Assembly: GCF_008831285.2 (NCBI RefSeq)
Contig: NC_045140.1
Location: 4,195,528-4,259,527 of the forward strand
Length of the DNA stretch: 64,000 nucleotides
Direction of reading: 5' to 3'
Source: Nymphaea colorata
Taxonomy: Eukaryota; Streptophyta; Magnoliopsida; Nymphaeales; Nymphaeaceae
The notes beneath the pieces were generated by a model, which was not told the origin of the DNA, did no database searches, and worked only from the letters and a program-made list of their open reading frames with translations. Below are positions 1-64,000 of this stretch, one piece after another (within the stretch, counting starts at the first letter, position 1; the number at the start of each line of letters is the position of its first letter). Both the position numbers and the translations under genes were made by a program.

Positions 1-394
1 TGAGAAACAGATTGATAGAGACAAAAGGGTCATCTGTTCCTTTGACCAGCTTTCATGTAAAACGATAGGAAAATAGAAAGAGGTCCCATGCATTAATGCC
101 CTAAACATAATTATAAACTAAATATGTAGCTGCTCTACTTCCTGCTTGCGTTTGCCATGATGCAAGAATGGAGAAGAGAAATTGATTTTTGATAGAATAA
201 TTGAGTGCGATTTAATTTGGTCTGGTTGCATCCACCAGCGTGTTTCAATCCAATTCACACGTGACGGTACTTCTGTTTTCCAAAAGGCCTTTTTCCCTTT
301 AATTTTTGAAGTACCCACAAGTCACAAAAGACTTCTCCCTTTCCATACGAGGGTATTTTAGTTATTTTGGATCCAACATGCATTGAATTGCACA
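1..394. other. Intergenic DNA, no gene seen
   Basis: AT-rich sequence without a convincing reading frame, RNA gene or repeat boundary. The short open frames lack any recognisable domain. Confidence 0.5.
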
Positions 395-690
395 GCAGGT
401 TAGCCAACACGAGTTGGACTCGAGCTCACTCGTTTATAATAGAGTCGAGCTCAAGTTCAAATATATGCTCGAAATGTTAAACAAATCTAGCTTGGGTGAC
501 AGACTTTATAGAAACAAGTTAAACCATCGAGTCGAGCTCGCATTCAACACAAGTGAAGCTTGCACTCGGCGCAAGTCAAGCTCGAGCCAATTCTATGGAA
601 CTCGACTTGAATTCGAGGCGACATTGAACTCAAGTTCCTGAGTCGATCGAGTCGAGCTCGACTCATCTCATGTGCAGCCCTACATGCACT
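395..690. repeat. TCGAGCTCG-rich MITE-like element
   Basis: The stretch is dense in the palindromic words TCGAGCTCG, GAGTCGAGCTC and CTCGAGC in both orientations, and ends in CATGTGCAGCCCTACATG. Plant non-autonomous hAT-type elements often end in a GGGCTGCAC-like word and carry this kind of internal CTCGAG repetition. No clear target duplication or full terminal inverted repeat was found, so the class is an inference. The short plus-strand open frame across it is a by-product of the repetition. Confidence 0.45.
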
Positions 691-1100
691 TCCACGTTAA
701 ACGTATATTTAAACTTTTATATCAAACTTATATAAAAAAGTGAAAGAAAAAAAGTTGCAAAACCATCAATTTCACCAGATCGGACCACTTCAAGTAGTCC
801 TCATATTTTCTAGTCGCTCGTTGGTTTCCCTTCCAGAACCATTTCTTCATTGCATTTCTCCACTGTCCTCGCTCTTGACCTAAAACACGTGAGGTCTTCC
901 ATCCATATCCTGTCCGTGTCCGTCCGATCCTAAAAAAGAAAAGGCGATAATAAATACATACTTTATGAAGTATATCTATATACATTCATTGATAGATATT
1001 TTACCATCTAATATTAGTTTATATTTTTTTCTCTAACTTTCTATCACAATTGCCTTCATATCTCTGCATAATTAAAGAGACCCGAGGTGGGATGGTGGGG
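691..1100. other. Intergenic DNA, no gene seen
   Basis: No supported gene. The minus-strand frame of 85 codons at 728-985 has no recognisable domain and ends in a Phe-rich low-complexity tail. Confidence 0.45.
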
Positions 1101-1104
1101 GGTG

Positions 1105-1340
1105 TTCAATTATGCCGAATTAGTAAAATTTTAAAAAATATTAGTAAAAAACAGTCACTAAATTGGCAATATTAGTCATAATTTATAGTGTAGTGATAGT
1201 TTGTGGTGGTTTTAACGATGATTGGTGATTATAAACTTTAAATTATTAGCCAACCACCAACTGTTTGCACACATCAATATGATTTTTTCATTATATATAT
1301 ATAAGTCAAACTAATAATTTGGCAACAGGGCAAGTGTGTG
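1105..1340. repeat. Dispersed repeat related to the 43561-43847 insertion
   Basis: The stretch with 'ttaaattattagcca' followed by 'catcaatatgattttttcat' resembles 43740-43810 ('ttaaattttagcca', 'aacattgattttttcat'). The second copy is an insertion relative to its duplicated counterpart in unit 1, so this family is probably mobile. Words such as 'gtcactaaa' and 'tagtgatag' recall subterminal repeats of CACTA-type elements. Boundaries are approximate. Confidence 0.4.
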
Positions 1341-2230
1341 CGCTGTGGGAGCCTTCTTTCTTATTTCTCAAGTTCATTAAGCTATTGACACTTCTCCTCT
1401 CCAACATGAAGTAGGTCATCAGCCGTCCCATTCACAGGGGACACCTCTTTTCTCCATCACATGTGGCAACAATTATGATGAAACGACTTGAGCCCGAAGA
1501 TTAAGCTCTTGACTCTGCAATTTGAGCATTTGATATCATGTGGCATTAATTTTAGATCAGACTCCTTTTCTTTGTGATCTTAGCCAGGTTTCTAGCTGTA
1601 GAGGATGAGTTAATATCTTCACATTACGAAATGTCCTTTACTAATTACAGTCGACGACGACGACTTGTTCGAACTTTCTTGTCCATCCTTTTGATAACAA
1701 AATTAACATAGATTGTCATCATTTGATAATGAGTTCTTCCCAATTAGTCAATTTAATTCCATATATTAATTATACCCTTTATCCGGCCCTACTTTATGTA
1801 TCCTCCTCCTTTGTTCCTCCATTTAATATCAAACTTGTGCCTTTTTTTTTTGGTTTATCTTGTTTTTAAACAGTGTTTTTTTTTTATCATAAATTCGTTT
1901 CTAGCGTTCTTTTTAATTGCCATATCTTTTCTTCAACTATGTTTCAATTTCTGTTTTTCATTTTTCTTAGTTTAATCATCCTACACTGAGTGTGGTCTAT
2001 AGTCGCCAACCTGTTATCACAAGAAAAAAAAAAAGCACAAATCAGCATGCCCTTGCAGGAAGTGGCCGACAGAAGGAGGGCTCGGCAGAGCGAAGCTGGT
2101 TATGTGCATGGCTAAAGTCCACATTAAAAAGAAAAAAAAAGACAGGAGCTTGATCCGAACCAATAACTTTTAAATATTAATAATAATAATATATATTTTA
2201 TTATTTTACATTTTAAAAACTAATTTTTTG
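1341..2230. other. Intergenic DNA, no gene seen
   Basis: T-rich and A-rich low-complexity tracts with no coding evidence on either strand. Confidence 0.45.
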
Positions 2231-2235
2231 TTGTA

Positions 2236-2335
2236 ACTGGGTCGAGCTGGGCTGGCCTCGGGCCCAGGTTTTGAGCATGAAGCCCAAGCCTAGCTTGAGT
2301 TTCAAATATCGGGCCGTGCCGGCTTGATGCCCTGT
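2236..2335. repeat. GC-rich DNA-transposon end remnant
   Basis: A short GC-rich patch (words such as 'gggctggcctcgggccc' and 'cgggccgtgccgg') in AT-rich surroundings. It resembles the 'gggcccggcccggcccg' words of the insertion at 26285-27048. Probably the end of a related non-autonomous DNA element; no second end was located. Confidence 0.35.
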
Positions 2336-2340
2336 GTACC

Positions 2341-2386
2341 TTCACCTCTTCACTCCACTTTTCTTCACCTCTTCACTCCACTTTTC
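2341..2386. repeat. Two-copy 23-bp tandem repeat
   Basis: A 23-bp unit beginning 'ttcacctcttcactccac' occurs twice in a row without mismatch (2341-2363 and 2364-2386). Confidence 0.85.
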
Positions 2387-2880
2387 TCTCCAAAAATGCA
2401 GTTTTCTACCATTCCCAATCTGCCACCAAACTAGGTTCTCGATTTTCTGCTAGCTCCAACCTGATGTCCTCCATACAGCCAACCTTTTCCGAGGATTCTT
2501 GGTCATTCAAACGCTGCTCTTCAAACACGACATCTAGCGTGACACCATTTCCAATGGTAAGGTTATCATTAATGAGAACAATGTGCCACCATACAACAAT
2601 ACCTCCACTTTTCAATTTCCATGCATCCAATACATTCGCATGGACGCTTTACATTCTTATCTCCAATCAGAGCCAATGTCTATGCTAGACTCAATTAAAT
2701 TATGCATGTAGAGAAATAGATTTAAGTATGAATGAACATTTAGTTTATTTTATGAATACATGCATGTACTCATGTACTCACTTCATGAGTGCACCCACTC
2801 ACCTTTGCCAAGATTTAAGTGAGTCAAGTCGAAGTTGCTACCGTGACCAAGTCAAATTGCGAGAAAAACTTGGGCACCTC

Positions 2881-3620
2881 ATATATTTTGATGCCCAAAA
2901 CAAAATTTTCAAAATGACTACACAACCAGAATTTTCAAAATTAATTTTGAAATCAATGATTGGCTTTTCTTGAAATCAAATTCCTCTTGGAATCAATTTT
3001 CAGTCCAAAATCTACTCAAAATCAAGCGAATTTTCCATGATCCTTGCCAAGTCTCAAAAAATTTAGGATTTCAAATCAATTCTTCTCAAAAAATCCTAGA
3101 AGTTCAACTAATGTCTAAAATTCTTCAAATCAAAATTTCAATTTTCCAAAATCAACAAAATTCCCTAAACTCAGGACTATCCAAATCTTCCCATTCTCGT
3201 TTTGGGAATAAGAACTATGGTTTCGAAATCAAGTTTAGCCTCGACCAAAACCGATCCAAATCCAATCTCTAGATTTTGGCTTCAAAACCAAATTCAGGTC
3301 CCAAGGCTTCCACAAAATCTTCCAATCAAATTTCAAACCTTAAAATCCAAACTATCTTTGAAACCCCAAAGCCTAGTAATTGAAGGTCCAATTCCAAAAC
3401 TCTCTAGCTAAGCTTCAATTATCCAAATTCTATCTAATTGTCGATTATCAATTCAAAATTCACGTTTTTAGATTAAATCAAGTTCAATTACTAAAATCTG
3501 GGATTAATCCAATTGTTCCATTCCAAAAGCAGTTTCAAATCTTCAAAATTCCTGAAATACAAAAGCATTCCTAAACAAACCTGAGTCTTTGTTCCAAATG
3601 AACTTTAAAAGTTCAAAATT
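2881..3620. repeat. G-poor TTCAAAATC-rich degenerate tract
   Basis: About 700 bases of plus strand with few G residues and many variants of the words 'ttcaaaatc', 'tccaaaatc' and 'caaattc'. Reading frames across it (for example 2970-3272) code Ser/Asn/Gln/Lys-rich strings without domains and are by-products of composition. It could be a decayed LTR or satellite-like sequence; nothing identifies it. Confidence 0.5.
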
Positions 3621-5170
3621 CAATCCCTGCACAAGCATGCACATAAGAAAAGTAATCTATTAAGCTTAAGAAAATCTGAACCTTACATCGATTTCTTCTG
3701 TTAATGATGTTAGGAACAGTCGATCCTCTTAACGATCAACGGGTTAAACACAACTTTCAATTTTCATGAACATGACGTTCATGGCAAGGAGATCGTAACG
3801 TTGTCGTGAACTTCAATTTTACGTAATTTCTCAACCACCATCTTGTTTTCTCTTGGATATGATAAGAATCAAGATTGACTTGGGCTTTCCAAAATCTTGG
3901 GTGACCTGTTTATCCCTAAGGTAGCCTATATGAGATTCAGCTCCACTAATGTTACTGTGAATCTTCTCACTAGCACCATGCACCCTTCTTCCGAAACAAA
4001 ATCATCCCTCAATGCCCTTGTCATCGCTCTAAGAGTGTACCTGTTCCAGATTTCAATCAGGAGGTTCGGAAACTTTAACCAGTTTTCCACAGTTTCTCCA
4101 AGTTGATCGACGACTCCACTTCTTGCTTTTAGTGCTGATGGTCAGGGTTCCATTTCTAACCCTCCATGCCCTCTTCCTCAGCAGCTCCCCAATTTCTTCC
4201 TCAGCACCTCTCCGATCACTGAAAATTGGAGATTTCTCACATACATTCACTGGTTCCATAAAGATGCAGAGATACAACTGCAGTCTGCTCCTATCCTGGC
4301 GCTGCCTCCTTATAGATCGGCCACAGCTGCGATTTAGAAGTGTCCAGCCATTCTATCATACACCTCCAGATGGATCGAGATCACTGGGCTGCCCTCTTCC
4401 TCAATGGAGACAACCGCCTCAAGCAAGTCCATCTACAATAGCACTGGCCAAGGAGTGCCATATTAAGTAGTTGTTTGTGGCATTTGGATGTGGGGAGTCA
4501 CATTGAAGAATGTTTATGGCGTTTCCATATGGAGTGTCGATAAATTTTTAAATTGCTAGCATTTTATGAATGCCAGAGAAGAGGAGACCATATCGGGGCA
4601 CCCGTAAAACGCCATTGAGAGGGGGAAAAACTTTGCCTCGCCTTTCCTCTAATCTTTGCTGGCATTTGAGTTTCATTATCCTTTTTCTCAATCGAGCGTT
4701 GGAGTTTCGTTTGACTTCGTGCTCTCTGTTTCGACTGTTGCCTCTGTGAACTTCTAAGACCTCAGCCATCTATTTCTCGAGCATCTGCAATCGATCGATC
4801 GATCATTGTCGTAGCCAGAGGAGTGCGGAAAAGAGCATGTCACTATTCGCATTTTTTCCTTTTTTTTTTCACCTTCTGTACACATTGGTTTGCCGTTGTT
4901 TCCAGAGGAGTATCAGGGAGGAGCATATGAGTATTTGATTGTTCATTTTTTTCTTCCACAAAACATCATTTCATTCTCAGTTGTTGTCAAGAAATCGTTC
5001 ATTTCTACTACATATTAGGGGTTTTCTGCACTATGCTATGAATTCACGTCTCTCTCACTCTCTGTGTTTTGATTTTCTCTTTGGTTCTGTGGATCTAAAA
5101 CAACCATGAGAGTAGCGGGAGAATTGTTGATGTAATAGGTCTTCATAGCCACCTCCATGACTTGTCTAAC
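3621..5170. other. Intergenic DNA, no gene recognised
   Basis: Several short frames occur on both strands (for example plus 4123-4470, 115 codons), but none shows a known domain, an intron-like structure or strong coding character. A 'cgatcgatcgatcgat' word sits near 4790. The copia element at 5176 interrupts the right edge. Confidence 0.4.
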
Positions 5171-5175
5171 GCCTT
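5171..5175. other. Target-site duplication of copia element 1 (left)
   Basis: GCCTT lies directly before the first TG of the left LTR and is repeated exactly at 10408-10412 after the last CA of the right LTR. A perfect 5-bp duplication fixes both ends of the element and shows it inserted as a unit. Confidence 0.92.
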
Positions 5176-5645
5176 TGTTGCTCTAACTCCTGAAGTGAAG
5201 GAGCTCGTGAGAACGTGTGGAGCTGGTGGGAAAAGCGTGAATGCGTGAAGGAGTGAAAAGTGGAAACAAGAGAAAGTGTGTGCGGTAAGAAAGAACGATA
5301 CGAGTTGCTAAACTTACTCGTTAAGTTTTTCAGTTTTTTTTATTCTCTTTAAATGTTAGTCTTTTTTTACTAAAATGAGATGTTGAGAAGTTAACGCCAA
5401 AAGAGGAGAAAAGTTTCATCTTTCTCTCCCTCCCTCTCTCGCTCTTTACTCTCTCTCTCCTGCCGTCCTTGACTCTCTCTCTCACGCTGCCCTAGACGCA
5501 GCTTCCTTCTCTCTCTGCCCGTGTACAGCTGCTCCCTCTCTCTGCCCTTTCCCTCGTTGGTGTGTTGCAGCCTACGGTCCCCTCTCTTCATTTTGCCATT
5601 ATCAAAAGAGAGGGATTGAGTGTGAATCGCGGGAGAACACCAACA
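5176..5645 (+). repeat. Left (5') LTR of copia element 1
   Basis: Starts TGTTGCTCTAAC and ends ACACCAACA, giving the TG...CA ends typical of LTRs. It is 470 bp against 544 bp for its partner. The difference is one block of roughly 70 bp missing here after 'agtgtgtgcggt'. Apart from this and a few substitutions the LTRs are almost the same, which points to a fairly recent insertion. The 3' half is rich in CTCTCT. Confidence 0.92.
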
Positions 5646-5647
5646 TT

Positions 5648-5660
5648 TGGTATCAGAGCC
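5648..5660 (+). promoter_or_regulatory. Primer-binding site (initiator tRNA-Met)
   Basis: TGGTATCAGAGCC starts three bases after the end of the left LTR. This is the standard plant copia site complementary to the 3' end of initiator methionine tRNA, where minus-strand synthesis is primed. Confidence 0.93.
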
Positions 5661-5667
5661 AGGTTGT

Positions 5668-8600
5668 ATGCCAAAGCTCCCTCCATTCAAGCCGATGTCG
5701 ATCATCACAAACGAGGCAGCGCGGGAGATTGCCAGCGGTACGTTCCAATATCCGCTGCTCACGGCGACCAACTACACCAGCTGGGTGATTAGGGTCCAGG
5801 CCATGATGGAAGATCAAGGCGTCTGGGAGGCAGTCGAGCCGACGGCCGGTGTGGCTGTCGACACGAGGAAGGACAAGAAGGCGAGGTCGCATCTTCTCCA
5901 AACCCTCCCAAAGGATCTCCTAATGCAAGTGGCAAAGAAGGCGACGGCGAAGGAGGTCTGGGATTGCCTCAAGACGAGATTTGTCGAGGCAGATCGCGTG
6001 AGGAATGCACGCCTACAGACGTTGAAGAGTGACTTTGACGCCATGAGGATGCAAGAAGGAGAGTCGTTGGATCAATATGCGGGCAGACTCACCGGAATGT
6101 CCGTCAGGTATGCCAACTTAGGGGGCACCCTAAGCGATGCCGCCTTAGTCAAGAAGCTATTTGACACCGTTCCAAATAGGTTTCTTAGCGTAATTGCGGA
6201 CATAGAGCAATTTTGCGACCTCGACACAATGTTGTTTGAAGAGGCTGTGGGACGACTCAAGACGTACGAAGAACGCTCTCGTCCCCGAGCATTCGGTACC
6301 GGTGGCAATGGCGATGCACAACTGCTTCTCACTCAGGCTGAGTGGGAGGCACAACAGAAAAGAAGCGGCAGCGACACGTCGTCGACCCGAAGGGAGACGG
6401 GTCACAGGGAAGGAGGTGCTCGCAACCGGGGTGGTCGCGGGCGTAGTAGAGGGCGCGGGAGAGGCAGACGAGGCGACTTCCCACTGAAAGATAGAGCAGG
6501 TGGCTCTGGAGGCGATGGTCGTGACAAGAGTCACATCCGTTGCTTCAATTGCAACGAATTGGGGCATTATGCGAACCGGTGCAAGGCTCCCAAAAAGAAG
6601 GAAGAGGCGCATCTCACACAAACTTACGACACTGAACCAACTCTGTTGCTTGCAGAGTTGGAAGAAGCAGTGCCCGCTGCACCTGAGAGACAAGAATGGC
6701 AGGAACGACAGGAAGTCGTCCTGCTGAATGAAAAGCAAGTATGGCCCGAACTGCACGGGACCGAGCATGGTAAAGAAACTACCGACACCTGGTACCTGGA
6801 TAACGGTGCCAGCAACCACATGACCGGAGACAAGGTCAAGTTTCGGGAGTTGAACGAGGCAATCACCGGCAAGGTGAAGTTCGGCGACGGCTCATCGGTG
6901 CAGATCATGGGTAAGGGTTCAATTCTTTTTAAATGCAAAAATGATGATCAATGGCTGCTCCAGGAAGTATATTATATTCCAAAGCTTCGCAGCAACATTG
7001 TGAGTCTCGGGCAACTCACTGAGGTGGGCCACAAGGTGGTTATGGATGAAGACAAACTAGAGGTATTTGCCAAAAATCCAGGGCAGTTGATCATGAAGGT
7101 GAGACGCACGCCAAATCGTCTCTATCGCATCGAGCTGCAGATTGCAAGGCCAGTGTGTCTCTTGGCAAACCTCGAGGATCCGGCATGGTTGTGGCATGCT
7201 CGTCTCGGCCACGTCAACTTTCAAGCATTGAAGATGCTTGTAAACAAGAAGATGGCAACCGGGGTACCGCCTATCTCTCATCCCGCTCAGTTATGCCGGG
7301 AGTGTTTGTTGGCGAAGCAGACGTGACAGTCGTTCCCGTCGGCAGCCATCTATCGAGCGAAGGAGCCACTCGAACTCTTGCACGCTGATCTTTGCGGCCC
7401 GATCACGCCACCCACCCCTGCCGGTAATAGCTATTTCTTACTAATAGTTGATGACTTCACTCGTTGGATGTGGTTGTGCGTGATCAGAACAAAAGACCAG
7501 GCATGCTCAGCGTTTACGAAGATCAAGGCGCTGGCCGAGAACGCGTGCGGGCATCACGTCAAGACGCTCCGGGCCGATCGTGGAGGCGAGTTCCTCTCTC
7601 TTGAGTTTGCCAATGTGTGTGAACAGGCGGGCATTGCGCGACACCTCACTGCGCCATACTCACCACAACAAAACGGTGTGGTGGAGAGGAGGAACAGGAC
7701 GGTGATGGCGATGGCAAGATCTCTCCTCAAGAGCATGAGCATGCCGGGAAGATTTTGAGGAGAGGCGGTACGACACGCAGTCTACCTATTGAACCGCTTG
7801 CCTACGAAGGCCATGGGCGAGCGCACCCCGTATGAAGCTTGGAGTCATAGGAAGCCGGATCTTGCACATCTTCGATTGTTCGGCTGCACGGCGCATGCCA
7901 TGGTGACAACACCACACCTCAAGAAGCTTGATGATCGCAGCCAGCCAATGGTGTATCTCGCCGTCGAGGATGGCTGCAAGGCACACCGATTATTCGATCC
8001 GCGGCGCGGGAGAATCCATGTAAGTCGTGATGTTAAATTTGAAGAAAAATTAAAGTGGAATTGGAACATGGATGCAGGAGGCAGTGATTCGTCGAATTTC
8101 ACTGTTGATGATGAATCAACAGTGGACAACTCAGTTGCAAGCGGACAAGCAGGAAGGTCGCTATCCATGGATCTAGGCTACCCTACTTCTTCATCGACAC
8201 CGATGGGTGGCAAAGCAACGCCGGTGGTGACGCCGGCTCGGAGATTGCTGGCGGATGAAACTGCCGCAACTTCGGAGATGGAGGACAGTAATGACGGACC
8301 CGTTCGGTATAGACATATCGATGATATCATGCGAGACGCTCGGCATGTCGAGCTCGATGATGAAGACGTCGAAGAAGAGGCCATGCTTGCGGCAATAGAG
8401 GAGCCATCGTGTTACTAAGAGGCAATGGGCCAACCGGCATGGGTGGATGCGATGGCCAAGGAAATTGAGTCCATTGAAAAAAATTCAACCTGGACGCTGA
8501 CAACCCTACCGATTGGAACCAAAGCAATTGGACTGAAATGGGTGTTCAAATTAAAAAAAAACTCAGACGGAGAGGTGATCAAGCACAAGGCCAGACTAGT

Positions 8601-9854
8601 CGCAAAAGGCTATGTTCAACGGCAAGGGATCGACTTCGATGAGGTGTTTGCACCAGTCGCCAGGCTCGACACCGTGCGAGTCATCCTTGCCGTCGCAGCC
8701 AACCGTGGGTGGCAAGTTCATCACCTCGACGTCAAATCAGCATTCCTCAATGGCGAACTTGAGGAGGAGGTTTATGTAACTCAGCCAGAAGGTTTCACGG
8801 AAAAGAACAAGGAGCATATGGTGCTCAAACTAAGCAAGGCATTGTACGGCCTCCGACAAACACCTCGTGCTTGGAACACGCGGGTGGATCGAAGCCTGAA
8901 GCACCTTGAGTTCTCAAAGTGCGCGCTTGAACAAGCCATGTATATGAGGGGAAAAGACCGTACCAGTATCATCGTCGGAGTTTATGTTGATGATCTAATT
9001 GTAACAGGGGAGGATTCAGAGGCAATCGCATCATTCAAGCAGCAGATGATGGCTGAGTTCGAGATGAGCAACCTCGGCCTGCTCACCTATTACCTTGGGA
9101 TTGAGGTGGAACAAGGTGAAGACGGTATCTGGATCAAACAAGCAGCCTATGCCAAAAAGGTACTAATTCAATTGAGTATCAACGAGTCATCGGATGTCTA
9201 AGGTATCTTCTCCACACAAGACCAGATCTTTCGTATGCTGTCGGTGTAGCTAGTAGATTCATGGAGAGACCGACAGTGATGCACCACAAAGCAGTGAAGC
9301 AGATTTTGCGTTATTTGAAAGGCACAATCAACTTCGGTCTTGTATACACCAGAGGAAAAGGAGAAGAAGTGATTGTCGAGTTCACGGATAGTGACCTGGC
9401 GGGCGACGTCGATGATCGGAAAACCACCGGAGGCATGGCGTTCTATGTAAATGAAAGCCTAGTCTCATGGAACTCGCAAAAGCAGAAGACCGTTGCTCTG
9501 TCTTCATGTGAGGCTGAGTTCATGGCAGCAACTGCGGCGGCATGTCAAGCACTTTGGCTTAGAGGACTCTTGGCCGAACTGATTGGGAGAGAGCCGCAAG
9601 TGGTGAAGTTGTATGTGGACAACAAGTCCGCAATCGCACTGATGAAAAACCCAGTTTTTCATGGACGTAGTAAACACATTGATACAAAGTTCCATTTCAT
9701 TCGAGAATGTGTCGAAAGAGGACATATTATTGTGGATTTTGTACGCACAGATGAACAACGAGCGGATCTTATGACAAAGGCATTATCAGCAGCAAAGTTG
9801 GCAACAATGCGACACGTACTTGGTGTTCGAGAGCTCGGGCCACATCAGGATTAG
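5668..9854 (+). pseudogene. Copia element 1 gag-pol (disabled)
   Basis: The first ATG after the primer-binding site is at 5668; the open frame runs further upstream only through a non-ATG codon. In order the product shows a copia gag domain, a zinc knuckle (CFNCNELGHYANRC, near 6541), a protease site (YLDNGASNHMTG, near 6793), the integrase zinc region (HARLGH ... CRECLLAKQ, near 7198-7320), the integrase core (LLHADLCGP near 7375, then RADRGGEF and NGVVERRNR), reverse transcriptase (8425-9180, with YVDDLIVTG near 8983) and RNase H (about 9370-9800). In-frame stops interrupt it at 7324 (TGA), 7756 (TGA, probably from a Trp codon) and 8416 (TAA), all within one frame. Near 9180 the frame changes and roughly 50-60 residues that normally join reverse transcriptase to RNase H are absent, so a deletion occurred there. 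Translation ends at TAG 9852-9854. Confidence 0.93.
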
Positions 9855-9863
9855 GGGGGAGAT
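9851..9863 (+). promoter_or_regulatory. Polypurine tract of copia element 1
   Basis: The G-rich run TTAGGGGGGAGAT overlaps the pol stop codon and lies directly before the right LTR. This is the position of the primer for plus-strand synthesis. Confidence 0.88.
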
Positions 9864-10407
9864 TGTTGCTCTAACTCCTGAAGTGGAGGAGCTCGTGAGA
9901 ACGTGTGGAGCTCGTGGGAAAAGCGTGAGTGCGTGAAGGAGTGAAAAGTGGAAACAAGAGAAAGTGTGTGCGGTTTCAAATCGTGGGCAGTTAATAAGGA
10001 GTGGAGAAAATGGTGGAAGCTGAAAAAGTTGAAGCGGAGGATCGTAAGAAAGCACGATCTACGAGTTGCTAAACTTACTCGTTAAGTTTTTCAGTTTTTT
10101 TTATTCTCTTTAAATGTTAGTCTTTTTTTACTAAAATGAGATGTTGAGAAGTTAACGCCAAAAAAGTTGAAGAAAGTTTCCATCTTTCTCTCCCTCCCTC
10201 TGTCGCTCTTTACTCTCTCTCTCCTGCCGTCCTTGACTCTCTCTCTCACGCTGCCCTAGACGCAGCTTCCTTCTCTCTCTTCCCGTGTACAGCTGCTCCC
10301 TCTCTTTGCCCTTTCCCTCGTTGGTGTGTTGCACCCTACGGTCCCTCTCTTCATTTTGCCATTACCAAAAAGAGGGATTGAGTGTGAATCGTGGGAGAAC
10401 ACCAACA
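9864..10407 (+). repeat. Right (3') LTR of copia element 1
   Basis: 544 bp from TGTTGCTC to CCAACA, matching the left LTR along its whole length but carrying a block near 9976-10046 that the left copy lacks. Followed by the target duplication GCCTT at 10408-10412. Confidence 0.92.
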
Positions 10408-10412
10408 GCCTT

Positions 10413-11240
10413 CGGCCTTTATATTCTGTTCAGGTGAAAATTAGGAACTAAAAGCACAATTGAATCTAATAGAACTGTATCAGAATTGCAATAAATAGAC
10501 ACAACGCCACTCGGTTGTATGTGAACAGTGAAAGTGCGTTCTCTTTTTTAGAGATTTTTTCACGTGAATATGCATGCTTTGATGAGGGAAACTACACAAC
10601 TTTTTAAAAGTGTTAAAATCTGTGGTCTAGAATGTTCATGTTCACTATATCTCATTTGGATGTGGATGTGGTCGAAATCTATGGTACAAACCTTTATACA
10701 TGAGCATGGTAGTAAGACATGTCACACTTTTGGTTTTGGGTTTATATGTACATGATAACTCAGGAGAAAAGCAATATAGTTTTTCTATTTCAACCATCAG
10801 TAGCTGTCCGTATCGGCCAATAATGATACATAGCCGTCAATGTGGGATAGACAATGAACTCCCTAAATGTTGCCATGGCACAACACCATTGAGGTGTCAG
10901 TTCTGCTGCAATTGTATGGTTTAATAGCGAGATTCAGGTAGAACGATGTTAATGTACATGGGCAGAAAGGATCGGTTGTCATGTAGTGATCATAGTTGTT
11001 GAATAATATCTTGTCAACCATTCCATTATCTGATCTGCCAGTTAGATCAAACAATAGGAAATGGAAAACTGGTTGCTTCATTATATAGAGGGTCTGCAAT
11101 TTTGCATGAGGAAATTTGTCCACGTATCTGATAATACCAGACGCTTGTTGATCTCCAATGACTATGTCTGGACGAAGATTATTTCTTTGTTGGTTTACTG
11201 GGTTTTGGCCTATGTAGTAGTAGTTGTTGGTATGTTTGGT
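10413..11240. other. Intergenic DNA, no gene recognised
   Basis: Short frames on both strands without domain similarity. The right part (about 11060-11240) may belong to the LINE-like sequence that ends at 11349, but no reverse transcriptase motif is visible. Confidence 0.4.
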
Positions 11241-11244
11241 TTGT

Positions 11245-11349
11245 AGCTTTTCTGGTCTTCTCTTCGGTTTTTGTCTCTACTCTTTAATTCTTCTCATAAA
11301 TATCAGGGCGATCCCCCAGCTCGCCTTCAGCAAAAAAAAAAAAAAAAAA
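11245..11349 (+). mobile_element. LINE-type 3' end with poly-A tail
   Basis: The words 'ataaatatcagggcgatc', 'cccccagctcgcc' and 'ttcagc' run straight into an A18 tract at about 11332-11349. A 'cagggcgatc...ctcgcc' box followed by poly-A resembles 3' ends of plant L1-like LINEs. The 5' extent is unknown and no target duplication was established, so only the tail is annotated. Confidence 0.5.
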
Positions 11350-11665
11350 GAAAAACCTTGCATTAGTGAGATTGAGTTGACGACACCGTGACAATTATGT
11401 AATAATACATAAGAGAATGTTTGATAAGAACGACGTTGCATTATTAGAACATATATTCACCAAACACGTTCCAAAAAAGCAATAAAGAAGGCAAATCTTT
11501 GTTGTTCTTTACAAATTCAGGAGGTGTGATATCTTCACTAGTTTCTTTTCTATGACGTAGATGCCGTTTTTACACAAGTATGGAGGCCATAGTAGCTTTT
11601 ATTATCTAGCTAATTGCTCATTCATTGTCTTGTGTCTTTTGTTTGTCTGTTCATGCTCTTTTCAG

Positions 11666-11827
11666 CTGATGCATGTCATTCCAGGAGCAAAGCCAACTCA
11701 AGAAGAAGCAATTGGAATTGTCAACCCAAAAGATGTAAAATTTGGTAGCAGGAAATATTACAGATCTGAAGGCTCTCTCACCACCCCTCCGTGCGCCAAA
11801 GGTGTGATTTGGACTATAGTTAAAAAG
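11666..11827 (+). pseudogene. Orphan alpha-carbonic-anhydrase exon
   Basis: An acceptor-like pyrimidine tract ending TTTTCAG precedes a 162-bp exon that closes at AAAAAG|GTGAAA. The 54 residues include EEAIGIVNPKDVKFGSRKYY and GSLTTPPCAKGVIWTIVKKV, which match the C-terminal core of plant alpha-type carbonic anhydrases (SLTTPPC...GVIWT is the family signature around the zinc site). The usual Glu in TPPCTEGV is Lys here, and RYIGSL is replaced by RSEGSL. A possible piece of the previous exon (FLHKYGG, near 11570) lies upstream, but the zinc-histidine exon and other exons were not found. It is most likely a fragment or pseudogene, less likely part of a gene with long introns. Confidence 0.7.
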
Positions 11828-12035
11828 GTGAAATATTATTTGCTATAGCAGAAAGCATCCTTGGTATGGGCTTTGCAGTACCTCCAGCTTCAAGATAGAC
11901 ATGGCAAGAGAGGCAACTGTGTTAAGCATCATACACAATATAAGTAGGTCGGTTAGTGAGACAGATGATCTCTGACTTTTCAGTTCTGATCGTGAGGTGA
12001 TCCATAACCAAGGATTTCTACTCGCCCAATTCCAG

Positions 12036-12129
12036 TGATTGCGACCTATGATACATAGGTATGGGTATGGGTACAGGTAAAACAATTTCAAAAAATATTG
12101 GTAAGGGGTATGGCAAAAACAAATGAGTA

Positions 12130-12177
<48 letters not shown>

Positions 12178-12450
12178 CAAAAACAAATGAGTATATATAT
12201 ATATATATGTATGTATGTATAGCTCATCATTAACACAATTTTTAATAGGTCATTTTGTAATTTCTACGTATAATATCATAAAACATAAATAAACTAACAA
12301 AAATATGATTACAATATAAGAAAAAGTAAAAAAAAAGTATGGTTTGAATCAGTTCTGAGCCGAAACTGATCCAAACATACCACCGCCATGCAGCCGTACC
12401 AGCATTGGCGTACCGCCATACTCGTACTGGTGACTTAGATTGCTACACGT
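12036..12450. repeat. MITE-like element with internal (TA)n
   Basis: Left edge reads 'gtgattgcgacc' then 'ataggtatgggtatgg'; right edge reads 'ccgccatactcgtactgg' then 'gacttagattgct'. The reverse complement of the right edge roughly matches the left one, so this may be a degenerate terminal inverted repeat of about 35 bp. The interior contains the (TA)n tract. Class and ends are uncertain. Confidence 0.4.
12133..12174. repeat. (TA)n microsatellite
   Basis: About 20 perfect AT dinucleotides, followed by 'ggcaaaaacaaatgagtat' and a second shorter run at about 12193-12208. The phrase 'ggcaaaaacaaatgagtat' occurs on both sides of the array. Confidence 0.95.
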
Positions 12451-13215
12451 TTCCTCGTGCCGAGTTTTGCCCTGAAAGGAAACCATATGAATCAAGGAAG
12501 GCGACCGAAGGTGGCGTTACGAAGAAACGTGATGTTCATGTTCATCTGGTAAAACATGAAAGGGCAACATAGTTGGGCACCCAAATGAAAGAGAGGTGCT
12601 ACAGGAAACAGTTATAAGGTGCGGAGACACAACTCAGCACTGAGCATTGTACACGAGTGCTGGTTTAAGTTGAAAACGTACACCATGAAATTGCATAAAA
12701 GGGAGGAGAAATTTCTCGACAGCAAAAGCGAAAACTGAAACTCTAAATCAGCATCTTAGACTAACATCTATGCCTTTTATTTATGAAAAGCATGGAGTTT
12801 ACGAACCTGCATATTTCCATATTAGTTCTGCACAATCAAGCACACAGCTTTGAATCATACACGAAGTTTTTCTAGGTTCCATATCTTGATGGAAGTGCTG
12901 AGCAGCCAATAGAGGCATGCTTACAGTAGCTAGTATGTTTTTGAGCCGGAGTTTTACTTCTTGTCTTCGTTGACAATGTTGTAAGCACCATATCAATCAA
13001 CCGATCAGCCTTAATGTAAAGAATATTGGAAGCTCTACCTCCTCTTTCATTTAGAGGTGGACATGAAAAATGAGTAGTTGTAAATGTTATGATTTCATAT
13101 TGTACAACAAACTTAGATGTTCCAAAATTTAATTCTAATGACAGGGATCTCTATGTTATCAAAAACATTGTCATTTTTTGTATTTTTGAGTTTTTATGCC
13201 ATAATAATTTCACTG
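12451..13215. other. Intergenic DNA, no gene recognised
   Basis: No convincing coding region. The minus-strand frame at 12799-12996 shows no domain. Confidence 0.4.
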
Positions 13216-13219
13216 CTGC

Positions 13220-13645
13220 CAAAGATATGTCATTAAAAATTTTAGCGGTATTCTCCATATGCCATTGAATTGTTTGACATGGCATGGAATGGATGCTGCT
13301 ATAAGGTCTTCAATGGCATTTAAAACTCACCATAGAATGACACCGCTAGCATACCTGGCATGTCACCGATAAATGCTACAGAAACTGCTTCTAATGGCAT
13401 CTTTAGAGATCTAGAGCCATTAAAACATCAACAATGACAATCTTTGTGTGTCACTGAATAACTTTTTAGTGACATGTGTTCAACACCACAGCCCCATTAA
13501 AGGCGTTTTGAAAAGTTTGCCATTGAACGTAATCAGCGACTGGGTACTCTGGCATTTATTTAAGATGGCACTCTATTTTTCTAACTGAAAGCCTTTATTG
13601 ACGTTTCTTAGATGCCACTAAACGTTATATGTATCTTATAGTGAA
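13220..13645. repeat. DNA-transposon remnant rich in ATGGCA/TGCCATT words
   Basis: The words TGCCATT, ATGGCAT, GCCATTAAA and TGCCACTAAA recur in both orientations about every 30-60 bp, together with 'gtcactgaat' and 'agtgacatg'. Such clustered short subterminal words are usual for CACTA/Spm-type elements. No CACTA terminus or transposase was identified, so the class is an inference. Confidence 0.4.
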
Positions 13646-14430
13646 CCGGTTGCCGGGATCCATCAGCCCTCTGCCACAATGATCTCAAGAGAAAGGAGAA
13701 GAAGATGCACCCTCCAATCCCTCTCTCTCTCCATTTATTTTATCCCTTTTGCATTGAATTCAAAGTTCCCTTCTTTGATTAATTCCTTTCTTCTTCCTCT
13801 TCCAATCAAATTGGTTGCGCAGTTTACAACCACCTAGTCTTGGTAACCAGTACTTTTCTATAAGAAGATTGGTTTAATAATAAAGCTTTGCCACACTTAT
13901 TAGCCTTTTCCATAGAAAAAAAGTCGTTCATAGTCTCAAAGGGCATAGTATAGGTGATCGGTGAGAGGTATACTGAGACTGTATTTTCAGTTTGATTCCG
14001 GTAAACACTAAACACTAGTGCAGCCTATGACCGAAGGCAAAGAGATTTTTCTTGAGAGAGAAGGGCCGGAGGGGGAAGGCTTCGGCTCTTTTACGAGCTT
14101 TAGATCGTAATCCTCTTGCTGAACCAAATCTCTCGTATTTTATAAGGTCAAATAACTTAGGACGTTACCTTTCCAACAAATCTATGTGCTATGCCATCCT
14201 AATTATTTTGATGGATGGTCGACCATCAGATCATATGATGTGCTTATGCTCAGCTGGCTAAATTAATGGTTGGATGAGATCAGCAACTGATGGAACATAG
14301 AACTACCCATGTGGCCACATTTGCTCTTACTAATTTCAACCAAAAATAAATATGAGGCAACATAGTTTCTAAATCTCCAGATGTTCATGGGAAAGGCTGC
14401 TAACCTCCCCTCTCCCTTTCCATTTAGATT
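13646..14430. other. Intergenic DNA, no gene recognised
   Basis: CT-rich and AT-rich sequence with no domain-bearing frame on either strand. Confidence 0.4.
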
Positions 14431-14439
14431 CAAATTTCA

Positions 14440-14660
14440 TAGTTGTAAACCAAATTTATTGGCAATGAACAGCCAAAGCTTCTTGACCGGGCCGCACCAT
14501 AGAACCAAATGAGTTTGGTGGATTCGTCATCACATTTACAAAGAATGCACATGTTGGCTAGGCTGATATTATAAGATTCAATCTCTTATATTTGTTCATG
14601 CTAGCCAAAAGGAGACACCATTGGTACTCTTGTTGCCAGAACTTTTCGGCAGTTGTTCAC
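14440..14660 (-). pseudogene. LINE zinc-binding (zf-RVT) domain relic
   Basis: On the minus strand one frame reads NMCILCKCDDESTKLIWF and continues FGCSL. This resembles the C-x2-C ... DES ... H/W ... C pattern of the zinc-binding region at the C-terminus of plant LINE reverse transcriptases. Upstream on that strand is a degenerate 'KRLNL'-type stretch that is also usual there. Stops interrupt the frame and no reverse transcriptase core remains. Confidence 0.5.
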
Positions 14661-14669
14661 ATAGGGATC

Positions 14670-15190
14670 AGGGGAATTAAAGTTTCTAAATTTTGATACA
14701 GATCCAAATATCATTTTGTAAAATTTTAATATAAAAAAATACAATTTTCTAAAATTTAGATATAAATTTGAATGAAAAAAAATTAAGGTGGAGCCTAAAC
14801 CCCACTTGCTCGTTGCTCGGCCTTCAGAGACGCAACTATAGAGAAGGACATCAATCCATTCAAACTACTACTGTTTACAAGAAGTGCATTATTAATGACC
14901 ACAATAATTTTCTTACATCATCATGCTGGACAGCGGTGTCTGTCTACTTGACGTGATTTGACATGATCCAGGATCTAGCTCTCTCTCTCTCTCTTTATAT
15001 TTATATATTGATCATACACTACCCTGTAACGAGAGGCCGAAGGAGTTTGTCATCCAAATCCAGAACGAGAAATCCACAAATTCTATAGATTGATAGATAA
15101 ATGTCTGTCAGAGCACATTTTGTTCGATGACCTACCCATGATCTCAAATTTGACAATTATATAGTTACTACATGAGATCCTACATGAGAT
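14670..15190. other. Intergenic DNA, no gene recognised
   Basis: Contains a short CT run near 14980 and a tandem repeat of 'ctacatgagatc' at about 15169-15192. No coding evidence. Confidence 0.4.
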
Positions 15191-15193
15191 CCA

Positions 15194-15638
15194 TAGAGAT
15201 GTCAATGGATCAAATTTGAATTGGACATTACTCTTTACCTAATCCAATTTGTCATACTTTCACATATTCGGATTTGAATACGATAAGAAAAGTCTTATAC
15301 CATATTTGAATCCAATTTTTAAGTTAACAATATGGAAGTGATCCGGATCTCACTTTTACTTTCAGATATGAATCCAAATTTGACTTTTAATATACAACTG
15401 AATGCAAACAGTACTGTTATAATATGCTAACAATCAATCAATTTTCAAAACATATATGACATTGGATATAGAATATTTATCTGAAACTGAATCCAAAACC
15501 CAATGAATGGATATTTACTTAAAATGTAATGGATATTTAATTTTGAACCTAATCAGACTTCTTAATTGGATATTAATCTTTTTTTCATATCTATTTTTTT
15601 CGAAGTAGTCCTCAAGATTCGACCCATTGACATTCCTA
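15194..15638. mobile_element. hAT-like MITE, about 445 bp
   Basis: The left end TAGAGATGTCAATGGATC and the reverse complement of the right end, TAGGAATGTCAATGGGTC, match at most positions and form a terminal inverted repeat. The word (A/G)ATGTCAATGG at the ends is typical of plant non-autonomous hAT elements. The interior is AT-rich with repeated 'ggatttgaat' and 'gaatccaattt' words and has no coding capacity. An exact 8-bp target duplication was not seen. Confidence 0.6.
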
Positions 15639-15879
15639 CCTCATTCTTTTATAGCAAACCTGAATCTTATTTGGCTTAGCAAGCTAAATTTAAGCGACCA
15701 TTTTTTAAATTATTAGATATTTTATGTCTTTGACGTCGTACTCACAGTTCACAGTTGAGACACTAAAATCTACTCAGTTGAAAGAATTTATATCTCTGTG
15801 TATTTAATGTACCTACATGACAATGCCACCAACCCTAATTACTCAACCTAGCCAGAATTGACTCCGTGGTTTATATTAT

Positions 15880-15885
<6 letters not shown>

Positions 15886-15956
<71 letters not shown>
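15886..15956. repeat. (TA)n microsatellite
   Basis: About 35 consecutive TA dinucleotides, bordered on both sides by 'ataatat' variants. Confidence 0.97.
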
Positions 15957-15959
<3 letters not shown>

Positions 15960-15962
<3 letters not shown>

Positions 15963-16496
15963 GATAATAATCAATGTTTAAAAAGTAATAACGAGTGAAT
16001 TGTCATAATCAACTTATGAGAATGGCAATGGGCGACACCTTAATGAACAACCTGTAATGATTTAAACGTTATTTTTAAAATCTTAAGCTATTTTTTCTGT
16101 GAAAACAACAAAATTTAAACAGCATTCAATAAATTTCTCAAAAACTTGAGACACATTTAAGTCTACTCTCCAGCCGTTCCCTGCATCAAATAGTCACCAA
16201 CATTGAATGAACTGCGATATGAATATGTACACTTGAACAGGACGGACAGGGATTCTTTGTACGAAAACCTTGTTTTTAAATATCACCGAATCCCAGGCAG
16301 AAACATGTCACATGTAGGTTTTCCTAACAATTTATTTTGGCGCCCTATCTCACACCGCCGTATTGGGGTCGTCGTCAGGCAGAGTTCTGCTGCCTTTAAT
16401 TGTCCTTAATTAAAGTTTCCCACCTCAAAGATGAGTAAAGGAGTGTTTGCCAGCCTACTGCCCATGAATAGTATTTTGAGCACTTTCATAATAATA

Positions 16497-16574
<78 letters not shown>

Positions 16575-17220
16575 TTGTTGTTAGATGTGTGATATAACTG
16601 CAGGTGAATACTAAAAGTATTTCATTTTACTGTTGAGTTGAAAGCTCAAGTCACCACCATTCCTTCTGTATGAGATCTTCTGTTCGTGGACCTTCATTAT
16701 GCTTTAACTCAATGTCTTCTTAGCACGAATAAGTGAAATTAAGAGATCGAAAAACAGGGAATAGTTGCTTACCAGCCCCGTCTCAACCATTGCACCAACC
16801 CACCAACCCTTTCGAAATCATTAGATGGTTATAATACAAAAATTTGCCACCACTCTAATCATTAATCGTAGTTAATCCAACTTTGTAAATATTTATTGCA
16901 TTATAAAATCATTGTTAATGCCGATGACGTGATTGTTTCTTAACAACAATGAAGGACTGTAATCTAGAGGCCCATGTATTGCTCATCATCGTCCTTAGTC
17001 GTTGTTGTAGCTCGAAAGTTAATTCTAGATTAATTTCTCAACTTCTACTTCACACTATATGAAAGAAACATCAAACTCTCAAATCATGCAAGAAATACCA
17101 GCTACAAATATTTCATAGTAAGAAATTATATGTATATATAAACAAAACAGGGAATCAACAGCAAGAAATTAAGGCAATGCATGACCGCACAACTTAGACG
17201 ATCATGCTTGGCGTGATGGA
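15960..17220. other. Intergenic DNA downstream of P450 copy 1
   Basis: No supported gene. The stretch before 17235 shares 'cacaactta' and 'catgct' words with the 3' flanks of P450 copies 2 and 3, so its last 100 bp are probably the 3' untranslated region of copy 1. A second (TA)n array sits inside. Confidence 0.4.
16500..16570. repeat. (AT)n microsatellite
   Basis: About 35 uninterrupted AT dinucleotides preceded by 'ataataataaat'. Confidence 0.97.
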
Positions 17221-17234
17221 ACTCAAATTTATGT

Positions 17235-19693
17235 CTATGGCGCTGCCAGGAGCTGGGCGAACGAGGGCCTCGGCTTGAACCGGACTCTGAGTCCATTCTT
17301 CATGTAAAGGGTGGTAGTCAATTTGGGCATCACCGGATGGTCCCTATCGATGCAAACAGAGTACCTCAACAGAAGGGACGCAGTCACCATCTTCATCTGG
17401 TTGTACGCAAATTTCTTCCCCAAGCACAGCCTCGGCCCCGCGTTAAACACAGCGTACTTGAACTGGCTCTCACTCACGAACTTCCCTTCTTTGATCCACC
17501 TCTCCGGCTTGAACTCCCCACAGTCCTTTCCCCATATCGATTCCATCCTGCCCATCGAGTATATGGAATACATAATCCTCGCGCCTTTCTTTATTCTGTT
17601 CCCGTCCGGAAACACATCGTCCGCCAGTGCCTCCTTGAAGTCCATGGGAACCGAGGGGTAGAGTCTGAGAGACTCCGAGAGTGCAGCCTGCAAGTACTCC
17701 ATCTTCTTCAGTTCATTTGGTGTGAAGACTATGTTGTACTTGGTACCCACCTGGCCAAGATTGAGTGAATCTCTTTGCTTCAGAACACTGTGTATCTCAT
17801 CAAGAATTCTGGTTTCTACGTTTGGGTTTTTGTCAAGGAGCCAAAAGAACCATGCCAGTGCCACGGAGCTGGTGTCCCGGCCAGCGAGAATGAAGCTTAT
17901 ACAGAAATCCTTCAAGAATTTGTCTGTATACAGAGGATTATGGGCCTCCATGAGAACTGATAGGAGGTCGGAGCGGTGGCTGAGACCGCCGAGCTTCTTC
18001 GACTCCGTTCGTCGCGTCAACACCGTCTTTTCCGCGAATTCGTGGACTTCCTTAACTGTTTCCTTGAGCTGCTTCTCTGAGCCCACCTGAAAGTACCTCA
18101 TTGCCTTCCAGACGAAGGGCGGAACTGTGAACCTGAAATCGTGGTTACCAGTTAAGTGAAAAGAAGTTAAGTTCAATTTTTTTCTTTTGTCATTTCTCTG
18201 TCTTTTCTTCACATGTATACCCGTTCTTTGTTACTTCCCTGTTATGCTTCATAGAGCAATAAAACCTTAGAAAATGTTATTAATGCATCTCACTTTCATA
18301 AATGTATCGTCCGAATCCTATAGGTAAATTTGAAAATTTATCACAATCTGATTCACGAGAATGAAGATAAAACTTATCGAATGTTATATAGACAAAACCG
18401 TCATTTATACGCTGGTCGGACAGATTACTGCCAAATTACTAACAAGGAGGAAAAAAATGACTTTCTAGATTACTGCGAAATTACTAACAAGGAGGAAAAA
18501 AATTACTAACAACTCCAAACACATACTACCCAAGCAGATGGTGTTTCGGGCTCCAAATATACCCATCGAAAAGACAAAAAATACTTCTTTTAACCTATAA
18601 AAGGCTGAGTTAACAAATTAAAAAAATTACAAAAAATACAAAATGAAAATTCCTACAAAAAAACTTATTATGCATTTGCTGATGCTTTCTAAATGGTAGA
18701 AAACGTGGTGTGTGTGTGCGCGTGTTCCCTATCCTTCTCCCTCCTCTTTCTTTATAAAACCGACATTTTTATTTTCTTATCAAACATTTTAAAAACATTA
18801 TCCAGTGCATTATTGTTGATCGAGTAGCGTAAAAAAAAAGAAAAATGTGGACTGTGGAGTTGTTGTAGTGTTAATTAAGTAAGTACATCGAGAAAAAATA
18901 TTTTATATTCCACCTCTCTCAGTCCCAACTCTCCCCCACGGACGCGAGCGCGCACACACACGCACACACTAGGACACGCACAAAGTGGCAGAAGTTAGGA
19001 CCTGAACAAGGAGTGCTCGGTGGCATGCTCGAAGGCGCGGGCGAAGGGAACGTCCGGCAGGTCGACGGCGAGGCATCCGGGGTCGACGCCGAACGCGGCC
19101 ATGCATATATTATCGAACGTGAAGCGGAGGAACACGTCCTGGAGGTCGACACTCCGGCCGTCCATGCTCAACTTCTCGGCGAGCTTGATGAGCTTGTTGT
19201 GCGTCAGTTCCTCGATGGTCTTGGCCGAGTACTCGACAAACCTCGCCGAATGCATCTCGGCGCTGGCCGCCCTCCTTTGATCCCTCCACACCTCGTCGTC
19301 GGCGTTGAAGATGCCGTCGCCGAGCAGCTCGGAGAACCTCTCCCTGTAGTACTTCCCCTTGGGGTAGTTCTTGAAGTTGGTCTTGAGTATGTATTCTATG
19401 TTCGCCGGGTCGACTGTGACGAGACCGAAGGCACCACCCTTCCACATGCCCCTGTAAGGGAAGGATCCTCCTGCTTCAATGAGGGCGCTGGTGACGTATT
19501 CGTAGACTTCATGCATGTGACAAAGAACGGTGGGGAGGCAGCCGAGCACCGGCCACTGCATTATTCCTCTGGAGGTCATCTTGTTCTTGATAGAACTAAA
19601 AATGAAGAGGCCAAGCAGGGAGATGGCAATATCTGACAGGGTTATGCCCTTCACTGCCTTCATTAACGCTTCCATCCATGCTGCTTCTCCCAT
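17235..19693 (-). CDS. Cytochrome P450, CYP86 family (copy 1)
   Basis: Exons on the minus strand are 19693-19002 (692 nt) and 18132-17235 (898 nt), coding 529 residues. The splice TTCAG|GT ... TTTCAG|G splits Arg231 in phase 2 and keeps the frame. Seen in the protein: an N-terminal membrane anchor (about 19-34), WPVLG hinge (47-51), C-helix WxxxR (136-140), FTFDNIC (191-197), FGVDPGCL (201-208), I-helix AGRDTS (314-319), ESLR (384-387), PERW (440-443) and the haem loop FNAGPRLCLG (460-469) with Cys467. Motifs YPSVP, SMGRMESIWGKD and KLTTTLYMKNG match plant CYP86B fatty-acid omega-hydroxylases as recalled. Such enzymes act at the endoplasmic reticulum and hydroxylate the terminal carbon of long or very-long-chain fatty acids for suberin. 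The ATG at 19693 is chosen because the TATA-like box lies upstream of it and the anchor follows directly. All motifs are intact. Subfamily and substrate are inferred. Confidence 0.93.
18133..19001 (-). other. Intron of P450 copy 1
   Basis: 869 bp, donor AG|GTCCTAAC and acceptor GATTTCAG|GTTC on the minus strand. Close to the donor it holds a CA/GT-rich microsatellite (about 18949-18971). It is the longest of the three paralogous introns. Confidence 0.88.
18423..18505. repeat. Two-copy tandem repeat of about 45 bp in the intron
   Basis: The unit beginning 'gattactgccaaattact' and running through 'aacaaggaggaaaaaaa' occurs at 18423 and again at 18468 with one substitution over most of the unit. 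Copies 2 and 3 show no equivalent, so the duplication is private to this intron. Confidence 0.8.
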
Positions 19694-19783
19694 GGCGAGA
19701 TGCAGTACTCTGTGTGACACAGTGGTAGATGGTTTTTCTTTCCTTTCTTGGAGGTTGCATTTGAAAACGCTGCACGCTTGCCG

Positions 19784-19790
19784 ATAAATA
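19784..19790 (-). promoter_or_regulatory. TATA-like box of P450 copy 1
   Basis: TATTTAT on the minus strand inside the word CTCTCTATTTATCGGC, about 93 nt before the start codon. The same word lies about 80 nt before the ATGs of copies 2 and 3, so it is conserved while neighbouring bases differ. Function as a core promoter is inferred. Confidence 0.6.
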
Positions 19791-19799
19791 GAGAGGGAG

Positions 19800-20690
19800 C
19801 TCAACTGTTTCTTTGACTAGATTTTATGTAATTAGCTGAAAAATAAGCGGTTCATCCTCCAAATTAAAGTTGATATGGGGCCCTCCTCATGTCCCCAAAC
19901 CTCAATTCGATTCTTGGTGTTAGAATTACGGTTGAGAGTTACCACACTCGGTGAATGGGTTTCGCTTGGCCCCCACCCTCTCCATATCTCTTTTTCTCTC
20001 TCTAACCGATTAGGTTGGGTTCCTCATTTGACTCTTCACTTACACTATCCTAACAGCATTGAGGAAGTTAAATTGGGGTTGAAGGTTACTGTTGAAGGTA
20101 ACTAAGTTATCTTGGATTTGTTTTATTTATCTTTTTTTTTTATGGAAAGCAAGTTTTGTATATTGTTTCTTGTATACAACGACAGTAGGCCGGATGTAGA
20201 CCCTGTTATCTGTTTACTTTCACGCCCAAACAAACAAATAGATTTGTAAATTAGTTTTATTCTCCCATTTAGTTTATATATATATATATATATATATATG
20301 TTAGAGACATCGAATCAAAAAATTTGATTCAGCAAAAGAATTATTTTCTAAATTGTTTTGTCAAGACAGTCAAATCAACAATTTTCTTTTGGCAGAAGAA
20401 TTATTTCCGAATTAATTCGTCAAAGACTGTTGGCTGATCAGGAATCGAAATAAAGACTCTCCAAAATGGCTAAAAGAGCTTGGCAGTATGCTCGCTTCCT
20501 GTGGTCTCCTTTTGTTATCTTTAAAATGAGAGAGGCCAAAATATTTTTTTGGAGATGTTCGCTTTTGCTGGTGATGGAGTGATAATGTTTGTTTACTGGT
20601 ATTGATTTGCTTGTCCAGCTGTGCGCAGAACCCTCGAGCACGAACCGTTTGCTTTTTCTTGTTTGCAAGAAATTGATCTTACAAATCTGC
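19800..20690 (-). promoter_or_regulatory. Upstream region of P450 copy 1
   Basis: Contains words shared with the upstream regions of copies 2 and 3 and with the orphan fragments near 29.2 and 60.5 kb: 'tttgactagattttatgtaa', 'aaagttgatatgggg', 'gactgttggctgatcagga', 'aaataaagact' and 'aaaatggcta'. A block with 'aattttcttttggcagaaga' occurs twice in variant form (20330-20360 and 20380-20410). It is the probable promoter and the left part of the duplicated intergenic unit. No specific factor site is claimed. Confidence 0.55.
20276..20300. repeat. Short (TA)n microsatellite
   Basis: About 12 TA dinucleotides in the upstream region of P450 copy 1. Confidence 0.9.
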
Positions 20691-21115
20691 CGACAAAAAT
20701 TTTGACGCTCTGACTTGTCTTTATATGGCTCTCAATTATGGAGATCAATAGGCATTGGTGAGCTCATTTAGGGGGGTGTTTGACAACCTCTGATTGAGAT
20801 CCATCGCTGATTTGAAATCTCTTTTAAATGCGTCCACATGATAAACAAACATTGAATAATTGTTAGATCTATAAAAAAATGAGGATTTGAGATCTTTAAT
20901 ATTTGACCAAAACTTCAGATTTGAGGTCCGATGGGAGGGAATTTGACCTCTAATCCTTGAATCTAAGATTCTTAATGATCTCAAATCGGCTTGTGGTTGA
21001 AACCGGAGGCTATCAAACACACCTTAGACGTGTACATTGGTCGCTGCAATTCATTAGTGTGACCTGCCATTATGATCTGGTCTTCAGAAAAATATCACCA
21101 CCAGGGTTTTGCCAC
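20690..21115. repeat. Unit-1 copy of duplicated intergenic segment a
   Basis: Pairs with 37525-37735: both hold 'ctaccgacaaa' or 'ctgccgacaaa', 'atatggctctcaattatgga' or the close 'gtatggctttccattatgga', and 'ggttttgccacctt'. Unit 1 has additional sequence at about 20760-21040. Non-coding. Confidence 0.6.
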
Positions 21116-21895
21116 CTTAGGCAGTTCAGGTACTGAACTTAATTCAACCCGTAATAAATAGAAAGAAAAATAACTTAGAATTGCACACTTTGAGTATGGA
21201 CCTCTTGATTTTCTTTCCAGCTCAAAAGCCAGAATGTTCTTGGTAAGGCATCCTGGAATGTCCATTGACGACTATGAAATGCTATCAATGTTTCGATTTT
21301 ATTTGAATAACGATGAATCCTCTTAGAACTAGCAAGATCATTTAGGCTTGCTTCGACATGTTTAAATTATCAGTGAACCCCGTGTAGTCCCTTGCCAATT
21401 ATGAGCATAATACCATGAGAATCTATTGCTTAATACCAATTCATGCATCACAATGGGGTCTTTTTCTTTTATGACGAACACTAACAAAAGCGATCAACCT
21501 TTTAATGGTGCAAAGTAACATCAGTAATGAGAGCCAAAAAGGTTAATAAGAAAGTTTTTCGGATGAGTGGGGTTTGACTCACCACCCGAAGAAGGCCGAA
21601 ACCCCAACCCAACCCGTCATTCTGATCATGCAACTACTGCCACACCACAAAGCGTTAATGAGTATAATACCACTAAAAGATTACTGATGAAACGTGCATG
21701 CATCAGTGAAGTGCACTGTTACTGTTATAAGTCTTCGATGTGCTTGCCAAATTAAGCTTGTAAGTCTTCATGCCAACGTTTGCAACTTATTTTCAAGAAA
21801 GTATTGCCCTTCTCTCTAGAACCCATCAACAACCGTAGTCTTCATGTTGTTATTCTCTAAAATAACTTCGTAATCTAAAAAATTAAATCAGCAAG
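21116..21895. other. Intergenic DNA, no gene recognised
   Basis: No domain-bearing frame. The part nearest 21.9 kb may extend the copia relic, but nothing confirms it. Confidence 0.35.
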
Positions 21896-21899
21896 TAGG

Positions 21900-22255
21900 T
21901 TCTCTTGGACAATGTTTAACCAATATGAAGTTGATGGAAATGCCAGGCTAGGACATAGGAACCTAAACGTAGGTGTTTTGGTGTTGAAAGAAGCGCGCTG
22001 CAACGTCCTTTAATTGGAATCTTAGTGTGGTTAGTAGTCCTAATATGCACTCTGCAATATTTCTCTTTAAAATCAACTAATACTTCTACCTTATGCAAAA
22101 TTATATGCTCATTAGTACCAGAATCAATGACGCTTAGACTAAAACTGAGGAACTCGCCCTTATTGTGTATGATGGCACAGTTGATAGTAAAGGCAAGTTT
22201 CAGAACCTTCTTCTTTTTCTCGTAAGAGTGAGTTGTGCCTGCCATTAGGTGCACA
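21900..22255 (-). pseudogene. Copia protease-region relic
   Basis: The minus-strand frame contains VIDSGTNEHI, like the IDSGA(T/N)EHI protease site of copia polyproteins, followed after about 15 residues by a stretch resembling the 'HTIPIKG ... L.VL' region, and it ends YVLAWHFHQLHIG where copia has a YVP.F..NLISV-type stretch. Only this part of pol remains and no LTR was recognised. The relic lies just before the start of the large duplicated block and is not in the unit-2 copy. Confidence 0.5.
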
Positions 22256-24365
22256 CAAATCATATAGTCAAAATAAAAGGAGGTACATTTTGTAATTAAA
22301 AAAGAATGTCATTTTTAATCCTTTCATTTTTTTTATTTCCTTTTTTGTCCTCACAAATTTTTTTTCCATTAACCAGGAGTATTTTATTCATTAGCCATAC
22401 TGGCACATGAAAAATTTGTACACCAGTATGACGTACATAACCAGCTTTGAGTTCTCATTGCCAACTGCGCGTTTGACTTTCTTTGAATCATATAGTAGAT
22501 GGCGTTGTAGGATGGCTGTGTTGGAGACTAATTATTTGGCATAGTATCTTCATATATAGTCTTCATTAATTTATCGAATGGTTAAATTAACTTGTCCCGC
22601 ATGCCTCAAAGAGTTCTTCCTATGAGTTGAAGGGCCTAGCTCCTTTCTTCAATTGAATTATTCTTTGTTGGAGTTGATAAATGCAGATTATGTAGTTTTG
22701 GTGGCCTTATACTTCATGTAGGGATTTCCACATTGCTTTGAGGTTTCTATAAAGTGTAAATTCTCTACAAAATTCAGGTTTCACGGAGTTTAATGGCCAC
22801 AACATAATGAATTCATCGTTCGATCTCTATTGTTATTTAGGGTTGGTGTCTTTGGGAGTGGTCTTCTAACCATTAACATACTTGGTTTTTCCTTTAAGAA
22901 GAAGTGAACATGAGGTTGGGCTCTCACACTACCATCTTAGTCTTCACAGAGACTTCATTGCTAGACCGAGATTGGTCTAGCATGACGATATCCATAAACA
23001 CACACCATACTCAAAACCTTAATAACGTATAGTGACAGTGAAGGAATGAGGAAAAAGAGCAGTCAACTTCACGTGTTTCAGTTGATCCAAACTACATCCA
23101 TGACAAACCAACGTAGAATGCTTTGATATTCAATGGTTCCTCCAGTTTATAATTGCATGCATGTTCCCTTTTATGAAAGATAGAAAGAATCTGATTAGCA
23201 TAAGAGATAACAACAACAGATATTAGGAAGGTTTTCCTTGATGGGTCATGAGTAGGAGAAGATGTGGTTTACATTTTGTAGAGATTCTGCCAGATCTGGA
23301 TGGTGAAGTAAGCTACTTTCCTCTTAATGTCGGAAAAAAATGATTGATAGAAAAATGTTTTGGCCTACATAAATTTATGTGTAAAGATTCTGAAACTTCA
23401 GTGCCAACTGAAAATTTACAAAAGCACATTCATAACGCGTGATACATAAGATGCAAAACTTTTAGAGTTTTTTCTACAAATGCGTGAATGGTATTGTATG
23501 GATCTGGTATCTCTCCATGTAATCGAACATGCCACAAGAGATGTTCCTTGAATGAATGCAAAAACATCAAGTCGGATAATCTTTCATTTCTAATGTGCAT
23601 TTAGCTTGATGTATATACACTTAAATATGGGCGCTTCTCAGCTTGAACTTGTTATCAAGATCCTTGAATGGAGTATGGGCCCAATGTGCCAAGTTTTCCA
23701 AATGAATTGGTCAAAATAAATAGAAATGTGAAGTGGGTGTTGTCTCCAAAGTGTACTTGAGCTTCATTGAATGATTTTTCACCATTGATGATGGAATCCA
23801 AGTCTCAAGGGCAGGTATAATCTTTAATAATTTGTTTAAATGGGTCGTCTCTAATAGGTCTTAAATCTCTCCTTTACTAATTTTTGCAACCTTATCTAGT
23901 TTATGGGCATTTGTTATACAGTAAGAACTGCAATGGATACTTCCTCCCATATGTTATAAGGTGTTTTCTCCCTTTTTTCAATATATACTTGACCTACCCT
24001 TTTTTTCCTTGTGATTTAATTTATTATAATGTCAAAGAAAAAGTGTGCATTGTTCAGTTTGCCCTTGGAAGCAGTGGTGGAGCCAAACATGTTTAGCTGA
24101 GACCAGGGATGGAACTAGGAATTTTTTTTTATTGGGGAAGCCGAAATATAGTTCCAATTTTTTTGATAAGGGCTGGAATATAATTTTTTTTAAAATTTTT
24201 ATATAAACTAAATGAAAATTTTTTGAAATTACATGTAATTTTTTTTTTTGCTTTTTTCAAAAATTTGAGTCGAGGCCATGGCCTCTGCTGGCACCCTCTT
24301 GGCTTTGCCCCTAGCTGAAGGGCACTTACTATATATTTGAGGGGCATTTTATATCAAAATATGCA
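22250..24365. repeat. Unit-1 copy of duplicated intergenic segment b
   Basis: Collinear with 40525-42165 with many small indels. Shared landmarks include 'ctttgaatcatatagtagat', 'ggcgttgtaggatggctgtg', 'gatacataagatgcaaaa', 'tatgggcatttgttatacag', 'gctggcaccctcttggcttt' and 'ttgcccctagctgaagggca'. Unit 1 has about 400 bp near 22.93-23.43 kb that is reduced in unit 2. No gene is seen; short frames such as 23884-24096 are conserved only because the DNA is duplicated. Confidence 0.85.
22310..22445. repeat. Dispersed 'TTTTTGTCCT...GGCACATGAAA' repeat
   Basis: A T-rich stretch with 'tttttgtcct', then 'cattaaccaggagtatttt', then 'actggcacatgaaaaatt'. Related stretches occur at 37345-37450, 38695-38810, 40600-40700 and 63760-63880. 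It looks like a short dispersed family whose ends are not defined. Confidence 0.45.
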
Positions 24366-24504
24366 AAAATTTGGGGTTAACCAATATGTAAATAAGGAAA
24401 TTTTATTTGACTGTGCTTGCCCACACAAGCACACATGTAGCTCCACCTCTGCCGGGATGTGCACCAATAGGCCCTTTGCACGTTCATATATAAGTTAATA
24501 CTCC

Positions 24505-24905
24505 TTTTAACTTAGAATTTAAAGCTTGGAAAAACTTAAACCTTCCAATAAAGTAGGAAGAACTATTTTTTTTGCCAATTTATCTTCACAGAACAACAAA
24601 AACTTAATCCCGCCATTATTGATGAGATCTCCCCTCAGCTTCTTTCATTAATTAGAGAATGAAATAAATGGGTCAAACAGATGGAGTGCATGTACTTTTC
24701 AAACAACATAAAACACATTTTGCAACACATAATGACTACACATGGTACTGAGCTGCTAATTAGCCATGGTTAAAGTAGCAAGAGAATGGACTTGATTAAC
24801 AGGTGCAAACGACAAAGATGAATTTGACAACTTGCAGCTACAGGGACAGTTTGAAAGGGTTCATTTTTGCCTTAAGTGGAGGATGAATTAAACCAAATAA
24901 AAAAA
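24505..24905. repeat. Unit-1 copy of duplicated segment c (out of order in unit 2)
   Basis: Matches 39720-40105: 'agaatttaaagcttggaaaa', 'gccaatttatcttca', 'agagaatgaaataaatgg', 'acataaaacacatttt', and 'aaagatgaatttgac' against 'aaagatggatttatc'. In unit 1 it follows segment b; in unit 2 it precedes segment b. Non-coding. Confidence 0.7.
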
Positions 24906-25169
24906 ACTAATTAAATAACTAAACTCTAACAACCCAAAAAAGAAAGAAATTCAAATTGAAAATCTGTTCGCTTCACGTTTCTTGAGGAAGTGCAAAGATA
25001 GGCAGCTAAACAATGTAATTGCATGAAAAATGTATAATATATACTATACCTCTTAGTAATATATTAGAAAGAGAGAATGCATAAATACGGTCACATAATA
25101 ATGTGCTTGTAGCTCACCTACCTATATGAACTCATTATAAACTATTAGGAACTTGAAAGAGACGTAAGT

Positions 25170-25393
25170 GGTATATAGATATGAAGTTAATTTCTTGGAA
25201 TTAATAGCCCAACCACATCCTTTGCATAATTGCCTCGATTGAATGTGCAGATATGGGTCTGGTGGATCAATCATCTTCTTGATTAGCTTCACATTCCTGT
25301 TCGATAACTCATCAAATTCATGAAAGGCCATCAAGGTGGTAAAAATATTCTCAAGGATTTTTCAATTGACTTGGCTTTCTTTCTTTCTTTTTT

Positions 25394-25449
<56 letters not shown>

Positions 25450-25740
25450 CATAGTCATAATATTCTGTAAATTAGTTGAATCCAGGATAAACTCTGGGTC
25501 ACATCATGAAGCAAATCGTTTCGAGACGCTTCTAAAATATCGTTGTAGTTGCCGACCTTCTTTATGTAAATAAAGCAACGTCCTGTAAATTAGTTGAATC
25601 CAATAGACTCAATAAGTTGCTCTTAAGCATATGATTTAACTGGGATAGTCAACTCTTATGACTATCACTTCTGGCACGAGATGAATAGGATTAGACAGAG
25701 TTGTGTGCAACGTTCTATGCACCCAACATACATACACGCA
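25170..25740. repeat. Unit-1 copy of duplicated intergenic segment d
   Basis: Collinear with 42170-42615 through 'tagatatgaagtta', 'ccacatcctttgcataattg', 'gtggatcaatcatcttcttg' and 'ttaagcatatgatttaact'. Unit 1 has a poly-T expansion and about 115 extra bp, bordered by a repeat of 'ctgtaaattagttgaatcca' at 25466 and 25581. Confidence 0.8.
25395..25446. repeat. Poly-T tract of about 52 bases
   Basis: An unbroken T run. The duplicated counterpart near 42430 has only a short T run, so the tract expanded after the duplication, or it is partly a sequencing or assembly artefact. Confidence 0.9.
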
Positions 25741-25904
25741 TGGGTAGAGGGAGGGGGGCCCGCTTGAGCCGTAGCTCGGATGAGCACAGAAATTTTTTTT
25801 TACATTGAAAAAATCAAATTTTTTTAGTTTGGCCCTGCCTATCGCTCCTTTTGTCCCGACCCATAGATTTGTTTGGCCCGCCCCTTAAAAAAATCCTTGC
25901 TCCA

Positions 25905-26284
25905 CAAATAAAAGAAGGAAACGTTTTTAAAATTATGAGAAAATAAATGTTCTTTTAAGTTTTTTTTTGTCTATTTCTTCTTTTGTCCTTACAAAAAGTT
26001 TCTTCTTTCTATTTAAATAGAGACATTTTCGTCATTAACAGTGCTGCAAAAAATTTCTTCTTTCTATTTAATTGGAGACATTTTCGTCATTAACAGTGCT
26101 GGCTTTAGACTAAATTTCATGCCCAGCTCGGCGTGCATAACCTCCGATATATGCACGAACATGACAAAGCAGTGGCAGAGCCACGTTGTAGCTGGTGTAG
26201 GCAGTTACCCACTAAATCTATTTTATTTTGAAACTTTTCATGAAATGTTAATTTTTTTACATAGGAGCGCCCCTTCAAATTTAA
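25905..26284. repeat. Unit-1 copy of duplicated intergenic segment e
   Basis: Matches 42615-42885: 'gaaacgtttttaaaatt', 'cttcttttgtccttacaaaa', 'agcagtggcagagccacgtt', 'gttacccactaaatctattt', 'cataggagcgcccctt'. Unit 1 also repeats 'tttcttctttctattta' and 'gagacattttcgtcattaac' (26000 and 26060), a local duplication of about 60 bp. Confidence 0.8.
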
Positions 26285-27048
26285 ACTTAAATGCCCTAGG
26301 GCATCGGGTGGGGCCAGGCTAGCCCGGCCCATTAAAAAATCCAAAGATGAGCCCAATTACTGTATTGGGCCAGCCCGATACCCGGCCTGTTAAAAATCGG
26401 GCCGGTTCAGGTCGATAATTAATCGGGCCCGGCCCGGCCCGATTGGCCAGCCTGAGTGGTTTCCCTTCTCTTTCTTCCTCCTTTCCTCGCATTTTTTCGC
26501 CAGTTCGCCTTTTGTGCATCTCTTCGCCTTCTGTGCAGCAGAAGAAGAAGATAATAGAAAGAAGAAGAAAAACCTTATGTGGCCGGAATCTTAACGCTTC
26601 CTGTTACTGAGCGCGAGTTCCAAATCCTCCAGACCGACCTCTTCTCCACATTCATCGTGTATCCTCTCCCCTTCCCACTGCTTCACCCTTCCACACTCAA
26701 ACTGGAAATCGCCTCCAACACCATCACCAGTGGCGAGACAGGGAGATCTTCTGCGATGGCTGCGACGGTGGCTGGGGGCTCAGAGGCAGCGAGCAGGACG
26801 ATGGCCGACGGTGACGGTGAGCTTCGATGGGCGACGACACAAGCCCTAATTTGATAAAAAGGTGTTTTGTTGTCGGGCTTTTCGGGCCTCGACGGGCAGA
26901 GATCCAAACCCGAGCCCAGCCCATTAGAGTTCCGCGCCGGGTTGGGCCCGATGAAAAAAAGCCCAAAATCGTTTTTTATTACCCGAGCCCGGGCCAGTTG
27001 GGCGCGTACTGGGTACTCGGCGGTGGCTCGGCCCGGTGCTCAGGCTTA
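26285..27048. mobile_element. GC-rich insertion, probable non-autonomous DNA element
   Basis: Unit 2 lacks this stretch: there 'aaacttagagtggcc' runs directly into 'ttaactaaaaattttt', while unit 1 holds about 760 bp between the same words. Both ends are GC-rich and partly inverted relative to each other (left 'aggctagcccggccc', right 'ggctcggcccggtgct'). The interior (about 26450-26860) is atypically GC-rich with (GAA)n and CTTC stretches and resembles a plant gene 5' region. An open frame at 26579-26854 has no known domain. It may carry a captured gene fragment. Class is inferred from the GGGCC-rich ends. Confidence 0.55.
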
Positions 27049-27877
27049 TCCTTAACTAAAAATTTTTAGCTCTATTACCCAGTAATTAATGTTATGGTGA
27101 TGACTGCAAATCTGCAATTGTCATTAAAAGTTTAGACAGGCCCATGTGCGCGTGCCTCAGTTTAGTAATACCTTGTTCAATAGGTAGAAACTTTACAATT
27201 AATTCAATAGTACTTTGATCAATCTATATGCATTGTAGGTTGTGACTAATAGTCTTCTACCTTCTTTTTTTGGTAAGTTGCCATTATGGAAAAATTCTTG
27301 GTAGTTCACGAGAGGTAAGACCATCCCCATCCTCTTGGCCCCTAGGTATATGACTGCTTCATAACTTGAGCACTAATTTACAGTACACCCTTTAATCTGA
27401 ACATCGCGCAACCACCATCTCCAGTCCAAAAAAAAAAAGCTTACTCCAAAATCAAACAGAGGGCTTGTTGTCAATGCAACCCTGGGCCGACCAGCTATGT
27501 TACCTCTCTTGAAGCCATTGTGGACAAGTTCCTGAATGGTTAGATACTAAAAGTAATCACAGTTGGTCTTGGTATCCATGTGTTAGCTAATATTTTTTTT
27601 ATAGCTAACCCGTCCCATATAACTATATAATGAACTCAACTCAAATGTAGGGGCTATTTCACAGTATGACCCAAGGAAGGATTGCTTCTACATTCAACAT
27701 TTGCCACCATAGTACATTTTCGCTTATACTAAAACTGCATAAAAAGCTGTATCCAGCTAAGTTAATGTTCCATGAAGGTCAAGTAATTATATAGAAAGAC
27801 AAATGTAGTCTTCTATAAAAAGAGACCATTTTAAAAGGGCCTACTGAACTTCTGTGTCAGAAATCTATGTCGGTCCT
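27049..27877. repeat. Unit-1 copy of duplicated segment f, with the empty gypsy site
   Basis: Collinear with 42893-44031: 'aatgttatggtgatgactgc', 'agacaggcccatgtgcgcgt', 'cagagggcttgttg', 'ggtcttggtatccat', 'atgttccatgaaggtcaa', 'gacaaatgtagtcttctata'. Unit 2 carries an extra insertion at 43561-43847. The words 'gtcggtcctattacagtac' near 27870-27888 are uninterrupted here and are split by the gypsy element in unit 2. Confidence 0.85.
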
Positions 27878-29100
27878 ATTACAGTACTTCAAAATTTTGA
27901 CGAATTTACAGCTTCGAAGGTTACGACTGGTTTTGGCTGGAGCATTCCTATGGCCTCTCATAGCATGCACCTTGGTATAATGCATTTCATCTGGTCGGTG
28001 ACAGTAGAAGGGATCCGCACGATTCAAGTGAATGGTGACTCTAGCTATCCATAGTTACCATGTCATCTAGTCAATGCAGTTCATCTAATGCAGATGGATG
28101 GTTTGAGAGAAAAACATTAAAAAAATAAAAACTAATATTACATGACGAAAATGTCCATCACCATTTTCTCTTTGTTTTTCTCTTAACTGTTCATCATGTT
28201 AAATCAGACGGTCCTGGTTAGATGGTTGGATGAAAACAAGAAAAAATAAGTGAACGAATGTAGGATGACAAAAATACCCTCTACATTTTTCTCTTTATTC
28301 TTTTCTTAACCTTTTATCATGTTAGATTGGATGGCCTTTGTTAGTCGGTTAGGTAACTTTAAAAAAGTAAAATATATTTTGCATTTATGTCAGGCTAACA
28401 AATAATAATAATATATCACCCAATCATTTTCCTTTTATTGTTTCATTCTCAACTAATTCATTTATTCATGGATAGTTTAAATCTATCAATATTAGAATAT
28501 TTGAAGCAAGTGTCACCAAATTGGTCTCGGTGACTCTGACTCTGCGTGCACCAACTTGCATTGGGAAGTCGACCCCTCCATTTCAAATTGATTATTAGGA
28601 ACCAAACGAAGGACAAAGATTTTTAATTTGTACCATGCATAATCCTGCATATTTTCACTTTCTTTTTCCCCTTTTGAATGATGTAAGAAGACAAAAACTT
28701 TCAGCCATTTGTTGTCTAAGGACTTCTAGTTTGATTTTGCAATTTACGTTGGTCATTGATGGACAGTACGTCTCAGTCTCTTCACCTACCTGTTTGTTTC
28801 CCTTTAACGGGTATATTGTACTCATTGAGGGAGGCTTGACAATAAGCCTTGTATGATTGAGTAGAGAGTAGTTGGGCGTCAGTGCCGAACTCAACTTCAT
28901 TTAAAGGAAGGCTGAAGGTTCCCACTTGGCCTTGCAAATGGGCAGGATATATATTATTGTATCGGGTGTTCGATATTTTATAATTCGGTCGAAGACATAA
29001 ATGCATGTCCTGATCTCTTCCGTTTGTTGTATCCTGACTATAGTTTTAAAATTTAAACAAAGGCTAAAATATAATTTTTCAAATTTTTTATATCTGCACA
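27877..29100. repeat. Unit-1 copy of duplicated segment g
   Basis: Collinear with 59176-60180: 'tcctatggcctctcatagca', 'tgcaccttggtataatgcat', 'tgttagattggat', 'acaaaaactttcagccattt', 'ttcatttaaaggaaggctga'. No gene found; short frames at 28635-28900 are incidental. Confidence 0.85.
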
Positions 29101-29103
29101 CCC

Positions 29104-29394
29104 TGCCGCTAAATAGAGAGAACGCCTCTTTAGTTGACTAGAGTTTTTGTAAATAGTTGGAAACATATCAATGCATTACCAGTCCAAATTAACTTACGGG
29201 GCCCTTAATGTACGCTTCTTTTTCTTCGAATTATGGTAGAGAAAGAGTCAAATCAAAATTTTCTTTTGGGAGATGAATTATGTTGTAATTTAGTCTATCA
29301 AGACTGTTGGCTGATCAGGATTGAGAATAATCAAGATTTTTGAGAGATGTTCACTGTTGTTGGTTAGGGTTTATGTGATTAGTTGGAAAGACAA
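29104..29394 (-). promoter_or_regulatory. Orphan P450-promoter fragment, unit 1
   Basis: Starts with 'ctgccgctaaatagagag', the equivalent of the TATA-containing word before the three P450 genes, and continues with 'ttgactagagtttttgtaaa', 'agttggaaacatatcaatgc', 'aaattttcttttgggagatg' and 'gactgttggctgatcagga'. These match the region upstream of copy 3 (63411-63630). No P450 exon lies to its left, where exon 1 should be. A second fragment ('tttatgtgattagttgga', 29369) begins and is cut off at the copia junction. Confidence 0.65.
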
Positions 29395-29399
29395 CGGAA

Positions 29400-32300
29400 A
29401 AATCAAAGTTCCAACCACTACTGATCCCAATTATGATGAATGGGAATCATAGAATGACATGGTTATGACATGGCTGCCCAACTCTATGGAACCATCCATA
29501 GCAAATCTTTTCACATACCAAGATACCGCGCACGGAATATGGGAGGCTCTGAATGAACTTTATAGTGAGCAAAATAATCTTACTCGAGTATACTAAATAC
29601 AATGCGAAATTGCCAATCTCACCCACCATGACCAAGACATACAACGGTACATTGGAAGACTTAGGAGCCTATATGATGAGCTCCTCCAATATCGACCAGC
29701 AACCTTTGATCCAGTCATTTATAAACAGCGATTTGAAGAAGATCAAATTTCCAAGGTCCTCGCAGGATTGAGTGAGGACTATGAATCCTTAAGGACTCAA
29801 ATCCTCAACACTATACCACTGTCAAAATTCAATGCTATTCATCAAATGATTCAAAGAGAGGTGTCGAGGCGAAGAGTCATGAGCATCCCTCCTAAAACAG
29901 ATTCCATAGGAGACAGCCAAGAAAACATGACATGCCTCTCACAATCGGGCATCAAACAAGGCATACAAAGGTATCACTCGAACACACAGAAAAATCGCAG
30001 CAAACTTAAGTGTACTCATTGCAGGAAATTGGGTCACACGTGCGACCGCTGCTGGGAACTTGTGGGACGACCAGGGAAGGAAAATGGATCTCCTTCAATT
30101 CCAGACAAAGACGTCAACCTTGCAAACTTTGTCACCAAAGAGGACCTAGAAAAATTCTTTCAGAAATTCTCAAAATCAAATCTAGTATCTTCCCAACCAG
30201 TGAGTGACGTCTTTGAAGGTAAGCTCTATGCCTCAATGACTGCCACCAAAAATAAATCTTGGATAGTTGATTCTGGTGTGATCACATGACTAATGATCCC
30301 ACAAGACTTGCCGATCTAAATAAAGATCTTCATCGTTCTGTTTTTTCTGCTAATGGGTCACCTATAGAAGTTGCTGGCATTGGAAAAACAACATTTTTCA
30401 AGAAACATATTAGTTCTGCCTTACTTGTTCCTAAGCTTGCTGTCAACCTTATGCCTGTTAGCAAAATCGCTCAAGATTATGATTGTCTTGTTATTTTTTT
30501 CCAAGAAGGATGTAACGTTTCAGGACCCGAGCACGAAGAAAGTGATTGGTAAGGGCTGACGCCATGGTGACCTTTATATTGTAGACACCAACAGTTTGAG
30601 TTTTTTCACAAACTCGACTCAAAGGACGGAGTATCAAATTTGGCATGCTCGATTAGGACACATATGTGATCGGAACCTCAGTTGTCTCATTCCATCCCTC
30701 ACCATTGATGATAATAAAGCATGTGATGCATGTGAATTCGCAAAATTTACACGCCTTCCTTTTTAGCCAACTCATGAAAGGTCTGGATAAGCTTTTGATC
30801 ATATCCACTCACATGTTTGGGGACCTGCTCCAGAGGACTCTCATGCTGGTTTTAAGTTCTATGTCTCTTTCATTGATGATATGACTCGTGTAACTTGGAT
30901 TTATTTTCGCAAAAACAAAAGTGAAGTGCCCAAAATTTTTTACGAATTTTATGTTTTCATTATTACTCAGTATGGTGTTAAGATTAAAATGCTTCGCTCT
31001 AATAATGGTGGTGAATATGTTAATGATGCATTGAAAAACTTTATGAGGAAGCATGAAATACAACCCCAATATACATGCGTCGCGATGCCTCAGCAAAACG
31101 GCACTGCAGAAAGGAAAAACTGGCAACTTCTAAATATTGGTCGAGCTCTTATGATGCACATGAACATCTCCAATGTTTTGGAGTGAAGCCATTAGGACAA
31201 CATGTTATATATCCAATTGAGTTCCAAACTCTGGCATCGACGAAAAAATTCTTTTTGAACTTCTTCTCAACAAGTCACTCTCACTCAAACACCTCAGGAT
31301 ATTTGGGTGCAAATGTTTCGTACATGTTCAAGATAGATTTAGAAATAAATTTCAGCGACGTGCCATCAAGTGTATCTTCTTGGTATACTCAAGCAAGAAG
31401 AGAGGGTATCGCTGTTTTGACCCTCTCTCTAAACGCATGATTATTTCTCGGGATGTAAAGTTCTATGAAATTAAACATTTCTTTGATAGTTGCATACATG
31501 GGGAGGCAAATAACAAAAACTCTACTGAAAATGGTGTTGATGACATTCCATGTCCACTGGCAAACATCTTCGCGAGACAAACACCTACATGCCAACCAGG
31601 GATTGTCCACTTTCCCAGTGACGACAGCAGTCTTGAAAGCACTATTTTGGAGGAGGGTGAATTAACCACCAACATTGAATCTCAACCAGGCCTAAGACGT
31701 TCCTAGAGTGACTCGGCCTCCATCCAAGTTAAGTGATTACTATACTTACTTATCCGCTGAAAGTCTTCATTCAATAGAAAACTATCTCTCGTTTGAAGCT
31801 CTTTCTCATAATTACAAGTCACACACATTTGCTACTTATGGGCATCAAGAGCCAATAAACTTTAATGAAGCTAGTGCGACTTACGGTGGAGGGCAGCTAT
31901 GAAAGAAGAAATCAAGGCACTTGAAGGAAATCATACTTGGGATCTTGTTCCTCTACCAGATGGAAAGAAATTGGTAGGTTGTAAATGGAACTATAAAATA
32001 AAGTTCAAGAGCAATGGAGAAGTGGAGCGATATAAAGCTCGCCTCGTTGCAAAGGGCTTCACTCAGACAGAATGATTCGATTACAACAAAACCTTTGCCC
32101 TAGTAGCAAAAATGAACACGGTGAGAGCACTTCTTGCAGTTGCATCTATAGAAAGGTGGAACCTCCTCCAACTTGATGTAAAGAATGCATTTTGGAAGAA
32201 GAAGTCTACATGGAAGTGCTGCAAGGAATTAACTATCGATCTGGACATGTTTGCAAACTAAGGAAAGCTCTTTACAGATTAAAGACAATCATCTTGTGCC

Positions 32301-33290
32301 TGGTTCACTCGTCTAAAGACAACACTCATCAACTATGGATTTCAGCAAAGTTCTGCCGATTACACTATGTTCACAATCACCAGAAAAACCAAGGTAACCA
32401 TTTTGCTTGTGTACGTGGATGATATCATTCTTACTGGAGACGACTATGAGATCATGCAAGCTATAAAAAATATTTAAATAGCAAGTTTGAAATCAAAGAT
32501 CTTGGACTACTGTGGTACTTCCTTGTAATAAAAGTGGCTCACTCAGACAAAGGAGTTCTTATATGAATGCAAATACACGATTGATCTCTTGAAAGATACT
32601 AGATATCTAGGTGCCAAACCTGCAACCACGCCCCTTGAGATGAACTGCAAACTAAGGAAAGAAGATGGGGATATTGTAAAAAACAAAGAAAGTTTCCAAA
32701 AACTAGTTGGAAAGCTTATTTATTTGATAGGTACACGGCCTGACATTATGTATGTTGTTAGTGAAATTAGCCAATCCATGCAATAGCCGAGATCTCATCA
32801 TGTTGAAGCAGCTCACCAGATTTTAAGGTACCTAAAGGGGACATCAGGAAAGGGAATCCTAATGAGACGCGATCAATCTCATCATCTTATTGGCTATTGT
32901 GATGTGGACTGGGTTGGAGACCCAAATGACAGACGATCAACATCAGGTTTCTGCACATTTATTGGAAGAAATTTGATCACTTGGCAAAGTAAAAAGCAAG
33001 CCGTAGTAGCCCGATCCAGCGCAGAGGTTGAATACCAAGCCATGGCCATACGTACGTGTGAATTGATTTGGCTTACGTCCCTCCTTAAGGATATGAAGGT
33101 CACAATTCACACTCTAGTGGAACTTAAGTGTGACAACATGGCTGCTATTCATATTGGCGTGAACCCCATATTCCATGAAGGAACTAAACATATCAAGATG
33201 GCACCATTACAACTTCTCATGTTAGAAGTGAATACCAACTTGTTGACATCTTCACAAAAAGTTTGGGGAAAGAAAGACAGAAGATGATTG
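29400..33290 (+). pseudogene. Copia element 2 gag-pol (degenerate)
   Basis: Fragments in all three frames read in copia order. Gag: PTTTDPNYDEWE, IWEALNELY, VLAGLSEDYESLRTQIL; zinc knuckle CTHCRKLGHTCDRC near 30010. Protease: SWIVDSG with a shift directly after it, then HMTNDPTRL in another frame. Integrase: FDHIHSHVWGP, YVSFIDDMTRVTWIYF, then RSNNGGEY where RSDNGGEY is expected, so a catalytic Asp is replaced by Asn, and PQQNGTAERKN. Reverse transcriptase from about 31900: [30 protein letters not shown] followed by a stop, and YVDDIILTGDD near 32413. RNase H: YCDVDWVGDPNDRRSTSGF, WQSKKQAVVARSSAEVEY. Frameshifts and stops throughout show that it is dead and older than element 1. Confidence 0.9.
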
Positions 33291-33340
33291 GGGACAATTT
33301 GGGGCAGACTGATGTCTGCCTACCAACTTGAGGAGGAGTT

Positions 33341-33730
33341 TGTTAGCGCATTTGGAAGGAAGCTTTGTCACTGTCTCTTCCTTGAAAAGAAATCCTCGGC
33401 AGTTTCCTTGGAAAGAAATCCTCAGTGGTTAACTTTGGATTGTGGACAGTAGAACGAGAATCTTGTAAATCTAATTGCGCCAATCTCATCTTTCCCTTTT
33501 ATATCTGTTGCCTTTTTTTCTGTAATTCCTTGATTTCCAGGGATCTTAAACTGTTGGGATCTGTAAGGGAACAAGGGGTTGTAATCCTTTATAAGGAGAT
33601 CATTCCAATGATATCAAGATAGGAAAATAAGAGAGACAAAAACAGAACTTCCTCTGTTTTCTTGGATGTAGGCTATTAACGCCGAACCACGTTAAATTTG
33701 AGTTGTTCGTTTCCTCCTCTTCTTCTTCCA
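33341..33730 (+). repeat. 3' LTR of copia element 2
   Basis: 390 bp from TGTTAGCGCATTTGG to CTTCTTCCA, directly after the purine tract TTGAGGAGGAGTT. It has a TATA-like TTTATAAGG near 33588. No partner LTR exists in the window. Confidence 0.8.
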
Positions 33731-33846
33731 TGAAATTTAACAAAATTGACCACGTTAGATTTATTTCATGTGTTATCTTCCTTTTATTTAACAAATAAGA
33801 GAACCAGTAACAAGAAATTCGGACACATGATTCCACAACTTAGCAA
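33731..33846 (-). other. 3' flank of P450 copy 2
   Basis: Shares 'ttaacaaataagaga', 'gattccacaacttagcaatc' and 'aggcatgctt' with the 3' flank of copy 3 (61115-61250). Probable 3' untranslated region. Confidence 0.55.
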
Positions 33847-36190
33847 TCAGGCATGCTTTGCATGTTGAGTTTTTGTGTCATCAGTAACTGGATTATGATG
33901 CCGCCATGAGCTGCCGAAGGAGGGCCTTGGCTTGAACAGGACTTGGAGTCCATTCTTCATGTAAAGAGTGGTAGTCAATTTGGGCATCACCGGATGGTCC
34001 TTGACGATGCAAACAGAGTACCTCAACAGAAGGGAAGCAGCCACCATTTTCATCTGGTTGTATGCAAATTTCTTCCCCAAGCACAGTCTTGGGCCTGCGT
34101 TGAACACAGCATACTTGAACTGGCTTTCACTCACGAACTGCCCTTCTTTGATCCACCTCTCCGGTTTGAACTCCCGACAATCCTTTCCCCATATTGATTC
34201 CATCCTGCCCATTGAGTATATGGAATAGAAAATCCTTGCACCTTTCTTTATTTTGTTCCCGTCTGGGAACACATCATCTGCCAGTGCTTCCTTGAATTCT
34301 ATGGGAACAGAAGGATACAGTCTCAGAGACTCTGACAGTGCAGCATGCAGGTAGTCCATCTTCTTCAGTTCATTTGGTGCGAAGACTATATTGTAATTGG
34401 TGCCCATCTGGCCGAGATTGAGTTCATCTCTTTGCTTTAGAACACTGTGGATCTCATCAAGAATTCTCGTTTCTACGTTTGGGTTTTTGTCGAGGAGCCA
34501 AAAGAACCATGCCAATGCGACGGAACTGGTGTCACGGCCGGCTAGAATGAAGCTTATACAGAAATCTTTCAAGAATTTGTCTGTATAGAGAGGATTATGG
34601 GCATCCATGAGAACTGATAGGAGGTCAGAGCGGTGGCTTAGACCGCCGAGTTTCTTCGACTCGATTCGTCGCGCCAACACCGTCTTCTCCGCGAATTCGT
34701 GGACTTCCTTAACTGCTTCCGTGAGCTGCTTCTCTGAGCCGACCTGAAAATACCTCATTGTCTTCCAAACAAGGGGCGGAACTCTGAACCTGAAATTCAT
34801 GGTTACCAAGATAGTTAAGAAGCTGTTGAGAATTAGCAGCAACGATCCATATATAACTAAACTGTGTGCTTTGAAATGGAGTTGCAAGGTCTAGAGCAAT
34901 ACAAGAAGGGATCAAGAACAAGTGTTTTGAACAAATAAAATTTTGCCATTTAGAATTTTAAGAAATTCTAATTTTGACCCCAATAAAGTTTTGAAAATTG
35001 CTGTTGGGCCCGGTGAAGAATTTTTTTAAAAAATTATTTCGTATCATTTATCATGACCGGCCCCCAGTAGACAAATCCAGCTTGCTGTTTCCTAACTTAT
35101 CGTTTTCATGAATTCGACCGTCGGGGATGTGTGCACTCAATCTTTAAGGGTACCAATTATAAAAAAGTGAGACTTTTAAAACGATCAAAAACAAATATTA
35201 AAATATTAAAAAACCAAACTGTCCATATGTTCATAAAAAATTTGTAAAATGCCTACAACCTTCCTTCTCCTTCAATTTCTTTATTAAACATTATTATATG
35301 AAAACCTTTTGCATTGATCGGCACTGTAAATTCGATTAGAAATACCGACTAGGGAGTTGGATTGGCGTAAGTTAATTAAGTATTGCATCGATAAAATGGA
35401 TTTTATTTCCACCTTCTCCGTCCTAACCGGCTAACCCTCCACTCACGCATGCATGGACACGCACACACACATATGCAGAATGGCAGCGGCGGTGTGACCT
35501 GAAAGAGGTGTTCTCGGTGGCGCGCTCGAACGCACGAGCAAAAGGAACCTCAGGGAGGTCGACGGCGAGGCACCTGGTGTCGATCCCTAACGCGACGATG
35601 CATATGTTATCAAACGTGAAGCGCAGGAACACGTCCTGCAGGTCCACGCTCCGGCCGTCCCTGCTGAGCTTCTCCGCCAACTTGATGAGCTTGTTGTGCG
35701 TCAGCTCCTCGATGGTCTTGGCCGAATACTCCACGAACCTCGGCGAGTGCATCTCCGAGCTCGCCGCCCTCCTCTGCACCTTCCACATCTCGTCGTCGGC
35801 GTTAAAGATGCCGTCGCCGAGCAGCTCGGAGAACCTCTCCCTGTAGTACTTCCCCTTGGGGTAGTTGTTGAAGTTGGTCTTCAGCATGTATTCTATGTTG
35901 GCAGTGTCGGCAGTGACAAGACCGAACGCACCAGCCTTCCAGAGGCCAGTGTAGGGGAAGGTTCCACCGGCTTGAACGAGGAGCCTGGTGACGTATTCAA
36001 ACACTTCATGCAAATGAAGGATGAAGGCCGGGTGGCTACCCAGCACAGGCCAGTGCATGGCGTCTTTGGACGTCAGCCTGCTCTTGACAGTGCTAAAAAT
36101 GAAGAAGCCAACCAGAGAGATGGCAATGTCTGACAGAGTTATACTCTTCAGGGCCTCCATTAAGACCTCCATCCATGGAGATTCTCCCAT
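33847..36190 (-). CDS. Cytochrome P450, CYP86 family (copy 2)
   Basis: Exons on the minus strand are 36190-35499 (692 nt) and 34789-33847 (943 nt), coding 544 residues. The splice TTCAG|GTCACA ... ATTTCAG|G is in the same Arg231 codon as in copies 1 and 3. The membrane anchor (about 19-34), WKVQR (136-140), AGRDTS (314-319), ESLR (384-387), PERW (440-443) and FNAGPRLCLG with Cys467 are all present at the same positions. Two things are odd. Residues 201-208 read LGIDTRCL where copy 1 has FGVDPGCL. The C-terminus is 15 residues longer than in copies 1 and 3, because one base is missing compared with copy 3 in the last codons after PRPSF, which shifts the frame past the usual stop. The catalytic core is not touched. 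The frame is open further upstream to 36349, but that part contains the TATA-like word, so the ATG at 36190 is preferred. Function as in copy 1 is inferred. Confidence 0.92.
34790..35498 (-). other. Intron of P450 copy 2
   Basis: 709 bp, donor AG|GTCACACC, acceptor AATTTCAG|GTTC on the minus strand, phase 2. The part nearest exon 2 is similar to copy 3 ('aacaagtgttttgaacaaat'). Confidence 0.88.
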
Positions 36191-36269
36191 TGCCAACAAG
36201 CAGTTTGTGCGCAGATGCTTTAGCTTTCGTTTGGTGGTGCTTGCACTCAAAAATCTGTAGACTCTGCCG

Positions 36270-36276
36270 ATAAATA
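36270..36276 (-). promoter_or_regulatory. TATA-like box of P450 copy 2
   Basis: TATTTAT on the minus strand, 80 nt before the ATG, in the conserved word CTCTCTATTTATCGGCAGAG shared with copy 3. Confidence 0.6.
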
Positions 36277-36279
36277 GAG

Positions 36280-36475
36280 AGGAAGTGAAAGAGATCGAGC
36301 ACACCTGTTTTGTTGACCAGAGTTTATGTATTAGTTGGAAACAGGTCAATGCCGATAAATTATTGGGCCCTGAGTGATGCTACTCAAATCAAAATTTTAT
36401 TTTTGGGAGATGAATTATTTTGTAATTTGGTCTATGTGATCACCAATCAAAATAAAGACTCCAAAATGGCTACCT
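36280..36475 (-). promoter_or_regulatory. Proximal upstream region of P450 copy 2
   Basis: Near-identical to the region upstream of copy 3 up to 'aaaatggctacctt': shared words include 'gagatcgagcacacctgttt', 'tagttggaaacaggtcaatg', 'ccgataaattattgggccc' and 'gggagatgaattattttgta'. A stretch of about 50 bp with the 'cactccgcctctttct' word of copy 3 is missing here. Confidence 0.65.
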
Positions 36476-37250
36476 TAGGATGTCAATATATCCGATCGAT
36501 CCGATCCAAAAAAAACATGCATGAGTTTGCCATTAGGGATCTTAGATTCGAGGCAATCAAACAAACATGGGCACGCGCTCCAAACCATAGGTTGCCAGTA
36601 AAAGCCCATTTCACTAAATTGTGAGAATAAAATAATTGAGGTCAGGGATTGAAGGAATCCTGCACAAGAGAAAAAAAAGAAAAGAAAAGAGAGAGATAAA
36701 TGGGATTTATTTAAACAAGACTAGATAAAGTTGGTGACTTGCTTCTCCATCTTTCCTTTTGGTGCTTTTAAGGCTCTTTATGCAACTGGGGCGATGGGTT
36801 CAAATGAACATTATTGCAAGTCAAAGATGCTTAAAGTTGCATGAGTTTTACTTTGGCAAGTGTCTCCGCGAAAGCACTGGGTGCACTAAATTGGGTCGTT
36901 GACTCATTAAATTTCAACAATTAATTTCACTTTGGACCATTTTCTAGCCATCCTAGCATGGGAGATACTACCCTAATGCCCATTTCAAGCTCATGGTTTG
37001 ATTAAATTCCCAGGATATTTCAAGATCTCGAATTTACCAAATCTAGAATTAGGGTTAGTCAAAGGATGCATCTCTCTCCCTCTCTCACGCAGACACACAT
37101 ACATAAGGAAGGTTGAATATATTACTTGCTTCTTGAACGGTATGAAATTGGCAAGTGGAAAAGTTAAAAAGGAGTGCGGAGCTGCTGGCACGATGAACAT
37201 TTTAAAGTTGAAAGCTACCAAATATTTACTGCACTTGATGGCTACATATG
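36476..37250. other. Intergenic insertion specific to unit 2
   Basis: Unit 3 passes from 'atggctacctt' to 'cattggcagttggct' within about 40 bp, whereas unit 2 holds about 770 bp between the same words. It begins 'aggatgtcaatatatccgat', similar to hAT-type ends, but no inverted partner was found at the right. No gene seen. Confidence 0.45.
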
Positions 37251-37735
37251 ATAGCTGATTATTGGCAGCTGGCTCGCGCCGACCCCAAAAAGAAAACAAG
37301 ATAGGGGTTAAGATATTTTGGAAATTATTAAAAAAAATATTTGTTTTAGTTTTTTAATTTTTTTAGGTTTTTATTGTTCCTACAAAAGTTTTTTTTTATT
37401 AATCAAGGGCATTTTTATTAACATATTGGCGCACGAAAATTTCAGAGAAGTTTACTATTATTGATTTCCTTGTGGTACACACCCTTGAGCAAGGGTGCTT
37501 TTTCTTGATGATCAGGAACTTGATTTTATAAACTACCGACAAATTTTTTCAAAATTTTTTTATTTGTCACTGTATGGCTTTCCATTATGGAGAGCTATAG
37601 CCATTAGTGGCCTCTGTTCTGAAACTATAGATCAGTGGTCCTGCATTTTGTTATATACTGTGAGCTGACAACTCACTAGGATATATACGCTCTTTTAGAA
37701 AAGTTGACCACTAAGGTTTTGCCACCTTGGTCAGG
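37251..37735. repeat. Duplicated segment a, unit-2 copy
   Basis: 37251-37570 matches 63680-64000 ('cgccgaccc', 'aagaaaacaagatagggg', 'gatattttggaaattat', 'atattggcgcacgaaaattt'). 37525-37735 also matches unit 1 at 20690-21115. It shows that the unit continues beyond the end of the window. Confidence 0.75.
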
Positions 37736-38035
37736 CCAAGAATGTTACGTTTAGTTGCCTTACAACTTAGATCTGATGTATAACAACTCGAAAGTTTAGT
37801 CACTAATCTGAGATTATGAGGAATCTTGAAAAACTTATGAAAATGAGTTATTAAGTAGTTGGCTGTTATAGTTGCTAACCCTTTTGGAGTTATAATCGTT
37901 ACGAGCGAGTTGAGATCTGCCAAACCAAGTCATAACATGATACGATTTTAAGATCTAAGATCTGGGATTTTTGTATCAATGGTTTGTCCATTAGATGCTT
38001 GAAAGGGAAAGGGGTGGGAGTGGTGGTATGAATGA
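37736..38035. other. Intergenic DNA, no gene recognised
   Basis: No domain-bearing frame and no defined repeat. Confidence 0.4.
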
Positions 38036-38039
38036 AAAC

Positions 38040-38260
38040 ATAGGGAAGGAAGAGAGAAAACGATCGGAAAGAGGAATCACATGATATTTTACGTGGTTAG
38101 ACCACCATAATAGCAGCTCGATTCACCAATTGCCCTGTTGAATGCCTTCCATTAAGAGTGGAATCGAGTTTTGTACGTCGCTCCCATGTACATAAATGAG
38201 TGTATGCCAGATGTGAACCTGCACATATGCTTTCATACCCAAACATTATATATGCATGTG
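38040..38260. repeat. LTR-like fragment
   Basis: Contains 'gaatcacatgatattttacg' followed by 'tggttagaccacc'. A 'cacacgatattttacgtggttc' type word is common in LTRs of plant copia and TRIM elements. No partner LTR, target duplication or coding sequence was recognised, so it may be a solo or broken LTR. Confidence 0.4.
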
Positions 38261-38269
38261 TGTCACATA

Positions 38270-38600
38270 ACAAATAGGTATGAAATAACAAACAAGTATA
38301 AGATAATGTTTATGAGATAACAAAAAAATTATGAGATACCCAAATAACGGACGGACTGATGTATGAGATAACGCGAAACATAAGTATGAGATAATATTGT
38401 ATGAGATAACAAAAGATTTATGAGATAATGACATAACAGACAGATGTATGAGATAACGTTAAACATAAGTATGCGAGACAATGTCTTATGAGACAATAAA
38501 ATATTTATAAGGATATATGAGATAATGCTAAACATAAGTATGAGATAATGTTTATGAGAAAATAAAATAATTATGAGATAATAAGATAATGCTATGAGTA
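38270..38600. repeat. TATGAGATAA degenerate tandem array
   Basis: More than a dozen copies of TATGAGATAA or one-base variants in about 320 bp, grouped into longer units such as 'tatgagataacg', 'aaacataag' and 'tatgagataat'. The minus-strand frames here are by-products. No counterpart exists in unit 1. Confidence 0.8.
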
Positions 38601-39715
38601 AAACAAAAAAATGAAAAAACGTTTTTTTACTACTTAAAGGAAATATATATTGGTCGTAACGCTATGCATATACAAACTGACAATTATCGAATCTCCAAGT
38701 TTATTTTTGCGATTTTCTTTTTGTCCTTATAATTTTTTTTAATCAATCATGGGCATTTTTTGCTGTTATTAAAATGGTGCATGAAATTTCATACACAGAG
38801 GACAGTATATATAACCAACTTCGCTAAAGAGTAGGTCAAGATCCAATGAAAGTGGGGCGAAAGGAACAGATGTTGTGTACTAAAAACTGTGCACCTTGCA
38901 CCGCACGTAACAAAGTCTGTTCAGATGGTCGGAGCTGCGCTGGTGATCGGATAAGAGGGACCCACAAACCATAGATGTCCATCTTAATTTCTACCCTCCA
39001 CCTACGTCTTTCTTTCAAGTACAGGCAGGTCTTGTACCAAATTAAGTGTGGACAAAAATTATGTATGTGGCTCATTAAACGTCATGTCTGGACAGTGTAA
39101 CAAAAGCTTATTTTCGTTTAAAAGTCAAAAATTGAATTGAATTAGCTAAACTGCAGATTCGGTTAATCGGATAATTCAGGAATTCACTTTTAAATCAGTT
39201 TTAAATCGGTACAAATTATCATTATATGCATTTAGAGAATATATATATATAAGTGAAATGTAAAAACATGTAAAATAATTACAAAATAAATGGCCTAGAA
39301 TAAGGAAAGCCCTTTGCCAATCGATTGATGAATCAAAGCAATTTCCCAGCATCGATTTTTGGTAGGTATGTGTGACAATTGCCCACACAATACATACACT
39401 TGCCTCTGCTTCCGATGTAAATAGATCCAACTCAACTTCCATAGAAATCCAATATTCATAATCACTCATCGTGGGTCTGGGTTAAATTAAATAAAAATTT
39501 AAATAAAAAATTTTAAAAAATTCATGTATCTTATATAAAATTTTGAAAAATGATATTTCAGCTCCTGTTGGAACCCAAATATATATAGTTATTAAAAAAC
39601 TAATAGTTTGGAATAGTAGTTTGGAACAAGAGGTGATGGGATGTCTTCCCTCAAGTTGGAGCGTATATCGATCCCGACATTGCAGTACATTTGCCTTATA
39701 CATTATTATTTACCA
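38601..39715. other. Intergenic DNA with a dispersed-repeat copy
   Basis: 38695-38810 is another member of the 'tttttgtcct ... gcatgaaattt' family. The remainder shows no gene. The minus-strand 97-codon frame at 39176-39469 has no known domain and a low-complexity C-terminus. Confidence 0.4.
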
Positions 39716-39719
39716 TTTC

Positions 39720-40105
39720 AAACACTCTCTAAAATTTAGAATTTAAAGTTTGAAAAAGTAAAAACCGCCCTGGGAAAAGGAGCTTTTTCTTTTCGCCAAT
39801 TTATCCTTCATCTACCAACAAATCGTTAGAATAGTGGCTGCAGTATTGATATTAAACCATGCTCGTCCCAAATAATCAGAGAATGAAATAAATGGTTTAA
39901 AGTGGTAGCTTACAATGTCTATCAAGTAACATAAAGCACATTTTCTAGAGCAGAATTCTTTGGTACTAAACTGTACTAAACCATGATCAAAATAGCAAGG
40001 GGATGATCACGCCAAAGATGGATTTATCAAAATGCCAGGGAATGTTTGAAAAGATTGATTGCCTTAATTTGAGAATCAATTAAACCCGTGAAAAGTAAAA
40101 CCTAA
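39720..40105. repeat. Duplicated segment c, unit-2 copy (moved)
   Basis: Matches 24505-24905 of unit 1, but lies on the other side of segment b. At 42165 the two words flanking segment c in unit 1 are joined directly. Confidence 0.7.
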
Positions 40106-40189
40106 AGATATAAACAAGGTCGTCTTCTTTGTTGGGAAATCACTAAAAAAAACAAAAGAAGAAGAAACTTTACTGGCAGGCTGAGCCCA

Positions 40190-40515
40190 TCATATAGGGT
40201 AAAAAGCCGTCAATATAAGTATCACTGACGGATATAGCAATCCGTCATTGTAGAGACTGTCAGCAACACTCTTACTGACGCGAAAAAAACAATGTTAATA
40301 TAACTCAAATACAGCAAGGGGAATCAGGCGCCGGCCGGTAAAGTTTTTAGATCTTTCCTTACGCCTTGACTGTTCTGTTAGTAAATGCAAAACAGTTAGC
40401 GACGAGCAATAGCTGTCACTGTAGTTTTTATACTGACGTCCGCATACCCATCTGTAAACAGTGCAAATTTACTGACGGATTTGTACCATCAGTAATATTG
40501 ACGCGTTTCATGAGG
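40190..40515. repeat. CACTA-like subterminal-repeat region
   Basis: The words ACTGACGGAT, TACTGACG and GCCGTCA or CCGTCA recur several times in both orientations. Clusters of short GC-containing words like these are typical of the ends of CACTA-type transposons. The stretch abuts the start of segment b and has no counterpart in unit 1. No transposase is visible. Confidence 0.45.
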
Positions 40516-40524
40516 GTGCATACA

Positions 40525-42165
40525 ACCCATATAAGTCAAAATAAAAGGGAGGATGTTTTGGTAATTGTTTAAAAAAGGATGTCCTTTTTAATCTTTTCAT
40601 TTTTTAGATTTTTTTTGTCGGTTTTTTTTTTCATTAGCCTGGTATATTTTTATCATTAACCATACTAGCACATGAAAAATTTGTACGCCAGTATGGCGTA
40701 CATAACCAGGTTTGATTTCTCATTACCAACCGCACGTTTAACTTTCTTTGAATCATATAGTAGATGGATGGCGTTGTAGGATGGCTGTGTTGAACACTAA
40801 GTATTTGGCCTAATATCTTCATATATAGTCTTCATTAAGGCCAATTAGGAGCTTGAATATTTTATCCTCTCAATTCTCTATCGAATGATTGATTTAACTC
40901 GTCCCGCATGCCTCAAAGTGTTCCTACCTAGGAGTTGAAGGGCTTATTTCCTTTCTCCAATTGAATGATTCTTTGTTGGAGTTGATAAATGCAGATTATG
41001 TAGATTTGGTGGCCTTATACTTCATGTAGGGCTTCCCACTTTGCTTCGAGGCTTCAATTAAAGATTAAATTGTCTACAAAATGCGGGTTTCATGGAGTTA
41101 ATGGCGACAACAAAATGAGTTCATTGTTTGATCTCTATTCATATCTAGGGTTGGTGTCTTTGGGAGTGGTCTTATAACCATTAACATACCTGGTTTTCCT
41201 TTAAGATTAGTGGGCATGAGGTTGGGGCTACGCGTGATACATAAGATGCAAAATTTATATAGTTTTTTCTACAAATGCGTGAATGGTATTGAATGGATCT
41301 GCTATCTGTCCATGTAATCGAAAATGCCACAAAGGGTTCTGCCTTGAATGAATGCCAAAACACCAAGTTGGAGATCTTTCATTTCTAATGTGCATGTAGC
41401 TAGATGTATATACACTATTAAATATGGGCGCTTCTCAGCTTGCAGTTGTTATCAAGATCCTTGAATGGAGTATGGGTCCAATGTGCCAAGTTTTCCAACC
41501 GAACTGGTCAAAATAAATTGAATGGTGAAGTGGATGTTGGTTCGAAAGTGCACTTGAGCTTCATTGAATGATTTTTTCACCATTGATGAAGGAATTCAAG
41601 TCTGAAGGGCTGGTATAATCTTTAATAATTTGTTTAAATGGGTCATCTCTAGCAGGTCTTAAATCTCTCCTTTACTAATTTTTGCAACCTTATGTAGTTT
41701 ATGGGCATTTGTTATACAGTAAGAACTGCAATGGATACTTCCTCCTATATCTTATAAGGCGTTTTCTCCCTTTTTTCAATATATACTTGATCTACCCTTG
41801 TTTTCCTTGTGATTTAATTTATTACAATGTCAAAGAAAAAGTGCACATTGTCCAGTTAGCCCTTGGAAGCAGTAGTGAAGCCCAACATATTTTTAATTGA
41901 GGCCAGGGATGGGACTAGGAATTTTTTTTATTGGGGAAGCCAAAATATAGTTTCAAATTTTTTGATAGGGGCTGAAATATAATTTTTTAAAAACTTTTGT
42001 TTAAACTAAATGAAACTTTTTTCAAATACATGTAGATTTTTTTTGTTTATTTTTTGAAAATTTGAGTGGAGGCCATGGCCCCTGCTGGCACCCTCTTGGC
42101 TTTGCCCCTAGCTGAAGGGCACTTACTACATATTTGAGGGGCATTTTGTATGTAAATATGCAAAA
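40525..42165. repeat. Duplicated segment b, unit-2 copy
   Basis: Counterpart of 22250-24365 with several internal losses, the largest after 'gttggggct' at 41230. Non-coding. Confidence 0.85.
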
Positions 42166-42169
42166 ATTT

Positions 42170-42885
42170 GGATATAGATATGAAGTTAGTTTCTTGGAAT
42201 TAATATCCTAACCACATCCTTTGCATAATTGCCTGGATTGAATGTGCAGATATGGGTCTTTCGCCATTATGGTCGCACACATCATCACATTGATGTGGCC
42301 TCTACTATTGAAAACTTTCTAGTGGATCAATCATCTTCTTGATTAGCTTCACATTCCTGTTCGATAACTCATCAAATTCATGGAAGGCCATCAAGGTGGT
42401 AAAAATATTCTCAAGGATTTTGCAATTGACTTGTTTTTTTTTTTACTCATGACATCCTGTCAATTAGTTGAATCCAATAGACTCAATAAGTTTCTCTTAA
42501 GCATATGATTTAACTCAGATAGTCAACTCTTATGACTATCACTTCTTGCTAGAGATGAAGTAGGATTAGACAGAGTTGTGTGCAATGCTCGGTGCACGCA
42601 ACATACATACACCAGATGAAAGAAGGAAACGTTTTTAAAATTGTGGAAAAGTAAATGTTCTTTTAAGTTTTTTTTTTGTCTATTTCTTCTTTTGTCCTTA
42701 CAAAAAGTTTCTTCTTTCTATTTAACCTCGGATATATGCATGAACATGTCAAAGCAGTGGCAGAGCCACGTTGTAGCTGGTGTTGGCAGTTACCCACTAA
42801 ATCTATTTTATTTTGAAACTTTTCATGAAATTTTATTTTTTTACATAGGAGCGCCCCTTAAATTTTGAAATTTAAACTTAGAGTG
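42170..42885. repeat. Duplicated segments d and e, unit-2 copy
   Basis: Counterpart of 25170-25740 and 25905-26284. Lacks the poly-T expansion and the block with 'gggggcccgcttgagccg' present in unit 1, and has about 60 bp of its own near 42260-42315. Confidence 0.8.
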
Positions 42886-42892
42886 GCCTTAA

Positions 42893-44031
42893 CTAAAAAT
42901 TTTTAGCTCTACTACTGACTAAAAGGTCCTAGCAATTAATGTTTGTTATGGTGATGACTGCAATTGTCATTACTTGTTTGAAAAGTTTAGACAGGCCCAT
43001 GTGCGCGTGCGTCAGTTTAGTAATACCATGATCAATAGGTAGAAACTTTTCAATTAATTGAGTAGTACTTTGATCAATCTATACCCATTGTAGGTTGTGA
43101 ATAATAGTCTTCTACCTTTTTTTTCTTGGTAAGTTGCCATTATGAAAAAATTCCTGGCAGTTCACGGGAGGGAAGACCATCCCCATCCTCTTGCCCCCTA
43201 GTTATAGGACTGCTTCGGAACTTGAGCAGTAATTTACAGTACACCCTTCAATCCGAACATCGTGCAACCACCATTTCCAGTACAGAAAAAAAGCATACTC
43301 CAGAATCAAACAGAGGACTTGTTCTCAATGCCACCCTTGGTTGACCAACTATGTTACTTCTCTTGGGGTTATTGACAAGTCCCTGAATGGCTAGGTACTA
43401 AAAGTAATCACAGTTGGTCTTGGTATCCATATGTTAGGCTTGCTAGCTAGAGAATATTTTTTTATAACAAACCCGTCCCATATAACTATATAATGAACTC
43501 AACTCAAATGTAGGGGCTATGTCACAGTATGGCCCCTAAGGAAGGATTGCTTCTGCATTCAAGCATGCATGTTATTATTACTTGCCCGAATCTAATGTTG
43601 TCATATGTAGGATGTTGTTGGATGACTAAATTCAAAAATCTGTCACTAAAAAACATGAGTCTGTAAACTGGCATTAGCCATGGTTGATAGTGAAATAATA
43701 ATTTATGGTGACTTTAACATTGATTTACAGTGTTTTTAACTATAAAGTTTTAAATTTTAGCCATCCAGACAACACGTATCTAGCACATGATAACATTGAT
43801 TTTTTCATATTTGGCTTATGCTACATGTGGTTGTACAAACTGGTCCTCAACATTTGCCACCATAGTACAATTTCGCTTATACTATAACTGCATAAAAAGT
43901 TGTAACCAGCTATGTTAATGTTCCATGAAGGTCAAATAATTATATAGAAAGACAAATGTAGTCTTCTATAAAGAAGAGACCCTTTTAAAAGGTCCTACTG
44001 AACTTCTATGTCAAAAACCAACGTCGGCTCT
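42893..44031. repeat. Duplicated segment f, unit-2 copy
   Basis: Counterpart of 27049-27877. It is interrupted by the insertion at 43561-43847 and ends at the left target duplication of the gypsy element (GCTCT, 44027-44031). Confidence 0.85.
43561..43847. mobile_element. Small insertion of about 290 bp in unit 2
   Basis: Unit 1 reads 'tctacattcaacatttgcc' without interruption; unit 2 has about 290 bp between 'tctgcattca' and 'caacatttgcc'. Contents resemble 1105-1340. The words 'gtcactaaaaaa' and 'gatagtgaaa' suggest a non-autonomous CACTA-type element, but no terminal repeat is clear. Confidence 0.5.
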
Positions 44032-45499
44032 TGTTTGCATCCCAAAATTTTCATTGATTTTGGAGTGCTCCAGAAAATTGAGTTTTGTTTTGAAATAAGA
44101 AAGAAAAGGGATCTGCCCATCGGTACGAGGATTGACCGTTCCCGGCGCCTTTATCGGGGGTAATCAATCCAAGGGCTATGTTCATCATTGATGCATTTTA
44201 TTTTAACTTAAACATCCTTTTGATTCTATATGTGGTGTAGAAAATATTGAAAGTTTGATATTTCAAACTTTTGAAAAAACTCTAGAAGAGTTGCTTGAAA
44301 ATGTGAAATGTTTTGAGGAGAAAGTAGAATTAGTAAATATAATTTGAAAAACTTGTGAAATCATTTTAAAACCACTTTAGTGTTCTCTTAAGACTTTAAG
44401 TAGGTTTGAGATTTTGTTCTAATTCGGTTACTACCTAGTTAGAGCTCAATCTCATCTTGCTTAAGTTATTTTAGAGAGGTGTTTGTGATCAGAAGTGAAA
44501 TAAAGTGGGTGAGAATGTGTGGATGCATTTATCCTATATGATTGAAGTAATGTAAAACAATCCTACCACAACATTCATCTAAAGTCATTCCTACCACAAC
44601 ATACATCTAAAATTTTGTTGTTATAATTATTGTATATAAGAAGGAAACGTTTTTGAAAAGGGATAGGAATTGTAGACCATTAAGCATGATTCCAATATTG
44701 GGTCATTACTTGGTTTGTGGTCTTAATGAAGTTGGTAAATAGAAAGATCGTAAGAGGAAAATGTTAAAAGAATACAAGAGATAAAACACTCTTATGAAAA
44801 GAAAGAAAGAGATATAAAGAAAGACATGCATATATGTGTACATACCATCACACATACACATATATGAAAGCTTAAGAAAAAAAGATGTATTAATTTGAAG
44901 AGAAAAAGAGAGGTTTTAGAGGAAAAGAAAAATATACATACGTATACATGGGTATGTATTAGAAATTTTGTAAGTAGATATATTTGTCTTGAAAAAAGGA
45001 AATAGAGCACATATGCATATGCATTCATGCACATACGAAAATTCGTAAAATGGAAAGTGAAAGCAAAGAGAGAGAAAGATGGGGAGATCATCATGTGTGC
45101 ATGGATGTATATAATATGTATGTACATATGTGCCTTCACAAGATTAGAAATCAAGGAATAACTTAAGATTATTAACTTCAAGTTTAATGGGGTGATTAGG
45201 AAGACAACTTATACGCAATGACATGAGAATGCATTTTTAACATGTACATGTTCGTGAAAGTTCTCCCGGGTTGGACAAGTCCCAACCTCAAAAATTAATA
45301 TGAAAATAAAAATGAAGAACCCCGAGCCACACTCTCATTCTCATCATACATTCACATATAAACAGAAAACCAACCAACTATGCATGGGTGATACATAGAC
45401 AATGTTCAAGGAAGGAGAGAGAGAGAGAGAGAGAAAGAGAGAAAGAAATATTCAATTAGGAAGGAGGGCTTGATATAACTATGAAATGAATGACCATCT

Positions 45500-46500
45500 C
45501 ATTTTTCCATGCTCTCGATTACTTGAGCATAACCTCTTGTCTCTAAGAAGAGATTGAGTGCTATCTCCTTTGGTCACGGAGAGATAAAGATGAGAAGAAA
45601 ATGAAAAAATAAAGATAATGCTACATTCAATAAAAAGGAAAACATTATTCAATAATGAAATGAAAGATCATCTCATCTTTCTATACTCCCGGTGCACTTG
45701 AACATAACCTGTTGTCTTTAAAAACAAGGTTGAGTGTTATCTCCTTTGGTCATGGGGAAATAAAGATGAGAGGAAAAAATGAAAACAATAACAAGACTAT
45801 ATTCAAGAAAAAGAAATAGCAAGAAAATATTAATGAAGAGAAAGAACAACAACAATAAAAAATACTTGAAAGAGTATGTTTTAAACATAAAATCAAATAT
45901 CATTTCATCTTCTCATGCTCCCGGTGCACTTGAGCATAGCCTATTGTCTCTAAAAAGAGGTTGAGTGTTATCTCTTTTAACCATGTAGAGATGAAGATGA
46001 GAAGAGAAAATGAAAACAACAATATGAGTATGTTTAAGAAAAATGAATAACATAATAATAAGAACATATTAATGAAGAGAAATAATAGCAACAACAAGAA
46101 TAATTGAAAGTGCATGATTTAATCATAAAATAAAATATCATTTTATCTTCTCATGCTCCTGGTGCACTTAAGCATAGCCTATTGTCTCTAAAAAGAAGTT
46201 GAATGTTATCTCTTTTGGCCATGAGAGGATGAAAATAAGAAGATAAAATGAAAACAACAAAACTATGTTCTAGAAAAATGAATAACATAATAATAAAAAC
46301 ATATTAATGAAGAGAAAGAATAACAATAACAAGAATACTTGAAAGACCATGATTTTATCATAAAATAAAATATAATCTCATCTTCTCATGCTTCCGGTGC
46401 ACTTGAGCATAGCCTCTTGTCTACAAAAAGAGGTTGAGTGTTATCTCTTTTGGCCATGAGGAGATGAAGATGAGAAGAGAAAAAAAGAGAGAAATGAGAG
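45500..46500. repeat. Tandem array inside the 3' LTR, about 235-bp unit
   Basis: The marker 'ggtgcacttgagcatagcct' and its variants recur near 45524, 45695, 45927, 46166 and 46400, each followed by 'cttgtctctaaaaagaggtt', 'gagtgttatctc' and AAT/AAC-rich sequence. The first spacing is 171 bp and the rest 232-239 bp. The partner LTR has three copies (near 57758, 57938 and 58169). Confidence 0.88.
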
Positions 46501-46747
46501 ATGATGATTACATACATTTAATGAGAAATGACCTAAGGAAGATGAACACATTCACTTGAAGATCCTCTTTGAGTGAAGCTCCAAGATAATGCCTCCAAGA
46601 GGGTTGTAGCTTTCTCCAAGTTGGAGAGGAAAATGGAGAAAGGAAAAGGGGGAGAGAGAGAGCACAAGAGAAACTCTAAGTCTTCAAGTGAGAATACACT
46701 AGAGTTTCTCTCAAGGGCCAATCTTGCCTAAGAAGGGGGAAGTGAAT

Positions 46748-46760
46748 GGTATTTATAGAG
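46748..46760 (-). promoter_or_regulatory. TATA box in the 3' LTR
   Basis: On the minus strand CTCTATAAATACC, a strong TATA box, at the same relative place in both LTRs. It probably drove element transcription. Confidence 0.65.
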
Positions 46761-46924
46761 GATTTTAGAGCTAAAACCCAAATTTAATTTTTTTTTTTTG
46801 AATTTCATCCTATTTTCATCCGAATTTCACATAATTTTGAACTATTTTGAAAAAGAAATGGTTTGAAAATGGGTATGAATAGCTATTAGGCTTATAATTC
46901 TTTTTTTTTTTAAATGACTTGGGC

Positions 46925-47225
46925 TTTTGTCTACCCAAAAGACTAAAATCACCCTTTAAAAGGAGGTTTTTTTGTCAAAAGGAGGGGCAAATGGGTCTTG
47001 CCCACAAAAAAGACCAAAATTACCCTATAAAAGGAGTTTTTTTTGTTAAAAGGAAAGACAAATGAGTCTTGCCTACCAAAAAGACCAAAATCGCCCTCTA
47101 AAAAAGAGGTTTTTTTTGTCAAAATGAGGGGCAAATTGGTCTTGCCCACCAAAAAGACCAAAATCGCCCTCTAAAAGGAGTTTTTTTTTTGTCAAAATGA
47201 AGGGCAAATGAGTCTCAAATGCTTG
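46925..47225. repeat. Array of about 70-bp units in the 3' LTR
   Basis: Four to five units containing 'caaaaagaccaaaatcgccc', 'tctaaaaggag', a T run and 'gtcaaaatgaggggcaaat'. The minus-strand frame here spells repeated LVGKT/FGRQDSF-like segments purely because of the array. The partner array is at 58735-59095. Confidence 0.85.
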
Positions 47226-47296
47226 ATTTGGATTTGAACTTGGGTTTTGGATCTACGAATTAGATTGTGGGCTTGAAAAAATTTAGGATGATTATA

Positions 47297-47315
47297 GATG
47301 CCCCTCTTTGTTACT
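47297..47315 (-). promoter_or_regulatory. Polypurine tract of the Tat/Ogre element
   Basis: Minus strand AACAAAGAGGGGCATC lies directly before the 3' LTR, the expected place of the plus-strand primer. Confidence 0.75.
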
Positions 47316-47759
47316 AAACCGATGCTAGCCGGGCGTAGTGACAAAGATAAGCACCGCAAATTTTTCAAACAAAGTGTGTGCAGAGTGACGTTTCAGGCTT
47401 ATCCCCTCACCTTAATGGGTTGTTTGAGTTTAAATTACTGGTTTAACCCTTTGCCTGCACGGGTTTGCCGGTTTCAAATTCAGGTTTAACCCCCCTGAAT
47501 GAGTTGCCTTGACTTGCATCAAGTTGAACCCTTTAACTGTGTGGGTTGCTTCAGGTTTAACCCCTTTGCCTGCATGAGTTGCTCTCATATTGCAGGTTTA
47601 ACCATTCACCTGCATGGGTTGCTCTCAAGTCCTGAGCGATAATAAAAAAAAAATGCCCTAGTGTAATTGTCATGTTTTACGACTGGAAAGAATCTAGATT
47701 GAATAGTTGATGCGGAAACACAAATGTTTGACATTAATTGGAAAATGAATACAAGAGAA

Positions 47760-49023
47760 CTAGACATAAAATTTCTTGAGGTGAAGGGCATTAACAGGAT
47801 CGGCAAGTTCCACCCCATCAACATCAATTAGTCGGTATGAATTGTGGGGCAAAGCTTCCTTAATGACATACGGGCCTTCCTACTTTGGTGCCCACTTGCA
47901 TCGTGGTCGTCCTGTAAGGTACACCGCAGATCGTAGGACTAAATCATTCACTTTGAACTGTCTCTCGATAACTGACTTGTCTCTCGATAACTGACTTGGT
48001 AAACTGTCTAGACACTCGTTGGTGATAAGTTTCAGCATGTTCAGCTGCTTTTAGCCTCTTTTCATCTAGCAAATTGAGCTGCATTAGCCTTTTCTGCTGA
48101 TATTGAATTAGAATGAGCTTTATGAGAGAAGCGAACTTCAAAGCGGATTTCAACACATGTAATGGTAGAACCACTTCTGTTCCATAGACTAGCTTTGCTG
48201 GAGTAGCATTTGTTGGAGTTCTCATAGTGGTGCGATATGCCCATACAGCGTTATGCATCTTTTCATGTCAATCTCGTCCAGTTTCTACTATTTGTTCCAA
48301 GATGCGGATCAGGATCTTGTTGGTAGCTTCTGCTTGTCGATTTCCTTGGGAGTAATAAGGAGCTGAAAAATGGTGTGTGATGCAGTACTTGCTGCACAAT
48401 TGCCTCATCTTCTCATTCTTGAAATGAGTCCCGTTGTCAAATACTATATCATAAGGGACTCCAAATTTGCAAAGAACATTTTTGTGAAAGAAGGACATTG
48501 CATGACGTCCTTCCATTATTCTGAGTGTAACGACTTCTACCCACTTGGTAAAATAATCCGTTGCAGCAAAAAAATACTTATGGCCATTAGAAGCTACAGG
48601 GGATATCGGTCCGACTACGTCAAAGGCCCACATTGAAAGGAGATGTCATAGAATACAAGTGAGAGAATCGGGCATGGATCACTAGAGCATGTAGTTGGCA
48701 TTCTTTGTATCTTTTGACGTATTGGTGACAATCTTTTTGCATTGTAGACCAATAATATCATGCTCAAATTATTTGTTTGGTAAGGGTTTGGTAACCAACA
48801 TGGCCCCCACAATCTCTTTGATGTAATTCTTTGATGACTTCTTTTGCCTCATCTTCATCAAGGCACTGAGAGTATTCAGCGCTAAATCCACCTCTGTATG
48901 ATACCCCTGCAAGAATAAAGTACATTGCTGACATATGTTGTATTGCTTTTTGTTTATTTTTGGACATTTCAGTCGGAATTCTCCGCTTTTAATGTACCTT
49001 TTGATGTTATGGTACCAAGGCAT
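47760..49023 (-). pseudogene. Integrase of the Tat/Ogre element
   Basis: Minus-strand fragments in order: the zinc region (CGGHVGYQTLTKQI near 48800), the core with FDVVGPISPVASNGHKYFF and FTKWVEV, FDNGTHF, and GNRQAEATNK with the catalytic Glu, then HNAVWAYRTTMRTPTNATP. A C-terminal tail RPRCKWAPK, EGPYVI, SYRLIDVDG ends at a stop at 47760. Stops and shifts interrupt it, among them a 19-bp duplication at 47959-47996 ('tgtctctcgataactgact' twice). Confidence 0.88.
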
Positions 49024-49039
49024 ATTCCCTCATTGGATA

Positions 49040-49524
49040 TGATGAACATGCACTATCGTTTCAAAAGCAGGGTGTTCTAATCTTCCAATCTCAAAAGAAT
49101 AGATTGCTTCATTGGTTTGAAAAGTGATGGTAGATCCTAAGCTCGCGAGGCCATCTGCAATAGGGTTACATTCTCTCTTTACGTGAGCCAATTGTATTTC
49201 TTCAAATTGACGGATTAAGGAGGCAGCAATTTCTTGAAATGACACCAACTTTTCGTCTTTGACTTGTCATTCTTCATTCACTTGGTTTATAATAAGCTGA
49301 GAGTCGCCGAAGGCATGCACTTTTTTCACTTAAAAACTCAATAAAGAACGAAGTCCTTGTATGATGGCTTCATATTCAGTCATGTTATGGGTACATGAAA
49401 AATCAAATTTCAAAGAGTTCGAGATCATTTCGTTTTCCGAAGTGATGAGTAAGATGTCTATGTCTGCTCCCATCACATTTTTGGACCCATCAAAATACAT
49501 CTTCCATATCGGAATTGTTTCCAA
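49040..49524 (-). pseudogene. Second (archaeal-type) RNase H of the Tat/Ogre element
   Basis: WKMYFDGSKN with the first catalytic Asp, MTEYEAIIQGL with the Glu, then HAFGDSQLIINQVN with the next Asp, and HVKRECNPIADGLASLGS. This separate RNase H, placed between the normal RNase H and integrase, is a known mark of Tat-lineage elements. A stop interrupts it near 49330. Confidence 0.85.
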
Positions 49525-49526
49525 TC

Positions 49527-50719
49527 TTAGTACACGTTCATCTGAAAATTCATCATTGTTCTGATTTCTTCGTACTGAGAGAAGTCTACAAACGGATCCG
49601 CAATTGTTTGTCCTTTGATTGACTTCTGAGACACATATTCAATATCATATTGCATCAACAGAACTTGCCATTTGGCGATACGCCAATTAAGGAATGGTTG
49701 TTCCAATATGTACTTGAGATGATTTAGCTTGGACAATATTTTGACCTCATAAGCTAATAAATAATATCTCAACTTCTTACACATCCAGACCAACGTCAGA
49801 CAAGTTTTTTCTATTGAAGAGTACTTCTTTTCATACTGGACAAAAGTCTTGCTAATGTAATAGATTGCATGCTCGATGCGACTTCCTTCCTCATATTGTG
49901 CCAAAAAGCCGCCACGTGCTGACTCATACACTGTGATATAAAGCAGCAATGGTCTACCCAACACTGGTGGTTTTAGAATTGGCGGATTTAAAAGGTATTT
50001 CTTCATCCTTTTGAATGACTGTTGACATTCAAAACTCCATTCAAACTTGACGCCTTTCCTTATCAGCTGGTTGAATGGTTCACATCTCATAGCCAGATTG
50101 AAAATGAATAGTCTGATGGATTGGATTCGTCTTTGCAAGCTTCGCAACTCCTTAATATTGGTAGGTGGTGGCATATCGTTTATTGGCTTAGCTTTGGTAA
50201 GATGTATTTTAATCCCCTCTTACTGACCATGAAAGCCAATAGCTCAACTCCAAACACATATTTTTGAGGATTCAAGTGAAGCTTGTACTGTAAAAGTCTC
50301 TCAAATACTTGGGAAAGAGTTTCAATGTGATCTTCTCTCCTCTTGGATTTGATCAATATGTCATCGATATACGCATCTAAGATTTTATGCATATGGTCAT
50401 GGAAGATGGCAGCTATGGATCTTTGATAGGTTGCTCCAGCATTCTTCAACCCAAATGGCATTACCGTGTAACAAAAAGTGCCCCAGGGTGTAGTAAAAAT
50501 GGTCTTAGGTTGATCTTTGACTGCTAATTTGATCTGATTATGTCTCGAATATCCATCAATGAAAGAAAACATTGCGTGATCTGCAATACTGTCTACCAAT
50601 AGGTCAATGTTTGAAAGAGGATAATCATCCTTCGGTATGGCTTTGTTCAGGTCCCAAAAGTCAATGCACCTCCTAACTTTGCCATTTTTCTTGGGACAAC
50701 CACGATGTTCACCAACCAT
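49527..50719 (-). pseudogene. Reverse transcriptase and RNase H of the Tat/Ogre element
   Basis: Reverse transcriptase fragments: KVRRCIDFWDLNKAIPKDDY (R..D.R.LN type), FSFIDGYSRHNQI, TPWGTFCYTVMPFGLKNAGA, and the catalytic box AYIDDILIKS. The first RNase H follows with RPLLLYITVYESARGGFLAQ, HAIYYISKTFVQYEKKYS and EKTCLTLVW. A stop near 50177 separates the two, and the usual catalytic-pair spacing is otherwise kept. Confidence 0.9.
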
Positions 50720-51404
50720 TTGGGGTAATTAATGGCACAAATGAATTTTGCCTTTAGCAGGTCCTCTAGTCCTTCTTTTTACAGGGCCTTCTAGTTGAAG
50801 ATCAAACTAGTGCAATTTTTGCTTAATCGGCTTACAATTAGGATTTTAGGACAAACGATGTTCGACCAACTGGGGGTCTAAGTCTGGCATATCTTCATAA
50901 GTCCACGCAAAAGCTTCTTTGTTACTTATAAGAAAATCCACCAATCTTTTCTTCTCATCCACCGAGAAACTGGAGCCAATTTGAAAAATTTTAGGATCTT
51001 TACTGGTTCCAATATTAATCTCTTCAATTAGTTCATTAACCAAGGAAGATGGATGTTTTTGTTTTTAAATCTAAGTGAATTCTGGTAATTCTGACTTGGG
51101 TATTGTTATAGAATCCATTTCATCGACTGTTTGTTCGATAAATGCTTTCTGGGGGGACTTCCAAGGAAAATGAATAAACTGAGACATATTGAGTTCTGAC
51201 ATCCTATAAAGAGGATAAAGCAAAGAGTTGAATGAAATTAAAATTGACAATAAAAGATTTATTGCATTGCGTATAAAAAAAGTTCTTAGTTCATAGAATG
51301 GGTCCTCTCATGAGACTAGACAAAAAGATGTTTAAAATTGCAAAATTCATGAGAGGATTTGAAACAAAAGTGAATACTATTAACCCCTAAGATCTTCTTC
51401 AAAT

Positions 51405-52088
51405 TCATTCATGATATCTCAGTCCTCTCGTGTTCATTTGGAAAGGGATGCTAATCGACTGCAAGATGTCATTTTCACTTTTTTCGAGGCCAGTGAATGG
51501 ACGGTAGCCGCCTTTTAGAAGCAACTGAAAACCTTTAAGATTTTTTGTGAAATGAACATATAAAAGATGTTCTTGGTAACTTGCATGATTGCTCAAAACA
51601 ATATGGATACTTTCAGATGATTCGCCTATTTTCATGTTTTGCATCCATTCTTCCAAATGTCTGTCATTTGTTGTTCTTATGATGGGTACATCAACTAGAT
51701 CAATTGGCCTAGGGATTATTAGTTGTACTAGCCTTTCGGTTGGATCCTCAGCACGTATAGTGGTGACTGATGTGCCAAAATTCCATTCGACACATTGATG
51801 AAGAGTGGATGTGATTCGTCGTACTTGGTGGATCCAAGGTCGTCTCAAAAATAAGTTATATGATGGTGACACATCTACCACATGAAACACAATGTGATGG
51901 CTTGTATTTTCGATGGTCACGTTCATGTAGAGAGTACCTTTGTTGTTCATGCCTCGGCCATCACATCCGTAGATCTTGATATCATTTGAGTGATATTTGT
52001 CTTCACGAAATCCTAATGTTTTGGCCGTGAGATCAGGACAATTATTCTGGCCACTTCCTCCATCAATCAACACATGTGGCACCGTCAT
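51405..52088 (-). pseudogene. Protease region of the Tat/Ogre element
   Basis: VPHVLIDGGSGQNNCPDLTA holds a changed active site (Asp-Gly-Gly-Ser where Asp-Ser/Thr-Gly is usual; Tat elements often deviate here). It is followed by SYNLFLRRPWIHQVRRITST and LHQCVEW, the typical Tat stretch after protease. Confidence 0.8.
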
Positions 52089-52271
52089 CCCATTGACCTG
52101 AACGACAATGTAAAAAGCATTTTCATGGAAATATTCTCATTTTGAGAGGTCTTTTTCTGAGAAGGTAGTTGACTGATTTTTAAAAGCTTGAACCGAGTCT
52201 CCCTCAACCATACGCTCTTCCAAGGGGAGAACATCCAAAGAGCATGGATCTTCATCTGATGATTCAGCGCC

Positions 52272-54154
52272 TTATAAGATAAAAGTCTTCGGAATCATAC
52301 GAAGTTTCTTGGATGAACTTTCTGTCATGCCATTCATCATAGCAATGAAATTCAGAGGTTCTTTACCTTGGTCTGCCACCATGGCTTTGTGTGAACCGCT
52401 TCCAATATAAGGTTGAATGTGCTCTTGTGGATGATACGAAAGTGGAGTGCCTATAGGGATCATGGCCACTGCCGCCTTTTTGTGGTCAAGGAATAGATTC
52501 CTTAGTATCTCGGGGGTGCTATCATCACAAATCTTGAGATCCTTGTTGATAAAGTCTTGAATAATATTTTTGAAGACAAAACAATCCTCAGTGTCATCAC
52601 CAGGGGCACGATGAAACTTGCACAACTTTTCTTTATTTCCTCCCATTATTTTCGGAGGCTCTGGTACTTTTGGCAAGACAATAGTGCCTTTGGCGAGAAT
52701 GTATTCCAGGATCATCTCAAGAGACTGGTTGAGAGGAGTGAATTATTGGTCATAGCCTCAGCCTGAGTGTTTGTTCTTTCTTTCATCATCACTTTTGGGG
52801 AACTCTTCTTGTCAGTGACTTCTTTGTCCTGCTTATAGCTATTGTCATGGTCCTTTCTAATGTCAGCATTGGCTATAAAGTGTACAGGCAATAGTGTCCT
52901 TCCTCATTTCTTTCCATCTTCTTTATACTTAGAAGTCATAATTCCATCGAAATTTTCTTCCTCAATTCCTTCTTCTATTGAGTTGGCTTGTTCAATCAAC
53001 TCAGCAAAGGTTTTGATCGGGGCATTGTGGATGAGACTTTTCAAGGGTTGGACAAGATTTTTCCTGATGAGTGACAAGACTTGTGTCTTGGAAATGAGCT
53101 TCTTCATCTTATTGCATTGAATTCTCTATTTTTGGATGAATTCTCGAGTCTTTTCTCCGTGTTTCTAACGAGACTGCAAATGGTACTGATGGATAGAGCC
53201 ATAGGAGCATTTTGCTTTAATCTTTCGACAAACATGTTAATCAATTTGTCAAATTCCTTTAGCTCGATTGGGTTGACATTTTCTTTGTATCAATGTGTGG
53301 CGATGCCTTCAAGACTTCTTGGAAAATATTGAAACAAAGCTCTATTATTTGTCCGAATATTATAGCAATCATTGAAAAAGGTTGAAAGATGAACGTGTGG
53401 GCAAGTGGTTCGATCATATCTAATGAATTCTCTCTGCAAGTCTTTCACGTCTTCGTCCCTTTCAATGCCAAGGTAGCAGTCCTCACATAAGTATGAACGT
53501 TTTTTCTTTCCCCTAAGCTCAAGGTTGTTCATTCTTTTCTCCATTTCATAGAATCTGTGCTTACTCAAACTTTCATCATCATTTGATTTGACCAATTTTG
53601 GCTTGGTCTTTTTCTTCTTGCTCTTGATCTCCTTTACTTTCTCTTCAGAACTCTTACTGTTCGAGCTACTGTTGGGGATGTACTTCTTGGTCTTTTTGTC
53701 TTACTTGGTTGGCTTTCTCTTCCTTTTGAGCTTCTCTTCCGGTGATAGGGCTAGGTGAGCATCTTTCTATCATAATTTTTTTTTTCCTTTTTCCTTTTCT
53801 TTGTTGTCTTTTTCTTCTTGAGAGGAAGCAATTCGGGGGTTTTTCTTCCTTACTAATTGTCGAATCTGAACTCAAATAATCTTCATCCTTATCTATAGGG
53901 GATGACTTGTTCTTCTTCTTCTTTCTTTTCTACTTGGCAGTCTTTTCATTCTCTGGTTCTGCAGTAACCATCAAGGTCTTTTGCTCTTCTTGCTCCCTCA
54001 TGAATCGCTCCATGAACAAACGGAACATATGATAACTTTCTGGCTCGATTGCTGGGAGGCCAAGTGTTTCTAGCTGGAGTTCAGAAGATGATGACTCATT
54101 CTGAGGAGCCTGCTTAGCTTGTGATCTAGTTTCAACCATCTTGTTGGCTTTCAA
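52272..54154 (-). pseudogene. Gag of the Tat/Ogre element (broken)
   Basis: Starts MKANKMVETRSQAKQ with a following Glu-rich region, then RDEDVKDLQREF and NRALFQYFPRSLEGIA. A later stretch reads CKFHRAPGDDTEDCFVFK, the CxFHxxxGHxTxxC type zinc motif of Tat gags, with the His in GH changed to Asp. At least four stops or shifts split it. Confidence 0.8.
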
Positions 54155-54446
54155 GTATTCACCTTATGACACAAGAAAATAGAGTTATTGAACAAAAATA
54201 ATGACAAAATGAAGGTTCATATCACATTAAAAGTTTCAAAGTTACACCAAAGAAAACACCAACAAAGATGATGATGACTGAAGACGACATAAGGAGTACA
54301 AAGTTTGACAATATAAACTTTTTAGGGAATGATGGATGGTAGTCGATTGGCATCCTATCACTCGGCATATTCCTTCTTTACCACTGGGTCTGCAAACCAA
54401 GTGTAAGATATCTGTACCTTTCATTCTTGTCGGGCTACTGCAAACA

Positions 54447-55535
54447 CTACCACCCATTGAGGAGAACTGAGGTCGAATTCAGGAATTGCTCCAACTGGTG
54501 TATGCATGGAAACCATCTTTTCCTTTGAGAGAACTGTCTCATGCATCTATCAACACAATAATCAATTATGAAATAGAGGCCCAAGAGTGTAGTACGCCTA
54601 TGAGGATGGTGAGTGTAATAAGGTGGGCCCTGACGACAGACACAATAGTCCCAAATGATCTCATTTCCATCTAACTGCTCAATCAAACGGTGGTGTTGTT
54701 CTAGAATTGTCAATGCTCCATCAGTGTTTCTGAATAGGCTGGCTTGGGGTCTCGCATGCTTTAGAAACCACAATTGCAAATTATATGTGCATCCTTCTAT
54801 GAAGTCAATATCTCCAACGGTTTAATGGTGAGTCCTTGGTAAAGGAAGGCTAAGGTTGTCATTGCTACTGACAAGTGTCGGGTCCCACTATGCCCCCAAA
54901 CCCAAAAAAATTGGGCAATACGAACATCTAGGAGGTCAGTTCCATTGGTGAAAAGGGTCACTCCTACTGTGCAAAACATCATGCAATGTTTAATTCTTCT
55001 TATGACTTTCTGAGGTAAAGTGGAAGGTTCAACAAAGGCTCCAAATTCTTCATACAAATTTTTCAGGTTGATGCTTTGGTTTTCATTGTTTTCTACTAAA
55101 GGCCAAGTTTTTCATCAAGTAAAGTCAGCAATGAGGTCATTCACATTGACCTTGGTTGGTTCATAAGGAATTGTTTTTCTAATAAATCATTTGGGTTACA
55201 AGTTAGGGTAGGAAGGTCTAATATTTCGGCAAATTCATCTAGTAATATTGTCATTTCTCCTCATAAAAACTAAAAAGAGGAGGTTCTTGGGTTCCAACGC
55301 TCGGTGATTGCATGTACCAAATTTCCATCAACTGACAGCATTCCTACAGCTGCCACTATCTCTAGCCCACATTCTTCAAAGTAAGGACACATTCGAGAGA
55401 ATGTGGGATGCCAAAACCGATACCATTCAGGAGCCAAAGGTTTAGACTCAAGAGAGATGTAAGTGGACCGTTCGAGTCCTTCCCAAGGAGGATATGATCA
55501 TAAGGGAATGTGACGTCACGTTGAAAAGAATACAT
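54447..55535 (-). pseudogene. ORF1 with plant-mobile-domain-like region
   Basis: Upstream of gag on the minus strand. One frame reads FWHPTFSRMCPYFEECGLEI, then ITERWNPRTSSF and GEMTILLDEFAEILDLP. This follows the ERW.P.T.(T/S)F...GE.(T/I)..L.D.A..LGLP pattern of the plant mobile domain, which is known in some Ogre-type ORF1 products. Later fragments (IAQFFWVWGHSGTRHLSVA and the 110-codon frame ending at 54447) may be its C-terminal part. Function is unknown. Broken by several stops. Confidence 0.7.
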
Positions 55536-56299
55536 CTTTAATTATGACTCTAAAGGATGAATATTGAATTAGTAAAAAGTTTGACTAGATTGACCAAGAC
55601 AACCTGAGGTAGAGATATGCATGAGGTTGTAAAACATCACACAAGGTTTTATGCATATCCATATGTCGTCTGAAATAATTTTCGTAGAAAATGAATATGG
55701 GTACCTAATTGAGATAATTTTGTGTCACGATGGTCCAATGTCAAGTTATGCTTATATACCTTAGTCAAATGGCTTAGTACTAGCATAGATTCTACTTTAG
55801 GCAAGTAAGAGTAAGGTTCATCAACTTCTTCTTAATCGCTCATTGATATACCACAAATTACCACTCTTGGTACTAACGAGGGGGCTTTCCCGCCCAAGGT
55901 GTGTCTAGTTGTAAGGTTTAGTCTTGTACTACCACCTAAGACCAAGCCGACAACACGATGACCGGGACAAATAGATATAAGGAATTATGAAATATGAGAA
56001 ATCATGCAAAGTCTCTAATACAATGTTGCCTAAGATGATGATTATAATAAATAGAAGAGCGAACATTGTCTTCAAACAACTCTTAAATTGAGAACGGTTA
56101 TATTTGATCCTAGATCTAAGTGAACATGATTGATCCTTCTCAATTAGTCTTATATGCAAGAAATCAAATACAATCACCAAGAAATGTAATGAAACGCCAA
56201 TGGGGTTAAAGGCTAAAGTAGGGACATGCTTTATCATTGGCAATAGAGGATATTCAAGTTATTGGAAAATGCATCAATTATAATCATAGACAAACGATG
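55536..56299 (-). other. Leader between LTR and ORF1 of the Tat/Ogre element
   Basis: No coding domain recognised. Position between primer site and ORF1 matches the untranslated leader of such elements. Confidence 0.55.
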
Positions 56300-56323
56300 A
56301 CGGGTCCCATCACGGTCGCAATC
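56300..56323 (-). promoter_or_regulatory. Possible primer-binding site of the Tat/Ogre element
   Basis: Directly after the 5' LTR the minus strand reads GATTGCGACCGTGATGGGAC. As recalled, Ogre-type elements have a tRNA-Arg-like site resembling TGGCGACTCCGCTGGGGAC. The match is partial, so it is a decayed site or a different primer. Confidence 0.45.
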
Positions 56324-58564
56324 TATTTGCATCCCAAAATTTTCATTGGTTTTGGAGTGCTCCAAAAAATTGAGTTTTGTTTTGAAATAAGAAAGGAAAG
56401 GGACTCGCCCGTCAGTACAAGGATTGATCATTCCTGGTGCCTTCACCGGGAGTAATCAATCCAAAAGCTATGTTAATCATTGATGCATTTTATTTTAACT
56501 TAAATATCATTTTGATTCTATATGCAGTGTAGAAAATATTGAAAGTTTGATATTTCAAACTTTTGAGAATATTCTTGAAGAGTTGCTTGAAAATGTGAAA
56601 TGTTTTGAGGAAAAAGTAGAATTAGTAAATATAATTTGAAAAACTTGTGAAATCATTTTGAAACAACTTTAGGGTTTTCTTAAGACTTTAAGTAGGTTTG
56701 AGATTTTGCTTTAATTCGGTTACCACTTAGTTATTACTTCATCTCATCTTGCTTAAGTTCTTTTGTATATGTGCTTATGATAATAAGTGAAATAAAGTGG
56801 GTGAGAATGCATAGTTGCATTTATCCTATATGATTGAAAGAATGTAAAACATTCCTACCACAACATTCATCTAAGGTCATTCCTACCACAACATACATAT
56901 AAGATTTTGTTGCTATAATTATGGTATATAAGAATGAAAAGTTTTTGAAAAATGATAAAAATTGTAGACCATAAAACATGATTCTAATATTGGGTCATTA
57001 CTTGGTTTGTGGTATTAATGAAGTTGGTAAATAGAAAGATCGTGAGAGGAGAATGTTAAAAGAATGTAAGTGATAAAACAATCTTATGAACAGAATGTGA
57101 GAGAGATAAAGAAAGACATGCATATATGTGTACATACCATCACATATACACATATATGAAAGTTTAAGAGAAAAAAATGTATTAATTTGAAGAGAAAAAG
57201 ACATGTTTTAGAGGAAAAGAAAAATATATGTACGTATATATGGATATGTATAAGAAATTTTGTAAGTGGACATATTTGTCTTCAAAAGAGGAAATAGAGC
57301 ACATATGCATACACATTCATGCATATATGAAAATTCATAAAATGGAAAGTGAAAGCACAGAGAGAGAAAGATGGGGGGATCATCATGTGTGCATGGATAT
57401 ATATGTATATACATACGTGCCTTCACAAGATTATAAATCAATAAATAACTTAAGATTACCAACTTCAAGTTTAATGTAGGCTGGATGGGAGTTTGGACCC
57501 ATGCAAGAGTCTAAGCTAAGTCCCTAAGACCGTATTAAGAGGTTAGTTTTGAAAATGTTTTGAAAACTATGATTTATAAATAAACATAGAATGTTAATAC
57601 TTAGTTGTTATAAAGGATATATTTATTTCACTGTTGGGTATAAAAGAAAACAAACAATATAACGAGGCACTCATTAGGGTTCCTCAATACAAACAACTTG
57701 AAAGGAGAGCATGATATAACTATGAAATGAAGGATCATCTCATCTTTCCATGCTTCTGGTGCACTTGAGCATAGCCTCTTGTCTCTAGGAAGAGTCTGAG
57801 TGCTATCTCTTTTGGCCATGTGGAGATAAAGATGAGAAGAAAATGAAGAAAGGAAGATAACACTACGTTCAATAAAAGAGAAAACATGATTCAATCATGA
57901 AATAAAAGATTATCTCATCTTTTCATGCTCCCAGTACACTTGAGCATAGCCTCTTGTCTCTAAAAAAGAGGTTGAAGGTTATCTCATTTGGCTATGAAGA
58001 GATGAAGATGAGAGGAGAAAATGAAAACAACAACAAGACTATATTCAAGAAAAAGAAATAGCAAGAACATATTAATGAAGAGAAAGAACAATAACAACAA
58101 GAATACTTGAAAGAACATTATTTAATCATAAAATCAAATATCATCTAATCTTCTCATGCTTCTGGTGCACTTGAGCATAGCTTATTGTCTCTAAAAATAG
58201 CTTATTGTCTCTAAAAAGATGTTGAGTGTTACTATGTTCAAGAAAAATAAATAACATAATAATAATAACATATTAATGAAGAGAAAGAATAACAACAACT
58301 TGAAAGAGAGAAATGAGAGATGATGATTACATACCTCTAATGAGAAATGACCTAAGAAAGATCAACACCTTCACTTGAAGATCCCCTTTAAGTGAAGCTC
58401 CAAGATGATGCTTCCAAGAGGGTTGTAGCTAGCTTTAAGTTGGAGAGAAAAATGGAGAGAGGAAAAAAGAGAGATAGAGAGCTCAAGAGAAACTTAAGTC
58501 TTGAAGTATGAATATACAGAGTTTCTCTCAAGGGTTAATCTTGCCCAAGAGGGGAGAAGTGGAT

Positions 58565-58577
58565 GGTATTTATAGAG
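58565..58577 (-). promoter_or_regulatory. TATA box in the 5' LTR
   Basis: CTCTATAAATACC on the minus strand, identical to the box in the other LTR. Confidence 0.65.
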
Positions 58578-58734
58578 GATTTTGAAGCTAAAACCCAAAT
58601 TTGAATTTTTTTTTTTAATTTCACCCTATTTTCATCCGAATTTCACATAAATTTGAATTATTTTGAAAAAAAAATGGTTTGAAAATGTGTGTGAATAGCT
58701 ACTAGGCTTATAAATTTCTTTTTAAATGACTTGG

Positions 58735-59095
58735 GCATTTGTCCACTTAAAAGACTAAAATCTTCCTCTAAAAGGAAGTTTTTTTGTCAAAAGGAGGGAC
58801 AAATGGGTCTTACTCACTAAAAATATCAAAATCGTCTTTTAAAAGAAGGTTCCTTATAAAAATGAAAGGCAAATGGGTCTTAACCACCAAAAAAACCAAA
58901 ATCACCTTATAAAAGGAGGTTCTTTGTTAAAACGAATGGCAAATAGGTCTTGCCCACCAAAAAGACCAAAATCACCTTTTAAAATGAGGTTTTTTTTTAT
59001 CAAAATGAAGGGCAAATGAGTCTTGTTCACCAAAAAGACCAAAATTGCTTTCTAAAGTGAGGTTTTTTTTGTCAAAATGAGGGGCAAATAGGTCT
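58735..59095. repeat. Array of about 65-70-bp units in the 5' LTR
   Basis: Five diverged units with 'accaaaaagaccaaaat' and 'ggcaaatgggtctt', paired with the array at 46925-47225 of the other LTR. Confidence 0.8.
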
Positions 59096-59175
59096 GAAAT
59101 ACTTGATTTGGATTTGAACTTGGATTTTGGATCAACGAGTTAGATTTTGGGCTTGAAAAAATTTGGGGTGATACA

Positions 59176-60180
59176 GTCCTATTACAGTACTTCAAGATTT
59201 GGAAGAATTTACAGCCTCAAAGGTTACGGCTGGTTTTAGCCGCAGCATTCCTATGGCCTCTCATAGCATGCACCTTGGTATAATGCATTCCATCTTGACA
59301 GTAGAAGGAATCTGCACCATTCAAGTAAATGGTGACTCTAGCTATCCATAATTACTATGACATCTAACAATGACGTTTATCTAATGCATATGGATGGTTG
59401 AGAGAAAAACATGAAAGAAAAAAAGATAGGAACTAATATTACATGAAGAAAACGTCCATCATCATTTTCTCCTTGTTTTTCTCTTAACCGTTCATCATGC
59501 TAAATTGGACAGTCCTGGTTAAATGGTTGGGTGATTCTAAAACAAATAGATGAATACCCATTACATTTTTCTCTTAACCTTCTATCATGTTAGATTGGAT
59601 CGCCTTTGTTAGTCGGTTAGGTAACTCTAAAAAAATAGAATCACCATTCAATCTATATATGTATATATATCGCATTTATTCAGGCTACCAAATAATAATA
59701 TAATATCACCCAGTCATTTTCTTTTTATTGTTTCATTCTCAACTAATAATTCATTTATTCATAGATAATTTAAATCTATCAATATTAGAACATTTGAAGC
59801 AAGTGTCACCAAATTGATCTTGGTGACTCTGCGTGTACCAACTTACATTGGGAAGTCGACATCTCTATTTCAAATTGATTATTCGGAACCCAACAAAGAA
59901 TCAAGATTTTTAATATGCATAATCCTGCATATTTTCACTTTCCTTTCCCCCTTTGATGTAAGAAAACAAAAACTTTCAGCCATTTGTTGTCCATGGGCTT
60001 CTAGTTTGATTTTGCAATTGATTTTGCAATTTACGTTGGTTGATTGACAGTACGTCTGTCTCTTCACCTACCTGTTTGTTACCCTTTAACATTAAGCCTT
60101 GTTTGATTGAGTAGAGAGTAGATGAACGTCAGAGCCGAACTCAACTTCATTTAAAGGAAGGCTGAAGGTTCTTTAGTTGA
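59176..60180. repeat. Duplicated segment g, unit-2 copy
   Basis: Begins with the right target duplication GTCCT, then follows unit 1 from 27877. Non-coding. Confidence 0.85.
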
Positions 60181-60182
60181 CT

Positions 60183-60655
60183 AAATAGAGAGAAAGTGAA
60201 GCCTCTTTAGTTTACTAGAGTTTCTGTGAATAGTTGGAAACATGTCAATGCATTACCAGTCCAAATTAACTTATGGGGCCCTTATTGTACGCTTCTTTTT
60301 CTTTATGGTAGAGAAAGAGTCAAATCAAAATTTTCTTTTGGGAGATGAATTATGTTGTAATTTAGTCTATCAAGATTGTTGGCTGATCAGGAATGAGAAA
60401 AATCAAGTTTTTTCAGAGTTGTTCACTGTTGTTGGCTAGAGTTTATGTGATTAGTTGGACAGACAAACAGGGCAACGCGTTCATTGTCCACACTAAAGTT
60501 GATATGGGCGCTTATTGCGTGCTTCTCTCGTCCCCAAAATCTCTCTCTCTATCTCTCTCTCCCCGAAGAATTATTTTTCATCTGATTTATCAAGACTGTT
60601 GGCTGATGAGGAATCTAAATCAAGATACCAACGTGGCTAAGATTTTTTGGTGAAC
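60183..60655 (-). promoter_or_regulatory. Two orphan P450-promoter fragments, unit 2
   Basis: Fragment one (about 60183-60410) begins 'ctaaatagagagaaagtgaa' and continues 'agttggaaacatgtcaatgc' and 'ttttgggagatgaattatgt', as before P450 copies 2 and 3. Fragment two (about 60425-60655) holds 'agagtttatgtgattagttg', 'aaagttgatatggg', 'gaagaattatttttca' and 'gactgttggctgatga', closer to the upstream region of copy 1. No P450 coding sequence adjoins either. Confidence 0.65.
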
Positions 60656-61110
60656 AGCTACTTGAGAAAATATGGAGAGAGTTGATTTCATGGGAATTAG
60701 CAATGGTGGTGAAGAATATCTGTTGTCATAGGAGACTAGAACGCTCTTAGATGGCCCCGTGACAAAACGGGTAAGCACAAGATCGAATGCCGAAACTTGC
60801 TATGGTCGATCTTGCTAGATTCTCAAGTGAAGATGAGTTATTTGTTGTTGATGATCCGACCATTCTTAAGCGAAGATGAATTATTAGTTGTTGATGATAG
60901 AGTTTCCAAATGACGTAAAGTTTTCAAATGATGCAAATCTGGTGGTCACATCTAGTGATACGCTTCTATTCATGAGCCTAAAATCGTGAAGCCTAAAATC
61001 GTGCTACCAAATGAGAAAGTAAAGCATCAACTTTGCAATGCATCACCAATAGGTAATGAAACATGTAACTGATCTCTCAAACGATAAGAAAGAGTTTACA
61101 GAGACCGTGG
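60656..61110. other. Intergenic DNA between orphan promoters and P450 copy 3
   Basis: No gene recognised. The counterpart in unit 1 was removed by the deletion at the 5' end of copia element 2. It has an internal repeat of 'agatgaattattagttgttg' type words near 60840 and 60880. Confidence 0.45.
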
Positions 61111-61275
61111 ACATAGGTTTTAACAAATCAACCACGTTCAGATTTATTTCTTGTGTTGTCTTCCTTTTATTTAACAAATAAGAGAAGCAGCAACAAGAAG
61201 TTCGGATACATGATTCCACAACTTAGCAATCAGGCATGCTTTTCATGTTGAGTTTTTACGTCATCAGTAACTGGA

Positions 61276-63333
61276 TTATGATGCCGGCATGAGCTGCCGG
61301 AAGGAGGGCCTTGGCTTGAACAGTACTTGGAGTCCATTCTTCATGTAAAGAGTGGTAGTCAATTTGGGCTTCACCGGATGGTCCTTGACGACGCAAACAG
61401 AGTACCTCAACAGAAGGGAAGCAGCCACCATTTTCATCTGGTTGTATGCAAATTTCTTCCCCAAGCACAGTCTTGGGCCTGCGTTGAACACAGCATACTT
61501 GAACTGGCTTTCACTCACGAACTGCCCTTCTTTGATCCATCTCTCCGGTTTGAACTCCCCACAATCCTTTCCCCATATTGATTCCATCCTGCCCATTGAG
61601 TATATGGAATAGAAAATCCTTGCACTTTTCTTTATTCTGTTACCGTCTGGGAACACATCATCTGCCAGTGCCTCCTTGAATTCTATGGGAACAGAAGGAT
61701 ACAGTCTCAGAGACTCTGACAGTGCGGCATGCAAGTACTCCATCCTCTTCAGTTCATTTGGTGTGAAAACTATATTGTCATTGGTGCCCATCTGGCCGAG
61801 ATTGAGTTCATCTCTTTGCTTTAGAACACTGTGTATCTCATCAAGAATCCTCGTTTCTACGTTTGGGTTTTTGTGGAGGAGCCAAAAGAACCATGCCAAT
61901 GCGACGGAACTGGTGTCACGGCCGGCTAGAATGAAGCTTATACAGAAATCTTTCAAGAATTTGTCTGTATAGAGAGGATTATGGACCTCCATGAGAACTG
62001 ATAGGAGGTCAGAGCGGTGGCTTAGACCGCCGAGTTTCTTCGACTCGATTCGTCGCGCCAACACCGTCTTCTCCGCGAATTCGTGGACTTCCTTAACTGC
62101 TTCTGCGAGCTGCTTCTCTGAGCCGATCTGAAAATACCTCATTGCCTTCCAAACAAGGGGCGGAACTGTGAACCTGAAATTCATGATTACCAAGATAGTT
62201 AAGAAACTACTCTGAGAATTAGCAGCAAGGATCCATATAAAATTGAACTGTCTGCTTTGAAATGGAGTTGCAAGGTCTACGGAGCAATACAAGAAGTGAT
62301 CAAGAACAAGTGTTTTGAACAAATAAAATTTTACCATTTAAAATTTTAAGAAATTCTACCCCTATAAAGTTCTGAAAATTGTTGTTGGGCCCAGAGAATA
62401 ATTTCTAGGTTTACCCCGACCTCTCGTTCACTTTCTTTATTAAAACATTATTATATGAAAACCTTTTATAAACATCGTTACTACTGCATTGATCGGCACT
62501 GTAAATTCGATTAGAAATACCGACTGTAGAGTTGAATTAGCGTAAGTTAATTAAGTATTTCATCAATAAAATGGTCCTAAACCTCCCCTCACGCATGCAT
62601 GGGCACGCATACACACATATGCAAAATGGCAACAGTGTGACCTGAAAGAGGTGTTCTCAGTGGCGCGCTCGAAGGCACGAGCAAAAGGAACCTCAGGGAG
62701 GTCGACGGCAAGGCATCTGGTGTCGACGCCTAACGCGGCGATGCATATGTTATCAAACGTGAAGCGCAGGAACACGTCCTGCAGGTCCACGCTCCGGCCG
62801 TCCCTGCTGAGCTTCTCCGCCAACTTGATGAGCTTCTTGTGCGTCAGTTCCTCGATTGTCTTGGCCGAGTACTCCACGAACCTCGCCGAATGCATCTCTC
62901 CGCTCGCCGCCCTCCTCTGCACCTTCCACATCTCGTCGTCGGCGTTAAAGATGCCGTCGCCGAGCAGCTCGGAGAACCTCTCCCTGTAGTACTTCCCCTT
63001 GGGGTAGTTCTTGAAGTTGGTCTTCAGCATGTATTCTACGTTGGCAGTGTCGGCAGTGACAAGACCGAATGCACCAGTCTTCCATATGCCAGTGTAGGGG
63101 AAGGTTCCACCGGCTTGAACGAGGACCCTAGTGACGTATTCAAACACTTCATGCAAGTGAAGGATGAGGGCAGGGTAGCTACCCAGCACAGGCCAGTGCA
63201 TGACGCCCTTGGACGTCAGCCTGTTCTTGACAGTGCTAAAAATAAAGAGGCCAACCAGAGAGATGGCAATGTCTGACAGAGCTATACTCTTCAGGGCCTC
63301 CATTGAGACTTCCATCCATGGAGCTTCTCCCAT
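61276..63333 (-). CDS. Cytochrome P450, CYP86 family (copy 3)
   Basis: Exons on the minus strand are 63333-62642 (692 nt) and 62173-61276 (898 nt), coding 529 residues. The splice TTCAG|GTCACA ... ATTTCAG|G falls in Arg231. The membrane anchor, WKVQR (136-140), AGRDTS (314-319), ESLR (384-387), PERW (440-443) and FNAGPRLCLG with Cys467 are all present. Residues 201-208 are LGVDTRCL, as in copy 2 and unlike copy 1. The C-terminus ends at the normal place (PRPSFRQLMPAS). Copies 2 and 3 are plainly the closest pair in protein, promoter and 3' flank. The upstream in-frame extension to 63447 overlaps the TATA-like word, so the ATG at 63333 is preferred. Predicted activity is omega-hydroxylation of fatty acids at the endoplasmic reticulum, inferred from the family. 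Confidence 0.93.
62174..62641 (-). other. Intron of P450 copy 3
   Basis: 468 bp, donor AG|GTCACACT and acceptor AATTTCAG|GTTC on the minus strand, phase 2. It is the shortest of the three and is similar to the copy 2 intron at both ends. Confidence 0.88.
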
Positions 63334-63412
63334 TGCCAGCAAGCAGTTTGTGAGCAGATGCTTTTGCTTTCGCTTGGTGGTGCTTGCACTCAAAAATCTG
63401 CAGACTCTGCCG

Positions 63413-63419
63413 ATAAATA
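63413..63419 (-). promoter_or_regulatory. TATA-like box of P450 copy 3
   Basis: TATTTAT on the minus strand, 80 nt before the ATG, same context as in copy 2. Confidence 0.6.
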
Positions 63420-63421
63420 GA

Positions 63422-63650
63422 GAGGAAGTGAAAGAGATCGAGCACACCTGTTTTGTTGACTAGAGTTTATGTGATTAGTTGGAAACAGGTCAATGCCGAT
63501 AAATTATTGGGCCCTTACTGTACACTCCGCCTCTTTCTTTGAGTGATGCTACAGACAGAGTCAAAACAAAATTTTCTTTATGGGAGATGAATTATTTTGT
63601 AATTTGATCCATCTGATCAGCAATCGAAATAAAGACTAAAAAATGGCTAC
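63422..63650 (-). promoter_or_regulatory. Proximal upstream region of P450 copy 3
   Basis: Matches the upstream region of copy 2 and the orphan fragments at 29.1 and 60.2 kb. Landmarks are 'gttgactagagtttatgtga', 'taaattattgggccc' and 'gggagatgaattattttgta'. Confidence 0.6.
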
Positions 63651-63679
63651 CTTTTGCGCTCTTATAGGACGCCCCCACC

Positions 63680-64000
63680 AGCTGATCATTGGCAGTTGGC
63701 TGGCGCCGACCCAAAAAGAAAACAAGATAGGGGTTAAGATATTTTGGAAATTATCTAAAAAAAATATTTGTTTTAGTTTTTTAATTTTTTTAGGTTTTTT
63801 TTTGTTCCTACAAAAGGTTTTTTTAATTAATCAATGGGCATTTTTATTGTCATATTGGCGCACGAAAATTTCTTAAAAGTTTACTATTATTGATTTGCTT
63901 GTGTCTGTGTGGAGAACCCTTCAGCAAGGGTGCTTTGTGCTTTTTCTTGATGATCAATAACTTGATTTTTTAAACTACCGACAAATTTTTCAAAACTTTT
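63680..64000. repeat. Duplicated segment a, start of unit-3 intergenic DNA
   Basis: Collinear with 37251-37570 to the window edge, including 'cgcacgaaaatttc' and 'gcaagggtgctttt'. The duplicated unit therefore continues beyond the window. Confidence 0.8.

Follow-up and report, generated by a model that had tools for sequence, protein, structure and literature searches.

Which piece of DNA was copied, and in how many rounds, to give the three cytochrome P450 genes found on Nymphaea colorata NC_045140.1? The stretch analysed (the window, 64 kb) holds a plant-type P450 tandem array of ordinary kind with three gene copies, separated by long spacers that resemble each other. A sequence-only reading had proposed that one P450 gene and about 9 kb of its upstream DNA form the repeated unit and that the array grew by a single duplication process. 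How far the genes, their introns and the spacers have diverged very probably tells a different story, in which the array was built in at least two steps and the recent unit is a gene together with its downstream DNA.

The three P450 genes

All three genes lie on the minus strand and have two exons apiece. Gene 1 (19693-17235), the old paralogue, consists of exon 1 (19693-19002), an 869-bp intron (19001-18133) and exon 2 (18132-17235), and its intact open reading frame encodes 529 amino acids. Gene 2 (36190-33847) has exon 1 at 36190-35499, a 709-bp intron at 35498-34790 and exon 2 at 34789-33847; it encodes 544 amino acids, and its C-terminal end is altered by a 1-bp frameshift 3' of the haem motif. 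Gene 3 (63333-61276) has exon 1 at 63333-62642, a 468-bp intron at 62641-62174 and exon 2 at 62173-61276, with an intact frame of 529 amino acids. Gene 1, the sole gene scanned against Pfam, matches PF00067 (E=3e-65), and genes 2 and 3 align to it over their whole length. The I-helix, ExxR and haem signatures of a P450 are present in all three as the motifs AGRDTSS, ESLR, PERW and FNAGPRLCLG. The top matches among solved structures are LUTEIN DEFICIENT 5 (E=4.5e-40), carotene epsilon-monooxygenase and CYP4B1, and an NCBIfam scan of gene 1 returned four bacterial P450 names, each far short of its cut-off. A tblastn search with the protein sequences recovered the three genes themselves, a side match of 19 residues of the gene 2 tail immediately behind gene 3, and no P450 body left of the orphan flank pieces described below. 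Rfam (gathering threshold) and tRNA scans found nothing.

The motif set is one that we take to point to CYP86, and to CYP86B especially. The CYP86 clan comprises plant fatty-acid omega-hydroxylases, and membership of CYP86 by naming convention requires at least 40% identity to named members. A literature search with the motif strings found no paper. The name CYP86-like, suggested by this motif pattern, is a lead only.

Spacers, mobile elements and orphan flank modules

Between genes 1 and 2 lie the 5' flank of gene 1 (19694-22247), an intergenic block termed I1 (22248-29394), whose left end is a sharp similarity edge, and a block present in unit A only (29395-33735). To the right of gene 2 come its own 5' flank (36191-40514), the right end of unit A, and a second intergenic block, I2, whose left part (40515-44027) begins unit B and whose right part is at 59176-60466. 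Pieces of the gene 2 flank resemble the 5' flank of gene 3 (63334-64000), and this similarity (37253-37559 with 63680-64000) still persists at the window edge. The flank of gene 1 shares with those of genes 2 and 3 an old, weak similarity in short pieces (66-81%).

Comparison of 22248-29394 with 37.6-60.5 kb (E<1e-5, at least 60 bp, small P450 5'-flank-piece matches set aside) gives 12 matches, of which 11 form a same-strand collinear series pairing 22.25-29.39 kb (I1) with 40.5-44.0 and 59.2-60.5 kb (I2). The single off-diagonal match joins 24649-24894 to 39873-40086 at 66%. In a control run, 20700-29394 against 37600-60466 without the gypsy element gave 12 matches covering 4,715 bp of the query (10 on the diagonal, of which one crosses the gypsy site; the off-diagonal match just named; and a low-identity match that overlaps), and Markov-resampled queries gave no match in 20 of 20 trials. 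The collinear diagonals expected between the intergenic blocks are therefore present, and same-strand collinear similarity extends well beyond the gene, through 11 I1/I2 blocks, the gene and its flanks, as in a tandem segmental duplication.

The similarity of I1 and I2 begins abruptly at 22248/40515. To the left of this edge, 20480-22247 has no match in 36480-40514 at E<1e-5 with default words, and 7-base words yield two short pieces only (69% and 81%). The DNA left of gene 1 (10408-17234) has no match in I1 and one, of 64 bp, in I2. Seven segments of 121-798 bp each occur in I1 and not in I2. The sequence-only reading had put both of its units at about 12 kb; the arithmetic is right for the units so drawn, but much of their sequence, including these seven segments and the stretch 20480-22247 against 36480-40514, is unmatched. 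The gaps in I2 resemble intron loss, but the idea that the I1-only segments are introns of a hidden gene was rejected, as their junctions have no consistent GT-AG pattern and the ten open reading frames scanned (listed below) reach no Pfam cut-off. Ten I1/I2 indel segments examined as transposon insertions have flanking repeats of 3-5 bases at best, none of them clean, which decides for neither insertion nor deletion.

A gypsy-type LTR element of 15,148 bp (44028-59175, minus strand) interrupts I2, with LTRs at about 44034-47292 and 56326-59172 and with RT, RNaseH and then integrase (rve) along the minus strand. The LTRs are partly tandem-repetitive, and pol is split into several open pieces. 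The target-site duplication is imperfect by eye (GCTCT/GTCCT), with 3 matching bases only in an automatic look. The element is confined to unit B and an empty site is retained in I1, which bears out the 15.1-kb insertion noted in the second unit and would place it later than the duplication, even though the LTR-LTR divergence of 0.106 is no smaller than that of the duplication. The unit-A-only block carries, on the plus strand at about 29.6-33.3 kb, decayed copia-type pol fragments: Pol_BBD, an SH3-like domain and an rve match that is weak and falls short of the Pfam cut-off (E=2.2e-5), with the RT/RH side recognised through similarity to the left copia and the integrase preceding RT. An LTR pair was not found for the copia at 29.4-33.7 kb, and 29395-33735 does not match 60467-61118, so that a simple 4.3-kb insertion into a shared site does not hold; the copia is a remnant, neither a complete element nor a clean insertion. 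The broader claim that the copies later diverged through transposon insertion and local indels agrees with the gypsy element in unit B only and the indels between I1 and I2.

Both units also contain P450 5'-flank modules detached from any gene. Relic A (29109-29394, minus strand) is such a module with no gene body; its counterpart in I2, relic B, is at 60181-60466. From 29352 there may be a second module, of weak score (E=0.001), that is truncated at about 29394, and unit B has a second orphan module at 60426-60641 (minus strand; nhmmer E=1.4e-19). These pieces are probably traces of a lost P450 copy. Over the promoter module, divergence between relics A and B is 0.039 (n=184) and between genes 2 and 3 is 0.042 (n=148), against 0.205-0.222 between relics and genes 2 or 3, and relic and gene were thus probably copied together. 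The short module core (66-85 sites) is less clear, with 0.130 between genes 2 and 3, not below the 0.132 between relic B and gene 2. Over a wider block the relics differ by 0.059 (0.033-0.087), and the live 5' flanks of genes 2 and 3 by 0.058.

Divergence and the phase of the copied unit

The dS of genes 2 and 3 is 0.101 (YN00 0.090), whereas that of genes 1 and 2 is 0.476 (YN00 0.516) and that of genes 1 and 3 is 0.467 (YN00 0.490). The I1/I2 spacers have a K2P distance of 0.101 (0.092-0.112, n=4295), and the non-coding DNA of genes 2 and 3 a K of 0.107 (0.087-0.127, n=1165). These pooled values lie at one level, although single blocks are uneven, ranging from 0.047 to 0.146 for I1/I2 and, for genes 2 and 3, from 0.031 in exon 2 up to 0.153 in the intron. 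Introns 2 and 3 align with each other, whereas intron 1 searched alone has no match to either at E<1e-3; it is not entirely dissimilar, as the exon 1 alignment of genes 1 and 2 extends about 150 bp into it (18850-19001). Judged by these distances, genes 2 and 3 form a recent sister pair and gene 1 is a much older copy. Since both dS and non-coding divergence of genes 2 and 3 match the distance between I1 and I2, and genes 1 and 2 differ by a dS of 0.48, the copied unit is a spacer with the gene to its right, for which the spacer is downstream DNA. The proposal of a gene with about 9 kb of upstream DNA was right that a large unit including non-coding DNA was copied, but drew it in the wrong phase: it calls for equal neutral divergence of genes 1 and 2 and of I1 and I2, and the values found are a dS of 0.476 with no intron match against 0.101. 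A single process also gives way to at least two rounds of distinctly different age (dS 0.47-0.48 and 0.10).

Four-fold sites differ at 64 of 186 between genes 1 and 2 and at 12 of 208 between genes 2 and 3, the latter being lower than the non-coding value, with 4 of 114 in exon 2 and 8 of 94 in exon 1. Because four-fold divergence is below non-coding and exon 2 is below exon 1, exon 2 may have undergone some exchange between the two genes, though the sign of it is weak. Gene conversion with gene 1 was rejected over the first 522 codons (those from 523 on were omitted owing to the gene 2 frameshift): sites at which two copies agree number 171 for genes 2 and 3, 29 for genes 1 and 2 and 30 for genes 1 and 3, with three different bases at 5, and no clustering indicative of a tract with gene 1 is seen in 90-base windows.

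The gene-plus-upstream phase could be rescued if the pairs G1-I1, G2-I2 and G3-I3 arose in one process and gene conversion or unequal exchange later homogenised genes 2 and 3 as well as I1 and I2. To the eye, gene and spacer order is compatible with both phases, the weak old similarity among the three 5' flanks shows that the old unit included some upstream DNA, and exchange could produce the block-to-block variation in divergence. Given a dS of 0.48 and introns without a match of their own beside 0.10 for the spacers, this history nevertheless requires two separate homogenised tracts that share one divergence level by coincidence; similarity also ends abruptly at 22248/40515 and the coding sites carry no tract with gene 1, so we regard it as improbable. 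That the assembly set two haplotypes of a single locus in tandem, as units A and B, is more doubtful still. Their non-coding divergence is about 10%, the 15-kb gypsy element has about 10% LTR divergence and the sequence between relic and gene differs; divergence and structural differences of this order far exceed usual allelic difference.

Chance, or a transposon family inserted independently beside each gene, accounts least well for the intergenic similarity and can be considered extremely improbable. LTR elements abound in the window and scattered weak matches do occur (39733-40086 with 24509-24894), but 11 blocks keep one order and strand and terminate in 5'-flank relics of the gene family, and resampled queries match nothing. 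Ten open reading frames in or around the spacers (among those of 80 aa or more, 6 of 11 in I1 and 1 of 2 in I2; a further one across the 22.2-kb left edge and two in the gene 2 flank) contain no Pfam family at cut-off, with sub-threshold matches in two of them (Pol_BBD, E=0.028; DUF5510, E=0.08).

A probable two-step history and its grapevine parallel

In the preferred two-step history, an old duplication (dS about 0.47) would have copied a P450 gene along with some or all of its 5' flank, giving the gene 1 lineage, the lineage of genes 2 and 3 and, presumably, at least one further copy that survives as 5'-flank pieces. A second step (K about 0.10) would then have copied in tandem a segment running from the spacer through the relic modules and the gene to its 5' flank, producing unit A, which runs from 22248 to about 40514 and holds gene 2, and unit B, which runs from 40515 to past 64000 and holds gene 3. 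Along the direction of the gene, the copied unit would comprise the gene, its downstream DNA and some kb of 5' flank, about 14 kb excluding the copia-bearing block of unit A. Thereafter the gypsy element would have entered I2, the relic-to-gene stretch would have become different, unit A having the copia-bearing block, and indels would have accrued. The molecular route may have been unequal exchange or end-joining; as similarity is lacking left of 22248/40515, a non-homologous breakpoint is somewhat favoured. The tandem junction is placed at about 40515 on the evidence of one side, as the right end of unit B lies beyond the window. The sequence-only reading looked for a fourth gene to the right; the re-phased model does not require one and predicts only about 3 kb of further similarity past 64000.

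The process of block copying is already known from another P450 array. In the grapevine flavonoid 3',5'-hydroxylase (F3'5'H) array on chromosome 6, tandem gene duplication came first and was followed by the copying of large, mostly repetitive blocks that hold one or two genes, 7 of 9 blocks being at 90-99% identity; intron divergence follows block divergence, blocks were later changed by gypsy and copia insertion, and gene fragments persist (PMC3091711). On the two-step reading, both arrays combine P450 gene duplication and then block copying with retrotransposon insertion and gene remnants. The grapevine array is larger, with 15 genes and nine blocks of 35-55 kb, whereas three genes and two units are in view in Nymphaea; and its gypsy element is common to seven blocks and older than their duplication, whereas that of Nymphaea is in one unit only (PMC3091711). 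The grapevine enzyme is a flavonoid hydroxylase, whereas the Nymphaea enzyme is a different P450, tentatively CYP86-like by its motifs.

It is conceivable, though unlikely, that the orphan modules (both relics as well as the second one of unit B) are kept regulatory sequence and not mere debris. The divergence of relics A and B (0.039; 0.059) is below that of I1/I2 overall (0.101) and resembles that of the live flank (0.042; 0.058), but three other short I1/I2 blocks are similarly little diverged (0.047-0.057). If true, the recent duplication would have carried a gene with detached downstream promoter modules, possibly acting on neighbouring genes. Tandem units are easily mis-phased from gene and spacer order alone, as an alternation of three genes and two spacers suits two phases, and the phase is decided only once divergence is compared across genes, introns and spacers. 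The Nymphaea array illustrates, in two tiers, the growth of plant P450 clusters via block copying and their divergence via retrotransposon insertion.

Spacer collinearity and the phase of the duplicated unit

The three minus-strand P450 genes of the window, gene 1 (17235-19693), gene 2 (33847-36190) and gene 3 (61276-63333), match one another strongly in a self-comparison. The same comparison places 11 ordered, collinear, same-strand blocks between spacer I1 (22248-29394) and spacer I2 (40515-44027 and 59176-60466), with one off-diagonal match (24649-24894 to 39873-40086, 66%). These are the diagonals that the sequence-only reading had expected; scattered short repeats alone, its refuting outcome, were looked for and are not the pattern found. 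A slightly wider spacer pair gave 12 matches covering 4,715 query bp (10 on the diagonal, one off it and one overlapping), and Markov-resampled queries against the I2 side gave no match in 20 of 20 trials. The left flank (10408-17234) has no match to I1 and a single one of 64 bp to I2.

The order gene 1, I1, gene 2, I2, gene 3 allows two phases of the unit. If the unit were a gene with its upstream DNA, as that reading proposed, genes 1 and 2 should be as alike as I1 and I2. They are not: dS (NG86) is 0.476 for genes 1 and 2 and 0.467 for genes 1 and 3 (YN00: 0.516 and 0.490), against a K2P of 0.101 [0.092-0.112] over 4,295 sites for I1/I2. Four-fold sites differ between genes 1 and 2 at 64 of 186; their exon 1 match extends about 150 bp into the intron, intron 1 searched alone finds no match in introns 2 and 3 at E<1e-3, and a forced alignment of it reaches 52% identity. 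Genes 2 and 3 diverge about as much as the spacers, with a dS of 0.101, 12 of 208 four-fold sites differing, and K 0.107 [0.087-0.127] over 1,165 non-coding sites (3' flank, intron and 5' flank). Block by block, in the spacers and in genes 2 and 3 taken together, the values range from 0.031 to 0.153. I1 therefore pairs with gene 2 and I2 with gene 3. With all genes reading leftward, each spacer lies downstream of the gene it was copied with.

Similarity sets in sharply at 22248/40515: identity is 82% on the right, and a comparison of about 350 bp on the left found nothing matching on the same strand. At the other end, the gene 2 flank still matches that of gene 3 at the window end (37253-37559 to 63680-64000, K 0.087). 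Unit A thus reaches from 22248 to about 40514; unit B, from 40515 onward, runs out of the window. The equal size of about 12 kb that the sequence-only reading gave to its own two units is partly coincidence, the spacers adjoining genes 1 and 2 (20480-22247 and 36480-40514) having just two short pieces in common. The gene 1 5' flank matches those of genes 2 and 3 in short pieces alone (66-81%) and its 3' flank weakly over about 140 bp (65% counted with the exon end), fitting an older event. A short tandem repeat (38278-38594, offset about 83 bp) lies right of gene 2 and left of the inferred tandem junction.

Transposable elements in and beside the units

The gypsy element (44028-59175, 15,148 bp) lies inside I2, and its empty site is kept in I1. 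The five bases on either side are similar and by eye unequal (GCTCT/GTCCT); an automatic look gave three. Because its LTR divergence (0.106, 1,151 sites) is near that of the duplication, the element probably inserted soon afterwards. The LTRs contain internal tandem repeats with offsets of about 71 and 174 bp (45481-46483, 46927-47215, 57696-58197 and 58739-59095), whose copy number seems unequal between the two.

Copia-type remains at 29.4-33.7 kb, earlier read as a simple insertion, keep integrase-side and RT-side fragments. A search found no LTR pair for them, and the counterpart stretch of unit B between relic and gene (60467-61118) has nothing in common with this block, which is therefore not a clean insertion. 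Another copia-type element (5175-10407) is structurally complete, with gag, zinc knuckle, integrase and RT (Pfam), and its reading frame is split into several pieces. Its LTRs are about 97% identical (K 0.027-0.034); it is far younger than the P450 duplication and sits outside it.

Orphan 5'-flank modules

The right ends of I1 and I2 carry P450 5'-flank pieces with no gene body adjoining, relic A (29109-29394) and relic B (60181-60466). Run over the whole window, a profile built from five modules recovers nine sites at E<0.01. Five are its own source modules, and a sixth (20298-20367) falls within that of gene 1; the other three lie elsewhere, at 60426-60641 (E=1.4e-19), 19789-19936 (E=2.4e-9) and, weakly, 29352-29393 (E=0.001). 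Module divergence is low between the relics (0.039) and between genes 2 and 3 (0.042) and high between relic and gene (0.205-0.222). By this fuller comparison, relic and gene would already have been adjacent before the duplication and been copied jointly; on a shorter core of 66-67 sites the order is less clear (0.130 for genes 2 and 3, 0.132 for relic B and gene 2). The relics, we infer, are what remains of a gene copy that died. Within the gene 1 5' flank (19789-20480) the promoter module is also partly repeated, and two parts of the module are separated there by about 450 bp, compared with about 60 bp in gene 3.

The P450 genes and the history of the array

Each gene has a single intron (869, 709 and 468 bp in genes 1 to 3) with AG/GT donors and AG/G acceptors. 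Gene 1, the one scanned with Pfam, is a P450, and the AGRDTSS, ESLR, PERW and FNAGPRLCLG motifs, which may point to the CYP86 clan (fatty-acid hydroxylases), occupy the same residue positions in all three. The P450 and the LTR elements suggest a plant host. The closest solved structures are LUTEIN DEFICIENT 5, carotene epsilon-monooxygenase and CYP4B1. Genes 1 and 3 have unbroken frames of 529 aa; in gene 2 a 1-base frameshift close to the end (33847-33916), after the haem motif, swaps the last residues for a longer tail (544 aa), the remaining frame being open. dN/dS is 0.38 for genes 2 and 3 (YN00 0.44) and 0.17-0.18 for pairs with gene 1 (YN00 0.15-0.16). Genes 2 and 3 carry 19 and 16 amino-acid-changing and 11 and 13 silent single-site differences; because each site was scored singly, one codon with two changes counts in each and shows up once as a non-existent stop. 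The raised ratio and the changes on both genes suggest relaxed or altered constraint rather than loss.

The grapevine F3'5'H array is described as early gene-level duplication followed by copying of large repeat-rich blocks and then by transposable element insertion (PMC3091711). The Nymphaea array has the same kind of history, so the process behind it is one already known.
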